DNA of 64,000 bases from Cladocopium goreaui (taxonomy: Eukaryota > Sar > Dinophyceae > Suessiales > Symbiodiniaceae): contig CAMXCT020001492.1 of assembly GCA_947184155.2 (NCBI GenBank), forward strand, positions 1-64,000, given 5' to 3'. The notes beneath the pieces were generated by a model. That model was not told the DNA's origin and ran no database searches. It worked only from the letters and a program-made list of their open reading frames with translations. Each line of letters starts with the position of its first letter. Position 1 is the first letter of the stretch. The position numbers and the translations under genes are program-made. Shown in pieces: positions 1-64,000 of this stretch.

Positions 1-330
1 TCTGGCATAAACTGACATAGTCGGACCCGCGCGTTCTTTCTGGCATATCTTTTGGCGTGCTATCTGGCATATGTGTCTATCTGGCAAAACTTCTGACAAT
101 TCAAGGCTGCCATGCTATGGCATCTCTTTTGGAATTCTCTGGCATACGTGGCTATTGTGTCTTCTCACTTTCAGTGTGGCATTCTATCTTACCCAGGCGC
201 TTGTGATCCAGGTCCGGCGGGCACCACTCTGATCCGGGTTTTGCGGTTGAGGTCAGGCGCGGCGAGGAGGACAAGAAGGAGGAGAGGAGTGGCTGACATA
301 GAATCTCACAACCCGGAACATGCAGGTGAA
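1..330. repeat. partial copy of the compound TCTGGCA satellite
   Basis: The stretch opens with TCTGGCAT-type units (about 1-190), then a GGTTGAGGTC-type segment near 245, a GAGGAGGAC-rich segment (265-290), and ends CTGACATAGAATCTCACAACC. The same blocks in the same order occur at about 20,541-21,420, so this is a dispersed, more decayed second copy. The left end is cut by the window. Confidence 0.75.
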
Positions 331-474
331 GGGACAACACTAACAAAGTGAAAGAAGCACATGGAAGCACGATACAGGCAGCACAGTCCCTGTCCGCTAT
401 GGGGTTTTATTCAATCAAAGGGCATGGTCACGCGGTATGAAGTTCCAAAGATTCAAAAAATGAGTGAACTTAAA

Positions 475-576
475 TCATCTTAACCTCTCCGTGTGGACTG
501 AACCCTTGCCTGTTGCTCCCTCCAAAACTTCAAGTTTCTGTACAATCACAGAAAAGCGATTCATGAGCGCCGTCAT
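475..576 (-). CDS. possible exon or short coding end, unknown
   Basis: Read on the minus strand this gives 33 codons from an ATG to TGA, with a helix-like sequence (MTALMNRFSVIVQKLEVLEG, then ATGKGSVHTERLR). The composition looks coding and the strand matches the two large genes to the right. No splice partner could be fixed and no family is recognised. It could be the 3' end of another minus-strand gene or chance. Confidence 0.25.
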   Translation of the reverse strand: MTALMNRFSVIVQKLEVLEGATGKGSVHTERLR

Positions 577-665
577 GCAAAGTAGAGGTCAGTTCGGGCT
601 CTACAAAATCCCATGGGTCAAATCAGACCTTCTCCAGAGGCTATTTTATAATACTCACTGGTCTC

Positions 666-1572
666 GTTTTAGGTATGGGCGCCTCTAAGAGGCCGTGCTT
701 TTTTGAGGTTTTTGGGGTGGGGTGGGGTGGCAGGTAGTTGCAATAACGTTCATGTCTCTTGTGTGCAAGGTGATGCGGCGTGGATGCTGCAGAGATGTTA
801 CGTTGATCATACGTTGATTCTACGTTGAGGAGATGTTGATGCTACTGTTGGGGTGGGGTGGGGTGGGGTGGGGTGGGGTGGGGGGGTGCAATATCATTCA
901 TGTCTCTTGCGTGCAAATTGATGCGACGTGGATGCTACGTTGATGTTACGTTGATCATACTTTGATGCTACGTTGAGGAGACGTTGATGCTACTGTTGCG
1001 GTTGGGTGGGGTGGGGGGGTGCAATAACGTTCATGTATCTCTTGCTTGCAAGGTGATGCGACGTGGATGATACGCTGATGATACATTGATCATGCGCTGT
1101 TGATACGTTGATGCTAGGTTGATGGTACGTGGATGATACGTTGACGTTAGGTTGATCATGCGTTGATGATACGTTGATCATGCGCTGTTGATACGTTGAC
1201 GTTACGTTGATCATGCGTTGATGATACGTTGATCATGCGCTGTGGATACGTTGATGTTACGTTGATCATGCGTTGATGATACGTTGATGATACTTGGCCG
1301 CAAAAGCGGCTGAAACAAAGACGTCGGCAACGCAGAAGAAAACGCGTAAGGCTGTCTTTTCCAAGCTGATGGCTTTCGTCCCACAAAAACCATTAAAATC
1401 ACACCGTGACTCTCATTTTTCCATACCCTTCCATGACTTTTGATACACCCACAAAATATAGATATCTGTGAAAAACCGCTCTCGTTGTGGCAAAACCTTG
1501 GAACATAATTGAATAGAAACATATCCATGTGCTGAAACACACGGCCTCTTAGAGGCGCCCTTACCTTTTAGG
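666..1572. mobile_element. TIR-bounded element with G-rich and GTTGATxxTAC tandem repeats
   Basis: The ends carry an exact 21-bp inverted repeat (677-697 and 1540-1560, GGGCGCCTCTAAGAGGCCGTG), extending outward with few mismatches. TTTTAGG flanks both sides (667-673 and 1566-1572), a possible 7-bp target duplication. Inside lie (GGGGT)n runs near 715-730, 845-880 and 1000-1018, and degenerate ACGTTGATCAT/ACGTTGATGAT tandem units to about 1,290. No transposase frame is evident, so it is probably non-autonomous. Confidence 0.6.
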
Positions 1573-1576
1573 GTCT

Positions 1577-2020
1577 AGATCCGTGGGGTTTACATCAGCT
1601 ACCTTTTTCAGCTAAAGTAAGATGTCTCAAAGCAGCCTCAACTGAGACATCTTGAACACTGTCTCAGGTCAACAATGCCATATCGTGCTTCCAAAAATTG
1701 CTCAGAATTGCTCGACATGACCCCAACTTGCCCGACAAAAATGCTCAAAATTGTTTGAAATTTGCTCGAAAAGACCCAAGCTGGTCCACAAAAACGGCTC
1801 CAAAATGCTCAAAATTCTTCAAATTTGCTCAGAATGTCTCAAAATGTGCGAATGTTTTCATTACTTTGCATTGCTGTTGCCGGTCTCTAGTGTTGCACGG
1901 GCTTAAGGTCACGGTGGACTATAGCCCAAGACTAGCGCGGGCCCGATAGCCCAAGACTAGCGCGGGCCCGCGGGCCCGCGGGCTTCCGCGGGCCCGGGCA
2001 CACGGTGGACCATAGCCAAA
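1577..2020. other. non-coding, low-complexity stretch
   Basis: The interval holds degenerate repeats of TGCTCAAAATT/TTTGCTC (1,690-1,850) and a short GC-rich tandem of AGCCCAAGACTAGCGCGGGCCCG (1,922-1,975). I see no gene in it. Confidence 0.5.
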
Positions 2021-2023
2021 AGA

Positions 2024-2520
2024 ACCGTGTACCGCGTGAGAAATCCGGGAGGCATTCTAACCTTATTTATTTAGTCCTGAAACCCCTTTTAAAAAATCCG
2101 GGATGGCATTCCGTTATTTTCCAGTATTTCGAAGATGTTTTTCATTATTGTTCAGTGTTTTTTATTTTTAAGATTGTTTTCATTGATGTTTCATTATTTT
2201 GAAGATGTTGTTCATTATTTGTCAATGATTTTTCATTATTTTCAAGATGTGTTTCATTATTTTTCATTGATTTTTCAATGTTGTTAATTACATGTGTTTC
2301 ATTGATTTTTTAGTGTTTTAGAATTTGTTTCATTATTTTTCATCATCTTTTGGGTAGTTTTTTTTTTGCAATTTACATGCGTATTCTACATATTTGCAGA
2401 ACCATATACATGGAAGACACGGGACAGTCAAAAATTGGTTAAAAATTTTGGAGTTTTAGGGGTTTCAGGACTAAATAAATAGGGTTAGAATGCCCGTCGG
2501 AGATTTTCCCACGGTATTCT
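2024..2520. mobile_element. hairpin-ended repeat element, copy 1
   Basis: The left end reads ACCGTGTACCGCGTGAGAAA..., followed by a segment (about 2,046-2,090) whose reverse complement recurs near 2,459-2,490, so the two ends form a long inverted repeat. The interior is an AT-rich degenerate tandem of TTTCATTATTTTCAAGATG units. The first 250 bp are identical to copy 2 at an offset of 842 bp. Confidence 0.7.
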
Positions 2521-2865
2521 CCACGATAATGAAATGTTGATTAAACAGTATGGTAACCTCCGAAAACGGCATTATACACACATATATGCGCTGTATGTAT
2601 GTACATTTACAATCATGTATACATATATATATATATCAGATGTGAGTGAACGAGGTGTTCTTGGATCGGCGGATGACGATATTGCATTTTTTCTGCATAT
2701 TGTGACATTTTTTTATTGATCATGGGTAGATCCATTATTTTTCAGGGGTTTTTCGTTATTTTGACGATGTGTTTCATTATTTTTCATTTGTTTTTTTCCC
2801 AATTATATGGTACAACCGAAAGTTATAATGTCACTTTGGTGGAAAGACATGGATTTCAAAAAAGA

Positions 2866-3367
2866 ACCGTGTACCGCGTGAGAAATCCGGGAGGCATTCT
2901 AACCTTATTTATTTAGTCCTGAAACCCCTTTTAAAAAATCCGGGATGGCATTCCGTTATTTTCCAGTATTTCGAAGATGTTTTTCATTATTGTTCAGTGT
3001 TTTTTATTTTTAAGATTGTTTTCATTGATGTTTCATTATTTTGAAGATGTTGTTCATTATTTGTCAATGATTTTTCATTATTTTCAAGATGTGTTTCATT
3101 ATTTTTCATTGATTGTTCAATGTGTCTACAAGTTTTTCATCATTTTTAACATTGACTTTTCAATGTTTTAAAGATGTTTTTCATTATTTTTCATTGTATT
3201 GTTGGGTCGATTTCATGCATATTCTGCATATTTGTAGTATACATTTTGGAGTTTTGGGGTCTTCAGGACTACAAAAACAGGGTTAGAATGCCGTCCCGGA
3301 TTTGTTTAGGGGTTTCAGGACTAAATAAATAGGGTTAGAATGCCTCCCGAATTTCTCACGCGGTACG
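2866..3367. mobile_element. hairpin-ended repeat element, copy 2
   Basis: This is a direct repeat of the element at 2,024. About 254 bp (2,862-3,115) match 2,020-2,273 without a mismatch by eye. The right end carries the inverted terminal segment twice (near 3,250-3,290 and 3,310-3,366), ending at CTCACGCGGTACG. Confidence 0.7.
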
Positions 3368-3504
3368 AGGAAATGGATCTCTAAATCCACTTGCCGCCAC
3401 CAAAATGGCATTCTAACTTTCAGTCCGGCGGTATATAATCCCATGGAAACTAGTTCGATAGATCACCTATAAACTATAGTTATTGGACTTACAAACCAAC
3501 TTAG

Positions 3505-3605
3505 CCAACTATGGTTACTATGATATGGTTACTATGATATGGTTAACTATGGTTACTTAAATAGCTAAGTTGGTGAACTATGGTTTATGGTTACTATGAT
3601 AAACC
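3505..3605. repeat. short ATGGTTACTATGAT tandem
   Basis: GGTTACTATGATAT units recur in a degenerate tandem, beside ACTAGTTCGATAG/AAACTATAGTTA motifs that resemble the inside of the ACAGGATGGGGCCC element family. Confidence 0.4.
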
Positions 3606-3995
3606 AGCTGCGTGTGAAAAACTGGGTCGATTGATGTCAATTTATGGACTGGGAATCATGAAATTAATGGTCCATGATGATATTTAACACATCATGAAAA
3701 TCCCCAAGCACATAGTAGTTTGGCAAGCACAAGCCAAAAGATGTATCCCCACAACAGCTTGTGGGAGAAGGTGGGATATTCATCTCAAAATTCAGGATAT
3801 CATGAAACCAGAAACATGTCGTTGGAATCATCAGAGTTTCCAGTTTCCAGCCCCAAAAAAGGAAACACCCAACTCACTCTCTCATTCACTCTCTCATTGA
3901 GATCATTGACACTGACTGCAAAACAGAGTCGACCCTTTGTGACTTGACCATACGTGACCTAGCTCTGCAAAACGCATTCTTATACCAGACTTGGT

Positions 3996-4099
3996 TACCC
4001 TCTGGTAATTTAACGTAGCTATTGAAAATGGTGATTCATAGTGGATTTACCCATTAACAATGGTGATTTTCCATAGTTATGTTAGTTTACCAGAGGGTA
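3996..4099. mobile_element. MITE family A copy
   Basis: TACCCTCTGGTAATTTAAC at the left end and GTTAGTTTACCAGAGGGTA at the right form an inverted repeat. The interior holds the family's GATTTTCCATAG block. Length is 104 bp. Confidence 0.8.
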
Positions 4100-5228
4100 G
4101 TTGTTTTCAACCCACAGCTTCTCAAAGTCAAACACAAGAAGTCAACAGAATTGTTTCCAAACCCGATCCAACCCCTCTGCCTTGTTTCCATGCCCAGCCC
4201 GTGGATGATTCACTGAATTTTGCGCTAGCGTTTTAAACTGGGATTATCACAAGAGGGTTGTGTACCAGACCAAACAAGCCCTGCACCAGTTGGTTTGTGC
4301 TGGTGAAATCCGCCTATGTTTGACAAAAAACTCATGAACAACTCCCATCGATTTATGGTTGACCAGCTCTACTCTATCTCCTATACAATTCCCATTCAGA
4401 ATATATGAATAATTCTGTGCATATCATTTCCAATCTTTACCGCAGATCCCTGTGTTGAAGTTTCAATCCTCATTCTCGTTGTCTACTGCCCCGTGTTTGC
4501 TGGCAAAATCCAATTTTACGCTATACCAAATCCCCATCTGATATTTATTGTATTAAACATGAAAACGTAGAGTTGGGATTCGCCATTAAGTAAAAGAGAA
4601 TATAGTTAAACTAAACATAACTAAACTATGTTCACCCCAGCCATCCAAGGAGTCTGTGAGTCCAGCCGTTCAAAAAGCTCCCAACATCTCCGATTCCCCC
4701 CGCGAAAACGCCGGAGACTCCATTCGTCTGATCTGCTGCATGCTTGTCTTCGTGCTCAAGAACTGTTGTCGGACTCGGAGAGGGCACCTCATTCAGCCAA
4801 GGCCGTCAGCGTAGAGAGGTTTGGGCTGCTATGTCAATGTTTGAATGGATTTTTTTAGCAAAGGAACAAGTTGCTTTGAAAACCTATTTAAAAAAACTGT
4901 ATTTATAATCAGCAGGTATACATATAAAAAATGGGGATTTAATACCAATGATTTAACCAATACGAATTGGATGGGAAAGGGCATCTGATCTCTTTACCCG
5001 ATAAATCTATATAAGTTTGGGGATTCAGCAATCATGCAGATTCAACATGATTCAGCCCTGTGGAATCAAACCTGGCAATGTGAAAGGAGGGACCACTGCA
5101 CCTGTTGCGGTCCCATGAGGGCAGAACATGAAAGCTGCCGTTGCTGGAAAACATGCAAGTTGTCATCCATATTGTCATCGGTTTTCATCCATACCGCCAT
5201 CCAAAGGTTAACCCATCTTTATCATCGC
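4100..5228. other. stretch with no supported gene
   Basis: No convincing coding exon was found on either strand. It lies downstream of the last recognised SulP exon, so it may be intron or 3' region of that gene. Confidence 0.4.
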
Positions 5229-5296
5229 CTAGGTACGCAGCCAGAGCGATCAGTTTCAAGGAGCTCCATTCAAAGGTGTGGTAGCATACGTTGAAC
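5229..5296 (-). CDS. SulP exon 17 (last found)
   Basis: Acceptor GGCAG|GTTCAA. It encodes [20 protein letters not shown] then YL; TFEWSS is conserved. The 3' end is taken at CTAG|GC but other GC donors lie just upstream. No following exon could be recognised in the remaining 5.2 kb. Confidence 0.8.
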
Positions 5297-8200
5297 CTGC
5301 CGTAGCAGAAGGTGCGGCAGTTTCACTGACACCAAGGTTTGAACAGGTTGAATCAACATCATTGAACACCTAGGAAAGATATGGATAAATATGGATATAT
5401 ATACATATATATGGATAAAAATATGTATGAAATATGAATAAATTATATGAATAAATCAATCAACACCTCAATAAGTAAAACCTCAGCTTGATTCATGTCG
5501 ACCCCCAGATTGCCAAAATTGTGGGGGTGGAAAATCATCCGGGTTAACGTTGTTCCAAAGTGTACCGTCAAGGTCGCATGGAACTACAACTGGCGTATGA
5601 CGGGACATGTTGAACCATACTTGAAAGATATGATGCTGTGTTGATAATGGCACACATCTGTGAAGTTCTTCATTTTTGGTCAGAATGACAGAGTTGAGTA
5701 CAGAAAATGAGGACATGTCTGTGTGTTTATGTCACTCTTCAATCTGTCTTGTACTTCATGGACTAGCATGACATTAAAAAAAAACAGGATATACCAGGCA
5801 TCTTGACCCTCCCAACAATATGCTTAGTGCCCAGATGCATCACGCCCACCAGGGCGGAAACAGGAATCCTCAGCGAAAGCCCAAAGAATCGGAGATGAAC
5901 ATGCTAAGAGCCGCATCCCCCCAAAGAAAGGATTGTCCAAAGCCACCATAGCATGTCCATGCCTGCGGCTCTTGAATTTGGACCCACCCTAGAGCCCTAG
6001 AGTCTAACCCAAACAACCGTCCTGGTCCTAACTTTGTTTACCCTCCAGTTTCATCAAGGCTGGCTGGGAAATACCCGAACTTCACGGAGGTTTTCGCTGG
6101 GAAAATCATCGAAGCTGGTTGAACCATGAAGTTTAACTATGCTCGAACTCAGCTGCCAAACGTTTCCCTACTCTGAAATTATCATAATCCATCATAATCC
6201 CCAATAAATTAATTAGGTAGTATTTAGGTAGTATAATTATCATAATCCTCAATAAATATCAATATATAAATTAGATACTATAACTATCTATACCTTCCAT
6301 TTCACAAGCATCCACCAGGCTATGTTGTTCATGGCAGTGACTCACCCACCCCTTGTGGCTGAAACAGTACCCAGTGGCTGCTTAATCCCTGGATACGCCA
6401 CTAGGACAATGATCAGCAGAAAGAGCCCTGTGCCGTGCGGATCGCGAAACGAGACGTTTCGAGACGTTGCGCAACCGCTGATATCGGGAATTCAACCATT
6501 AATTAAAACATATTAAAACAATAACCATATGGTTTGCCAAGGAAAATGAACTATAATGATCTATACTAATGCTGGGTGTTGGATATCTCTCTTTCAAATG
6601 GAGGGTATAAGGAAGCACTTCACAGAGCCTACGGCCTCACATCCCGCCTGCAATGAAGGAAGAGACCCTGGTGCGGGCTCCAGAACCAATATTAATCATT
6701 GACCTCAATGCCAGCGTTGCAGAAACGGAACGAAACGGAACCCAAGGACTGGATTGATCTGATTTCATCAGAAAAATGTCAGGAAATTGAACTTTCTAGA
6801 CCCTCCAAATACCCCAAGAAACATGGTAGAAGTATATATATATATAGTGATTACGGGGTAAAACAGTAAAGCCACAATTTTGATGGCTACAAGCGGAGGA
6901 ATCCCTTTAGGTCAAGATGCTGTCCGATCATGGCACATCCGCCCATGCCACCAAAGGCGCCACAGATTATATTGGCCAGTCCTCTTCAGTGCTGTGCCCA
7001 GGATGCTTCAATGGAAAACATGAGACATGTTCATGATACATGCATCCCAAAATCATGGAAATTCTCCCAAATAATATTTATGGAATATGTTGCTACATTT
7101 ACACCAAACATGTCCCAGTTTTGTAGGTCAATATTCCAGCACCATGGAGCATGATAGGAATTACAGAGATGGCAACAGCAGTTGCCCAATTTCAGCCATC
7201 AATGTATTAGATGGTTTTATAGTGTAATCCCATCCCTGTCAATTGAGACCTTGCCTTGGGCCTTAATCCTCGGTTACCCTCTATAAATGGTGGAACAAAT
7301 AGCCATGTTTGATTACCGCTGTGTACTACCGGTCAGTGCTGAGGTGTAGCCATCCCAGATTAATCGAGCTATATCAGCTCTATACCTCCGCTTTTGGTAG
7401 CTTGAATCACCATGTTTTGTTGCTTATATAAACAATGCTTAAACCCATTAGAACCCACTATTGTTCAGGTGTAAATCACCATTGTTGATGGGTAAATCCC
7501 CGTGTTTGATGGTAACACCCACTCATTTTTGAGGGTTTTTTCATCCCTATCCGGTCCCGGTCCTTGGCCAAGGCATTCCCTCTTTGGATTGCCCTTGGTC
7601 TTGGTGATTTCATCGATCAAGTTCAGTGTCATCAACGACCTAAGTCACCGCGCCCAAAAACGCTTGGAGAAGAACGATGGGTCTCACAAGGAAAGACACA
7701 GTGTGACTGATTTCACATGGGATAATGGAGCATTTAAGAGGATATAGAATCATAAACCGGGACCGACATATAACCAAGGACATGCTATATACATACATAT
7801 ATAACAACATAAATAAATATATATATATATATATTTATTTATATATATATATATATACATATATATTTATATATACACATACATATATATATATATACAT
7901 ATACATATATACATATATATATACACAAAGATGAGTATGTCTCAAAAAAGGGGTATGGATCGTTCTGCGGTCCCGCCGAATGGAATGAGTGAGTTACGTC
8001 TTTCTCGGTCGGCTGAGCGGCTGTGCCAGGATTCATCACGGCTGTACCCTAAACTCCAACGGTTCATCATTGTCCCTTCAAAAGCCAAGTTGGTCTACAG
8101 ACACCTTAAATACACCTTAAATATACCAGACTTAGATAACAAGATGTTAGCAATCTTCTTATTGATAAAATTTCACATCGGATTTCACCCTCATAGATCT

Positions 8201-11200
8201 TCATACGACGTCTTCTGCCGAGGCACTCCAGAAGCCCCACTGCTGCCATGGTGACGCTTAAGGGCAGGACCTTCAACATCAAATCGACACTCAACGGTGG
8301 CGCATCCCTCAGCGATGTCGCGGTCAAGTGGCTCGCGATTTGTTTAAAGATCAAAATCCCAAAGAAAAATATGAAAAAAACAGATCAAAAACCATGGTGC
8401 GTGGACTTGTTTACCAGCAATTGCCCTAATAATAATCAATTACCCATTTTACATCATACGTATGTAAATATAATAAAATAAGATAATATATATATATATA
8501 CTGTATATATATATAATATATACGTATATACAATATTGTTTAATTACAATACATAGATACATGGATACCTGGAGCATTGCAAGAATGACAATCTACCCAA
8601 AGTTTCTTAGAGCCAGTGACAGGACTGCTGAATTCTACTCTCAATTCCCGGCAACTATTGATATTTCACCAATGGGGAAGTTTCCTAAAATTCGGGTACC
8701 CCCAAATCATCCATTCTAATAGGATGTTCCATTTTAGACCATCCAGCTATCGGGGTACCCCCATGACTTCAGAAACTTCCATGAGTCAACCACGAAAGAT
8801 CTCCCCTTCTCACCATGTGAGGCTCTGAATTTGGTCCATGTGAACGTGAACCCCAAAAGGCGCGATCCTATTCATGTTCAGTAATTCTTCAAAGATGTCT
8901 AAGATACAGTGAATCACAGAACAATAACAGATTAATCTATACATATATATATATACGTATATATGTAAGACACGTTTTAAATTGTTTTAATATGTTTTAA
9001 TGAACGTTTGACATGTAAGGTTAGTATTCCATGAATTGCTCAGTTCGGAAGCCCCGGTTCGATCACACAAAGATCAGCCGAGGAGCTTGTAGATGTCATT
9101 GAACCAGAAAAGATTGGGATACACGGACTTATCGGCCTGCGTGACTGTCAAAAACGGCAGCGAATCCATCCACCAAAGGTGACACAACTGTGACTGTTAT
9201 GCCAATAGCCTCCATGTAGTCAAAACCACGTGGCAATATGTGGCAATGGAAACTCCATTGGTGTCTGAATGGGAAAATGATCACTATAAATTATAAATGG
9301 AAGATGTTCCATTGCCATGTTTGATTACCAGAGGGTATATCAAATAGGTATGGGTCAAGTACCGTCTGATCACAACCAGATAGTTGGTAGATGGACATTT
9401 CTCCCCGGTTCCGACGACGGTCCTGTACGAATCAACCCCTCTCCAAGTAGCACCAGCTGCTGTTACTAGTTAGTTAAACCCCAGCCTTGTAGGCCAACTC
9501 CCCATTTCTGATAGCTACAGTAAATCATGTTAGATCGCCATGTGTTGATTAAATCCCTATTTTTGAGAATCCACGGCGGTTTTCTCCACGTGTCAACTTC
9601 AACAAAGCTACAATGTCCCCGACAATCGGAGTAGCAGAATGCAACGCAGCCCTGCGCAGTGGCTGGGTTTCGCGATGGATGCGTGAAAACCAACATTTTT
9701 TGGAAACGACCCCCCGGCAAACTAACATTGACTAACATGACTATGGAAAATGGCCCGTTCATAGATTTGGGAGAAAACAGGCCTGTATTTACCCTCTGGA
9801 TATTGAATTATTGAAAATGGTCCATTTATAGATGATAAAAATGATGATTTGCCTATTAAAAATGGTTACTTTCCATAGCTACGCTAGATAACCAAAGGGA
9901 TATTTGGATTTCACCCGCCTATACACAGCAAATTGATCAAGAACCCGGACGATTTTTTGGTCATGTGAGTGGGGGGATATCTACTATATATATATATATC
10001 ATCATGATCATGATCATCATCATCATCATCATCCTCGTCATCACCATCATCATCATCATCATCATATATTGATGTGAACACCGGGACACTAGTGGTTTTG
10101 GTCCACTATTACCTTTCTTTGGCAGAAAAAGACTTGAAGCGGATGAAAGGGAATGGAAGGGAATCGTTGCAATGTTGAGGAGCCATTAATCTTTCATCTT
10201 TTCCATGTTAAGATATTTTGGAATTACCAGGTTTCAGAAACCACCAAATTATATACATCATGTTTCAATATGGGAAACCTTATAATCCCCTCTCCGTATT
10301 ACTAAAACGCTTCCCCCCCCAAAAAAAAATAGTAAACACGGTGATCTATTTTTGTTATTATGGTGTATTTTGTATTAGGGTGCCCATAATATTCCAATGA
10401 AAACACCAATAATAAAAATCTGGAAATGTGATTTCAAATTTAATTAAATCTCTTGTTAATATCTATATAAAATATTGCCAAAAAGATGGATTTCGAAGCT
10501 TTCCCCTAATATTCGAATGAAAACCTTACTAATAAATATATATATATATAATTGAATATATAACTTGTGAGATGGGACCCTGATAAAAAAACATCCAGGT
10601 GGCAAGCTGTTTTTATGAATAGGGAGTTGAACCCATTGTTTCACCATTCTGTTCTCACATTGATTCTCAATTACCACAATTAAGAATCCAATTATGCCCA
10701 ACCAAAAAAAACGGACATGCCACACCAATCCTTTTTTTTTTATTTGGGGAAGTTTTAGTAATGGAAAGACGGGATTATATAAATCCAATATTAGTTCTCT
10801 TGTTTTTCACTAAATTGGAGTCGTTGCTGATGCAGACTCCCATCATCCACTTGCCACAGAATACTCTGGATGTTCAAAGATGCTTCGATGTTTCTCTAAC
10901 CTATCCTGGTTGGTGGTTGGCCTACCCCTCTCAAAAATATGAAAGTCGTTCGTCAGTTGGGATGATGAAATTCCCAACTGAATGGAAAGTCATAAAAATT
11001 GCATGGTTCCAAACAACCAACCAGCTATATTGTTATTCCAATTATTAACCATAGATTAACCATAGATTGACCATAGATTAACCATAGATTAACCATAGAT
11101 TCATGTGAGAGGGCGGCATATCCACGACTAATAGAACAGATTGTACACGACAGGTTTCGACGTATGCCAGAGGAGGTTCCGGAGCTTCCCGTCCACTGTA

Positions 11201-14200
11201 TTATACAGTGCCAAAGGAGGTTCCGGAGCTTCCCGTCCACTGTATTATACAGTGCCAGAGGAGGTAGTGCCTCCACTGTATTATACCGTGCTAGAGGAGG
11301 TTCCGGAGCTTCCCGTCCACAAGAGCTCAAGGAAGCGCTACTATTACCTGGGCGCCTGGCAGAATCATGATGGATATGCGGTGTGGAACGACTTGAAAAT
11401 CCATGCCAGATAGGCAGGAAAAGGCTAGAAGGTGGAGGCTTGCCAGTCAGAACGCGACATTCACACACGATAAGGATGATCATTGGAAATAAGACTAGCT
11501 CGTTTTTCTTGAATGCCCACGTGACCAATGTTCGCCAAAGGTGGTAAATGCAAAAAACTCCAATACAATCTCTGTAAACCGAAATCAGTCAGAGGAGCAA
11601 GCCTCTCGATCGTGGAACTCTGTTCCCCGCAATGGTGGCATTTCACCGTAGATCTATACACCACCTCACATCAGGTTCAAGTTCAATGCGTGTAAATCTC
11701 AGGTTCACTCACCTTGCTGCGACATGGTGAAAAGCAATCAAGAAATCAATCCGGTGTTGACAAGAAAGTAAGACCGTAGACTCACCTGAAAAAGATTCTC
11801 GATGGCGGTCGGAAAGCCCTGCCAGGAGCTATGCTCAATAGTTCTGTGAAACACTCCTATGAGAATTCTTCTCACGGGCCTCTTTTTTGCCCATCTCCTC
11901 ATGCAACGTTTGCAGGAACTTGTCGAGAAATTCCTCCCGCACAGAGTTCAAATAAAGTGAACTGGCCAACGTGAAATAACTTCACCTGCTTCTTTGACAT
12001 GATTGCTTGTGAAGGATGGCCTGGGCGTCCTGTCGAACACCACTTGGCGCCAAAGATATACTCAGGAATTAACAAAAAGTCGGCCAACTTTGTGTCTGTT
12101 GTTGTTATTGTTTGCCATATGACGCGTTAATCACATAAGCTCTCTTCAGTAGATAATGCAATGTCGAGGCTTGATACAACCAAACATGTGACCCGTACCA
12201 ATGACATGCAAAGGTCCTTTCAAGCGTCTGGAAAAAAAATGTGGGATCTATCCGACCGGCACTGCGCGGCCGCCAAAGAAGCTCCTAACAGCATCCGAGC
12301 AGCAAAGTTACTTTCAAAATCCGAGCTCAAATGTATGCAATGATGGATTGCTGAATCAAGCACATGAGTCTATAAATCTGATCCGCCGCGTTTGTGACCA
12401 CAACTTCAGTGCGAAATTATCAAATTCCATTGCGAACCCTGTACGCGCTGACAGTGTTGTGAAGCGTTATCAGCTGCCTGTGTTTAGTGTAATGTAGTGT
12501 AGTGTAGTGGAGTGGAATGTAGTGTAGTGGAGTGTAGTGCAGTGCAATGTAGTGAAGTGTAGCGGAAGGTAGTGTAGTGTAGTGTAATGTAGCGTAGTGT
12601 AGTGGAGTGTAATCTAGTGTAATGTAGTGTAGTGTAGTGGAGTGTAGTGTAGTGTAATGTAGTGTAATGTAGTGTAGTGTAGTGTAGTGGAGTGTAGTGT
12701 AATGTAGTGTAATGTAGTGTAGTGGAGTGTAGCGTAGTGCAATGTAGTGAAGTGTAGCGGAAGGTATTGTAGTGTAGTGTAAGGTAGTGTAGTGTAGTGG
12801 AGTGTAATGTAGTGTAATGTAGTGTAGTGTAGTGGAGTGTAGTGTAGTGGAAGGTAGCGTAGTGTAGTGTAATGTAGTGTAGTGTAGTGGAGTGTAGTGT
12901 ATGTAGTGTAATGTACTGTAGTGTAGTGGAGTGTAGTGTAGTGGAAGGTAGTGTAGTGTAGTGGACCGGAAGCTCCGGAACCTCCTCTGGCACTGTATAA
13001 TACAGTGGACGGGAAGCTCCGGAACCTCCTCTGGCATTGTATAATACAGTGGACGGGAAGCTCCGGAACCTCCTCTGGCACTGTATAATACAGTGGACGG
13101 GAAGCTCCGGAACCTCCTCTGGCACTGTATAATACAGTGGACGGGAAGCTCCGGAACCTCCTCTGGCACTGTATAATACAGTGGACGGGAAGCTCCGGAA
13201 CCCCCTCTGGCACTGTACAATACAGTGGACGGGAAGCTCCGGAACCTCCTCTGGCACTGTATATTACAGTAGAAGTGAAAATAGTCGGATATTCTTTTTC
13301 TAGAATAGTCGTGGTTTCTTTTTCTAGAATAGTCGTGGTTTTTTTTCTAGAATAGTCGTGGTTTCTTTTTTTTCTTGTCGTAGGTTCAACAAATTAGTCG
13401 TGGATACACCGCCCTCCTACCATAGATTAACCATAGATTAACCATAGATTATATAACCATAGATTAACCATAGATTAACCACAGATTAACCATAGATTAA
13501 CCATAGATTAACCATAGATTAACCAGGAAAAATCATGTTCCAAACCACCAACCAGATACAGTATCGCCACATGGATCGATTTTCCCATGGGTCCAATTGG
13601 TGGTTGTCGTATTTCGTACTGTTCTCAATCTGTGAACAACGGAAACCCCAGAAACCCCAGAAACCCCTGAAAAACATGAGAACATTTTGACAATGAGGGT
13701 TTTTCAGAAACCCCAGAAACCAGTTTCCCCCCTAAAATATTCCCAGAAACCCCAGATCCCTCAATTTGATTGAGCAATCTTATGGGATTTTGGGAATATT
13801 TTAGACTCTTAGGGATCCACGACGCCATAAGCCACTGGGCTTTGTGAAATTGAGTAGGTTGCCTCTGTTTAAAGCGGGTTTGTAAATGTCCTAACTTTTC
13901 ACATCACCCGACTAATTATTAAAGGGGATATCAAGATGCCATCTTCAATCATTCATTCTCAATCTTTGGTAGTCCACAAATCAAATTCTTTGCTGGTTAT
14001 GTGTATTTTCAATTTCTAGCAAAAAACATGAACAAACTAGAGGTCTACAGGATGAAATTCAACTACCTACCCGGACCTATGAAAGCTTGGGGGATGAATT
14101 TCTTCAAAACTCACCAACTTGGGACATTTCCCAACTTTTCCCAACGCCCCCATGGTTTTCGGCGCCCGCCTCACGATGGCCCATTCAAAGGCCGTCCCAA

Positions 14201-17200
14201 CCAAGATGGCAATCAACGCAGAAGGAACTCGTGTGGAGAGTCTCGGCAACCACAGGGAGACCACAAAGGCCAGCACCTGGGGTGGCACCACGGGCCAGCA
14301 CTGTGCAGTTGAAACACTTTTCCAGAAGAATTGTGTTAAACGTATTCCAGAACTATCAGAATTCTTCTTTAGTTGTCAGGCTGAATATGTCCAAAGATTC
14401 CAACAATTCATCAACGTCAAGCCTTCGACCCGGGGTGAACATACCAAAAGATGTGGAAAAGCCATGGTTTCTAGTCTGAAAACTGATCGACATGTCTGGA
14501 GCGTTTTTGTATGTTTACTGGAGGGTACTTCCAACATATCCCAACTATGGAAAACCCCGTACGGCATTTCGCAGGCGATATACTCATCTTTTACGGCCAT
14601 AAACTGGGGTGGGGTTTGATTGTACTGTTTCCCATTACATCCCGTTATCCTCTCTTCTATCCTCATGTCATCGTTCGTTTTACACCCCAAGTATGAACCC
14701 CCAACAAGCCTCACATAGTGTACAACCCACAGGGCCATCCATACCCATCCGAGCAGAAAGGCACTGTGATCAGCGCGGCTAGGCCTGCCTCCTGGTCTTT
14801 TTTGCACGGAAAATCATTCAGAATCAACCAGAAACTGATCAATTTATAGCATACCACCCACAAAAGAAACGTAGTTATAATAAGTTTCAATAACTTGTAA
14901 GAAACTACAATAAGTTATAATTGGTTTTAAAAAACATATAATCCAACTATCAGTGAGTCAAAAAAACGGCTCATCTAACCATCAGCTCCTGAAAAGCCCA
15001 TTTGAAGCCCTGGTAACTTCCGGGGCTCCAGAGTTCCATATCGTTCCGTCCCCCATCACTTAATTTTTGTTGTTCAAAGTTGCCACTTAAGGGTTTCCTA
15101 AAACAGGGGTACCATGGTGCCATGGGGTACCCCCAGATCTCATCCATCTTTTCCTGGGATTTTCCATGAAATATACAAAATCCAGCGTTTTTTTTTGGGT
15201 ACCCCATAAAAATGGAAACCTCCAAAGGACTTCACGGCTTGGACCATGGACCCATGGAGCAGCGCCCCAGATCCTCTCCGTGGATGAACGGAACACCGTC
15301 TTGGAAGGCGTGAAATGCGCCTAGTCGTCGCCCTGATAGCGATGATTCAGGCGATGCTGCGTGAAGGTAGTGAGGGTCCTGGACCAGGCTGGTGGTTCAC
15401 TTTTTTCATTGGGAAAAGATGGGAAAAGATACGAACAAATATGAAGAAAGGGGAAAATGATTACAGGACTTGGGGGGGTATTCATTTCATCATTTTTGGA
15501 AACAGCTTGTTGGATTCAAGATTCTGGGGGTTTGTGTGGAGAGAACAGGCAACCAGCACCCAAGACCTCTACAATTTGGATAGCGCTTGCTGCAATTGAC
15601 AGTATCAATTAGTTTGCACCCTTTTCAAGTCTCAAAGTAACTTGCAAGAATATCATAAGAATATCATAAGAATAATTGGTGAAAATGGGACCACTATGGG
15701 GATTTTGAATATTTTCAGATTTTGGTCCCATTTTCAGCAATTGTTGGGACTAATAACACAACACTGTGGATCTGAAAAATGGCCATTGAAGAGATATAAC
15801 CATGATTAATCATCACATTAAGGGGGCAGCCTATTTTCAGACAAAACTATATATACTAGTTACTAGTTTAATTAGTATTCTTTAAGATATTGTCATATAT
15901 TGTCATCACTTATATTCAATCTTATCTAAGTGTATCGATTTTAAACTTTGATCAATACTTGGCAATCTATCATTTCAGTCATCTCCCATTCCCGAAGTAC
16001 CACTTGAAGTCCTTGAAGTTGCTGATCTGAGCAAGGCCAATCACCAGGGCCAAACCGTTGCAAAAGCCGATCATGACAGGCACTGGAATGAGTTTCACCT
16101 GCAACCCATAATCATGGTGAATCCTGGGTAGTCCACTTAAAAAAGTAACTTTTTTGCTGGTTGTTGCTGTTTTCCATTTATAATAAATATATATATATGT
16201 AACATATATATATATATACCCTCTGGTTATTTAACATAGCCATGGAAAGTGGTCCAATTATAGATGGTTTACCATGGTTTACCGAACTTAAAAATGGGTG
16301 GATCTTTCCATGGCAAACTGTTAGTCATAACCAGATGGTAGCAATAAACTGAAGGATTCAACTACTACTATCCAAGCTTCGGGATGCGACAAAAAGCTGG
16401 GGTAGATCCGACAAATTGGCGACTGTCCACATCCGCAGCTATTGTTTGAGGATCCGCAGCTTCACGTGACCCTCTTGCAAATTGACATGGGTTGATGTGG
16501 ATACATATGGGTATGGGCCAATACCTATAGATACCATTTTTAGTGGGATGAACATTCATAAATCCCAGCTATTTTGATGTGAACTACAGGGGTACAAGGT
16601 TTTGACACACTGCCATATGTTGTTTTTGGAAGCATGTTTATTGGATACATCCGCCAATCCTTGCAACCCTTCAAACCCCGCCCCCGGATTTCATGAACTT
16701 GTGGACTCAGAACGAGCGACGTTTGACCAAATATTTACATACTAAAAATTAAACTTCATTGATCAAATTCATATTCATGATATTTAATTTTATCAATATC
16801 ATGATCCATATCTTGTTAAAAATATCATTGATCCATATCATTCAACAATTCATAGAATCCATGGATCTCCATGGATCGATCATGGGATCCTATCGGATCC
16901 CTGGGTCCCTGGGTCCCTGCCCATTGCTCCAGGTGGCCAAAGTGCCCACATTGATCAAACCCAAGAAGATCTCGATGATACCCATGAGGATCACCTACAG
17001 TAACCGTGACCATCTGGTGGATCTCATGGGATCCCGGATCCGGGAAAAAAACCAACGTGAACGTACCAACAACGGGGCACCCTTCATGATTCACACATAG
17101 CAATTTTCATGGGGACAATGAGGCTATTTAAGATCATTTGGGGACCAACTGGGGCACCCTATGTTCAGACTATGAGTTATGAGGCTTTGCAAGTAGACGA

Positions 17201-18063
17201 TGTCTTTCGGAAACAATGTGTTTTGACACCGGTCAACAAACAAAAGACATCAAAAAACGACGGTGTCGCGTTCTGAAGTGTTGTGGACGTCATTGTCTCG
17301 CGTTGTATGAGGTCAACAGGTCAAAATTTTGTGATGTGGAAACGTGCGGTCTCTCAACGCGCGTTTCACCCCTGCCATCCGAAAATCCGCAGACTTGTTT
17401 TGCTTGTTTGGGACTTGGGACATTGACGTTCACCTCCAAATGGGAGGTCTGGGTCAAGACCAGGACCGAGTGTTTCAATCCTCCTGAAGATGAATCCCCA
17501 AGAGTATCTGAGAGTAACCTCAAAGTGTCCATAAGAATCTGGAAAAATCATTGGGGTTTCCATGGGTTTTTAAAGATTGGGGTACCCAAAAACTATGATG
17601 TCCCCATGATGTTCCCATTGGAAAACACGGAAAAATGCAAAGATTGGATGATCGTGGAGTCCCGCATTTAAGGAAAGGTGTTTGCGTGGAACTTCACCTC
17701 TATTTGTTTTTGATTCCGACATGTATCCCTATGTTTCCACCCACAAAGTTCAACCCCTACCCTTCAGTAATCTAATTTAGCTGACAATGAACAATTCAAA
17801 AAAACTACTATTTATGGATAAAATATGATAACATGTTCCTATGATTTCCTATGCATACTTTCATATGTTATTAACCCTCATCATCTTTCAGATGTGTCCA
17901 AAACCAAATGGATCGACGCTTTGCATTTCCGCCTTGTTGGATGACCTGATGGGGAGCTGAAACTCTTAGATGGCCTAAAAAAAAATCGTCGTTGAGTTTA
18001 AGAAGTATATCCCAATCAAGCAGTATATAATAATAATAAGTAAACACAATAAGAGTAAAACTA

Positions 18064-18104
<41 letters not shown>

Positions 18105-21100
18105 ATTACTAGAATTATCTATTTACTTAGAATTACAGTATATCCAAATCAAAATGATAACACATTACAAACATAATTAATACGTAAAACTACCCTTCAC
18201 CAGCGGCTTTACCGTGTTATATTCGATCTTGTTCAATGACATCACTTCTCTCCCCCAGATGTTCATTGATTTTCTTGTTGAACCTCCAATCTTCGGTTCA
18301 AAGACCCCTTTTCCATCCTTTTCCCCCATACATCTCAGTCATTCCCAGCTGCTGCGTAGAACAGCAGCACCTTGCCATGCTCCTGTTGCACCGTCTCAGG
18401 CACCAAGACAGCCAGAGAGCCGGTGGCGCCGCAAATCATCGCAGGACGACCTGGCGCTGGGTCAACTGGTGGAGATCCAACAAAAAATTAGTCAACACAT
18501 ACCCTCTGGTAATTTGTTACATAGCTATTGAAAATGGCCAATTTATAGTTGATTTACCCATTAAAACTTGTGATTTTCCATAGTTATGTTAGTTTACCAG
18601 AGGGTATATGGGATACAGAATTCAATGAAAATCAATGAAATCATGGGATACATATGTTTGATCCATGTTCCTATAGTGGAACTTACTTGATATTCTTGAC
18701 CCACAATATTAATGGTTAAAACATGTTAAAACTATACATACAAAGAGGACTTGATCAAGGGAGAACGGAGATAGATCGAACGCTGAAACAAGAGTGAAGA
18801 GACCCACATTGGCCAACCATGGGTCCGAATCATGTCAGGGATCATCCAAGCAACCACGGGAAAAGCTAGCTGCAGTGCTTGCCCAAATGGGCCTGATATC
18901 AGGTCTAGAACCAAACACCCATGTGTTTTCCCTGCAAATGCGACTACAAATGCGACGACCGGAATTATCACTTGGGCCTGCAACTACTGGACACTATCCC
19001 CGAAAATCCCAACACTGCGGGTGTGTCAAACCAGCGCTGTGTTCTCTCGCTGCATCAATTGATGCTGCTTAAAAAATACCTGCAAACCCGCTGACATGAT
19101 CAAACCCTCCAAGCTGCGCTTGGGTTAGATTTGCCAATAGTCAGCGTTTGCAGACCTGCTGGCAGAGTTACGCCATCCAAGCTGCGGTTGAAGCTTACCC
19201 CTAAAGTAAAGGTTCGCAGACCTTCTGGCAGGGCTATGCCATTCAAGTCTTGGTTGAATTCACTATACCAAAAGTCAAGGCTTGCAGACCTTCTGGCAGA
19301 GTTACGCCATTCAAGCTGCGGTTGAAGTTTCTGCCTAAAGTCAAGGCTTGCAGACATGCTGGCAGAGTTACGCCATCCAAGGTTTGGTTGAAATGGGACC
19401 CAAAAGTCAAGGCTTGCCTTGCAGACCTGCTGGCAGAGGTACATCCAAGGTTTGGTTAAAACCGGACGCAAAAGTCAAGGTCTGCAGAGCTGCTGGCAGA
19501 GTCACTCTAAATTGTGCAAGGCTTCCGTTGAAATTCGCCCTCAATTCCAGATGTTGAAGGCCTTCAATTCGTGTGAGCCCATGCAAAGAGAACTCCTCAT
19601 CCTCCACCTGTTTTCCTCGCAAATACTTCCAGGCCGCCAGCATATCCATCGGAACACATAGGACAAGGTGACGCATTCTCCAACGAGTCCTTGCTGCACT
19701 GATCATCTGTTGGAGCTGTCGGCCATGGAAAGAGACACCTGGGGGGAGCAAAATGTTGAAACCATTTGAAACCCATACAGCTTTGTTTTTGTTTGTGCCA
19801 ATCCATTCAAGAAAATGTTCACCAAAAATAATTGTCACCATTTTTCCAATCAGAAATCGACAAAAAACGTGAAACCGCCAACATCCATGTGGCTGTGTCT
19901 GAAAACCGGATGGACCAAGTGATCTGCTGAAATTCAGAGATGGCACAAAGGTGTGCCCTCTCGGCTGATTCTTGTGTAACTTAAACCGGTTCCATTGTGT
20001 AAAACACTTGGCAAACAGATCATCAACCCTCAGGTTAAAGAGGGATTCTGGTTGGTGGTTTCAACCCCTCTGAACAATATTAGTCAGTTGGGATTATTAT
20101 TCCCAATGTATGGAAAAATAAAAAATGTTCCAAACCACCAACCAGGATTATTTTCTCCTTTCAAAGGGTTGAAACTCCCTGGCTTACCAGCCTGCCAGTG
20201 TCTGAAAAAGGCCTTGAATTTTGAATGACAATACAGCTGTCTTCTAATTCCTGTTTAATCCCCGTCATGTCCTGCAAGCGATCCCCACAACAATGACACC
20301 TGAAAAAGTTCGTAAATGTTGGCTGATGCTTCATGAACTATCTCCAAGTAGCCTTCCTGTTTGGGTTCTCAATTGTTGGCCATATTGGCCGGGGATCTTG
20401 CACCATCTGATAGTTTTAACAAACACTCACCGTTTTATGATCTGGTCTCCGAGAAGAAATTACGACCTCCAACAGTCACAAAAAAACACAAAGCAAAATT
20501 ACTTTACTTCGTGTGATCCCCACCATGACATTTATACATTTTGTTACTGGCAAATCTTCTGGCATTCTATCTGACATATTTTCTGGCATTCTATCTGGCA
20601 TGTCTTCTGGCATTCTACCTGGCATATCTTCTGGCAGATGTTCTGGCATATCTTCTGGCAGATGTTCTGGCATATCTTCTGGCATATCTTCTGGCATATG
20701 TTCTGGCATATCTTCTGGCATTCCATCTGGCATTCTATCTGGCATATCTTCTGGCATATCTTCTGGCATATTATCTGGCAAATCTTCTGGCATTCCATCT
20801 GGCATTCTATCTAGCATATCTTCTGGCATATTATCTGGCAAATCTGCTGGCATTCTATCTGGCAAACATTCTGGCACTTTATCTGGCATATCTTCTGGCA
20901 TTCTATCTGACATTCTTTCTGGCATTCTATCTGGCATACCTTCTGGCATTCTATCTGGCATATCTTCTACCATTCTATCTGGCATATCTTCTGGCACTCT
21001 ATGTGGCATATCTTTTGGCGTGGATACTCGCGGTTGAGGTCCGGCAGGGAACACTGGGCGTGGATGGTCGTGGTTGAGGTCCGGCAGGGAACACTGGGCG

Positions 21101-24100
21101 TGGATGGTCGTGGTTGAGGTCCGGCAGGGAACACTGGGCGTGGATGGTCGCGGTTGAGGTCCGGCAGGGAACACTGGGCGTGGATGGTCGCGGTTGAGGT
21201 CCGGCAGGGAACACTGGGCGTGGATGGTCGTGGTTGAGGTCCGGCAGAGAACACTGTGGATCGCGGGTCGCAGTTGAGCAAGGACGACGAGGACGACGAG
21301 GACGACAAGGACGACAAGGATGACAAGGAGGACGAGGAGGACGAGGAGGAGAGGAGGAGGAGGAGGAGGGACGAGGCAGGAGGCAGGAGGAGGCAACTGA
21401 CATAAAATCTAACAACCCTCACCTGGCAGGTGGGGAATTTGTCCTGCCAAGCCAAGCTGCATCGAATTTCCGCCTCTTCGCCTGTAGGCTGACCAGCTCC
21501 ACGCTGATGCCATCAGCCTCACCCGCCATGGCGATTTATGTGGCCCCTGGGCCCCTGGAATCCATTAGCCATTGGCAAAGCCCTTGAATATCAGCTGGAA
21601 CCTTTGCAGCTCTTTACTATTCCTTACTATTCCTTACTGCCTATGTGTTTGAAGCTGCCCATCATTGAGCTCCAGCTTTGCAAAATGCTTGGATAACCAA
21701 CGTCCACTGACGGACGCCTCACTGCAAAAGGCTTGATCTGAAAACTCTCAGACAAACACATGCCACTGAAATGTCAGCCACATGAGAAAGGGGCCCTACT
21801 TTCCACTACAGTTCCCAATGAATTCTATACTGAAGAGCGTTCGAGGGGATAAGGATCTGCACTAAGTATGGGTATTTCATGAGAAAAAACAAACTTACCT
21901 AAACCCAAATTTCGAGGTGCCCCTGTGCTTGGTTTATGCATGTCACTGGGTACCCCCCAAAGCTCACGGATGACAGTTGCGCTGTGTTGGCTACAGACTA
22001 TGAATCTCCTTGTCACTGGAACATGGACGACAACTTCGAAAAACTTGAACATGTCAAAGTCTAGATCTATGTTTTTTGTCTGTGTTTCCTTCGTCCAACA
22101 GTTGTTGATTCTATTCCCAGTTTCAATCTCATCTTCACTGATTGGGTTTATACAAGGGCAACCTTGCAGGAAACGGCAGGGTTGTCTTGTTTTTATCCCC
22201 CAGATGTCAATCTTGCAGATGTTCCCAACAAAACAACATTCTGGGACATGCATGTTGGAGCTTCAATAAACCTCTCGGCTGTTTTCAAATAGCATATTGT
22301 TACTTTTTAGGTGTACCCTCCTTATGAGTAAGGCAGGCTTTCTTAATCCAGCGTTGCCATTGCCATACATACACTATCAAACGTAGCTATGGAAAATCAC
22401 CGTGAAAGTCGCAAATAGAGAATCTGCAGACCATTTTCCATAGCTACGTTGCCATTACCATATATCTGGGCAAAGTACAATTCACAACCCTGAAAAAAGG
22501 CCCATTTTGGGATAGCTACCGCTACTAATCATCATTCCAGGATTCGATCGTAGTGAGGTCGTTATAGTTTACCCTCTGGTAAACATAAAAAACTATGGAA
22601 AAATGGAAAATCACCATTTTATAGCTGGGTAAATCAACGAACTTTCTATTATATGGCCATGTTCAATAGCTTTTTGTATGTTTACCAGATGGTAGTTCTA
22701 TGATCATCTAGTTGGTACCATTTCTAGTATCACCATTTATCATTTATTATTATCCAATATCATCGCTTAAATCATCTATCATCTATTACCCTCCGTGAAA
22801 TTAACATAGACCCTGGCAGTCATCGGGGTTGGAAGAATGGTTTCCACTAAAAATTGCTTATTGTCAGGGTCTATGTTAATTTACCAGAGGGTAATCATCG
22901 ATTAATCATCTATAATCATTTTGATAATCATTAGTCATCTATATTTAATTTTGTATCACTATCATTTATTATAATCCATTAATAATCGATGATCATCAAA
23001 TACAAAATCCATCAAAATCCCCGCCTCCGAAGAGAGCGGTGACCACCTCAAAATTGGGCTCCACTTTGTGGATGTGATTTGCGGGGCGGGACTGCAAGAT
23101 ATCAATGGATACGAAACTTTATGTTTACATATGTCTATAATATATATATATATATATATCACGCTTTGCAAAGCTGGGTTGGCAGCTGCAAGCTCTTGCA
23201 TGGCGTGGACTGCGAAACTTAAAGACTCGGCAACCACCACTTCCCGGAGGAAGCCAATCATACCGCAGCCACAGAAAGAAGCGGCAAAGATGCCAACGCA
23301 CCGGGCACGGCCACCGTGTCCTTTCTCTTTGTGCGTCGAGCAATCATGATTTGGATACCGCCGGGCACGGGGTTGACACTGTGCACGAAGCTGCGACTCC
23401 TGTGACCTGAGCGCAAAAGGGAGCCAGACGGAGAAAGACCATGGGCGGAAAAGAGACGTAACAGAAAACGTCGCGTGTCGTTATGTGCAAGTCTAGGACT
23501 GCGCCGAGCAGGTGCGGCAAGAGCGACGAACTTTCGCACCACAGATTTGTTTCAGCTGCAAGGTTGGGATTGGCAGAGGTTTCGCCGGTAAGGCTACTTC
23601 GCAGACCTGTGTTCGAAAAAGCTTCCAGCCACCATCCAGGATCATGCGATTCGCACATCCGGGTATCCCACAGACAGCTCTGTGTTGGAGGCACCAACAC
23701 CGTTGAAAGGCATCTATCCATTGGGGTTGCCACAGTTCCAGCTCCGATTCAAAGGCGGCAGCATCGCGCCAATATATTTGCAGCATAGCGGCACCAGAAG
23801 CCGGTGTAGCACGGTGCCCATGGAAGTATGGCACGCCTGGGCAAAGCAGGGGTACGCAAAATGCTTGAAAGAAGAACTGCTCAAACACAACTGCGCAAAG
23901 TTAAACATGCAAGCAGAGGCGCCAGACAGCGCCAGGAAATCGATGAGAGCAAACAAGAGGTGAGCACGAGTGAAATGATAGACTGTCCAATCAGTGCTCC
24001 ACTGCATAGTTTGCCAGAATGCGGCATACCCACGCATGAAGCCAAGGTAGGACAAACCATTGCTTGCCTGCAGGCTTTCGTAGTAGCGCACAAGGTCGAT

Positions 24101-27100
24101 GCCGAAAGCAACTTCAGAAAAGCCCGTCTGCAGGCAAAGATACTGGGACGGGTCGCCTGCAAGTTCCATGCGAACCTCATTATGCAAGAGCGGACCAGGG
24201 ACGACAAAGTTGTGGAAGTACAAAGTTTGGCAGCCGCTGCAGAACAGAGGCACGTGGAGGTACTCGATGGGGCCGTAGTAGTGCGTGAGCACAGTGGTTC
24301 GCCACTGCAAGTTTCCTTTGGGAAACAAGGCACGGCGATTCAACGGCAGCACATCAGCATGGGTAAGTCTCCGGAGTGTGGAAACACTGCAGTAAACACA
24401 GCGGCGACCTCCCCATTGCAAAGTACGCTCCGCCATGGCGACGGCTAGCGTCGAACGAATGAAGAGGTTGCAAGCTGGGAAGTCTCGAACGAAGATGGCC
24501 AGGTCAGAATGGAAACTACTTTTGCAGTCAGTTGTCAATCATCGGACTCGGTTCCTTCCCGCTTGATTGAAAGACGAAGCCAAGATGATCCGAGCCCGTG
24601 TTACGGGGAAGGTCGAGACCAGAAGCAAACGGCGGAGCCGTGCGTGTTGGAAAGACGTGGCGGAGCCGGAAAGGTGGTGCTTGGATGGCGGAGCCGTGTA
24701 TGTTGGAAAGACGTGGCGGAGCCGGAAAGGTGGTGCTTGGCTGGTGGAGCTGTGTATGTTGGGAACAGACACTTGCGGAAGCGGAGCCGCAAAAGTTAGG
24801 CTTAGATGGCGGAGCTGTGCGGGTTGGAAAGACGTGGCGGAGCCGGAAAGGTGGTGCTTGGATGGCGGAGCCGTGTCTGTTGGGAACAGAAGGTGGAGCC
24901 GGAAAGCCGTTGGATGAAGTGTGAAAAGCAAAACCAAAATCAACCAAAGAAAATACACGGACGACAAAAGGAAGCGAAGACGGTAGGCACAAACATTTGC
25001 GGAAGCAAAACATTAGTTGCCAGAAAGAAAACAAAAGTTTGGAAACTATAGTTTTTTCAGCGGAAACAAACGTTTTGCGGAAACGTTTGAAACAGCACGA
25101 AAAAACAAACACAGTACCCCAATGGTGGAAAGGTTTATTTTTCCGGAAGAAACCAAAGTTTGCCTAAAGGGTTTGTTTCCAGAGACAAAACAAACTTCGC
25201 ACAATATACTTTCAAACAAAGGTTTCCAACAAAACAAACAAACAAAACTACCGAAAAAAAGGTTTGTCTTGGAGAGTTTCAAACTAGTTCGGTGGAAGTT
25301 TGTTTCAAGGTTTCGGTTTAAAAACAAAGGTTGTGGAAAAAGGTTTGTTTGCGACGAGAAAACAATTCTTTTCGATCAAAAACTTTAGTTTCCACAGGAA
25401 AAACCTTGGTTTTCAATGAGGTTTCCAGCCGTGCCAAATTGGCAGCAAACGTTAGTTTCGACTGCAGAAACAAACCTTTTCTTGTGCCGCTGAACGTTTG
25501 TTTCCTATCATGAAACTGAGGTTTTGCAACGGGGAACGTTTGTTTTTACTGGAAAACAAACTCTTGGGCGCAACCCTACTGGAGAGAGAGGGGAAAGGGG
25601 TCAGCCCATACATGTTCCACAAGTTCAGCCAACTCGGCCCCACAATAGGCTTGTTAGGGAAACAACTGTTTAGATACTGTTATATAATGTAATGAAACTA
25701 ATGCCGGCTGGTGATAGTAACGATGATAGTTACTCATGATTTGAATTACTGGTGATAGCCACCCATGAGAGTAGGGATGGTTTATGCGAAGTAATGATCA
25801 TGTCAACTACCATAAAATCACCAGAAGAACTCACCATCTTTGCTCAAGTGGATAGAAACTGGCTAAAACACCAATCTGAGTGGGTTTGCCAGAAAATATG
25901 GTATTCCAAAACTTGATGGTTTGAAATCGATGTTTCTCTTAAGGCTACCATAAATCAGGGATCATCGGGGTTTTCCGTTCCCAAACAACAGCATATCATG
26001 TTGTTGAAGATATTTTCCGTACATATGGCAGTGTGTCAAAACCTTGTACCCCTGGTGAACATCAAAATAGCTGGTAAATGGATGTTCATCCCCTAATAAA
26101 CTGTATCTATAGGTATTGATCCATACCCATATCTTGTCCCAGATCCCGTTATACCTGACTACATCTCATCGCGATCATCTCCGATCTCCAAGAATCTCTG
26201 ATAAAAAAATCCCAACAGATGATGTCATCGTTCAGGTGGTAAAATGCAAGTGGTTTGAATACCCTCTGGTAATTTAACATAGCTATTGAAAATGGCCATT
26301 TATAGTGGATTTTCCCATGAAAAATGGTGATTTTCCATAGCTATGTTAGTTTACCAGAGGGTAAACGAAATCATTGAAACCTACATTGAGCCTATAACCA
26401 TCATGTGAAGAAAAGAAATGACAAGGAACACCTAGAGAACGCGTTGTCAAGAGAAAACAACGTATCCAAAGAAATGGATATCAAGAACAAGGTGCAAGGA
26501 GAATGAGTTGTTTAGACAAGGAACCCCACATCTATAGGTCCATCGATCCCTTAAATTTGTGGTTGCTTATCTATCTCAGTTAACTCTCCCAGGACATGTC
26601 CTTTAGTTAACTCTCCCACATCTCACATCAAACATGCCTTTTTATATACCATCTGGTTATTTAACAGTTCGCCATGGAAAGATCCACCCATTTTATAGCT
26701 AGGTAAACCATCTATTTCGATTAGGGCCATGGCAAAAAACCATGGCAAACTGTTAGTCATAACCAGAGGGTATTGTTTTTTTCATGTTATCTTTGTCATC
26801 CCTGGGTCCCTGGGTGTTGATATCAGTTGATCCTGGAAATGTCCATGCCAACATCCCGCGAATCCCATGAACATGTTTGAGATGTTCCCAGTGAATGAAT
26901 GTGTTGGAAAAGTAGACCGGATGATGTTTGTTTGGTATTCATATGTATTCATGGCCTATAAGATTGAAGTATCTAGAGGTTCCCTATTCCTGGCCTATGG
27001 ATGTAACATGTTCAATAATCTGAAGTAAACCATGGTATTCCGGTGATATCTTTGTTCATATCTAAACCATCGAAAAGTAAACCTCAAAGATTTCATGGCA

Positions 27101-29209
27101 CAAAATCCAAAAACATCACGTCAATATTCCCACTTGGTGGCTCATCCCACGAATCGTAAGTCAGTTATATCCCAGTTATAAGTGGATTAACCCTACTTAT
27201 CTCACGAACATAACCAGGGATATAACCTACTTAAGTATTTAAGTGGAGGTTTCCTAAAATAGGGCTACTCCCAATCATCATCCATGTTATTTTCAGATTT
27301 TCCATGAAATAAATCATCCAGCGAGCTTGGGCTAACCCCCATTGATGCCGCGTCACTGAGATGATCCATGCGCTGTTGAGCCCGACATCCGGCGGCAGCC
27401 CAGCGGCCAGGGCGAAGGCCACGGCTTCTGGGACCAGTGCCAACGCCACGGTGAGACCGCAGAGAAACCTGAAAAAAATGGCGGAGCTCCCCGGGTCCAA
27501 TGGGATTTTCATGGAATATCTAATCGGATGTAGAACCAACCATGGGATATATTGAGTTTTTTGTTTAAACCAGGATATGTATATCATTGAAACATGATGA
27601 CATGATGCGTATATCTATACATATATGTATATATATATATGTATATATATATATTATATATATGTGTATGATTCATGGATATTATCAGGATATTCTTAAG
27701 TCTTAAGTGATAATTATATCTAATTATCTGATACAAGCCGAAATGCTGGGAACATTGATGGACCTTTTAGGGGTATATTCTATCAACTGTCTAACCACCA
27801 TGGTAAGGCCACCTACGTGGAGGATATTTCACCCAGTTACAAATGGAATATGACCCTCCTTGGGGGATTTCATAACCAGGGACTTAGATGTATATCAACC
27901 ATTGGTAAAAAAATATATGCATATATGGCATATACTGCTAGTACAGTTTAGGGGTAGCGTGAGTACACTGTATATATCAACTCTACTCTGGTACTTGGAG
28001 AATCATCCCCCTTAGCAGGTTACTAAGCCGCTTGTGGTCGTTGTCAGTCCCCGATACGAATCGGGTTATTCCATTAGTGGGTGAACTGACCCCACTTACT
28101 AACCAGTTATTATACACCCTCTAGTCAACTAACATCAACTAACATAACTATGGAAAATCACAATTTTCAAGGGGTAAATCCACTATAAATGGATGGAAAA
28201 TCACCATTTTCAACGGGTAAATCCGCTATTTCTACGGCCATTGTCAAGTTCGCAAAGTGTAACAAATTACCAGAGGGTAAGTAGGATGATCCTCCAGGTA
28301 CTGCCGCACTTCCCGAAACATCATTTTTGTTGGTTGCTGCATCCCCCAACGTTCATCAAAGTGGTCCATTTTTGTGGATTTGTGCAGGTTTTTGCAAGGT
28401 TTATGGCAAAATGGTGGTATTTTATCGAGCTTTGTGGTGGTTTTTATGGTGGATTTTTCGTAGTTGTAATTAATGGGATGTCAGCCATAGTGTTTTTTGT
28501 ATAGATTGAGTTGGATCCCATGGGATATATAACCAGCAATGTGACCGTCGAGTTTTTATTTACCAGGATATGAATATCATTGAAACATGATGTCTATGTA
28601 TATATATATACATAAGTACATAATTCATGGATACTATTGAATTATTGGGATAGTCTCAGGTGACCATTGATAATCATGTGATACAATGATACAACCCAAA
28701 GTCTTGGGAGTTTATGTGGATGAATGGAGGATTCTTACAATACCAAGTTAGGATTTCCAACCATAATCGGATATGTTTTTTCCGGGGTTGATTGGCTCTA
28801 ATGATGATTAAATGTGAATAGATGTGCCAGTCATGCTTTTAGTCAGGCTCCAGGAGGCACATATAGTGTGGGTCTTCCAAGTTCTGGAATTTTAGAGGGT
28901 TCAATGGAGTTTTGAGGGTTTACAAATGGCTTTGTGATGGATATATCTGGGCTGATGGGGTTTTAATGGGATATGTTTAGATATTTCATGGGCGTTTATT
29001 GGGTCTAATGGTGGTGTACTGTCATATATATATATATATACACACATTCTGTGTTCCATGGCCAGGCTCGATTACCAGAGGATGCATTTTTCGTCCCTTT
29101 TCCCAACTGAGCGCTGAAAACCAAGCAGCTCCAGTCTCAGATTGCCCAACTTCGAGCGCCAGCCTGAGGGCTTCTGCATGTCATCATCACTCTCACTGGA
29201 GTCCGACAT
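5229..29209 (-). CDS. Gene 1: SulP/SLC26-type anion transporter (multi-exon, 3' end not found)
   Basis: This is a minus-strand gene assembled from 17 short exons. SulP proteins are membrane anion transporters or exchangers (bicarbonate, sulfate and similar ions). Family landmarks appear in order: [119 protein letters not shown] with [73 protein letters not shown]. The residue joining exons 2 and 4 (about 10-15 residues) is unresolved, and the last helices and STAS domain were not found. All 14 resolved acceptors are AG|G; donors are mostly GC, with three GA and two GT. Fourteen of the exon joins keep frame, which argues for a working gene. Substrate cannot be read from sequence. Confidence 0.9.
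5839..5868 (-). CDS. SulP micro-exon 16 (30 nt)
   Basis: Acceptor GCTGAG|GATTCC. It encodes (Q)IPVSALVGV plus AT of the Met. IPxxALVGVM is a strong SulP block. Donor GTGAT|GCATCT (GC). Confidence 0.85.
6379..6427 (-). CDS. SulP exon 15
   Basis: Acceptor GCACAG|GGCTCT. It encodes (G)[15 protein letters not shown], a membrane helix in the expected position. Donor AGCA|GCCACT (GC) forms CAG ATT with exon 16. Confidence 0.85.
6648..6703 (-). CDS. SulP exon 14
   Basis: Acceptor ATTGAG|GTCAAT. It encodes [18 protein letters not shown], matching the family's SMINVNSGGRGRLSG region. Donor GCAG|GCGGGA (GC). Confidence 0.9.
6921..6981 (-). CDS. SulP exon 13 ([14 protein letters not shown])
   Basis: It encodes [19 protein letters not shown], nearly the invariant SulP block. 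Donor GGACA|GCATCT (GC) completes a Gln codon with the next exon. Confidence 0.9.
7090..7152. mobile_element. family J element, partial
   Basis: It ends AATATTCCAGCACCATGGAGCAT, the right end of the element whose fuller copy is at 38,413. Confidence 0.5.
7563..7639 (-). CDS. SulP exon 12 (LIDEIT...GQG)
   Basis: Acceptor GACTTAG|GTCGTT. It encodes [20 protein letters not shown] then ECLGQ. Donor CAAG|GACCGG (GA) joins AAGAG|GACTGG to give CTTGGCCAAGGACTGGCC, that is LGQGLA, the expected family sequence. This is the cleanest GA-AG intron in the window. Confidence 0.9.
7800..7926. repeat. AT/ATAC microsatellite
   Basis: Runs of (AT)n and ATAC/ATAT. It lies in the SulP intron between exons 11 and 12. 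Confidence 0.9.
8227..8307 (-). CDS. SulP exon 11
   Basis: Acceptor GCTGAG|GGATGC. It encodes [20 protein letters not shown] then AAVGLLE. Donor CTGGA|GTGCCT is a canonical GT and restores GAG TCG across the intron, giving [15 protein letters not shown]. Confidence 0.85.
8483..8536. repeat. AT microsatellite
   Basis: Simple (AT)n and (TATA) runs in the intron upstream of SulP exon 11. Confidence 0.85.
8668..8805. mobile_element. family F inverted-repeat element
   Basis: Begins GAAGTTTCCTAAAATTCGGG and ends with the inverse pattern CCCATGACTTCAGAAACTTCC; the centre contains GACCATCCAGCTATCGGGG. Confidence 0.6.
9141..9187 (-). CDS. tentative SulP exon 10b
   Basis: Minus-strand reading gives [16 protein letters not shown]; donor AC|GCAGGC fits exon 11 in phase (ACG GAT GCG). 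SLPF could match the family's GLPxF. The acceptor is CACAG|T rather than AG|G, and the join to exon 10 is unclear. Confidence 0.35.
9262..9338. mobile_element. MITE family A, decayed copy
   Basis: Only the right end GATTACCAGAGGGTA and internal TATAAATGG/CCATTGCCATG blocks are kept. Confidence 0.45.
9601..9651 (-). CDS. SulP exon 10 (TPxVGD motif)
   Basis: Acceptor GCGCAG|GGCTGC. It encodes (R)[18 protein letters not shown]-x-V-G-D is a SulP landmark. The 3' end may be at TT|GTTG or TT|GAAG, three bases apart. The preceding 4.5-kb intron carries the 2.3-kb inverted element. Confidence 0.75.
9790..9902. mobile_element. MITE family A, diverged copy
   Basis: TACCCTCTGGATATTGAATT at the left and TAACCAAAGGGATA at the right, with CTTTCCATAGCTACG between. 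Confidence 0.65.
9998..10066. repeat. ATC/ATG trinucleotide microsatellite
   Basis: (ATC)n run with a few interruptions, inside SulP intron 9. Confidence 0.9.
10906..11024. mobile_element. family E inverted-repeat element
   Basis: Left end CTGGTTGGTGGTTGG and right end AACAACCAACCAG are inverted; the interior has TCAGTTGGGATGATGAAATT. Confidence 0.75.
11043..11101. repeat. ATAGATTAACC minisatellite, left part
   Basis: 11-bp unit ATTAACCATAG repeated. The same array in the same orientation resumes at 13,420, so the element between them appears to be inserted in the array. Confidence 0.8.
11164..11323. repeat. 44-bp tandem array (left, inverted copy)
   Basis: About four units of CTGTATTATACAGTGCCAGA.../GGAGGTTCCGGAGC.... 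Each unit holds a near-perfect palindrome CTGTATTATACAG. One unit is shortened. Confidence 0.85.
12484..12962. repeat. TAGTG pentanucleotide satellite
   Basis: Long run of GTAGT/GGAGT/GTAAT five-base units. Because five is not a multiple of three and the units lack stops on one strand, it yields long spurious frames. Confidence 0.95.
12965..13276. repeat. 44-bp tandem array (right copy, seven units)
   Basis: AGCTCCGGAACCTCCTCTGG starts recur at 12,971, 13,015, 13,059, 13,103, 13,147, 13,191 and 13,235, exactly 44 bp apart and almost identical. Confidence 0.95.
13296..13366. repeat. short TCTAGAATAGTCGTGGTTTC tandem
   Basis: About three units of TTTTTCTAGAATAGTCGTGG, internal to the right end of the 2.3-kb element. 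Confidence 0.8.
13420..13523. repeat. ATAGATTAACC minisatellite, right part
   Basis: Continues the 11-bp array seen at 11,043-11,101. Confidence 0.85.
13640..13760. repeat. AGAAACCCC degenerate tandem
   Basis: CAGAAACCCCAGAAACC units recur on both strands. Confidence 0.6.
14170..14276 (-). CDS. SulP exon 9 ([16 protein letters not shown])
   Basis: Acceptor CCCCAG|GTGCTG. It encodes [20 protein letters not shown] then [15 protein letters not shown]. Donor GTGAG|GCGGGC (GC) supplies the first two bases of an Arg codon completed by exon 10. Confidence 0.9.
14765..14791 (-). CDS. SulP micro-exon 8 (27 nt)
   Basis: Acceptor GACCAG|GAGGCA, nine codons EAGLAALIT, donor ACA|GTGCCT. It joins in phase 0 on both sides and gives a helix of near-family length, [20 protein letters not shown]. 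Confidence 0.6.
15085..15228. mobile_element. family F element
   Basis: GGGTTTCCTAAAACAGGGGTACC at the left mirrors GGGTACCCCATAAAAATGGAAACC at the right. It lies just downstream of SulP exon 7. Confidence 0.65.
15277..15320 (-). CDS. SulP exon 7
   Basis: Acceptor GACTAG|GCGCAT; with the A left by exon 6 the join is AGC. It encodes [15 protein letters not shown]. Donor GGA|GAGGAT (GA). Conservation here is weak in the family; phase agreement on both sides is the main support. Confidence 0.6.
15984..16098 (-). CDS. SulP exon 6 (PVMIGFxNGLA motif)
   Basis: Acceptor TTGCAG|GTGAAA. It encodes [20 protein letters not shown] then [18 protein letters not shown]. The PVMIGFxNGLA block is among the clearest SulP signatures. 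Donor GGGA|GATGAC (GA) leaves one base. Confidence 0.9.
16175..16216. repeat. AT microsatellite
   Basis: (TATA)n run immediately left of a MITE family B copy, within SulP intron 5. Confidence 0.8.
16217..16340. mobile_element. MITE family B copy
   Basis: TACCCTCTGGTTATTTAACA at the left; TTAGTCATAACCAGATGGTA at the right. The CCATGG-containing interior (AGCCATGGAAA...CATGGCAAACTG) separates it from family A. Confidence 0.75.
16507..16616. mobile_element. family D element
   Basis: Starts ATGGGTATGGGCCAATACC and ends GGTTTTGACACACTGCCATA; inverted ends. Reverse orientation to the copies at 26,023 and 35,391. Confidence 0.75.
16938..16994 (-). CDS. SulP exon 5
   Basis: Acceptor GTAG|GTGATC. 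It encodes 19 codons, [19 protein letters not shown], a SulP helix. Donor TTG|GCCACC (GC) joins in phase 0 to [11 protein letters not shown], matching the family spacing. Confidence 0.85.
18066..18106. repeat. AT/GT microsatellite
   Basis: (AT)n followed by (GT)n between SulP exons 4 and 5. Confidence 0.9.
18353..18450 (-). CDS. SulP exon 4 (GRP-M-GATG motif)
   Basis: Acceptor CCAG|GTCGTCC. It encodes (G)[18 protein letters not shown] then [14 protein letters not shown]. GRPxMxxGATG is a conserved SulP motif. The donor is GCA|GCAGCT (GC); a tandem GCA|GCT three bases on is also possible. A family A MITE (18,500-18,606) lies 50 nt upstream of the acceptor. Confidence 0.85.
18500..18606. mobile_element. 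MITE family A copy
   Basis: TACCCTCTGGTAATTTGTTA to GTTAGTTTACCAGAGGGTA; interior GAAAATGGCCAATTTATAG. Adjacent to SulP exon 4. Confidence 0.85.
18918..18966 (-). CDS. tentative SulP exon 3
   Basis: Read on the minus strand the segment gives [16 protein letters not shown], which would fit before [11 protein letters not shown]. It has no allowed GT/GC/GA donor in the phase needed to join exon 4, so it is only a candidate. Confidence 0.2.
19100..19738 (-). CDS. LRR gene exon 2 (frame-broken)
   Basis: Acceptor CCCCAG|GTGTCT. The reading runs [20 protein letters not shown], then a helical segment, then [20 protein letters not shown] and tandem 23-residue repeats. The repeats stay recognisable on DNA level as 69-bp units in three successive frames: before the 5-nt duplication (about 19,738-19,420), after it (about 19,418-19,266), and after the second break (to about 19,100). 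Confidence 0.7.
20048..20145. mobile_element. family E element
   Basis: CTGGTTGGTGGTTTCAACCC to CCAAACCACCAACCAG, 98 bp, with TCAGTTGGGATTATTATTCC inside. Confidence 0.85.
20541..21008. repeat. TCTGGCATAT/TCTGGCATTC 15-bp satellite
   Basis: About 31 units of TCTGGCATATCT or TCTGGCATTCTA, period 15 or 30. The unit is a multiple of three and free of stops on several frames. Confidence 0.95.
21026..21265. repeat. 40-bp tandem array
   Basis: Unit of 40 bp containing GGTTGAGGTCCGGCAGGGAA, about six copies, nearly identical. It follows the TCTGGCA satellite directly. Confidence 0.95.
21278..21385. repeat. GACGAGGAC purine-rich tract
   Basis: Purine-rich (GAGGACGAC)n then (GAGGAG)n; strand-asymmetric, may form triplex or slip structures. 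Confidence 0.85.
21448..21529 (-). CDS. LRR gene exon 1
   Basis: ATG at 21,529 in context CGCCATGGCG, 27 codons plus G. Donor CTTG|GCAGGA (GC) gives a Gly codon with exon 2, keeping phase. Confidence 0.55.
22355..22465. mobile_element. MITE-like inverted repeat, family A relative
   Basis: ACGTAGCTATGGAAAATCACC mirrors CCATTTTCCATAGCTACG; ends are TTGCCATTGCCATA/TTGCCATTACCATA rather than the usual ends. Confidence 0.5.
22570..22694. mobile_element. MITE family A copy
   Basis: TACCCTCTGGTAAACATAAA to TTTGTATGTTTACCAGATGGTA. Confidence 0.75.
22787..22893. mobile_element. MITE family C copy
   Basis: TACCCTCCGTGAAATTAAC left, TTAATTTACCAGAGGGTA right; interior ACATAGACCCTGGCA mirrors TGTCAGGGTCTATGT. 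Shares ends with family A but a different core. Confidence 0.75.
23493..24538 (-). pseudogene. KDZ-transposon-type cysteine-cluster protein, frame-broken
   Basis: One minus-strand frame (24,538-23,714) contains [20 protein letters not shown] followed by CQTLYFHNF, a C-x2-C then Y-x-H-N pattern. A second frame (23,888-23,493) contains [14 protein letters not shown] then [10 protein letters not shown]. From memory of the family these resemble the CxC5/CxC6 cysteine clusters found with KDZ (Kyakuja-Dileera-Zisupton) transposases. The two parts overlap in different frames, so a frameshift or a short intron lies near 23,714-23,888. The catalytic domain was not recognised. It lies in SulP intron 2, so a transposon remnant is likely. 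Confidence 0.55.
24630..24910. repeat. GGCGGAGCC minisatellite
   Basis: Units of about 60 bp, GGAAAGACGTGGCGGAGCCG with GGAAAGGTGGTGCTTGGATG, about five partial copies on the plus strand. Confidence 0.85.
24985..25570. repeat. degenerate AAACAAAC/GTTTGTTT tract
   Basis: Dozens of GGAAACAAACGTTT, CGGAAACGTTTG and AAAGGTTTGTTT motifs at irregular spacing on both strands. No coding pattern. Confidence 0.7.
26023..26130. mobile_element. family D element
   Basis: ATATGGCAGTGTGTCAAAACC to GGTATTGATCCATACCCATA. Confidence 0.8.
26260..26363. mobile_element. MITE family A copy
   Basis: TACCCTCTGGTAATTTAAC to GTTAGTTTACCAGAGGGTA, 104 bp, close to the consensus. Confidence 0.9.
26647..26772. mobile_element. 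MITE family B copy
   Basis: TACCATCTGGTTATTTAACA to TTAGTCATAACCAGAGGGTA. Confidence 0.8.
27164..27232. mobile_element. family H element
   Basis: AGTTATAAGTGGATTAACCC then ACTTATCTCACGAACATAACC and AGGGATATAACC. A fuller copy is at 53,230. Confidence 0.5.
27243..27345. mobile_element. family F element abutting SulP exon 2
   Basis: GGAGGTTTCCTAAAATAGGGC at the left; AGCGAGCTTGGGCTAACCCCC at the right, a dozen bases from the exon 2 donor. Confidence 0.65.
27357..27468 (-). CDS. SulP exon 2 (first helices)
   Basis: Acceptor TTTTTTCAG|G. It encodes [20 protein letters not shown] then [17 protein letters not shown]. The [12 protein letters not shown] block is the hallmark of the SulP first helix. 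The 3' end is taken at TCA|GTGACG but AAC A|GC is possible. A family F element begins about 12 nt into the following intron. Confidence 0.85.
27607..27668. repeat. AT microsatellite
   Basis: (TATA)n run in the upstream part of SulP intron 1. Confidence 0.85.
28112..28279. mobile_element. MITE family A, with internal duplication
   Basis: Left end TACACCCTCTAGTCAACTAAC; right end AACAAATTACCAGAGGGTA. The block GGAAAATCACxATTTTCAA.GGGTAAATCC occurs twice in tandem. Confidence 0.65.
29127..29209 (-). CDS. SulP exon 1 (start codon)
   Basis: ATG at 29,209 opens an acidic then polar N-terminus ([20 protein letters not shown]...), 27 codons plus CT. The donor is CT|GCTTGG (GC type) and joins exon 2 as GAG CTG TTT, giving ...[16 protein letters not shown], which lines up with the usual SulP entry into the first helix. 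An upstream in-frame ATG exists, but TTTCAG near 29,254 could be a spliced-leader acceptor, which favours this start. Confidence 0.75.
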
Positions 29210-29936
29210 GGCGACGCGTTGAAGGTGAGCCCGGCTCAGTTCGAATGCGTCTGTCCTGAAATTGATTTGCGATGTGCGACTTTTTAACATGACCTGTCAT
29301 ATATGAAGAATTGGAGATCGTCAGAAAAATCGGACCTGACCTGAATTTTCATCACTTTACAAATTGTGTTTCATGGTTCCTCTTTCAATTTCAAAGTTGA
29401 TTTGTTCGAGGAGTATCATAGAATTCTTGCAGTTTTGGTTTGTGCCTTTTTCTTGCGATGCTTTCATGCTCGACATCGACAAGTTCGCCATGCACCATCC
29501 AAATCATCCAAATCATCCAAGCTGATATACCAACAGTTGTCACTCAAAGCCAACCATGAACAATTTACCTCACCTATTTTGCGAGGCTACGGTCTGACCT
29601 GACGTGGCATGTGAAACATGACTCCGTATACAGATTCCCCGATTCCCCAGTCCTGATTTCTCACTGGGATCATCACCTATAACCTACATTATATCTATAT
29701 CTATACCCATAGGATCCATGTATGGTATATATGCTAACATTGGGGGTATATTGATGGTAAATGTTACCATATATGGCATACATGGATCCTATGAGATATA
29801 TATATATATATTATGTGTGTGTGTGAGTGGAACATGCCCCCAGTTATACACACATATAGTTCAACAATGTTCAACAACACCCCTAGATACTTTAGATGCC
29901 CGGGAGCCGCACCCGGTTCTTTTTCAGGAGCGATAC
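29210..29936. promoter_or_regulatory. interval between gene 2 and SulP start
   Basis: This about 0.7-kb interval separates the last recognised gene 2 exon from the SulP ATG. It contains TTTCAG near 29,254, a plausible trans-splice acceptor for a spliced leader, and an (AT)n run near 29,790. No promoter motif can be called by eye. Confidence 0.35.
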
Positions 29937-29988
29937 CTTGAGGTATGGCCTGAAACTGATGTGAAACTGGCGACAAATCGAGCACGTC
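29937..29988 (-). CDS. gene 2 probable exon near 3' end
   Basis: Acceptor CCGAAG|GACGTG; phase 0 with the exon before; encodes DVLDLSPVSHQFQAIPQ; donor CAAG|GTATCG. No stop codon placed. Confidence 0.4.
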
Positions 29989-32900
29989 CTTCGGACCCGA
30001 CTGTGCTGATGACATCAGCGCATCATCAAATAATATGATAATATGATGAATATATTAAATATATTATATACATGACTACGAATTTTAGGTTGCTGGCTGG
30101 GCCACTCATCCCAAAAAATATATATCTTAAAAAACAAATTTTGGTATACCCTCTGGTAATTTAACAGTTTGCTATTGAAAATGGCCTTTGAAATAGTGGA
30201 TTTTATTATATGATAATGGTGGATCTTTCCATAGTTATGTAAACGTTTACCAGAGGGATCCAGAGGGTACAGTATATACAGTGTACTCACTATTTCTATG
30301 GCTAAATCCACTATTTCGACTGGGCCATTTTCCATAGCTATGTTCGTTTACCAGAGGGTATCTGAATGATGTTCCAACATTTTTTTTCATGCCAACACGT
30401 CCCCACAGTCGGCCGATCCGTCGCCAGATCGGCAAGAAGACTCCATTTTTACAGCCAGGCGGCGTCAAGCACTTGGCTTTTCTTTCCCGGGGTTTATTGT
30501 GATTTTTCCACAAATTTTGGATGGAATGCACATATATATTATATATACATATGTATATGTATATATTATATGTATATATTTATATATATATGATTATATA
30601 CTGTAATGCACATATATATATATATAATTTATAATTATATGTTTTTGGAGTTCAAGGTCCGCATTGTGCTGGCATCATGTGTGATGTGGGGGGTTCCTGA
30701 AATGGAAATGGGGGTCATCCACGACTTGGATCGTGGAGGGGTACCTCCTAGGGTCCATTGGAAACCTCTAGGACCGTTGTGCTCCAATAGCCTCTGAGAA
30801 GGTGTTGAAGCGCCAAAAACCAACCCAAAATACAGTGTCAGAGGGTGCTTGGAGGCCTAAGGTCCATAAGTTATTGCCATTCATTGAGGAGTATAACATA
30901 GTATAACTTACTACGATGGAATTTCATATGATTCCCTATTGTTACACCCATCTAATTCATTGTTACCTTCCCAAGCTGCGGCCATCGGTGCCATGTCTGA
31001 AATGGGTCAAATCATGTCGAATCCTAAACTTAAAGTCATGGACATCAGAAGATATGATCGTGTTTCGTAGGTGATCTATTGTGTGTTTCAATATCTATCA
31101 TAAATATGTATGAATATGTATGCGATCAACACTTAAAATTTCTTTCACAAGATCCCATATATGATCCAATAAATATTGCAATGTTTATGACTGCACTATG
31201 AGATCCACCCTTTATGTTGCAGCCTTTTGGAGTCTTGACATATCTTGACATGCCACTTGGCAAAGGATCCAGTGTCCACCATCCATAAAAACAAAACTGG
31301 ATCTACGCCCAGGCACTGGGATAGTGACATCGCAGGCACCAAACTACAATCGACACCATGGTTTTTCTGAACGTTCATGGAGTTTCCATGGTCGAAAAAA
31401 GGGGTACCCATCTTTATGTGTGATGGTCATAAACCAATTTAGCGTCCATGAAAAATTGTCATAAATCAGGCGTTTAAATGATTTCAATTCACTAAACTCT
31501 TTTCTGTTTCTGTGTTTGGATTCCTCCAAAATCCGGTTTCCTGCCGGTTTCCTGTTATGTTTGGATCAGAAATCGGCACATTCCGGGGGTTGTTCCTCAT
31601 CTCCTGGCCATATTCCCACAACAAACTCCAATCAAACAAAAAAAACATGGTTCTCCGTTCTCTCGTTTAGATACCATTGGAATAACCATTAGAAATATAG
31701 GTATCCATATTCCATATTCCATATTCCAAACCATGTTCAAATAGGATACCATCGGAATGTCCGAATCTGGACCGTAGTTCAGCAACGAAAACTCCCTGCG
31801 GTTCTATGCGTTCACGTTGTTGGTCTCATTGGTTGGCTCATTGCTAGGTTCCGGCTCCTGAATCGCCACGGAAGCCCGTGATTCGACAAGATAGTATCTA
31901 GAGGACCAACATTTCTACATTTTCTTGTTGGCAAAGAATGTTCTTTTTTTCAGGATATCATTTTTTCGATATGCATATATACATATATATATATATACAG
32001 ATTCAATTGGGTATTTTTGAGAATAATTTCTGAGATATGCTGGGATATTCTGGTAACCAAAAACATGCCCTATAAACATGCCACGGTCAAGCTACGTGGG
32101 AGTATTCTGGTATGGTCAGACCCATCCCAGGATACGCAAATGCAAACATAATGCCAATGGATTGGTTTTAGGGAAAATCTACAGGAAACCATGGTTTTTA
32201 CCATCAAATATAGGGCTTTCCTGTAAATTTTCCCATCTTCCAATTCTATGATAATGTGTATATAAGCTCCTATTGATACGGAAACTTGCAATTTTAAGGG
32301 ATATCCTGGACTCTATAGACAAACCCAGAAGATTTGAAGGATGTGTCCTGCATATTTTTCCTGCCAATTCTGGGAAACTTCCTTATCTAAATATACTGAT
32401 GCTGAAAAAAATAGCTCCAAATGAGACATTCACGACTCTTCTAGGATGGGGTTTCAAAAGTGCAAAAGTTGACAACCTTTTTTCGTCACTCAAGCAGCTG
32501 CCCAACAATTGGGGTCGAAACCACATGAGTTTGATGGCATATTTGAAGACAGGGGAAACCTCACACTTGGTTGTAGTATGGTTGCAATCTGCAAACATGT
32601 TCGGGCAACCATTCACACAAATCTGGGATATTGACTGGCTAAGGATACCAGCCATCCACATTGGCGATAAATCGGTACATCAATGATCAATCATCCTTGA
32701 TGGCCCACAGGATGGGGGCCCCCAGTTATAAGTTGGTTTATAAACTATTATAACCCACATTAACTATAGTTATATCTACCATAAACCATAGTTAAACCAC
32801 TTAGAAGGCAACTGAACGCTATCTTGGGGCCCATCCTGCAGATTCTGCAACTGAGAAAAAAGGGTCTTAATCCATCACAAAATGCAGAATAATGAAGACG

Positions 32901-33698
32901 TAATCAACAACAATTGCGATATAGCCCAGCCACAAACTGAGGAAATTATGGCATCAAGCAGGTCGCCCAAATTTCGACTCAGATGGTGTGTTCTAACATG
33001 TTTTGGATATGGATTGTGCAACACAAAATGAGTGCACAAACAACACGACAATAAGCACAACTGAGAACCAGCAGTCATGAGAATAAATATATGGAGGTCT
33101 GTTAAAATGGTGGATCCCCAAGTCACCATGGGGTTCAATACTAAAATGGTCATCCATGACCTGGATGATAGCCCCATGATTTCCATATCCCCGTGTTTGA
33201 CAATTGTAAGTTATAAGTGTTTATCATTCCCATAGTGTCGCTGAATCTCACTGACAATTATAAATTGTATCATTCCCTTTAAGTTCCAATGGGTCTATAT
33301 TTCAATGTTCAATTTTAGATTATGACCATATTGTCAAATATTCCCATGGTTATATAACCCAAAAGACCACTTTATATATATATATATATATATATATTCC
33401 AACCACTTTTCTTGGTTTTTATATTTCTTTTGGTTATAATTACCCATATTTCAACCCAAAATGTTCCGCTGTTCCAACCCATCACTGGCTGCGAAAACGT
33501 CGACGTTTGGTCCTTCACTTCCCCCGGTTGGATCGACCGGGAGCCGCCCCGGCCCAAGATCTTGCTGGCGCCACGCTGCATGCGAACTTTGTTGCTGGGC
33601 CGTTCATACCTGCGAGGAAAAAAACAATGGGATGCTTATCTGAAAAAAAAAATAAGGATGTGTAATTAATATATATATATATAAATATATATGTATAT

Positions 33699-33743
<45 letters not shown>

Positions 33744-36700
33744 TATATATATATATATATATGTGACGCAGCCTACCAGGTCCCCCCCCCCTCCCCCCAA
33801 TGGATATGGGTATACAGGAGCTATGTTCCCCGCCCACCCCCCCTGTGGGTGGGTAGGGGGTGGGGGGTTAGTAGTAGTTAGTAGTAGTGAGTAGCAGTTA
33901 GTAGTAGGAATGGGTATGGATATACAGGAGCTATGTTCCCCGCCCCGGGTAGGGGGGTGGGGGGGGTTAGTAGTAGTTAGTAGTAGTTAGTAGTAGGGAT
34001 GGGTATGGATATACAGGAGCTATGTTCCCCGCCCCCCCTCTACTGTGGTGGTGGTGTGGTACTGCGTATATATATATAATTATATATATGCTTATGTATA
34101 TATATATATACATATGTGAATATATGTATGTATATATATATATGTATAGACATATATATATTTATTTATTTATTTATTTTAAATACGAATATGAATATAT
34201 ATATATACATATGTATGTATCTATAACATGTAAATATATATATAGGAAGTAGATACATAGCACATGTATATATATCTATAGATAGCACGTAGGTACTTTG
34301 AGGGAGTATGTGTGCTACGCAGGTCGTCCGAAGGGTAGCATGTACCTAGTAAATACGAGGCTGGACCTCAGAAATGCTGCCAATAGCTTGCAAATAGAAG
34401 GGAAGTGGGGGTGCTACCTGGGGACCCATCCCATTCGGAGGGGGGGGGGGACCTCGCGGGCGGAGGACGGGATCATAAATGTATACAATTATATGTATAT
34501 ATATATATTATACATATATATATACTATAAATATTATACATATATATATATATATCATAATTACAGTAGATTGTAAAAGCACAATGTACACATCATCTAT
34601 ATGCAAGTGTGGAATATGTTGTAAATATGTATACAACCATATCATATATTTGTAAAATTGGTTTTCAGTCGGGAATTAACTCAGCCGCGCTGCTTGGGGA
34701 TCTTGATGGTTGTGGCGATGAGGCAGCAACAACCCATGATTCGAATGAACCAAAAGAAGCCACCGCAGAAGAGGAATCCATAGAAACCTCGGTTTTTCAG
34801 GGTTGCTCCAAACACCCCAGGTACGTTTGGAGAAGTAAATTGGGTAAGCATAGAGGCAAAATGACGAATTGACCCCCCTAATGTGGCTATAAACCTACAA
34901 TAGGTTGGAGCAACCTCTGTTTTCGTTGAGAGGAAATTTGACCAGTGTCGGCTAACCCATGTTAAACCTGTTCGAACACCCCAATTTCTCATGGTTGGCA
35001 TTCATGGGAAATAGATTCCCAGACTCAATGGCTTCCAAATTAACACAGTGTTAATCCCTAATCAAAGTCAAGGGTAGTAGTATAGCAAAAAAACATCCCA
35101 TCTGTTTTTTTAATGTTTAAACTGGTCCATTGTAAAATGGTTACCTGGAAAAGAACACAGGTTAGTGGGAGGTAATGGTCGACTTGGACCAAACACACCT
35201 GGCTGGAGTGAGGTCCTCTGTCAGGTCATGCGTAAAAGTCGGGTGGTGTCTTTTTTCTATTCCCACCCCAATGTTTGCAAATCCATGGTAAGCAAAGTGG
35301 GCACTGGATGGCGTCAATCCTTCTTGTTGAAAACTTATGAAAACTTCCATCATCAGTGTTGTTATTGAATCACCATCATTGCTTTACAAGATTTGGCAGT
35401 GTGTCAAAACCTTGTACCCCTTCTGTTCACATCAAAATAGCTGGGATTTATGGATGTTCATCCCCCTAAAAATGGTATTAATAGGTATTGATCCATACCC
35501 ATTTCTTGGAGACTGAACAAAGGCGAACAGAAATCATCAATTTCTGGTTCGATCTATTGTCGTGCAAGAAAAATTGGCTCGTGCAAAAACCAACCGGGAC
35601 GGAAGGTTCTTTTATTTAACATATAATACATATGTTTCAAATAAGTCCTGCAATTTTATCTTATATATGACATTGCCAATCTTAGATACCTGGCATTTTT
35701 TTAAGCTGGTGAGTAGATATTCCCATAGCAAGAGATTAAAGGATTCTCAAGTACCCATCGTTGACCTAGATTTTACCCTCCGGTAAACTAACACAACTAT
35801 AAAAATCACCATGTTTCATGGGAAAACTCACTATTTCTATGGCCATGTTTAATAGCTTTTTGTATGTTTACCAGATATATCTCCCAGCAAATAGATATAT
35901 CTAGATATTCCATATCTTTTCATATATTCTCAAGTACCCATCGTTGACCTAGATTTCAGCATTTCTTAGCATTCTGCAATATTCTGCATGTCTTGTACAC
36001 ATCTTCTGGTCAAGTCCGTGAGGTCTTTTGCCCCCAAGTTAGCCAACCTGTGTTGCCGTGGTGCCTAAAATCCATGGGAGAATCAGAATAATGTCCCTAT
36101 CAAAATGGCAATTTGAGGGGGGTTAATTATTTACCATCTGGTTATTTAACATAGCCATGGAAAGATCCACCATTTTTAAGTTCGGTAAACCATCTATTTC
36201 TATGGGCCATCTATACCATGGCTATGTTAGTCAGAACCAGATGGAACAAAAAAACATCTTCAGGCAGGCTCAGATGTTTTGAAGGGCTGCGCTTGGGCCC
36301 AGACCGTATGTCAAGACCAAGAACGGCAGCAAAATGAGACCTGCCAATTTCTGGCCACGGATGATCATTGAACTATATTGTTATGTTGAAAATGGGCACA
36401 ATCTGTTGAACTATATTGATATATGTTGAACCATATATTGACATAGGCATCATGGACCCATCTTTGGTGTCTGTTGGATCTTCATGGCTATCAATCTACT
36501 GTTGTTGGTAATTTTTTTTGCACCTTCTTTTTGCTAGCGAATCCGCATGGTGATGTTGAAAATTATTGCTGTTCCACAACTCGAACACTTCGAACGTTTG
36601 ACAAACCGGTTTTCTTTCTACCAGCCCGGCTGTTCTGCCGGCGACCTTCCCATATGGATCTCGTACAGATACCTCTCAACATTCCCATCCTACGTTGAAT

Positions 36701-39700
36701 CCCGAGTTTTTGATGCAACAACACCCCGTTACATTTCGCGGTTGAATCCTTACGTTTGTGACTCAAATCACAAAGGTGATCCTTTTGGGGCAGAAATCCA
36801 GTCCCTTTTCTCTGAAAGACCTGGAACTTTAATGGATTCTTTTGGGAAAATGTGCCCCATATGGGAGAATCGGATCGAATGCTTTTGATGAATAGATTCT
36901 TAATGGCTTTTTCTTGGACCCCATGGTACCAAAAATATCAGGTACATGGTCTCTCCCTTGAATCCTTCATTCGGGGATTGTTGGTTTCAAAACACCCAAA
37001 TAATACTGCTTGGTGGTGCAATAACCATCTTGAAACGTATGAAAGTCAATGGGAAGGATAATCCTATATATTATGGACAATAAAAAATGTTTGAAACCAC
37101 CAACCAGAATATATAATGGTTGTGTTTGCAGATCATCATAACTCATGCCGTTCCATAACCGCTGTGTTTTGTTTGTTCCCATCCAAATCTGATGTTTGAT
37201 CCTCATGGTCCCCTCTATTCAATGGCCGCACACTGTAAATTGAATCTAAAGGAAATAACTATTCAAAACGACCACTCTGCCAGGGTACTGACTGCTTTCA
37301 AATCACCGGACAAAATATGAACGGTCATGCATGTGTTCTAATCCTGCAACCAATTTGAGGGACAACCACCAGAGTCTGATGCCCAGACAGAAATCTGAAA
37401 CATCATTTTCATTCATTTTCTCATCAAGATGATGTACCATCATTTGGGTATGAGTCAAAACCTTGGTACCCTAGTGAACCCCAAATAACTGGTAAATGGA
37501 TGTTCATCCTCCCAAATATAGCAAGATTGGTTTTGATACATCCCCATTTGGAGTAAAACCCCAAACAGTTTGGACAAACAGTCCCCTGTTTTTCAAGATG
37601 AAATTCAGTCGTTGGACCTCCAACATCCAACGGTGATCTTACTTCCGATGGAGCACCCAGCGGTATCATTTAAGGTTTCGTTTCACCCGTCCAACTGCGG
37701 GGATATATCTATATATATATATCTAATATAATACCCTCTGGTAAACTAACATAACTATGGGAAATCACCATGTTTATTGGGAAAACTCACTATTTTGATG
37801 GCCATTTTCAATAGCTATGTAACAAATTATCAGAGGGTATATGTACTCATGTATAAAAGCTTTATCCGCTTTATAAAAGCCTCAGTTGTATACCAACTTA
37901 CCCACTTTAAAAATATTGAAATTGCATGTGAACAATGACATGTTTTTGTTAAGTCATAAAGCTTTTTGTTAAACACTACAATTTCCTTAGTATATCCCAT
38001 CATTCCATCATATTTCCCGATAAACACCAGATTAAGTGTTTTGAAAAATTAAAACACACATTGAGACGAGTAACACCACCAAAAAAAAACATGAAACCCC
38101 AGCAAATCGCAGTTTACTATAACCTCTGGTAATTTCACACAATGGAAAATCATCATGCGACTGAAAACGGTTGGTGATCTCCAAATGGCGTCACTTTCCA
38201 TAGCTTTTTTTGTTTTCCCTCTGGTAATTTTTCACAGTTCGACTCCGAAGATTTGCAATTTTTAGTGGTTGAAACCTATGTTTCACTAATCTTCCAAACC
38301 CAAGTCATGCCAGGGTCGTCATGTTAATTTACTGGAGGCTTATTTATATAATTACACCAGACATCAGTAGCCCCAAAAGATAGAACAGCTTGCATTTACC
38401 ATCATTCACTATCGATGCTCCATGGTGCTGGACTATGAACCTACAAAACTGGGCCCAAAAAAAAGGGGTAAATGTAGGTAAATATTCCAGCACCATGGAG
38501 AATCTGGGTATAGAAAATGACCAATTCATAGACAATTTACCAATTATAGATAGTCGATTTTGGGGAGAATAAAAAAAATCTGGTTAAAACAATGCCATAA
38601 ACCACCCATTTGGGAATGGTGTATACCACCTATTTATGTTGATTTGGGGATGGGTCAAAACCCTATCCCCCTGTAGTTCACATCAAAATAGCTGGGATTT
38701 ATGGATGTTCATCCCCCTAAAAATGGTATTAATAGGTATTGATCCATAGCCATTTTACCTTTTCAATCAGTGCACGGTGCCGTTTCGTTTCCGGCACCTC
38801 CGCACCAGGAAGCCACTGAGGCAACCAGCAAGGCATCGCCCGCCTGGGAACGACGCGAATCGGAGCCGCGGCGGAATGATGGCAAAGACCGTGGCAAGAA
38901 ATGGGGAGAAAAGATGGACAAATTGGGGAAAATGGTGGAAACATTAGGGAAAAATCTGGAAAATGAATGAACATGATGGAAACAAGAGAACAAAAAGATG
39001 GAACACATGGGGAAAGTCCAGCAAAACATATGTAAACATGAGGGAAATGACGTGAAATTCCAACAAACACATTGGAATACATGAGGGAGACATCTTGAAA
39101 TTTTGAGGGAAATGCAGTGAACATATACTATTTTTAGGCAACTTAGGAGATGGATGCATGTTTCATGTTTCAGGGAAACGTATGGAAACTTGTCTAGGGA
39201 AATGATGGAAACATCAGTGACACAAATGATGCGTTAATTTGTGTATTTTATGGGAAATTAAGTATAAAACAATTGGGTTTGGGAGTATATTTTTGGGGGT
39301 TGTTGCAGGGTGGTTGTTTTAGCCTAATTATATAGAACGGTTGTGGTGCTGCTGTTTCTTCTTTTTCTACCAGCGACATTTAAGCATGAAAACCACATCA
39401 AAAGCTGGGATATTCGATGATTTTTGGGTCTCAAGACAACAACAAATGGGAATACCCAAAGAATTATGTATTGCAGTAACAGGTTTCGAATGGAACACAC
39501 AACAAATAATGAAAAACAAAAAGAGATCGCAACACCGGCAGAAAACACAAAACAAAAAACAAGAACAAAAACAGCAATGGAAAACATGATGATTTTAACA
39601 AAAAAAAGGTATAGAGAAAATCGGTCAAAGTATCTGAAAGCTGACTTTCCCATACTTTTGGATGAATATCCAGAAGTAGCAGCCCCTGCGGCCCTGCGCT

Positions 39701-42700
39701 TTCCCTTCCGTCCGCCTCATCGGCTTTGAAAAACAAACAGCTGCAGAAGCACTCCGCGAAGATAAAGGCGATTAGACCTGGCAAGCCAAGGGGATCATGC
39801 AGATCATGAGGTCAACATATTTGAACATGTTTTAACCAGATGGACCATATTAGGATCCATATGGATCCATATACCATCCATATACATCATATATCATCAT
39901 ATAGTATAATCATATACTGACTCGATATGATTGGATTGTGTTCTCTGGAAAAGCCATGGAGTTTAGGGTCCCCATGATCAGGTCCAGGCTGCATCCCATT
40001 ACCTTTGAGGATCTTGGTTCGGCTATTCAGAGCTCAGCAAGGCTATTTGCAGCAACGGTAGATTCGAAGCGTCGGAAGTTTGCCTCCAATATGCCCCTCG
40101 TAGAAGAGATCGCGAGTCCTTGGGACTTGGAACTGAACTTCGAAACGATGGGAGCATTGCATGATGCATTCTGGATGGGAAAGTCATGTTGGAAACAGAG
40201 TCTGGGCGTCCCAAAATGACCTTCGCAGTTGACTTAATTCAGCAAGACTCAAATAAGTCTTTGAGTTTGACTGACTTTGCGGGACTCCAAATATCTCCAA
40301 ATTCTCCGAAACTCCCGAGTTTTTTACGACCAATGCACTCACAACACCTGCCAGGCAAGACACTTTGGTAGTTCCCATTCATCGCAAAGCCTGGACCGAA
40401 GCCGGGCTTTGGCTTATGGCTATGGCCATGGCTCAAAATGAATTGGAAGGATCCCCCCCAAAAAAATGAAGGTTTCAATACCAAACTTAGACTGAGACGA
40501 TTTGGAGGTTTCCATAAATATGGGTATCCCAATAGCTGGATGGTTCATAATGGAAAATCCATCTATAAATGGATGTAAACTGGGGGTACCCCCATGACTT
40601 CGGAAACCTACATTTGAACATGACCATGTTTGGTCCCGGCTGGCAACTCACATTTTGACATATCCCGTATCCCATCCAACTTCCCTAGAGGGGACGCTTT
40701 TTAGCCGCCACCGTTGATATCATGACATGGGTGTGTCTAAAAATGGGGGCGGAACGGCGGAACCCACTTTTATGGCTGTTCATAGTATGTCATAGGGACA
40801 TTTTGATTAACCACTGGATTTGACGATATATTGTTTTTTCAGACAAAACCACATATGGGGATGGGTCAAAACCCTGGTACCTAGTGAACCCCAAAATAGC
40901 TGGTAAATGGATGTTCATCCCCCTAAAAATTGTATTAATAGGTATTGATCCATACCCATATCAACTTTCAAACACTCCTTCTCCTGATATATCTTGTCCA
41001 CCTGGGTCTGGGTCAAAGTTATACCCCAGAGGAAGGTTCTGCAAGTAGCACTTACAATGACCCAAGTTTCATGACTCATGAAATTCCCCCAAATTGTTTA
41101 CTCTCCGATAAATTTATCATAGCTATGGAAAATGTCCACTTTCTTATTGTTTTACCATGATTTACCCAAAATGTTGCTTGGTTTTACGTATCTATGTTAA
41201 ATTACCAGATGGCAAAAAGCGGTCCCACTGGGGGGCCAGGCCAAACAGCATCTTGCGATTGGCAACCACTCGGTGGACAAAAGCACTTCGACCACTCGAC
41301 CTCGAAAAATGGCGCCGCGCGGTGGCCTCCATGGAACCTCAAAACGACCTCTTCGGAGTTTTCAGCAAAAGGCCACGGGTCACAGACATATACAATAGTA
41401 ATCAACAGTATATAATTAAACTGAAATGTCTTTGTCTCAAACTGTCCCCAAGATCCCATTGTTGATTGTCATTCTCCCTGTTTTTCACACAATTTTGGGA
41501 TAACCCCCCTGGTTCAAAACAACACCTGATAGTTCGATACCCGCAAAAATATCCCCAGTCACGGTACGAAGCGTTACGCATGTCCGGTGCATCCACGGTC
41601 TCCCTTGAAAGATCTGAAACCACGACGCGCACCTCTTCTAAGGATTCAATATCTCCTTCCTCAGCAGTCAAGATCTCATATCTGGTCATGGAAGAACCAA
41701 AAAACAACATATAAACAACTATATATAGCACCCGCCAAAAAGATAGAACAGTTGGAAGATGTTGGAAGCCTGGAAGTAATGGGGAAAACATCATCGACAT
41801 ACCATCCTGGAAACACTGTTCGGCATCTTTCTGGGTACTGTAAAACATATTCGGTATTGCCCAGGTCAATCCCAAACAAAGTCGGATCTTGGGTTGGATG
41901 ATGCTCTTTCACCTTGCCCTTTCTATGGCAGTTATTTAGGGTGACATGGTTTTGCTTTGGGAAAGAGGACAAGTCACAAACAAAACTATATACAGTTGTT
42001 ACCCCTCTGTACAACCCCATTAATCTAGGTAAATTGTAATAATTCACCAACCTGAAATGTTCGGCTATAAGGGGATAATTCCCCGAATCCTAACCATGAT
42101 TATAGTGAGGGAGAACAGTGAGGTCACTATATATAATTTACCCAGATTCATCTTTTGAAGAGTCTCGGAACTAATAAACTTCTTCGCCAAACTGATGCAG
42201 CCAATCATTGTGGGTCATTGGGAACAGTATTACCTCCAGCCAACTGCCAGTCAAGAGTGAGATGTCACCCATTGTCACCCAATTGATTTTTCTGGTATAG
42301 AATGACTAGCAGTTTGCAAACTGGAAAATCGCCATCGACAATCATCGACATAGCTAAATAGGGACAGTTTATCAGAGAGTATCACTCCCAGACGCTCCAT
42401 GTGTGGAATATTTACCTACACTTGGTTGATTTTTGGGGTAAATGTATGTACCCTCTGGTGAACTAACATAGCAATGGAAAATCACCATTCTTAATGGGAA
42501 AATCCACTATAAATAGCCATTTTCCATTGCTATGTTAGTTCACCAGAGGGTAAATCTTCCAGCACCATGGAGCATCTGGGGCAGAAACGCTAGTCATAGC
42601 CAGGCATCCCAAGATTGACAGTTGCCATCGATGTCATAGCCGGTACCTGGTGACGCCGTGACGCCGTGATCGATCGACGAAGGACCATGGAAAAAAACGA

Positions 42701-45700
42701 TCGAAACGCAAAGAAGAACATGTTTTTATAGTGAGTTTATCGAGGCTACTCTGAATAACCTGGAATATCCGTTTAAGATACTGGTTGGTGGTATACCTAC
42801 CCCTCTGAAAAATGATGGAGTTCGTCAGTTGGGATTATTATTCCCAATATAGGGAAAAATAATGAAAAATAAAAGTCGTGTTCCAAACCACCAAGCAGAC
42901 TTCCTATCACTGCTAATATGGTGCATAGTCGCCAAACAGAGGCACGGCAAATCCAAAAATCCCCAGGGGACCACCACTTTGTGTCAATAACCATGTTAAA
43001 GCCCCGTTGTTCATGGTCAAGAACCATGCTAAATCTCATTTTTTTGCTAATTTAGCCTCCTGTAAACTGACATAGATGTGGAAAATCATCATGTTTTATA
43101 GGATTTTATAGATAAATCATCTATAAATGGACCATTTTCCACATTTATGCCAATTTATGCTAGTTTGCCCCAGGGTAATCCAGTTTTTTCACTCCACTTC
43201 ATCGGCCAGTCATGGCCACTTCATCGGCCAAGCGACAGCGGTAGGACTCAAACTCCACCCCCAGGGTGTACCTTGGAGTGGTGGATTAAGTCCCACAAAA
43301 GCTGGAAAAGTCATGTATCCCTATTTTAGTGACATTTTGTTTACCCTCCTGGTTGTGACTAACAGTTTGCTATTGCAAATGGCCCAGTCGAAATAGTTGA
43401 TTTTCCCATTGATTGAAAATGGTGATTTTCCATCGTTTTTTTGTATGTTTACCAGAGGGTACTCTTCTACCATTCTACCTGTAATATCCCTTTAAGATAC
43501 TGGTTGGTGGTATACCTACCCCTCTGAAAAATATGAGTTCGTCAGTTGGGATTATTGTTCCCAATATATGGAAAAATAAAAAATGTTCCAAACCTATATA
43601 TATATCATTATATATCTTTAGCACATCCAAGCGTACTGATCGATGCTCTGCTTGGTTCGGAAGAGGACACTGAAGAGCCCCACGTCGCGCTCCTGTCCAG
43701 CCGTTAGAAAATGTCTGACTGGGCCTCCAAGATGATTTCGCTATGAGACGCTTCTATGCTAATAAAGGTGGCTGCTACAGAGGGAAGGGAGAACTACTAT
43801 ATCTATTATTTTATCATTTATGTATGTTTATATATATACAGATATGATATGCATCAAGTTTCACTTCAGGTATGTTTCTGCTGTACTGAACATGCAGATT
43901 TCTTGTATTCGATCACTGCATTGAGGGCCAATAATCCCATCATGACCAAATTATCCAGTCTCAAGACATGTCTGGCAAGATCTTCAGAAACTTGTCTCAG
44001 TCTCAGATATGAGCATCAAACCATATCAAACCACATTAGGCCATCAGGTATCCAAGAAGCTGAATATTTACAAGTGGCACGAACAATGATCAACATCTCT
44101 TGGGAAAACAAAGCAAACTGCGAACAATCTGCACTTCTCATAATCATAATTCATGCACCTAAAAAAATCAACTAACCATAACTTGTGACCATTTGAGGTA
44201 TTTGGAGATGATTCAACTATTTGGGGATCATTCCAACTATAGTAATTATTCATACTTATCCAAGGCGACCATTCCAGCCCTTCCGGAGGCTCCTCGCAAG
44301 TCCACTCCGCGCAACTTTTTCCTTGGCACCCGCCGGCGACGAAAAAAAGGGGATCATCGTAGCACGGATGGAGAGACCCAGTGATTAATGGGACCATGAA
44401 TGTCAACCCCGGATTGATAAACCATGGTTTATTAATGTTTATTAATTAGAGGGCTACTCCCCAAATAGTCATAATCTGATACCCCCCAATTAAAAAGCCG
44501 TTTCGGGTTTATTAATCCGGGGTTGACATTATACATAATTTGATGATGGGATAATGATAGAAGAACATAGAATAACCTGGGACAATACGAGAAAGTATGG
44601 GATCATCATTTGTGTGTGTGTCTGAATCAGGACTTTGCAACCCAACAAAAAAGGCTGCCATGTGCGCTAGTGCAGCCAGCTGCATGTCAAAATTCAGAAC
44701 CATAACAAAAGGACAATTGACTTTGGTTGTGATATGTCGCGATGTAGTACTGAACCACTCCAGATCATTCCAGAATTGCATGGTTTCTCTGCAGGAAAAC
44801 AATGGGTTCACTGGTAAAAAAAAATGCCAGAACATGCCTTCTCAGGAGCCAGTTCCATGAATCATCGACAACTCTCTAATTTAGTTGGACACCCTTGTGA
44901 AGCACAGAGAGATGTCTGCGGGGGCCCCTACCAGTAGAAATGGCTAAAGATGACAAACCATTAAACCTCAATGGGCCGCCTCATTATACTTCATGGAAAC
45001 CCCATGAATCTCTATCAAGCCCCATTTTTTAACCCATTAAACCCACCCATTCAATCCCAATCAATTCCATTAGATTTCATGAAACAAATCCATTAGATTC
45101 CCATGGAAATCTCCATCCCATATGCTCCATGGTGCTGGAATATTTATACACCAACAAAACTACCCTTGTCCATTTTATCACCATCAGTTTTCTAGGTTTT
45201 TCTATACCAGCACCGTTTTGTTCGCATCTGATCCCATGAAAAATTGCTCCCTGGTGATCTCTCCATCAAGGCACCGTTGTAGTTTTCCGTCTTGCAGCGG
45301 CACATTTGGATCTCGGTCTCAATCCTCGGATCGCGGGGGACGACCACCGTTCTGAATGTTGGCTTTTTCTAGGCTGCCGTCAGTTGGGAAACATATCTAT
45401 CACTACTAGGAACATCAAGTATGATACAATTCAGAGATTGTATCTAATATAATATAATCAGCTATAGTATGTATATCTATAGTCTATAGCAAATATCGAT
45501 TTATACAGGATGGGGCCCAAGATAGCGTACTGCCTTATGTTTGTGGCTGAATTCCATGGTCTATGGTAGATATAACGAACTAGTTTTCATGGAGTTTATA
45601 AACCAACAAACATAACTGGGGAGCACCATCCTGTATGGGGGTTTCCTAAAATGGAGATACCCCAATAGCTGGATGGTTTATAAGGGAAAATTCATCTATA

Positions 45701-48700
45701 AATGGATGATTTGGAGGTACCCCTATTTCAGGAAACCTCCATATATGTGTATATAATCATATTATCTAGACACATCATATAATGATTTAAAATGTACACA
45801 TATGATTTGATGAAATGTTCATTAAATCCCATGATATACATGTTATAAATTTTACATATTACATAATATGCAAAATGTTAGAATCTTCATTCCCCCAAAA
45901 CGTTTTCGAGTCACATGGGAAACTTTCACACACCCACGGCCTTCTAGGCCGTGGCAGGTCAATATCATGAGCATCCTATGGTCATATTGTGATCATGAGA
46001 AAACATTGGAAACCCACTCATAATATAATATACATATATAGGATGGTTTTAACAATATATCTATTCAATGTAGGATGGTATATAGATAATATATTCATAA
46101 TGAGCATCCCATATATTGGTTATAAATCCAATGGTTAAAACATGGGGATTCCAATTAGAAATGTACCTTGTATGATCCCGAGGGGGTCCAGTGGAAAAAT
46201 CAGCCCAGGGATGGAAGGTACATTTCACATCTCCGACATCCCCGGTTCCGATCATCATGGATCATCATTTTCCCAATGTAAATTCCATGGGAGATCTTCA
46301 GGATCCTAAAATGGAGCTACGTTAGTACCATATTATCGGCCATATTTTGTGGGGATATCCTTCATTTCTCCTGGTGCTAAACGCAGGGAATGTTCGGGAA
46401 TGATCCATAATCACTAGTAATAATCATCCCAGCAACCCCCATTCCCCCATTCCCATCCATTCCCTACGTTCAGCACCAGTAAGATTAGCTATGTTCATCC
46501 TATTTCAATGGCTATGATCCTGTTTCCAATGGCATTTTCCACCATTTCCATGGCCATTTCAGAGCCCGTTTTCGAAGCCCAATTCAAGGGAAAATCTAGG
46601 GCTTTGTAGATCCAATGCCAAATCCATTGAAAAGTGCCGAGCCACTCTCGCCATCGGGCGCAGGTCCGTCGTGCAATCATGGTGTTGTCACCTAGAGGCT
46701 CGGATGAGGAAAGAACGTTGGAGTGGTTTCAGGGAACATATAACTATGGAAAATCACGATTTTCAATGGGTAAATCCACTATAAACGGCCCATTTTCCAT
46801 AGCTTTTTGTTAAATTACCAGAGGGTATTCTTCATGTGTTGACCTTTGCAATCCTTTGCATCGAACTTCCATCAACTTCCCGATCCAAGGAACCATTCAC
46901 GATGCAAACATCACCCCACCAGAAGTGCACATGTCGAGCCGCCGGATTGTAGGCAAACCTCGTGGAACAGAAATGTTCATGGCATTTCATGGGAATATAG
47001 TGGATAGTAGGTTTTTATATACGAGTAATGGGATACATAATGACGTAATGGGCTATTTATGTATATATATATAAGTATAAGTATATAACAACCAACAATA
47101 TGACATATGGCTTGTGGTCATCCATCTGCCATGGAAATCCCAACATCATAGATACATCACTGGGAAAAAAAACACAAATCCCCATGAAAATGAAGTGATG
47201 ATCATGCCCAAACATACAATCCATCTTTGACCATGGTATCTGGATGTATCTGGACTTCTTCACCAAGTCCAGCCCAACAAATTGGCAAAGCCAAGGCCAA
47301 TTTTGACGGCCGCTTCAACTGGTTTTGGGATGTTCTGAGTTGGGGGCCCTATTCTAAGAAGCTTCAGAAATGTCTCAGGTCAATTCACACATGGAGGTTT
47401 CCAAAAATAGGGGAATTCCCCAAAAATCATCCATTTGATGTTCGGATTTTCCATGAAATAAACCATCCAGCGAGCTTGGGGTACCCCCAGTCCTCGTTTT
47501 CCGTTAAAAATTAAGGGACATACTACAGGATGGGGCCCCCAGTCGATAGCGTTCAGTTGCCTTACGTTTGTGGCTGAATTCTATGGTTTATGGTAGATAT
47601 AACGAACTAGTTAATGTGGGTTATTTCATGGTTTATAAAGCAACAAACATAACTGGGGGGCCCACCCTGTACAGGAAACCATGGTCTTTCCGATTTGTTT
47701 TTTTGCTTTTCTTGTGGGGACTTTATTATAAATGTGTTACATCATCCTATACAAACTTCATTAGCCATTCATCGGTTTCCATTTGTTTGCCGGGGGTGGA
47801 TTTGTTTGACCATCTAAGATTCCAGGGACGGGATGTTCACAAAAAGCAACATGGGATGGCTATAGTCGATCTTGTGGGGATAGTCCAAGTCTTTCTATCT
47901 ACCCTACTAAGACTTGCTTCCAAGATCCCTACCGACCTTAAAGGGGGGGGAATCTTAAAAAATGTAACTTACATTTTTGGGGATTTGAACCTTGAAAATG
48001 TAAGATTACATGTTTATTTCTCTTGACGTTTTGATACCTTAAACAAGGTAACTTACATTTTGGGGAGGTCCCTCAAAATATAAGTCCAGCTAAATATAAG
48101 TTACATTTTTTAAGGTATCAAAAACAGTGGGTGAGCGAAAAAAGAATCCTTGGGTGGGAGGGTCTCTAAATGTAGCTTGCGCCCCTCCGAAGGTAGTTTG
48201 TAACCCTTGGGCCTTTTCCAGGGGAAAGAGTCATGTACACAGAGTTTAGTGGGTACAAAGTTACATTTTCAAGACCTCCTCAAAACATGTCTAGCTTACA
48301 TTTTTTGACCCCACCCCTCCGAAAAATGTAAGTTCCACTAAGGGTGGGGATCTGCCAGGGTCAGGTCCGAAGCTCTTCCAGTTTCTAGGGCTGCAACTGA
48401 AGCTATCAGCTATCGTAAGTAGGGAATGAATACTATTGGACAAATCGTCGCCAGTATACATTCCCAAGATGATACTATTGGATATTTACTGGAAGTATTT
48501 ACCCTAAGTATGATCAATTCGATTGGATGGTAGGGAGTCTCATATCATCACACGTAAATTACGGTAAATTCAAACGGCTCGCTGAAGATGATCAACAGCT
48601 GATCGCCAAAGTCTTCCAAGAGATGTAGCACGGCTTTAGTGAAGTTACCTTTGGGGGGGCTCATTCCTTCAGATGCATTAGTAATTCTGGGTCATTCACT

Positions 48701-51700
48701 TGAGTGTATAACCCTCAAAAATATGCAAGAATCACGGACCCTCCTGGGTGTGTCTGAACATGGGCTATACCTCCCAATCTTGGCTATTTCTTGGAAAATG
48801 AACACATGAAGCAATGGATTTAGGGCACCCTATTTTCAACCCCAAATGCTTCAAAATGGTCCCTATCATCCCTACAGTTATGGCTCTTTACATGTATATA
48901 TATATATGTATTATATATATATATATATGAATTATTATGTATATATATGATATATATATATATATATGTCACTAAGTCACCCCATTGATGGAATGATAAC
49001 CACATCAAAAATCCTCATGGAAAAACCGTCCCGAAATCATCGATTTTAATCTTGTCCCAGGTGCAGAGGGGGCCAATCCAGCGTACTGGTCTGCAAACCT
49101 GGCGGGGCAAACCTGGCGATGTTCTAATGGGGTACCCTCTGGTAATTTAACAAATAGCTATTGAAAATGACCATTTATAGTGAGTTTTCCCGTTAAAAAT
49201 GGTGATTTTCCATAGCTATGTTAGTTTACCAGAGGGTAGCTCAAAAAAATGAGTGTTTTTTTTGCAAAGGTTCTAATGTGGTAAAGCCAATGATGTCAAC
49301 TATCACTGGATTGGTTTAAGAGAAATTTTACGACCCTATTTTTTGATGGGTTTTCCCCATGGTTTCCGGTTTCAATTTTCCCTTCAATCCCATCAAACTA
49401 TCCTGCAAAATCACCAGACATGGGTGGTTTTGTAACCCTCCACTTCAATGGTAGCTTTGTAAAAAAAAAATGTTGGGTTTACCGCAAGCCAAAGCCAACG
49501 CTGTCAAAACTGAAAATCCCTCCAGTAAACTAACAGTTTGCAATGGAAAATAGACCCTTTATAGGTATTTATAATTTATAAATATTATATAAATGGATTG
49601 ATTTATAATAATTAAATATATATATATATATTATATTAAAGATAGATATTCATATAAGTAGATTATTGATTTACCTATTAAGATAGATATTCATAGCTAT
49701 GTTAAATTGCTGGTAAGTTGCATTATTTAACTGTAATTGCATGTTCTGAGCTTCCCGGTTTAGAAAGACCTTTGAAAACAAGGTCTTTTTTGCAAGACAT
49801 GTTCAACTTGACTTGCACGGCTAAATAAGTATGTCTTGGTATTCAAAGTGATTTGCCAAATCTTGAGGTGCCAAATCCTACATAACAAATCCTTAGAATT
49901 TCTACCTCAGAATAAACATATCCCACTTGTACATAAACCGAGCACTCAACCGTAGCAATCCATGTCTTCACCAGGCCACGTCTGGAGGCGTCAGCTGCTT
50001 TCGTTGGAAGCCCAGCATGCTGCAGCTCCGTTTGAAGAGCCGTGGTATTCCATTTCTCGAGATAGGCCTGGGTATGTTGGGTGCGACTCAAAGCATCCTC
50101 CACGGTTTCTCTGGAAAAACACTATTTTAATAGGTAAAACAGCTGTAAATATCAATGGTCCATTTTCCATGGCAAACTGTTAGAAAAGCCCTAACTTTCA
50201 CGGTTTAGAAAATCATTGACCGAAAATGTGCAAGTTTTTCTCATTGTTTCCCCTATTAATATTATGATTGGACACAAATTATCATAATTTTCCATGTTAA
50301 ATGTTATAACAATTTGGCCATTTGGCAGGCATATCGTATTTATTTAATTTTCCATATTCATTTCATTTTGCATGTATTCAAAGTTCAAAATTACATCATC
50401 ATAATTTTCCATATCACCATTTGGGGGGCATAAGCTCCATTTCTGGACAGAACCAAATGCTTACCCCTGTTCCACCAGGCCGTTCACAGAGACAAGCCCC
50501 TGGTCATCCCGGGCCATGGCAATCCAAATATCATGGGGAATGTTAAAATGACCTATGAACATCTGTGAAAATGGATGGATGAAAATGATATTCATAGAAT
50601 AGATAACATAGAAAATAGATTAGATGACATAGAAAATTAGATACATTCCATGAAACAAAACTCTGAAAATGGATTGATGACCATCCTTTGCTATCTGTAC
50701 TGCAATCTACTCAAGTTTTGACCAGTCACAGGTGGGAATCCCTACCGCTTTTTGTACCCGGAAAAAGTCACTGGTTGATGATCACCATCCCTATTAAAAA
50801 AACAGACATTGACTTACTGGTGCTTAGTAGGGAAATGGATGGGTTGCTGGGGGTTGCTGGGATGATTATTACTGGTGATTATGGATCATTCCCGAAAATT
50901 CCCTGCTAAGCACCAGTAAGTTGAAGGATGGAATACCACCTTATCAGACACTCCCTGAGCCCAGGAGCCAAGTAATCTCCAATGAGCGCTGCCTCTTGAT
51001 CCGCTTCCTCCGATCAGTGCGGATGAAACACACTCCAAGAATAGGTTGTGGGACATATGACCACAGATAATACAATATATATATATATGTAATATTATAT
51101 CATATATATATACATATATATATATGTTATGTATAATAATATATATATAACATAATATATATATATACCAAGATATACCAATGTTTCAGGAACCGTTCAG
51201 GAAAAATCCAGTTAGACATCGTGTTGAGTTGTCTCTTAGGTGAAAAAAAGGCCCTTGGTTCTATCGTCTTCATCTCCACATGGGTCATTTTTTCACCAGT
51301 AAATCAGGTGAGAAAAATGTGTTGTTGCCTCTAGGCCTGGTCTCTGGAAATTTCTGAAATAGGCACTAGAGTATGTTAATGACTGCTTGGTGGTTGAGCC
51401 CTACCCCTCTGAAAAATGATGGAGTGAGTTCGTCAGTTGGGATGATGACATCCCAACTGAATGGAAAGTCATAAAATTCCATGGTTCCAAACCACCAATC
51501 AGATGATGGTTTAAAACCCCTGTAAGTGCTACAGAAACACATTGAGCCAATCAACCAGGGTCTGTCGGGTCACCCTTAAAGATTCGACCGACCCTTGGTC
51601 GGTCTCCACCAACCCTATTAGAATCCAAACAAACCCTAGAAATAAGGAATATTAGGGGTATATTCTCCCTGTATCTCCCTGTTAAATCCAGATTTTTTTG

Positions 51701-53643
51701 ACTTTGGATGACTTTGGATGACTTTGGAACACCAAAAATGCGACGGAGCGAGTATCCAAACGCCGACCCAAATCCGCAGACCAGGCGGAACCGTAACTCC
51801 ACCTGAGCAACCGCCACGCTTGGAAGTCCATTGATTCAATTGATTCAGTTGAGTCAGAGGTTTCTCAAAATCGGGGACCCCCAAATCATCCATGTGATTT
51901 TCGGCTTTCCCTCATCAACCATCCACTTTGGGGTACCCCGATTTTTCTTCCGCATTTTCGGGGTCCCGTTCATATAAACAACACCCCCAATTCCGAAACC
52001 CATGGGAGCCATCCAGTGATGGGATGGCCCGAGTTTTTCGCCCAGGTTTCGAGGCGAATGGAAAATCCATCGGAAGGTGGCGATGTCACCCATAGGAAAA
52101 GCACAAAAATGATGGATTCATGGGCAAAAGGATTGATGCTGATGAGGAGGATTGGAAAAAAAGATGGTCTTTCCGGATGAGAATATAACAGCAATGACGG
52201 TGATTTTTGGAAATGAATATGATGATGGTGCTGAGGATGTTTATCATGATGCCTATGTTGATGATAGCAATGATAATAGTATAGTCAATGCTAGCAATTG
52301 TAATGAAACCAATGAAAGACATGGTATGAGTGATAGCAATGAGAACAATGAGAACATGCATGGTGGTGATGATGAAGTGATTAAGTGACAAAGTGATGAA
52401 GTGCTGCAGTGATAGAGTGATAGGGGATACTATTCCTTCATGATGGTTGGTGAATGGGGTTTCCTATCATCCAGCCAGTGATAAATCTCACAGAAGGTGG
52501 CATGGCAACCTTAACATTAAATCTAATTCTCGAAGATATGTACATGTAAGTATTGTGCACAAAAACTCATACAAAGTCTCGCGGCTTTGGCTGGCTGCAT
52601 CAACCGTTTTTTAAGCGAAATATTCTTGAAACCAACATCACTTTGTAGATCATGTTACTTCGGGAAAGGAAAACAACAACATTTTCCAACCATTTTCCCA
52701 GGTTTTCTACATCAACCAGCTGCACCTCACCCTTATTTCGGACCCGCGAGTGCGAGCGCGGTTCCAGTTATAAGTCGATATACTGGTCCATGGTGGATGT
52801 AGGGGATGAAACCAGATGTTTTGGGAGCATGAGATATGAACGGGCCAGATGGGCAAACTATATATATGCTTCAGTCATGTTCAGTCATATCATGTTATTT
52901 CTCAACTTATGGAGGGACTGTCACCATGATGATACCGGTACCCATCTAACACACCAACTGCACCCCCATATGATATCGGTTCCCATCGTCGCTTCGAACC
53001 GACCATTGCAACCCAGGGACCAACGGTAGACGGTTTCGCCCGTGGTCAACGCGCCCCCGGATTGCCGTTCGAGGAGCGCGTCATAGACGTCCCAGTTCCT
53101 GGCAAGGGAAGCGCTACGATGGGCGTAAATTAACAGAGACCCTGCCAGATAGGGGTTGGAAGACTAGTGAAACCACTATAAATAGGTCATTTTCAGGGTC
53201 GAACTGTTAAATTACCAGGGGGTACTTGGGGGTTCATCCCACTTAGTAAGTTTTTCTAGGCTGCAACTCTAGTTATAAGTGGATTAACCCTACTTATCCT
53301 ACTTACAACCAGGGATATAAGATGATATAAGCTACTGACTAAGTGGGATGAGCCACGAAAAACGTTATTGTGTTGGTTTGAATGGTTTGTGGTGAATGAT
53401 TGTGGTTATTGGTCATGGAGATAATGTGTGTGTGTATGTCTATTGGTTGTGGTGTGATTATTCTTAAATATGTATGTAAATGTATATAATTATGGTTTAG
53501 GATTGTGGTCATAGTTATTAAATGTAGTTTTAATGTGTACCCTCTGGTAAACTAACAAAAAGCTATTGAAAATGGCCATAGAAATAGTGGATTTTCTCAT
53601 TAAACATGGTGATTTTCCATAGCTATGTTAAATTACCAGAGGG

Positions 53644-53676
<33 letters not shown>

Positions 53677-56600
53677 CCGCCGTCCGCCGTCCATCCTGGT
53701 GCTGAGTATGCATTGGTCGATGGGGTTCCCAGAAATGCATGGGGGATCCCCAATAGCTCGCTGGATGGTTTATTTCATGGAACATCCGAACATAAAATGG
53801 ATGATTTGGGGGTACTCCCATGACTTAGGAAACCTCCATAACTTGGTTTTGGTGATGTGGATTTTGGTGTAACCCGTGGCGTTGTATGTTGAATTGCATC
53901 CCATTAGATATTCTCAGCATGATCATGCAAATCCTCCATGATTTATGATCGCTTCATCCTCATGTCTTCGCTCATTATACGATATCATGAGGTATCTAAT
54001 CACCATGATCCTTACTTGATGACAGATTTTCCACCATTTTCCCATGAATTTCTCTTTTGAGGCCTGGACAAAAGATGAATGAATCCCCTATACCCTATGA
54101 AAAACATCCCATTCAAACCCTGAACAAAAACCCCATCAAACCCCGTGAAAAACCCTATCACAAACTATACGTACAAACCATCGTGGTTTTATGCACAGAA
54201 AGTGGCCCCGGTCCCATGACGCAAATGCGGCAGCCAGCCATGGTTCAATGAACATCCCATTTATTCACTATGAATTCGTTAATTCACCCCCTATTCAATC
54301 ACCATTAAATCACCATTAAATCAGCACTAAATCAGCACTAAATCACCATGAAATCACCATTACATTGCCAATCTTAGATACCTGGCAAAATAAAAAAAAT
54401 AGCTGCTTAGTGGATATTCCCATAGCAAAAGATTTCTCAGAATTCTCAAGTACCCATCCAAGGTTGACCTAGATTACATTCCTGCGGCAAAGCAAGGATT
54501 GCTGTGGGTAAAACAATGTCATAAACCATCCCCCAGTCATCACTATTTTGATAGGTGCTCCAGGAAAATGAGTGGTAAAAATGACATTGTTTTAGCCAAT
54601 AATCACCATGATATTTCCAATAAAATCACCATTAAATCACCAAGAAATCACCATTATAATCCCCATTAATCATCATTAATCATCATTAATCCCCATGAAT
54701 CACCATTATATTCCCAATGCGGCAAGGCAAGGCGCATGTGGAAGGGGCTGTACCAACAACTCACCGTCTCTCCGTCGTCATCGCGGCGCAGCTCGCAGAT
54801 CTGTTGGTCAGCTTCCAAGGCATGGCAGCTCCTAAGGGATCTCAGTGATAAACGAAAAATGGTGGATTTATATGGATTTATATGGTGGTTATTTATATGG
54901 ATGGAACAAAAACTGATTTCTATGGATGTTATTGACTTATATGGATTTGTATGGTTATTTATATGAAAAAATGTGATTTCTATGGATTTATTTTGATTTA
55001 TATGGTTTTGTATGGTGATTTACATGGTGACTTCAAAAATGAAATTGGTGAAAAAAACATTGTGATTTATGGATTTAACTAACGGTTTTAGGTGCTGCAC
55101 ACATGCTGATTTACATGGATTTGTATTTGATGTACCATCTGGTTATTTAACATAGCCATGGAAAAACCCTTGTAAATGGAGGTTTTAATGGGAAAATCAT
55201 CTATAAATGGGCCATTTTCCATGGCTATGTTAAATAACCAGAGGGTACTCACTTAGATGGAGATATCACTTTGCTGCATTCTCCAGCCAATTTTTGATGG
55301 TCTGGAACCAAACAGTGCCAGTCTCAAAAACTATTCGCGACATGTCTTGTAGGCTCTTTGTTGATGTGTATAATGTACACATATTACGCATTTATACCGT
55401 CTATAGCAGCAACAAAAAAAGTGACTATCCAAGGTTTCGAGGGATTTAACTTGATGGATTTGACAAAAATATCAGGTTCCAGTGAAGGAATCTTAAAGGG
55501 ATTTAAAGGGTACCATGGGGGGTAGTAAAAAGTATGTTCTCCACAAAACAAACATGCACAATGTGGGCAACCCAATAAAAAAACCCACCATTTTGGATAG
55601 GATTTATTGTGATTTTAGGGATGGTTTTAAAGTTTTTCTTCGTGGGTTTACCCAATCATTTCTTTTACAGCACCATGATATTCTGGTTGCAGTCATTTTT
55701 GCCCATCCAATATCATTCCGTTGAGGCCCGTGCCCCTGTGTTAAAAGATATTCCTATTCATGGATTGGCTTGAGGAACCACCAAAATAAAACATATTCCC
55801 TATAGATTCCCTATATTGTAGTGGGTTTCCCATGGAGAATTTATAAAAAATCATCTGAAGATCCAAGTATTCTAAACTCCTGAGAACAGGTCACCAGGTG
55901 GTCAATCCTGGAATAAACCATCAGTCATAGAAAAAAATGCTGGCCAAGTGGATAAATTCACAGACCTGAAACAATCTGGTTGGTGGTTTTAACCATCTTG
56001 AAAAATATGAGTCAGTTGGGATGATTATTCCCAATATGTGGGAAAATAAAATTCATGTTCCAAACCACCAACCAGTTATTATGATAATTACTCCTACAAA
56101 CCATCATTCCAGTGACGTCACATTGAGGTCATAAGATATTTTTTCCAGATATATCGGATTGAAATGACAAGTTTTGACCATGTTTCCACTGGACCACAGA
56201 TTTTGACCCAAAACAGTCATCATAATTTGACCCTTAGCCTCCAACTAACATAGCTATCGTATAGATGATCCATTTAAAATCGATGATTTAGCTATAAAAA
56301 AAGGTGATTTTCCAGTTCGCTTGTTGTGTGTTTACTGGATGGTACCCGGCCTGGTAAACGTTGACACAACGAACTGGAAAATCACCATTTTTAATAAGTC
56401 CTAGAACTAAGGTTCTATAATGTTATATATCATTATAAACCAAGATAACTATGGAAAATCACCATGTTTCATGGGAAAACTCACGGAATAATGGCCATGT
56501 TCTATGTCGCTTTTTGTGTGTTTAGGCCGGGAAAATCGACCATGTTTCCACCAAGGCGCCATGCCTTGCAGTAGTTGCCGTTTGTGGCGATCTCATGACC

Positions 56601-58154
56601 TAATGCGGAACGATGGGGAAGAATGGTTGGTGGAACACGATGGCAAAATATGGAGGAAAATGCAAGGAAATTCAATGATACAATGGAGGAACATGGTGGA
56701 AAATAGTGGAAAATCAGGGAAAGATGGGGAAAAACACTGGAAAACGATGGTGGAAAATGGATTGAACATTCTCCAAATGTTGGAAATGGTGGAGTTGCGA
56801 TGAATCCGCATCCAATAAGTAGGGATGATGTGAGTGCTTGGATGAGGCTGCTAGTAGACAAATATTGATCATCAAGGTGTGTGTGTGTATATATTAATAT
56901 ACATACATATTATATCAGATGATACTACTTGTACATCAAATAACACTCCACCAGAAGTGACTCATTTGACAGCGCCCCTGAAAAACATCCAGTTTTTTTA
57001 TCAGCAATGTACGTTTAGCAAATCCTCTCGCTCGAGGGACATTTGCAAACACCAAAGTCGTGCTCGCCACAATTCCACTCGTGCATCGTCCAAACTTCGC
57101 AGAAGCCGTTGCTATGCATGGTGACCTGAGCGTTGTGTAAAAATCCTCTGGAAAAGGAAACCTGGAAACGAACTCTACGCCTGAGAGTAATGAAATTTCC
57201 TTAGCTGTTTCTGGTAGGGTAAAACATTATCTGATTTATCCGGATGGTGGTTTCTAAACCCTCTGAAAAATATGAAAGTCAATTGGGATCATTATTCCCA
57301 ATATATGGAAAAATAAAATTCATGTTCCAAACCACCAACCAGTTATTATGATACAACCACAGCTGTCGTTCATGTCGTTCTTGTATCGTCACTTTTCGTG
57401 GCCGTTTCACCGAACCGAACCGAACCGCGAGGTTTCCGCCCAGCTGCGCATTGATAGTCCTCCGATTCCAAATGCGGATGCCAAATCCAGGATGGAATTC
57501 CGCGCCAAATTCCATCCACCATACGTTCTGTCCTTGCTCGCTGCTCCACCACCACCAACAACAGCAACAACAACAAGAACAACAACAACAACATGACGAT
57601 TATCATCATCATCATCATCATCATAGTAATGAGACACATCCAACTGTATAGAAAATTGGTTCTTTCAAACGTGTCCGCCATGTTTGTTCAATCTTTCGGT
57701 CAACACATCGCGCCGCTGTTCACCGCTCCTCTGGTTGAAGGAGTCACCATCTGGGCGCCACTCTAAATGTGCCGTGGGTTCCTCAGCGGCGTCGTTTTGT
57801 GATGTTCACCCGTTTGCGTCCTTTTAGGTGTTGCTCTGATTGACATTCTCCATCCTGAAAAATCCAGGATCCCTCTGGTAATGACTAACAGTTTGCGACA
57901 TTGAAAATGGCCTATTTAATTCGTCGATTTACCTATTAAAGATGGTGATTTTCCATAGCTTTTTGTACGTTTACCAGAGGGTATACAAACTCCCCATCTT
58001 TGTCACCTGCCTGATCCAGATACCGAGCATCAACGCAGCCGCATCCTTGTAACATGGTGGCGCTCATTGCAAGGACGGCAAAGCCCACAGCGTAGCGCCA
58101 GCGCCCGGACGAAGGCGAGGGCATAGAGGGCAGGGGGAGCGATAGCGAAGGCAT
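29937..58154 (-). CDS. Gene 2: large multi-exon membrane protein, function unknown
   Basis: At least 18 minus-strand exons, most joined with consistent phase and mostly AG|G acceptors. The product opens with a hydrophobic N-terminus (RYAVGFAVLAMSATMLQG), then cysteine-rich exons, a segment resembling a SAP-like helix pair, then membrane segments LIAFIFAECFCSCLFF, LILLPFLVLTYGLG and FYGFLFCGGFFWFIRIMG, and a basic tail. This suggests a surface or endomembrane protein with cysteine-rich lumenal part. I do not recognise the family. The stop codon was not placed, and some internal exons are surely missing. Confidence 0.6.
30147..30360. mobile_element. MITE family A, tandem one-and-a-half copies
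   Basis: TACCCTCTGGTAATTTAACA to CCAGAGGGATCCAGAGGGTA (30,269), followed directly by a second right half ending GTTCGTTTACCAGAGGGTA. Confidence 0.75.
30528..30642. repeat. AT microsatellite
   Basis: (AT)n/(TATG)n run within gene 2. Confidence 0.85.
32707..32839. mobile_element. family G element
   Basis: ACAGGATGGGGGCCCCCAGT at the left, TTGGGGCCCATCCTG at the right, with CCATAAACCATAGTTAA inside. Inverse orientation to 45,505 and 47,525. Confidence 0.75.
33367..33770. repeat. AT microsatellites flanking a gene 2 exon
   Basis: (AT)n runs at 33,374-33,400 and 33,668-33,762 bracket the exon at 33,519-33,609. Confidence 0.85.
33519..33609 (-). CDS. gene 2 exon, basic tail
   Basis: Acceptor CGCAG|GTATGA; encodes (Q)YERPSNKVRMQRGASKILG then RGGSRSIQPGE; donor GAA|GTGAAG. 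Positively charged, consistent with a cytosolic segment after the last helix. Confidence 0.6.
33771..34055. repeat. G/C-rich repeat with TAGTAGTTAG units
   Basis: TATACAGGAGCTATGTTCCC recurs at 33,811, 33,921 and 34,010. Between copies are (TAGTAGTTAG)n and long G runs (GGGTAGGGGGTGGGG) opposed by C runs. Confidence 0.9.
34063..34275. repeat. AT/TATG microsatellite
   Basis: (TATA)n, (ATGT)n and (TTTA)n runs. Confidence 0.85.
34691..34787 (-). CDS. gene 2 exon, membrane segment
   Basis: Acceptor CCGAG|GTTTCT; encodes FYGFLFCGGFFWFIRIMGCC then CLIATTIKIPK; donor AAGCA|GCGCGG (GC) forms CAG with the next exon. Confidence 0.65.
35170..35322 (-). CDS. possible gene 2 exon, frame uncertain
   Basis: After AAG|GATTGA two frames stay open: LTPSSAHFAYHGFANIGVGI and IDAIQCPLCLPWICKHWG. 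Either could be coding. Confidence 0.3.
35391..35502. mobile_element. family D element
   Basis: TTGGCAGTGTGTCAAAACC to GGTATTGATCCATACCCAT. Confidence 0.8.
35671..35772. mobile_element. family I element
   Basis: ATTGCCAATCTTAGATACC to CAAGTACCCATCGTTGACC; a second copy is at 54,365. Confidence 0.6.
35774..35876. mobile_element. MITE family A copy
   Basis: TACCCTCCGGTAAACTAACA to TTGTATGTTTACCAGATAT, with a damaged right end. Confidence 0.65.
36132..36245. mobile_element. MITE family B copy
   Basis: TACCATCTGGTTATTTAACA to GTTAGTCAGAACCAGATGGA. Confidence 0.75.
36280..36340 (-). CDS. gene 2 exon, membrane segment
   Basis: Acceptor GGCAG|GTCTCA; encodes (S)LILLPFLVLTYGLGPSAAL, a membrane helix. 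3' end approximate. Confidence 0.55.
36570..36645 (-). CDS. gene 2 exon
   Basis: Acceptor GGAAG|GTCGCC; encodes VAGRTAGLVERKPVCQTFEV then FELWN; donor AACA|GCAATA (GC). Confidence 0.5.
37006..37107. mobile_element. family E element
   Basis: CTGCTTGGTGGTGCAATAACC to TGAAACCACCAACCAG. Confidence 0.65.
37442..37549. mobile_element. family D element
   Basis: ATTTGGGTATGAGTCAAAACC to GGTTTTGATACATCCCCAT. Confidence 0.7.
37732..37839. mobile_element. MITE family A copy
   Basis: TACCCTCTGGTAAACTAACA to GTAACAAATTATCAGAGGGTA. Confidence 0.85.
38226..38342. mobile_element. MITE family C, diverged copy
   Basis: CCTCTGGTAATTTTTCACAG left; GCCAGGGTCGTCATGTTAAT right; interior CCAACC-type core as at 22,787. 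It overlaps a decayed family A copy starting near 38,122. Confidence 0.45.
38413..38506. mobile_element. family J element (empty site)
   Basis: GATGCTCCATGGTGCTGGAC to TATTCCAGCACCATGGAG, with GGGTAAATGTAGGTAAATA before the right end. The same sequence at 42,436 is interrupted by a MITE. Confidence 0.75.
38647..38753. mobile_element. family D element at a splice donor
   Basis: GGGGATGGGTCAAAACCC to GGTATTGATCCATAGCCAT. Its right end lies five bases from the donor of the 39-nt gene 2 exon. Confidence 0.75.
38759..38797 (-). CDS. gene 2 micro-exon (39 nt)
   Basis: Acceptor GCGGAG|GTGCCG; 13 codons VPETKRHRALIEK; canonical donor AAAAG|GTAAAA. A family D element starts five bases into the intron. 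Confidence 0.55.
39710..39777 (-). CDS. gene 2 exon, membrane segment
   Basis: Acceptor GCCAG|GTCTAA; encodes (C)LIAFIFAECFCSCLFFK, a membrane helix with cysteines, then an acidic DEADG stretch. 3' end approximate (several GC/GA donors). Confidence 0.6.
40054..40118 (-). CDS. gene 2 exon
   Basis: Acceptor CCAAG|GACTCG; encodes TRDLFYEGHIGGKLPTLRIY then R; donor CGTT|GCTGCA (GC), forming TGT with the next exon. Confidence 0.6.
40494..40612. mobile_element. family F element
   Basis: TGGAGGTTTCCATAAATATGG to CCATGACTTCGGAAACCTAC, with CCCAATAGCTGGATGGTTCA inside. Confidence 0.7.
40855..40959. mobile_element. family D element
   Basis: ATGGGGATGGGTCAAAACCC to GGTATTGATCCATACCCAT. Confidence 0.8.
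41098..41214. mobile_element. MITE family A, decayed
   Basis: TTACTCTCCGATAAATTTATC to GTTAAATTACCAGATGGCA. Confidence 0.5.
41225..41348 (-). CDS. gene 2 exon
   Basis: Acceptor GAAGAG|GTCGTT. With the base left by the exon before, it reads (R)RFEVPWRPPRGAIFRGRV then VEVLLSTEWLPIARC. 3' end approximate; a decayed MITE follows at once. Confidence 0.55.
41578..41659 (-). CDS. gene 2 exon
   Basis: Acceptor GCTGAG|GAAGGA; encodes EGDIESLEEVRVVVSDLSRE then TVDAPDM; donor ATGC|GTAACG. Confidence 0.65.
42391..42578. mobile_element. family J element interrupted by a MITE
   Basis: GACGCTCCATGTGTGGAATAT to ATCTTCCAGCACCATGGAGC, split at 42,449-42,552 by a family A MITE. The J halves rejoin to match 38,413-38,506. 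Confidence 0.8.
42449..42552. mobile_element. MITE family A copy nested in family J
   Basis: TACCCTCTGGTGAACTAACA to GTTAGTTCACCAGAGGGTA. Inverted ends are CCCTCTGGTGAAC/GTTCACCAGAGGG, flanked by TA on both sides. Confidence 0.9.
42781..42898. mobile_element. family E element
   Basis: CTGGTTGGTGGTATACCTACC to CCAAACCACCAAGCAG. Confidence 0.8.
43207..43271 (-). CDS. gene 2 exon
   Basis: Acceptor CCAAG|GTACAC; encodes YTLGVEFESYRCRLADEVAM; donor ACTG|GCCGAT (GC). A duplicated CTTCATCGGCCA makes alternative donors possible. Confidence 0.65.
43342..43461. mobile_element. MITE family A copy
   Basis: TACCCTCCTGGTTGTGACTA to TTGTATGTTTACCAGAGGGTA, inside the gene 2 intron 43,272-43,624. Confidence 0.75.
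43500..43594. mobile_element. family E element, right end lost
   Basis: CTGGTTGGTGGTATACCTACC through AATGTTCCAAACC; the last ACCAACCAG is replaced by (TA)n. Confidence 0.75.
43625..43692 (-). CDS. gene 2 exon
   Basis: Acceptor GGACAG|GAGCGC; encodes ERDVGLFSVLFRTKQSIDQY then AW; donor TGGAT|GTGCTA. In phase with the next exon. Confidence 0.65.
45240..45324 (-). CDS. gene 2 exon (CRCK motif)
   Basis: Acceptor ATCCGAG|GATTGA; encodes IETEIQMCRCKTENYNGALM. 3' end approximate. Confidence 0.55.
45505..45634. mobile_element. family G element
   Basis: ACAGGATGGGGCCCAAGATA to AACTGGGGAGCACCATCCTGT. Confidence 0.75.
45636..45743. mobile_element. family F element
   Basis: GGGGGTTTCCTAAAATGGAGA to CCCCTATTTCAGGAAACCTCC, immediately beside the family G copy. 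Confidence 0.75.
46603..46691 (-). CDS. gene 2 exon (Trp/Arg-rich)
   Basis: Acceptor CTCTAG|GTGACA; encodes DNTMIARRTCARWREWLGTF then QWIWHWIYK; donor AAA|GCCCTA (GC). Other frames are open, but this one fits the phase from the exon before. Confidence 0.45.
46728..46827. mobile_element. MITE family A copy filling a gene 2 intron
   Basis: AACATATAACTATGGAAAATC to TTTGTTAAATTACCAGAGGGTA. It occupies 100 of the 162 nt between gene 2 exons at 46,854 and 46,691. The left end is degraded. Confidence 0.7.
46854..46958 (-). CDS. gene 2 exon (FAYNPAARHVHFWWGD)
   Basis: Acceptor CACGAG|GTTTGC; encodes (W)FAYNPAARHVHFWWGDVCI then VNGSLDREVDGSSMQ. The 3' end may be an internal GGAA|GTTCGA donor, which fits the next exon in phase. 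Confidence 0.6.
47264..47348 (-). CDS. gene 2 exon (IPKPVEAAVKIG)
   Basis: Acceptor AATAG|GGCCCC; encodes PPTQNIPKPVEAAVKIGLGF then ANLLGWT; donor ACTTG|GTGAAG. Two leftover bases complete a Trp codon in the next exon. Confidence 0.6.
47391..47490. mobile_element. family F element
   Basis: ATGGAGGTTTCCAAAAATAGG to CCAGCGAGCTTGGGGTACCCC. Confidence 0.7.
47525..47671. mobile_element. family G element
   Basis: ACAGGATGGGGCCCCCAGTC to AACTGGGGGGCCCACCCTGTA. Confidence 0.8.
47935..48350. repeat. cluster of AAAATGTAACTTACATTTT palindromes
   Basis: AAAAATGTAA/TTACATTTTT motifs occur at least eight times on both strands (about 47,958, 48,000, 48,050, 48,110, 48,260, 48,297, 48,324), several next to GGGGAGG/CCCCTCC. 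Palindromic half-sites suggest hairpin potential. Confidence 0.6.
48890..48968. repeat. AT microsatellite
   Basis: (TATA)n with ATTATG interruptions. Confidence 0.9.
49133..49238. mobile_element. MITE family A copy
   Basis: TACCCTCTGGTAATTTAACA to GTTAGTTTACCAGAGGGTA. Confidence 0.9.
49945..50103 (-). CDS. gene 2 probable exon with SAP-like helix pair
   Basis: Encodes AYLEKWNTTALQTELQHAGL then PTKAADASRRGLVKTWIATV. The L-x2-EL-x3-GLPTKA pattern resembles the SAP helix-loop-helix, though that would be unusual in a membrane protein. Boundaries uncertain; it could belong to a separate gene. Confidence 0.45.
50474..50535 (-). CDS. gene 2 probable exon, frame uncertain
   Basis: Two readings compete: IAMARDDQGLVSVNGLVEQ, which lacks a nearby acceptor, and ACLCERPGGTG after an AG|G at GACCAG|GGGCTT. 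Confidence 0.35.
50940..51007 (-). CDS. gene 2 exon 7
   Basis: Acceptor CGGAG|GAAGCG, donor ATAAG|GTGGTA. Encodes EADQEAALIGDYLAPGLREC. Confidence 0.5.
51068..51175. repeat. AT microsatellite
   Basis: (AT)n/(ATAATA)n run upstream of a gene 2 exon. Confidence 0.9.
51383..51502. mobile_element. family E element
   Basis: CTGCTTGGTGGTTGAGCCC to CCAAACCACCAATCAG. Confidence 0.75.
51854..51990. mobile_element. family F element, diverged
   Basis: AGAGGTTTCTCAAAATCGGGG through CTTTGGGGTACCCCGATTTT. Confidence 0.5.
52190..52430. repeat. GATGAT/AATGATAGCAATGA degenerate repeat
   Basis: Purine-rich, strand-asymmetric units of GATGATGGTG, AGCAATGA and AGTGATGAAGTG. Confidence 0.5.
52975..53098 (-). 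CDS. gene 2 exon 6
   Basis: Acceptor TTGCCAG|GAACTG. Encodes NWDVYDALLERQSGGALTTG then ETVYRWSLGCNGRFEATMG, open for over 40 codons. The 3' end is approximate. Confidence 0.6.
53131..53223. mobile_element. MITE family C copy
   Basis: AAATTAACAGAGACCCTGCCA left; TCAGGGTCGAACTGTTAAATT then ACCAGGGGGTA right. It starts about 30 nt upstream of the gene 2 exon at 53,098. Confidence 0.65.
53230..53352. mobile_element. family H element
   Basis: TCATCCCACTTAGTAAG left and CTGACTAAGTGGGATGA right are inverted; interior AGTTATAAGTGGATTAACCC. Confidence 0.7.
53538..53645. mobile_element. MITE family A copy
   Basis: TACCCTCTGGTAAACTAACA to GTTAAATTACCAGAGGGTA. Confidence 0.9.
53718..53838. mobile_element. 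family F element
   Basis: GATGGGGTTCCCAGAAATGC to CCATGACTTAGGAAACCTCC. Confidence 0.65.
54280..54720. repeat. AAATCACCATT degenerate tandem with a family I copy
   Basis: AAATCACCATT units recur at 54,298-54,365 and 54,600-54,715, split by a family I element (54,365-54,474). Confidence 0.6.
54765..54841 (-). CDS. gene 2 exon 5
   Basis: Acceptor CTTAG|GAGCTG, donor GAGACG|GTGAGT. The best frame gives SCHALEADQQICELRRDDDG. Another open frame exists, so frame is likely but not certain. Confidence 0.5.
54858..55035. repeat. TTTATATGGA degenerate tandem
   Basis: GATTTATATGG and GGTTATTTATATGG units. Confidence 0.6.
55133..55247. mobile_element. MITE family B copy
   Basis: TACCATCTGGTTATTTAACA to TGTTAAATAACCAGAGGGTA, a well-kept copy. 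Confidence 0.85.
55976..56075. mobile_element. family E element
   Basis: CTGGTTGGTGGTTTTAACC to CCAAACCACCAACCAG. Confidence 0.85.
56239..56346. mobile_element. MITE family A, diverged
   Basis: TAGCCTCCAACTAACATAGC to TTGTGTGTTTACTGGATGGTA. Confidence 0.5.
56552..56599 (-). CDS. gene 2 exon 4
   Basis: Acceptor ATTAG|GTCATG; encodes (S)HEIATNGNYCKAWRL. Donor CTTG|GTGGAA. One base left by exon 3 (A) completes a Ser codon. Confidence 0.5.
57032..57125 (-). CDS. gene 2 exon 3, cysteine-rich
   Basis: Acceptor GCTCAG|GTCACC. Encodes VTMHSNGFCEVWTMHEWNCG then EHDFGVCKCPS. Four cysteines in about 20 residues suggest a disulfide-bonded lumenal module. Confidence 0.6.
57239..57342. mobile_element. 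family E element
   Basis: CCGGATGGTGGTTTCTAAACC to CCAAACCACCAACCAG. Confidence 0.8.
57547..57625. repeat. CAA/ATC trinucleotide microsatellite
   Basis: (CAA)n followed by (ATC)n. Confidence 0.9.
57671..57781 (-). CDS. gene 2 exon 2
   Basis: Acceptor GCTGAG|GAACCC. Encodes EPTAHLEWRPDGDSFNQRSG then EQRRDVLTERLNKHGGH. Phase 0 with exon 1. The 3' end is taken at CAC|GTTTGA. Confidence 0.65.
57869..57983. mobile_element. MITE family A copy filling gene 2 intron 1
   Basis: CCCTCTGGTAATGACTAACA to TTGTACGTTTACCAGAGGGTA. The intron (57,782-57,992) is 211 nt, so the element is over half of it. Confidence 0.8.
57993..58154 (-). CDS. gene 2 exon 1 (signal or anchor)
   Basis: 54 codons from ATG; Pro/Ser-rich start, then RYAVGFAVLAMSATMLQGCG, a signal peptide or anchor, then an acidic stretch DQAGDKDG. 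Donor GGG|GAGTTT (GA). A family A MITE begins 9 nt into the intron. Confidence 0.7.
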
Positions 58155-58224
58155 CCTGCAAATCCAGGCGAGGTGGAGGATAGACTATATTTTGGAGTAC
58201 CAGATGTAATCTGCATGTATTGTA

Positions 58225-58640
58225 TAATGATTACATATTACATATTAATTACATATACTATAATATATTATATTATATTACATTATATTATATTGTATTA
58301 TAATTTATTATAAAGAAATCATATTATATATTATATTGAATTGAATTATATTATATTATATTATGTTATATTATATTATATTATATCATATTATATTATT
58401 ATGTTATATTATATAATATTATATCATATCATATTATATTATATTACATTATATTTGATTATTTTGTATTATATTATATTATATTAAAATCTGTTATATT
58501 ATATTATATTATATATTATATAGTATATATGTGCAATGGATACGGTAATATATCGAGTATGTGTATGTATATATACATATACATATATATATATATATCT
58601 ACACATGTATGACTCTCTATATATATATATATTACTGCTT
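58225..58640. repeat. TATTA pentanucleotide and AT satellite
   Basis: (ATATT)n for about 280 bp, then (TATA)n. It lies upstream of the gene 2 ATG. Confidence 0.95.
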
Positions 58641-59253
58641 TCATATTGTTATGATTGGTTATTATGATTGATTATGATGAATTGATGTCAATTCCAAAGT
58701 TGATTTATGATTTGTTTGGATGGTTTCAGAATTGAACAGCTTGCAAAATGTCAGGGGCACTTGATATCATGACAGTCCATGCATGTTTGCAGATATCTGG
58801 TATGGACATGTGCAAATATGATATGCCCGGGATACAAGTGGAAAGACCAGGGCACCAGCCACCTGCACAGCGCTAACATCATAAAACATGCATGGCACAT
58901 CTACATGGCACCCGATAGAAACTGGTTCACCTCCTTGGCGGGATGTGAAACCTGTACAGCTGTAAGAACGAACAAAACTCATCAAAAATAGTCGCGGTTG
59001 GGATCTGAAAGTTTCTGAAACCATTACAGTATTCATTTTGGGGATTAACTATGTCTAGGACCCAATGTTGAGCAATGGGTTTCCCATTCTGCCCTTTGGC
59101 CAAGTGTCCACAAGACTCCCAAGAGGAGCAGCAGCAAACTGCTGGGTGCCAAACGACCGGAAGAATTGCAGTTCACATCGCAGGTGTACCTCGTCAGGTT
59201 GCAACCACGGTTTCAAAGGTGAAAGAAGGTTGATTGGTGCAAGTTGTAGCATG

Positions 59254-59350
59254 TACCCTCTGGTTATTTAACATAGCCATGGAAAATGGCCCATGTATAG
59301 ATGATTTTCCCAGCTAGATACCTCCATTTATAAGGGATTTTCCATGGCTA
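59254..59350. mobile_element. MITE family B, right end lost
   Basis: TACCCTCTGGTTATTTAACA, GCCATGGAAAATGGCC, through TTTTCCATGGCTATTCTCC, then breaks off. Confidence 0.65.
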
Positions 59351-59640
59351 TTCTCCAGAAGGCAGCCCATGCACTTGAAATAATGGATGCAACTGGATGC
59401 CCAAGATAGAATTGCAATCTCTGCAAGGCGCACAGCAGATCATGACATGCAACCATATTAAGAGTATGGCCAGCCTTGCCACCAAAACATGGCCAGGACT
59501 TAATTTGGGTGAGGCCAGGAATGTTAATCCACATGGAAACAGAAAATCTCCCAATGTATACATGATTTGCCTTCCAAAACCTCCATGCATTCGGGACTTC
59601 CCAGCCAGCCATGGTTGATTCCCGAAGAGTATATGTAGCT
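59345..59640 (-). CDS. possible coding exon, unknown
   Basis: A minus-strand frame of about 98 codons includes WINIPGLTQIKSWPCFGGKA and HPVASIISSAWAAFW. Composition looks protein-like, but several frames are open here and no splice partner was found. Confidence 0.25.
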
Positions 59641-60149
59641 TGTTCATGCTTTTTCCTCATTTAAGTCGTGGTAAGTTTGACATAGGGCCCAACTGCTTGT
59701 AATTTTGATACGTTTCCTGTGTTCCCTCTGTAAACATCTCATGTTTTTGTCCGGAAATCAAGACTCACGCCCGAAAAGGAGCTGTTAAAAAGTCCCATTT
59801 ATCAGGGGTATGGTATGGTTCATGGTGCAATCACAAAAGATATATAATATATAACAATATAACAAATGTGTATATTTACATTTGCCCCTCTATAGCCATA
59901 TAATATGTTCATTTGCATACTCCGATGCATGAAAATTTTCGGGTTGGAACCCCCAACTGGCTTTCTAATAGTGGTAATGATGATTAACCAGTGGATGGAC
60001 TGGTGTACCCTATTTTCAGACGCAAACGAATATATCTGTGATAGAATATATTGTAAAAAGTAGTCTTATGTAACTTACCATTATTTTTGTAGGACTCTAC
60101 TTTTCTGGAAACATTTCTGTCTTTATTGGCCTTGCGAAATACACATGCG

Positions 60150-60285
60150 CCGATTCATCCAGGTAACGCGGTTCCTCCACCTGTGGTGTTCACCTTGAAT
60201 TGTTCCTCCAGAGCGATGTCACAAAGAGCCTGGCGGCGATGGGCGGTGCTGCCGGTGATGGTCGACTTTGGTTCCGAACTAAAAA
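60150..60285 (-). CDS. possible coding exon, unknown
   Basis: Minus-strand reading EPKSTITGSTAHRRQALCDI then ALEEQFKVNTTGGGTALPG is open and protein-like. No family or neighbour exon assigned. Confidence 0.25.
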
Positions 60286-60777
60286 AAAACATCATCTCCT
60301 GGATATCTACACTATCGAGATATCATGAGATATCTACCATAAAACCAGAGTTAACCACAAATTGCATTGTAGATCCCAGTGTCTAGTTCGATAGATCTAC
60401 CATAAACTATTAAATTTCGCGAGCTCTCGTTTATCAGAAATTGCGATTGAAATTCACCAACATGTGTTGAAACATTAGGTTGCGCCAAAATGAATTGTTT
60501 TTTATTCAATTTTGGGGAAACGAGACTTGTGAACACATATCATGAAAAAATGCTGTCACGGGCCACTACGGGATCATGGTCCACCATGGTGTGGTATACT
60601 TTTCGATCAGAACCTCCGAAGCCGAGTTGTGCTGAAAGCCTGTGTCCTGATGAAATTGACTTGGATAGATTCAACTTAAAAACGCCTAGCCGTCAGTCTA
60701 TTTCATTCTGGCATCGCTGTCATTTGTTCTGGAAACATCATGATAATTGACACCAACTGCACACCTGCATTCCAACA

Positions 60778-60990
60778 ACCCGCATGGATGACGATGGTGG
60801 CTCTCAACGAGCGGCGCTGGTGCCAGTAGGCCCCCGTCGAGGAAACCGACGGGTTCAACTTGAACAGCAGAGAGATCGAGATCATTTGCTGGAGGTTGCT
60901 CTGGGGCAGTTGCAAAGTGCCCTGGACAGCTGCTTAGCATTTCTTGGCGCTTCTCCGGAGCAGTCTCGGGTTGCTTGGTTTTTCGGATAA
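60778..60990 (+). CDS. possible upstream exon of the right-edge gene, frame uncertain
   Basis: Two plus-strand frames look coding: AWMTMVALNERRW with a stop, then APVEETDGFNLNSREIEIIC; and the uninterrupted EQQRDRDHLLEVALGQLQSA. It may be a decayed exon of the gene that follows. Confidence 0.3.
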   Translation, partial: TRMDDDGGSQRAALVPVGPRRGNRRVQLEQQRDRDHLLEVALGQLQSALDSCLAFLGASPEQSRVAWFFG

Positions 60991-61099
60991 ACATGGCTAA
61001 CATGGGTGGCCACACTCCTGCGCCAAACAAATCAAACACAATTCTTTAGAGAAGGGGGCAGGGATGGGTCGGATATCATAACCCCCAACTCCTTCTGAG

Positions 61100-61258
61100 G
61101 CTTCAGGGGAAGTGAGGTTGTTCCTGAAGCATGCAGAGGACGTTTTGAAAGGCAACCAGTGCCAGACCTTGCTAAAGACATCCAGAGGTTCACAAGGCAA
61201 GGGCGGCCAGCGATACACGTTGTCCACCATTCTGGAGTCTGTGCTTCTTAGTCGCATG
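61100..61258 (+). CDS. gene 3 exon a
   Basis: Acceptor TTCTGAG|GCTTCA; encodes ASGEVRLFLKHAEDVLKGNQ then CQTLLKTSRGSQGKGGQR and YTLSTILESVLLSRM; donor ATG|GTGCCT. Confidence 0.7.
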
Positions 61259-63999
61259 GTGCCTAGAGCCTGATTGGAAAGTCGTTCCTTTGTTGCGTGA
61301 TGTTGGGTACCTGGTTGATTTCTAACTCTGCGACAATGACTGACTAATGATTCCATCGGTGTATGACGCATGGGGTATGTTTATTTTAATAACACTTGCA
61401 AACTAGATGAGATGGTTGGGTTTTAATGCGAGGGTCAACGGAGTCCAGAAGGGCCTCCATAGCGGGTTTGCGGCCAGTTCAAGCTCATGATGCAGGTGAA
61501 GAACAATTCGAAGTTGAAGGATGCCATTGTGCGATCTGTGGCGCTTTTGCAGGGGCAGGCAGCCGCTTCACACTATCAGGTGCTCTTTGATTCCAGCCAG
61601 CTGCACTTGCCATCAGAATCATCGCTGAGCAGGGCCCGTTTGAAGGTTGACATTTTGCTGTGCTTGTGGCACCACGCGCAAGTGACCGATCCTTCAGCAT
61701 TCTTTGTTTACTTATCTTCTGACTCTTCACCCCAAGGGGGGTACGAACTATTGATGACTTTGCAAGATGTTTGCAGTCGTACCATGTCTGGGTTTTGATT
61801 GAGGCTCAGGCTCAGGTCAGTTTCTCTTCATGCAGAGGTTTTCCTGATCAAAATATTTGGTTAAATGTTAAATCAAACTCACTAAGGTAACAGTCAAAAC
61901 TCTTGTTTTTCTGGTGTGGACTGGACTGGATTTAAAATTTTGGTTCAAGTTAGCTTGACCCGAAAGTGTGATTTTTGATTAATTAGCCAATTGAAGTGGT
62001 CCCGTCATGAAAAACACCATCATTCATCATCTGAGGTGCGGATGCCTTGAAATTGATGCAGCTCATTGATGAGTCCAGGGAAAAGGGGCACGACTTCGAC
62101 GAAGGTGAGATCTCAGTTGACTTGCAGGCATTCTTAGATTCCAAGTTCTTGAGGACTACAACACTGCCGCTGGGAATGCTTGGCTCTGGAAACTGTGACC
62201 TTGCCGCTAAACATGAATGTCTTTTCCATTGCTTGAAGTTGAACTGTGGTATTGGAACTGATGCTTGACTTGCAGCAGTTGTCGTGTAGATTACGCACTG
62301 TAGTACCGTAGACGGTAGTACTGTAGACTGTAGTACTGTAGATTTATTTTTGTTTCTGAAAAGTCTCTATCCCCTTAACTTTAATCCCCTTATCTTTTCT
62401 CAGACTTGAATTTTGGATCCTGGAATCTGTGGCCTGATGGCGGGATGTACACTTTCCCTTTGCCCAGATTGCCAAGATGTTCAGGATGGCGCAGCGTTGG
62501 CAGCATTCTCCAATTCTGTCATTGGACTGTGTTCTGACTACGGCACCGAGAGCCAGCTGTCAGAGGTTTGTTTCGTTGATGTGGTTGTTCGGGTTCCGTG
62601 CCGGTGTGGAAAGGTGGATTGGTAGAAGTGGTAGAAGTAGAAGTTAAGTTAGAATAGAATCAGATGATTTTTTGACCTGCATTGAGTTCATTGAACTTTG
62701 AACTCTGAACTTATGATTCGCAGTTGCCCTTACACACAAACATGTGGGCTGAAAATGCTGAAAAGTGCATGGTTTGACACCTTCCCTGCAGGTGCCCGAC
62801 ATACCGATCAAACAAACTCTGGAGGCAATGGTGCACAACTCGAATGGAATGTTGAAACTTGTGCGTCCTGAGAGTCATGGTGGTTCTGCAGCGCTGGCCC
62901 CGATAGTTTCAGACTCGGATGGTTTCCAGAACCAAGCCAGTGTACTTTGGCTTATATCTCTATTTGAAGTCCGATCAATCACATTCACATGTCCCGTGTC
63001 ACTGTCAATGACAATCTGTGTCAGCAGGCTGCAGAGGCTGTAGAGCAATAGTGGCTGGCGGGCGCATCTCACGCCCATGGCTTTTACTCCCAACCATCAA
63101 CGATCTCAACATGTATCATGTACTAATGTTCATGGACCTGCAATTTGGACCTGGAGCTTGTAAGGGGAACCAGACCACCAGGGACTTGTCTAAGGCAAGC
63201 GCGGGTCCAGCTCCAGCAGCAGTCATTGATGCGGGGAAGTTGATGTTCGGACTTTCCGGCGCTATGTCGGTTCATGGCCAGAAACACATTTGGGACAACA
63301 TCAGTGGAGATGTCCTGCAGCTTTTGCGTCACTACAAAACCTTCAAGGCAGGACCTGGGGCCGGGCGAGGTCCAGAATTGATTCATATCCCTTAGGGCCT
63401 TAGGCTTAGGATCGCTTTTGAGATCAGCCGGTCTGTGGTCAGGGGCAGGCTGTTCAGCGCATGTCAGTGCACAGTGGCACAGCCCATGGTTGGGTTTCAT
63501 GAGTTTCATGTATTCAGTCTGTGACATGGCCAGGAGTCACTGAACGGATTGGTGACGCTCTTACAAGTGCGGCACTACAGAGACCGAATATGTGATGCCT
63601 TGTTCAAGAACACTCCCTTTCTGAAGATTATGCGATGCTGGCCGGCAGGCCAGTTTATCCAATGGCGGTGGGGATCGCTTGTTACAGTATGCAAAGGACT
63701 GCTTGATCGCGAGCAGGCGCTCAGAGGCAATTGGTCTTTGAAAGTGCTGCTTCGTGTTCCTGATGTGGAGGGGCAAAGTGATGCGGCAGAGGAAATGGCC
63801 TTCAAGCGTGCCAAGTTGCAGGCATCCGAACTTTTTCAAGCGGCTGACCGCGCAGTGACAGACAGAATGTTCTGGTCCTACGTGAAAATGTTGTACTGCA
63901 TCAATGGCCACCTGGAAAAGATTTCCTCGTGGTGCGAGGCTTGTGCCTGCCACGGCTGGGAATCAAAGTCCTGCCCTCTTAAGGGCAGGCGGTGCAACG
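61100..63999 (+). CDS. Gene 3: multi-exon dinoflagellate-type gene, possibly decayed, open at right edge
   Basis: At least five plus-strand exons in order, most joined in phase. No enzyme domain is recognised; the last exon carries a CEACACHGW then CPLKGRR cysteine cluster that I associate, from memory, with an expanded dinoflagellate protein family. The exon near 62,407-62,573 reads as two halves in different frames, and the stretch 62,942-63,520 has only broken coding traces, so this copy is probably a pseudogene or has annotation gaps. Confidence 0.6.
61496..61772 (+). CDS. gene 3 exon b
   Basis: Acceptor ATGCAG|GTGAAG; phase 0; encodes VKNNSKLKDAIVRSVALLQG, then SSLSRARLKVDILLCLWHHA and SSDSSPQGGYELLMTLQDV; donor GTTT|GCAGTC (GC). 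Confidence 0.75.
62036..62244 (+). CDS. gene 3 exon c
   Basis: Acceptor TCTGAG|GTGCGG; with the base left by exon b reads CADALKLMQLIDESREKGHD, then ISVDLQAFLDSKFLRTTTLP and LGMLGSGNCDLAAKHECLF. The 3' end is approximate (several GT). Confidence 0.65.
62407..62573 (+). pseudogene. gene 3 exon d with apparent frameshift
   Basis: The first half reads NFGSWNLWPDGGMYTFPLPR in one frame; the second reads DVQDGAALAAFSNSVIGLCS then DYGTESQLSE in another. The switch lies near 62,465-62,485. Donor GAG|GTTTGT. The acceptor TCTCAG|ACTTG lacks the usual G. Confidence 0.5.
62792..62941 (+). CDS. gene 3 exon e
   Basis: Acceptor CTGCAG|GTGCCC, phase 0 with exon d; encodes VPDIPIKQTLEAMVHNSNGM then LKLVRPESHGGSAALAPIVS; donor AGT|GTACTT. 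Confidence 0.65.
62942..63520 (+). other. coding traces between gene 3 exons
   Basis: Fragments VTVNDNLCQQAAEAVEQ (about 62,999-63,049), LLPTINDLNMYHVLMFMDLQ (about 63,083-63,142) and ISGDVLQLLRHYKTFKAGPG (about 63,301-63,360) lie in different frames. These may be short exons or a decayed region. Confidence 0.35.
63525..63999 (+). CDS. gene 3 last visible exon, open at edge
   Basis: A frame open for about 158 codons encodes HYRDRICDALFKNTPFLKIM, RVPDVEGQSDAAEEMAFKRA, WSYVKMLYCINGHLEKISSW, then CEACACHGW...CPLKGRR, the last a possible metal-binding or disulfide cluster. It continues past the window end. Confidence 0.7.
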
Positions 64000-64000
64000 A

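Follow-up and report, generated by a model that had tools for sequence, protein, structure and literature searches.

Intron-borne MITEs of the dinoflagellate Cladocopium goreaui: a randomly oriented family and a family locked to one strand

The first 64,000 bases of contig C1492 of Cladocopium goreaui (bases 1-64,000, referred to here as the window) contain a candidate gene, gene 2, in which three introns are occupied largely by short inverted-repeat elements. Whether such elements create introns or accumulate in them passively was left open by the first-pass annotation of this locus. Set against the whole genome (1,165,616,438 bases in 6,202 contigs), the answer depends on the family: for the elements named A below, the evidence favours passive accumulation, and for those named B an introner origin is conceivable, though unlikely. 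We consider it probable that the three introns began as ordinary spliceosomal introns, for the most part short, and that MITEs invaded them later, with family A a passive occupant and family B strand-locked in long chromosome blocks.

The elements and the genes that hold them

Self-comparison of the window resolved the short inverted-repeat elements into several MITE families, labelled A to G, distributed over its whole length. The elements are real and more frequent than chance; exact matches to the TIR of the main family number 8 for TACCCTCTGGTAA and 12 for TTACCAGAGGGTA, and with up to three mismatches these rise to 34 and 29, compared with 4-11 and 7-13 in five mononucleotide shuffles. 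Family A, with approximately 26 copies along the entire window, both in the three introns and elsewhere, has the TIR CCCTCTGGTAA and a target duplication of TA. The latter was found in 27 of 34 copies among the matches listed, a few of which are duplicates of one locus, and was never longer. The element is short and hairpin-forming (fold z-scores of -12.5 and -13.5), as exemplified by a full, near-perfect palindrome flanked by TA at 26,260-26,363; this and the other family A, C and D elements located below are given without strand. No match to the family A pattern was found in the viral-contig or genome-contig collections, each searched with one pattern.

Stowaway/mariner MITEs are palindromic hairpins of about 100 nt that duplicate TA and are frequent in introns. 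Family A resembles them in length, palindromic hairpin, TA duplication and intronic location, and differs in having a TIR of its own. With its TA target and short hairpin, it is a palindromic MITE of mariner/Stowaway-like type, and its insertions face either way.

Family B is distinguished by the TIR CTGGTTGGTGGTTT and a 4-bp target duplication, the combination expected of a DNA transposon. The duplication is exact in 20 of 39 end pairs among the matches listed, some of which are false pairings, compared with 0.15 expected. Within the window, its copies lie on the minus strand at 10,906-11,024, 20,047-20,152 (target duplication AATC), 37,006-37,107 (TATT), 42,772-42,862, 43,490-43,594, 51,383-51,502 (TCAT), 55,974-56,086 and 57,238-57,345 (ATAA), the last of these serving as the genome query. 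Apart from the MITEs, GC skew is extreme (0.79) at 12,501-13,300 of the window, next to a tandem array whose near-identical units are spaced at 44 bases and are shared with 11,165-11,320.

Splice sites were assigned by the dinoflagellate rule G[TCA]..AG. Across the HSP90 and dynein genes, 101 introns defined by homology have GC (48), GT (30) and GA (23) donors, and the first base of the following exon is G in 94; these fit the published values of 43.6% GC, 36.6% GT and 19.8% GA donors with 96.1% AGG acceptors (PMC9412976, in part). Gene 2 itself is an ab initio gene with predicted splice sites. It has no Pfam family above cut-off (a single chance-level match, E 0.087), and the exons searched returned no match in the genome outside the window and hence no paralogue. 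The neighbouring SulP gene, with a minus-strand exon at 27,357-27,465, is real, being supported by similarity to PF00916 (E 6.8e-5, with a score slightly below cut-off) and PDB 5iof (E 4.9e-7), together with codon usage; its exons searched, too, found no paralogue outside the window. An open frame of 240 amino acids on the minus strand at 23,700-24,440 has a weak CxC5 match (E 0.0031, under the curated cut-off).

Of the three gene 2 introns initially described as phase-consistent, all on the minus strand, two stand as drawn. The first, at 57,782-57,992, is GA..AG and of phase 0 on both sides, and the third, at 43,272-43,624, is GT..AG, of phase 2, and joins DQYAW-M-YTLGVEF. The second, originally placed at 46,692-46,853, fails on an AG+G boundary and a TGA stop, and was re-drawn by hand as a GT..AG intron of 145 nt and phase 0 at 46,699-46,843. 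Codon usage, modelled on 7,227 nt of coding sequence defined by homology, gave good support to the two exons flanking the third intron (p 0.005 and 0.002) and weak support to those flanking the second (p 0.058 and 0.09). At the first intron, exon 2 scored p 0.031, and exon 1 is weakly supported, its best frame differing from that proposed and containing a stop. The element lengths first reported for these introns were close to ours: the first holds a family A copy of 111 nt (57,871-57,981), the second a family A copy of 86-88 nt with a degraded 3' end (46,740-46,827), and the third a family A copy of 116 nt (43,346-43,461) together with the 105-nt, sense-oriented family B copy at 43,490-43,594. 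It had also been proposed that elements start within 5-12 nt of three donors. They do sit 3-17 nt from the proposed donors, but the narrower range applies to 57,992 (9-11 nt), approximately to 38,758, where a family C element at 38,641-38,755 lies about 3-5 nt inside, and not to the SulP donor at 27,356, which is separated by about 17 nt, as placed by BLAST, from a family D element at 27,244-27,339.

Family A and the age of its host introns

The proximity of a family A copy to the donor at 57,992, the large share of the three introns taken up by elements, and the presence of donor-like and acceptor-like strings in the family A TIRs would all be accounted for if family A elements were introners that made these introns by inserting into exons, with splice sites CTG/GTAA and TTACCAG/A (slashes marking the cuts) lying in the TIRs. 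On such an origin, the reading frame should be open again once the element is cut out together with one copy of its target duplication. After removal of the elements from the three introns, at the boundaries first proposed, 100, 76 and 132 nt are left, each residue being interrupted by stops in frame, and the frame through the residue of the second intron as re-drawn also meets a TGA immediately. Nor does the removal of family A copies restore open frames more than excision at random places does (median of 84 compared with 88 amino acids).

Introns defined by homology provided an independent view. These were mapped in conserved genes of the same genome with a spliced aligner that accepts GT, GC and GA donors, and comprised 91 introns of HSP90 and dynein genes, after three doubtful HSP90 rows were dropped, and 58 introns in 12 dynein loci with well-aligned exons on both sides. 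Two duplicated dynein genes, on contigs C224 and C781, are 96.8% identical over 10,379 aligned columns. The C781 gene carries a family A copy (L048:3341-3450) with no counterpart in C224, and its host intron is present in both twins (C224, 3010-4529; C781, 1867-3491); the intron is therefore older than the element. At this insertion, the only one of family A for which an element-free twin is known, the intron is thus not missing where the element is missing. The same intron without its element had been named in advance as the case that would speak against intron gain; it was found for this one insertion, in a dynein gene of this genome, and not for gene 2, where the search yielded no paralogue to compare. 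As a separate observation on these twins, a stretch of 1,233 bp in the first dynein intron is present only in C224 (C224:100401-112400 compared with C781:8001-18900), and it is possibly another mobile element.

The placement of elements within introns was examined in the 58 dynein introns, leaving aside fragments shorter than 40 nt and the elements on C781 that duplicate those on C224. The 18 elements that remained are at distances of 41-510 nt from the closest splice site with no fixed offset, and all 8 family A copies among them are at least 41 nt away. The gap close to splice sites is not significant, as random placement would put 2.2 of the 18 within 40 nt (P of none, 0.08) and 0.7 within 12 nt (P of none, 0.48). 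In 11 HSP90 loci covering 65 kb, none of the element families searched for was found, and an exact inverted repeat of at least 8 nt at both intron ends was present in 1 of the 91 introns, compared with 0.9% by re-pairing. A search for a spliced-leader relic returned none with up to three mismatches.

With stops in the residues, an element-free twin, no fixed offset and a random orientation (21:22, as detailed below), family A is best regarded as having accumulated passively, and it is very improbable that its insertions made the introns in which it is found. It differs from dinoflagellate introners in its TA duplication, its lack of a preferred orientation and the absence of a fixed place within the intron. 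The introner search of Gozashti et al. (2022; PMC9860276, in part) was designed to exclude most secondary insertions like those of family A. Introner elements have also been defined by repeat pattern (Farhat et al., 2021, PMC7789003; Dougan et al., 2023, PMC10666404; each in part), and these share with the present elements the occurrence of inverted repeats in introns. As far as the scoring is set out in those parts, it rests on repeats, inverted and direct, close to the ends of the intron, and could take in passive MITEs that lie beside a splice site, such as the family A copy in intron 57,782-57,992.

Two further features of the conserved genes may be recorded. The HSP90 loci L029-L037 encode near-identical proteins and differ in intron positions, those at residues 123 and 138, for example, occurring only in L030/L031. 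Contigs C1 and C2380 may come from a bacterium instead of the dinoflagellate, since each has three chaperonin (Cpn60_TCP1) matches of about 500 amino acids that lack introns, as in some bacteria.

Orientation of family B

At loci where the direction of the gene could be assigned, with matches shorter than 40 nt dropped, all 18 family B copies are in the sense orientation, compared with 21:22 for the two orientations of family A and 5:4 for those of family D; the corresponding counts for the remaining families are 5:1 (C), 6:1 (E), 1:2 (F) and 2:0 (G). Six of the 18 are on C224, three on C5921, one on C3013 and one at 130 kb of C1492, and seven are in the window, where they are sense relative to SulP and gene 2. 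Homology gives the direction of the gene for ten copies, in three dynein genes, and all ten are sense; for the seven in the window it depends on SulP and gene 2, and for the copy at 130 kb it was assumed.

The terminal 22 bases of family B have 10,042 exact matches in the genome, nearly equally divided between forward (4,977) and reverse (5,065). Orientation statistics were drawn from the first 100 places per pattern among the matches listed (for family B, 100 of the 10,042), and there the copies are arranged in long runs of one orientation, such as 20 consecutive minus-strand copies spanning 1.0 Mb of C2 and 18 consecutive plus-strand copies on C14. Neighbouring copies 2-100 kb apart among the matches listed share their orientation in 67 of 67 pairs (95% lower bound, 0.956). 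The same test with asymmetric cores of the other families, again among the matches listed and with contigs having a single listed place dropped, gave agreement in 18 of 37 pairs for A, 12 of 24 for C and 23 of 42 for E; the difference between B and these pooled controls has a p of 3e-14 among the matches listed. Since C and E are random in this test, their lean in the small gene sample does not represent a genome-wide lock. Family A copies located inside B blocks are divided 15:8.

Some family B copies do occur in tandem (C3:581581-581708 and C14:671384-671902), and a lock of this form could in principle be spurious, produced by duplicating a single oriented copy in tandem or along with a larger segment. 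This was rejected, and we regard it as extremely unlikely: the 67 agreeing pairs among the matches listed are those left after exclusion of pairs less than 2 kb apart, the B copies within one dynein gene are diverged and have differing target duplications, and families A, C and E would have shared in any such duplications, yet are randomly oriented. Counting against the favoured reading, two switches occur at distances above 100 kb, where 10 of 12 neighbours agree among the matches listed, and on C3312 a plus-strand TCP1 gene runs in the direction contrary to that of a B copy at a distance of 183 kb. Gene orientation has been reported to be less uniform, by a different measure, with 34.7% of ten-gene windows free of any change (PMC9412976, in part).

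Possible causes of the lock and their meaning

We infer that the lock of family B follows transcription rather than, for example, the direction of replication. Since the same genes contain copies of families A and D facing either way, insertion in the antisense direction is in itself tolerated, and the lock needs a cause specific to B: either insertion that senses direction or a specific harm done by antisense B. It is on this ground that we lean slightly toward the former, with the purging of antisense copies nearly as likely. The polarity of B would, in that case, be set at the moment of insertion through coupling to the direction of transcription or of the replication fork in one-way gene arrays. 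We put forward tentatively that transcription, or a direction of replication that follows it, dictates which way B inserts, such that its many thousands of copies point with the local one-way gene array.

Family B also possesses, on one strand only, a block resembling a 3' splice site, composed of a branch-point-like CTGAC, pyrimidines and AG, which is kept in 24 of 25 copies; the branch-point-like motif is present in 24 and the AG following the pyrimidine run likewise in 24 of the 25, the copy at L008 having been judged by eye to be without AG. As part of the transcription-set reading, this one-sided block may tie B to RNA processing, a suggestion we hold with equal caution.

Strand-specific sequence of this kind also speaks for the purging of antisense B copies by selection, for example, because they expose a cryptic RNA-processing signal, leaving sense copies along transcribed domains. 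Long one-way arrays of genes are believed to be transcribed as single units (PMC11071213, in part), and hence the harm of an antisense B could reach into spacers. A lock that is complete in 67 of 67 pairs among the matches listed is, however, stronger than selection alone would be expected to give. Furthermore, the obvious antisense signal, AATAAA or ATTAAA, is missing in 9 of the 25 copies, 6 of which are in gene-oriented loci and are still sense, making an antisense poly(A) signal a poor cause of the lock. Purging is a serious competitor, credited slightly less than insertion polarity.

The layout of family B invites a third reading, in which it is an introner lineage whose 4-bp target supplies the G[TCA] donor and whose sense orientation is kept as the only one that can be spliced. 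With its terminal CAACCAG and internal CTGAC..TTTTTCAG, in addition to its TIR and 4-bp duplication, B resembles the introner of Symbiodinium microadriaticum, which combines a 4-bp duplication and TIR with a 3' splice site of its own (Gozashti et al., 2022; PMC9860276, in part), and the two also share the sense orientation. The likeness to this family and to those of P. glacialis (Roy et al., 2023, as summarised in part of PMC11453091) is one of layout. Among the 101 homology-defined introns, a 4-nt repeat at the boundaries is present in 8 (shuffle mean 2.3, with a maximum of 8 in 1000), and CTTGG, with up to one mismatch, is found at intron positions +5 to +9 in 26, compared with 1-4 at four other offsets; this excess and the boundary repeats in HSP90 and dynein introns are a possible trace of past introner insertion. 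Nevertheless, dinoflagellate introners reach the splice sites and fill the intron (PMC9860276, in part), and no examined B copy does so. None constitutes a whole intron in the 58 dynein introns, none of the 39 end pairs among the matches listed lies in a convincing coding frame, and B is for these reasons not classed as an introner. For copies inside introns, moreover, splicing-out supplies no reason for a lock, and we think it unlikely that B belongs to an introner lineage.

The literature searched, including the parts of PMC8110479, PMC11071213 and PMC9412976 drawn upon, yielded no account of a dinoflagellate MITE that is locked to one strand; the work of Roy et al. (2023), which lies outside that search, may bear on the matter. 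One-way orientation along stretches of chromosome is unusual for a transposon. Scans that define introners by repeat pattern can lump passive, randomly oriented MITEs together with elements tied to the direction of transcription, two kinds that are separated here, and orientation relative to the gene offers a cheap, genome-wide test by which to tell them apart. If the lock is set at insertion, this would be unusual behaviour for a transposon, and B would be a polarity-sensing TIR transposon that provides a built-in map of chromosome polarity domains. If it is set by selection, whole domains, perhaps including their spacers, would be under strand-specific constraint. With either cause, family B could serve to mark the polarity of domains in dinoflagellate assemblies without recourse to gene models, and the link among gene array, transcription and transposition would thereby become directly testable.
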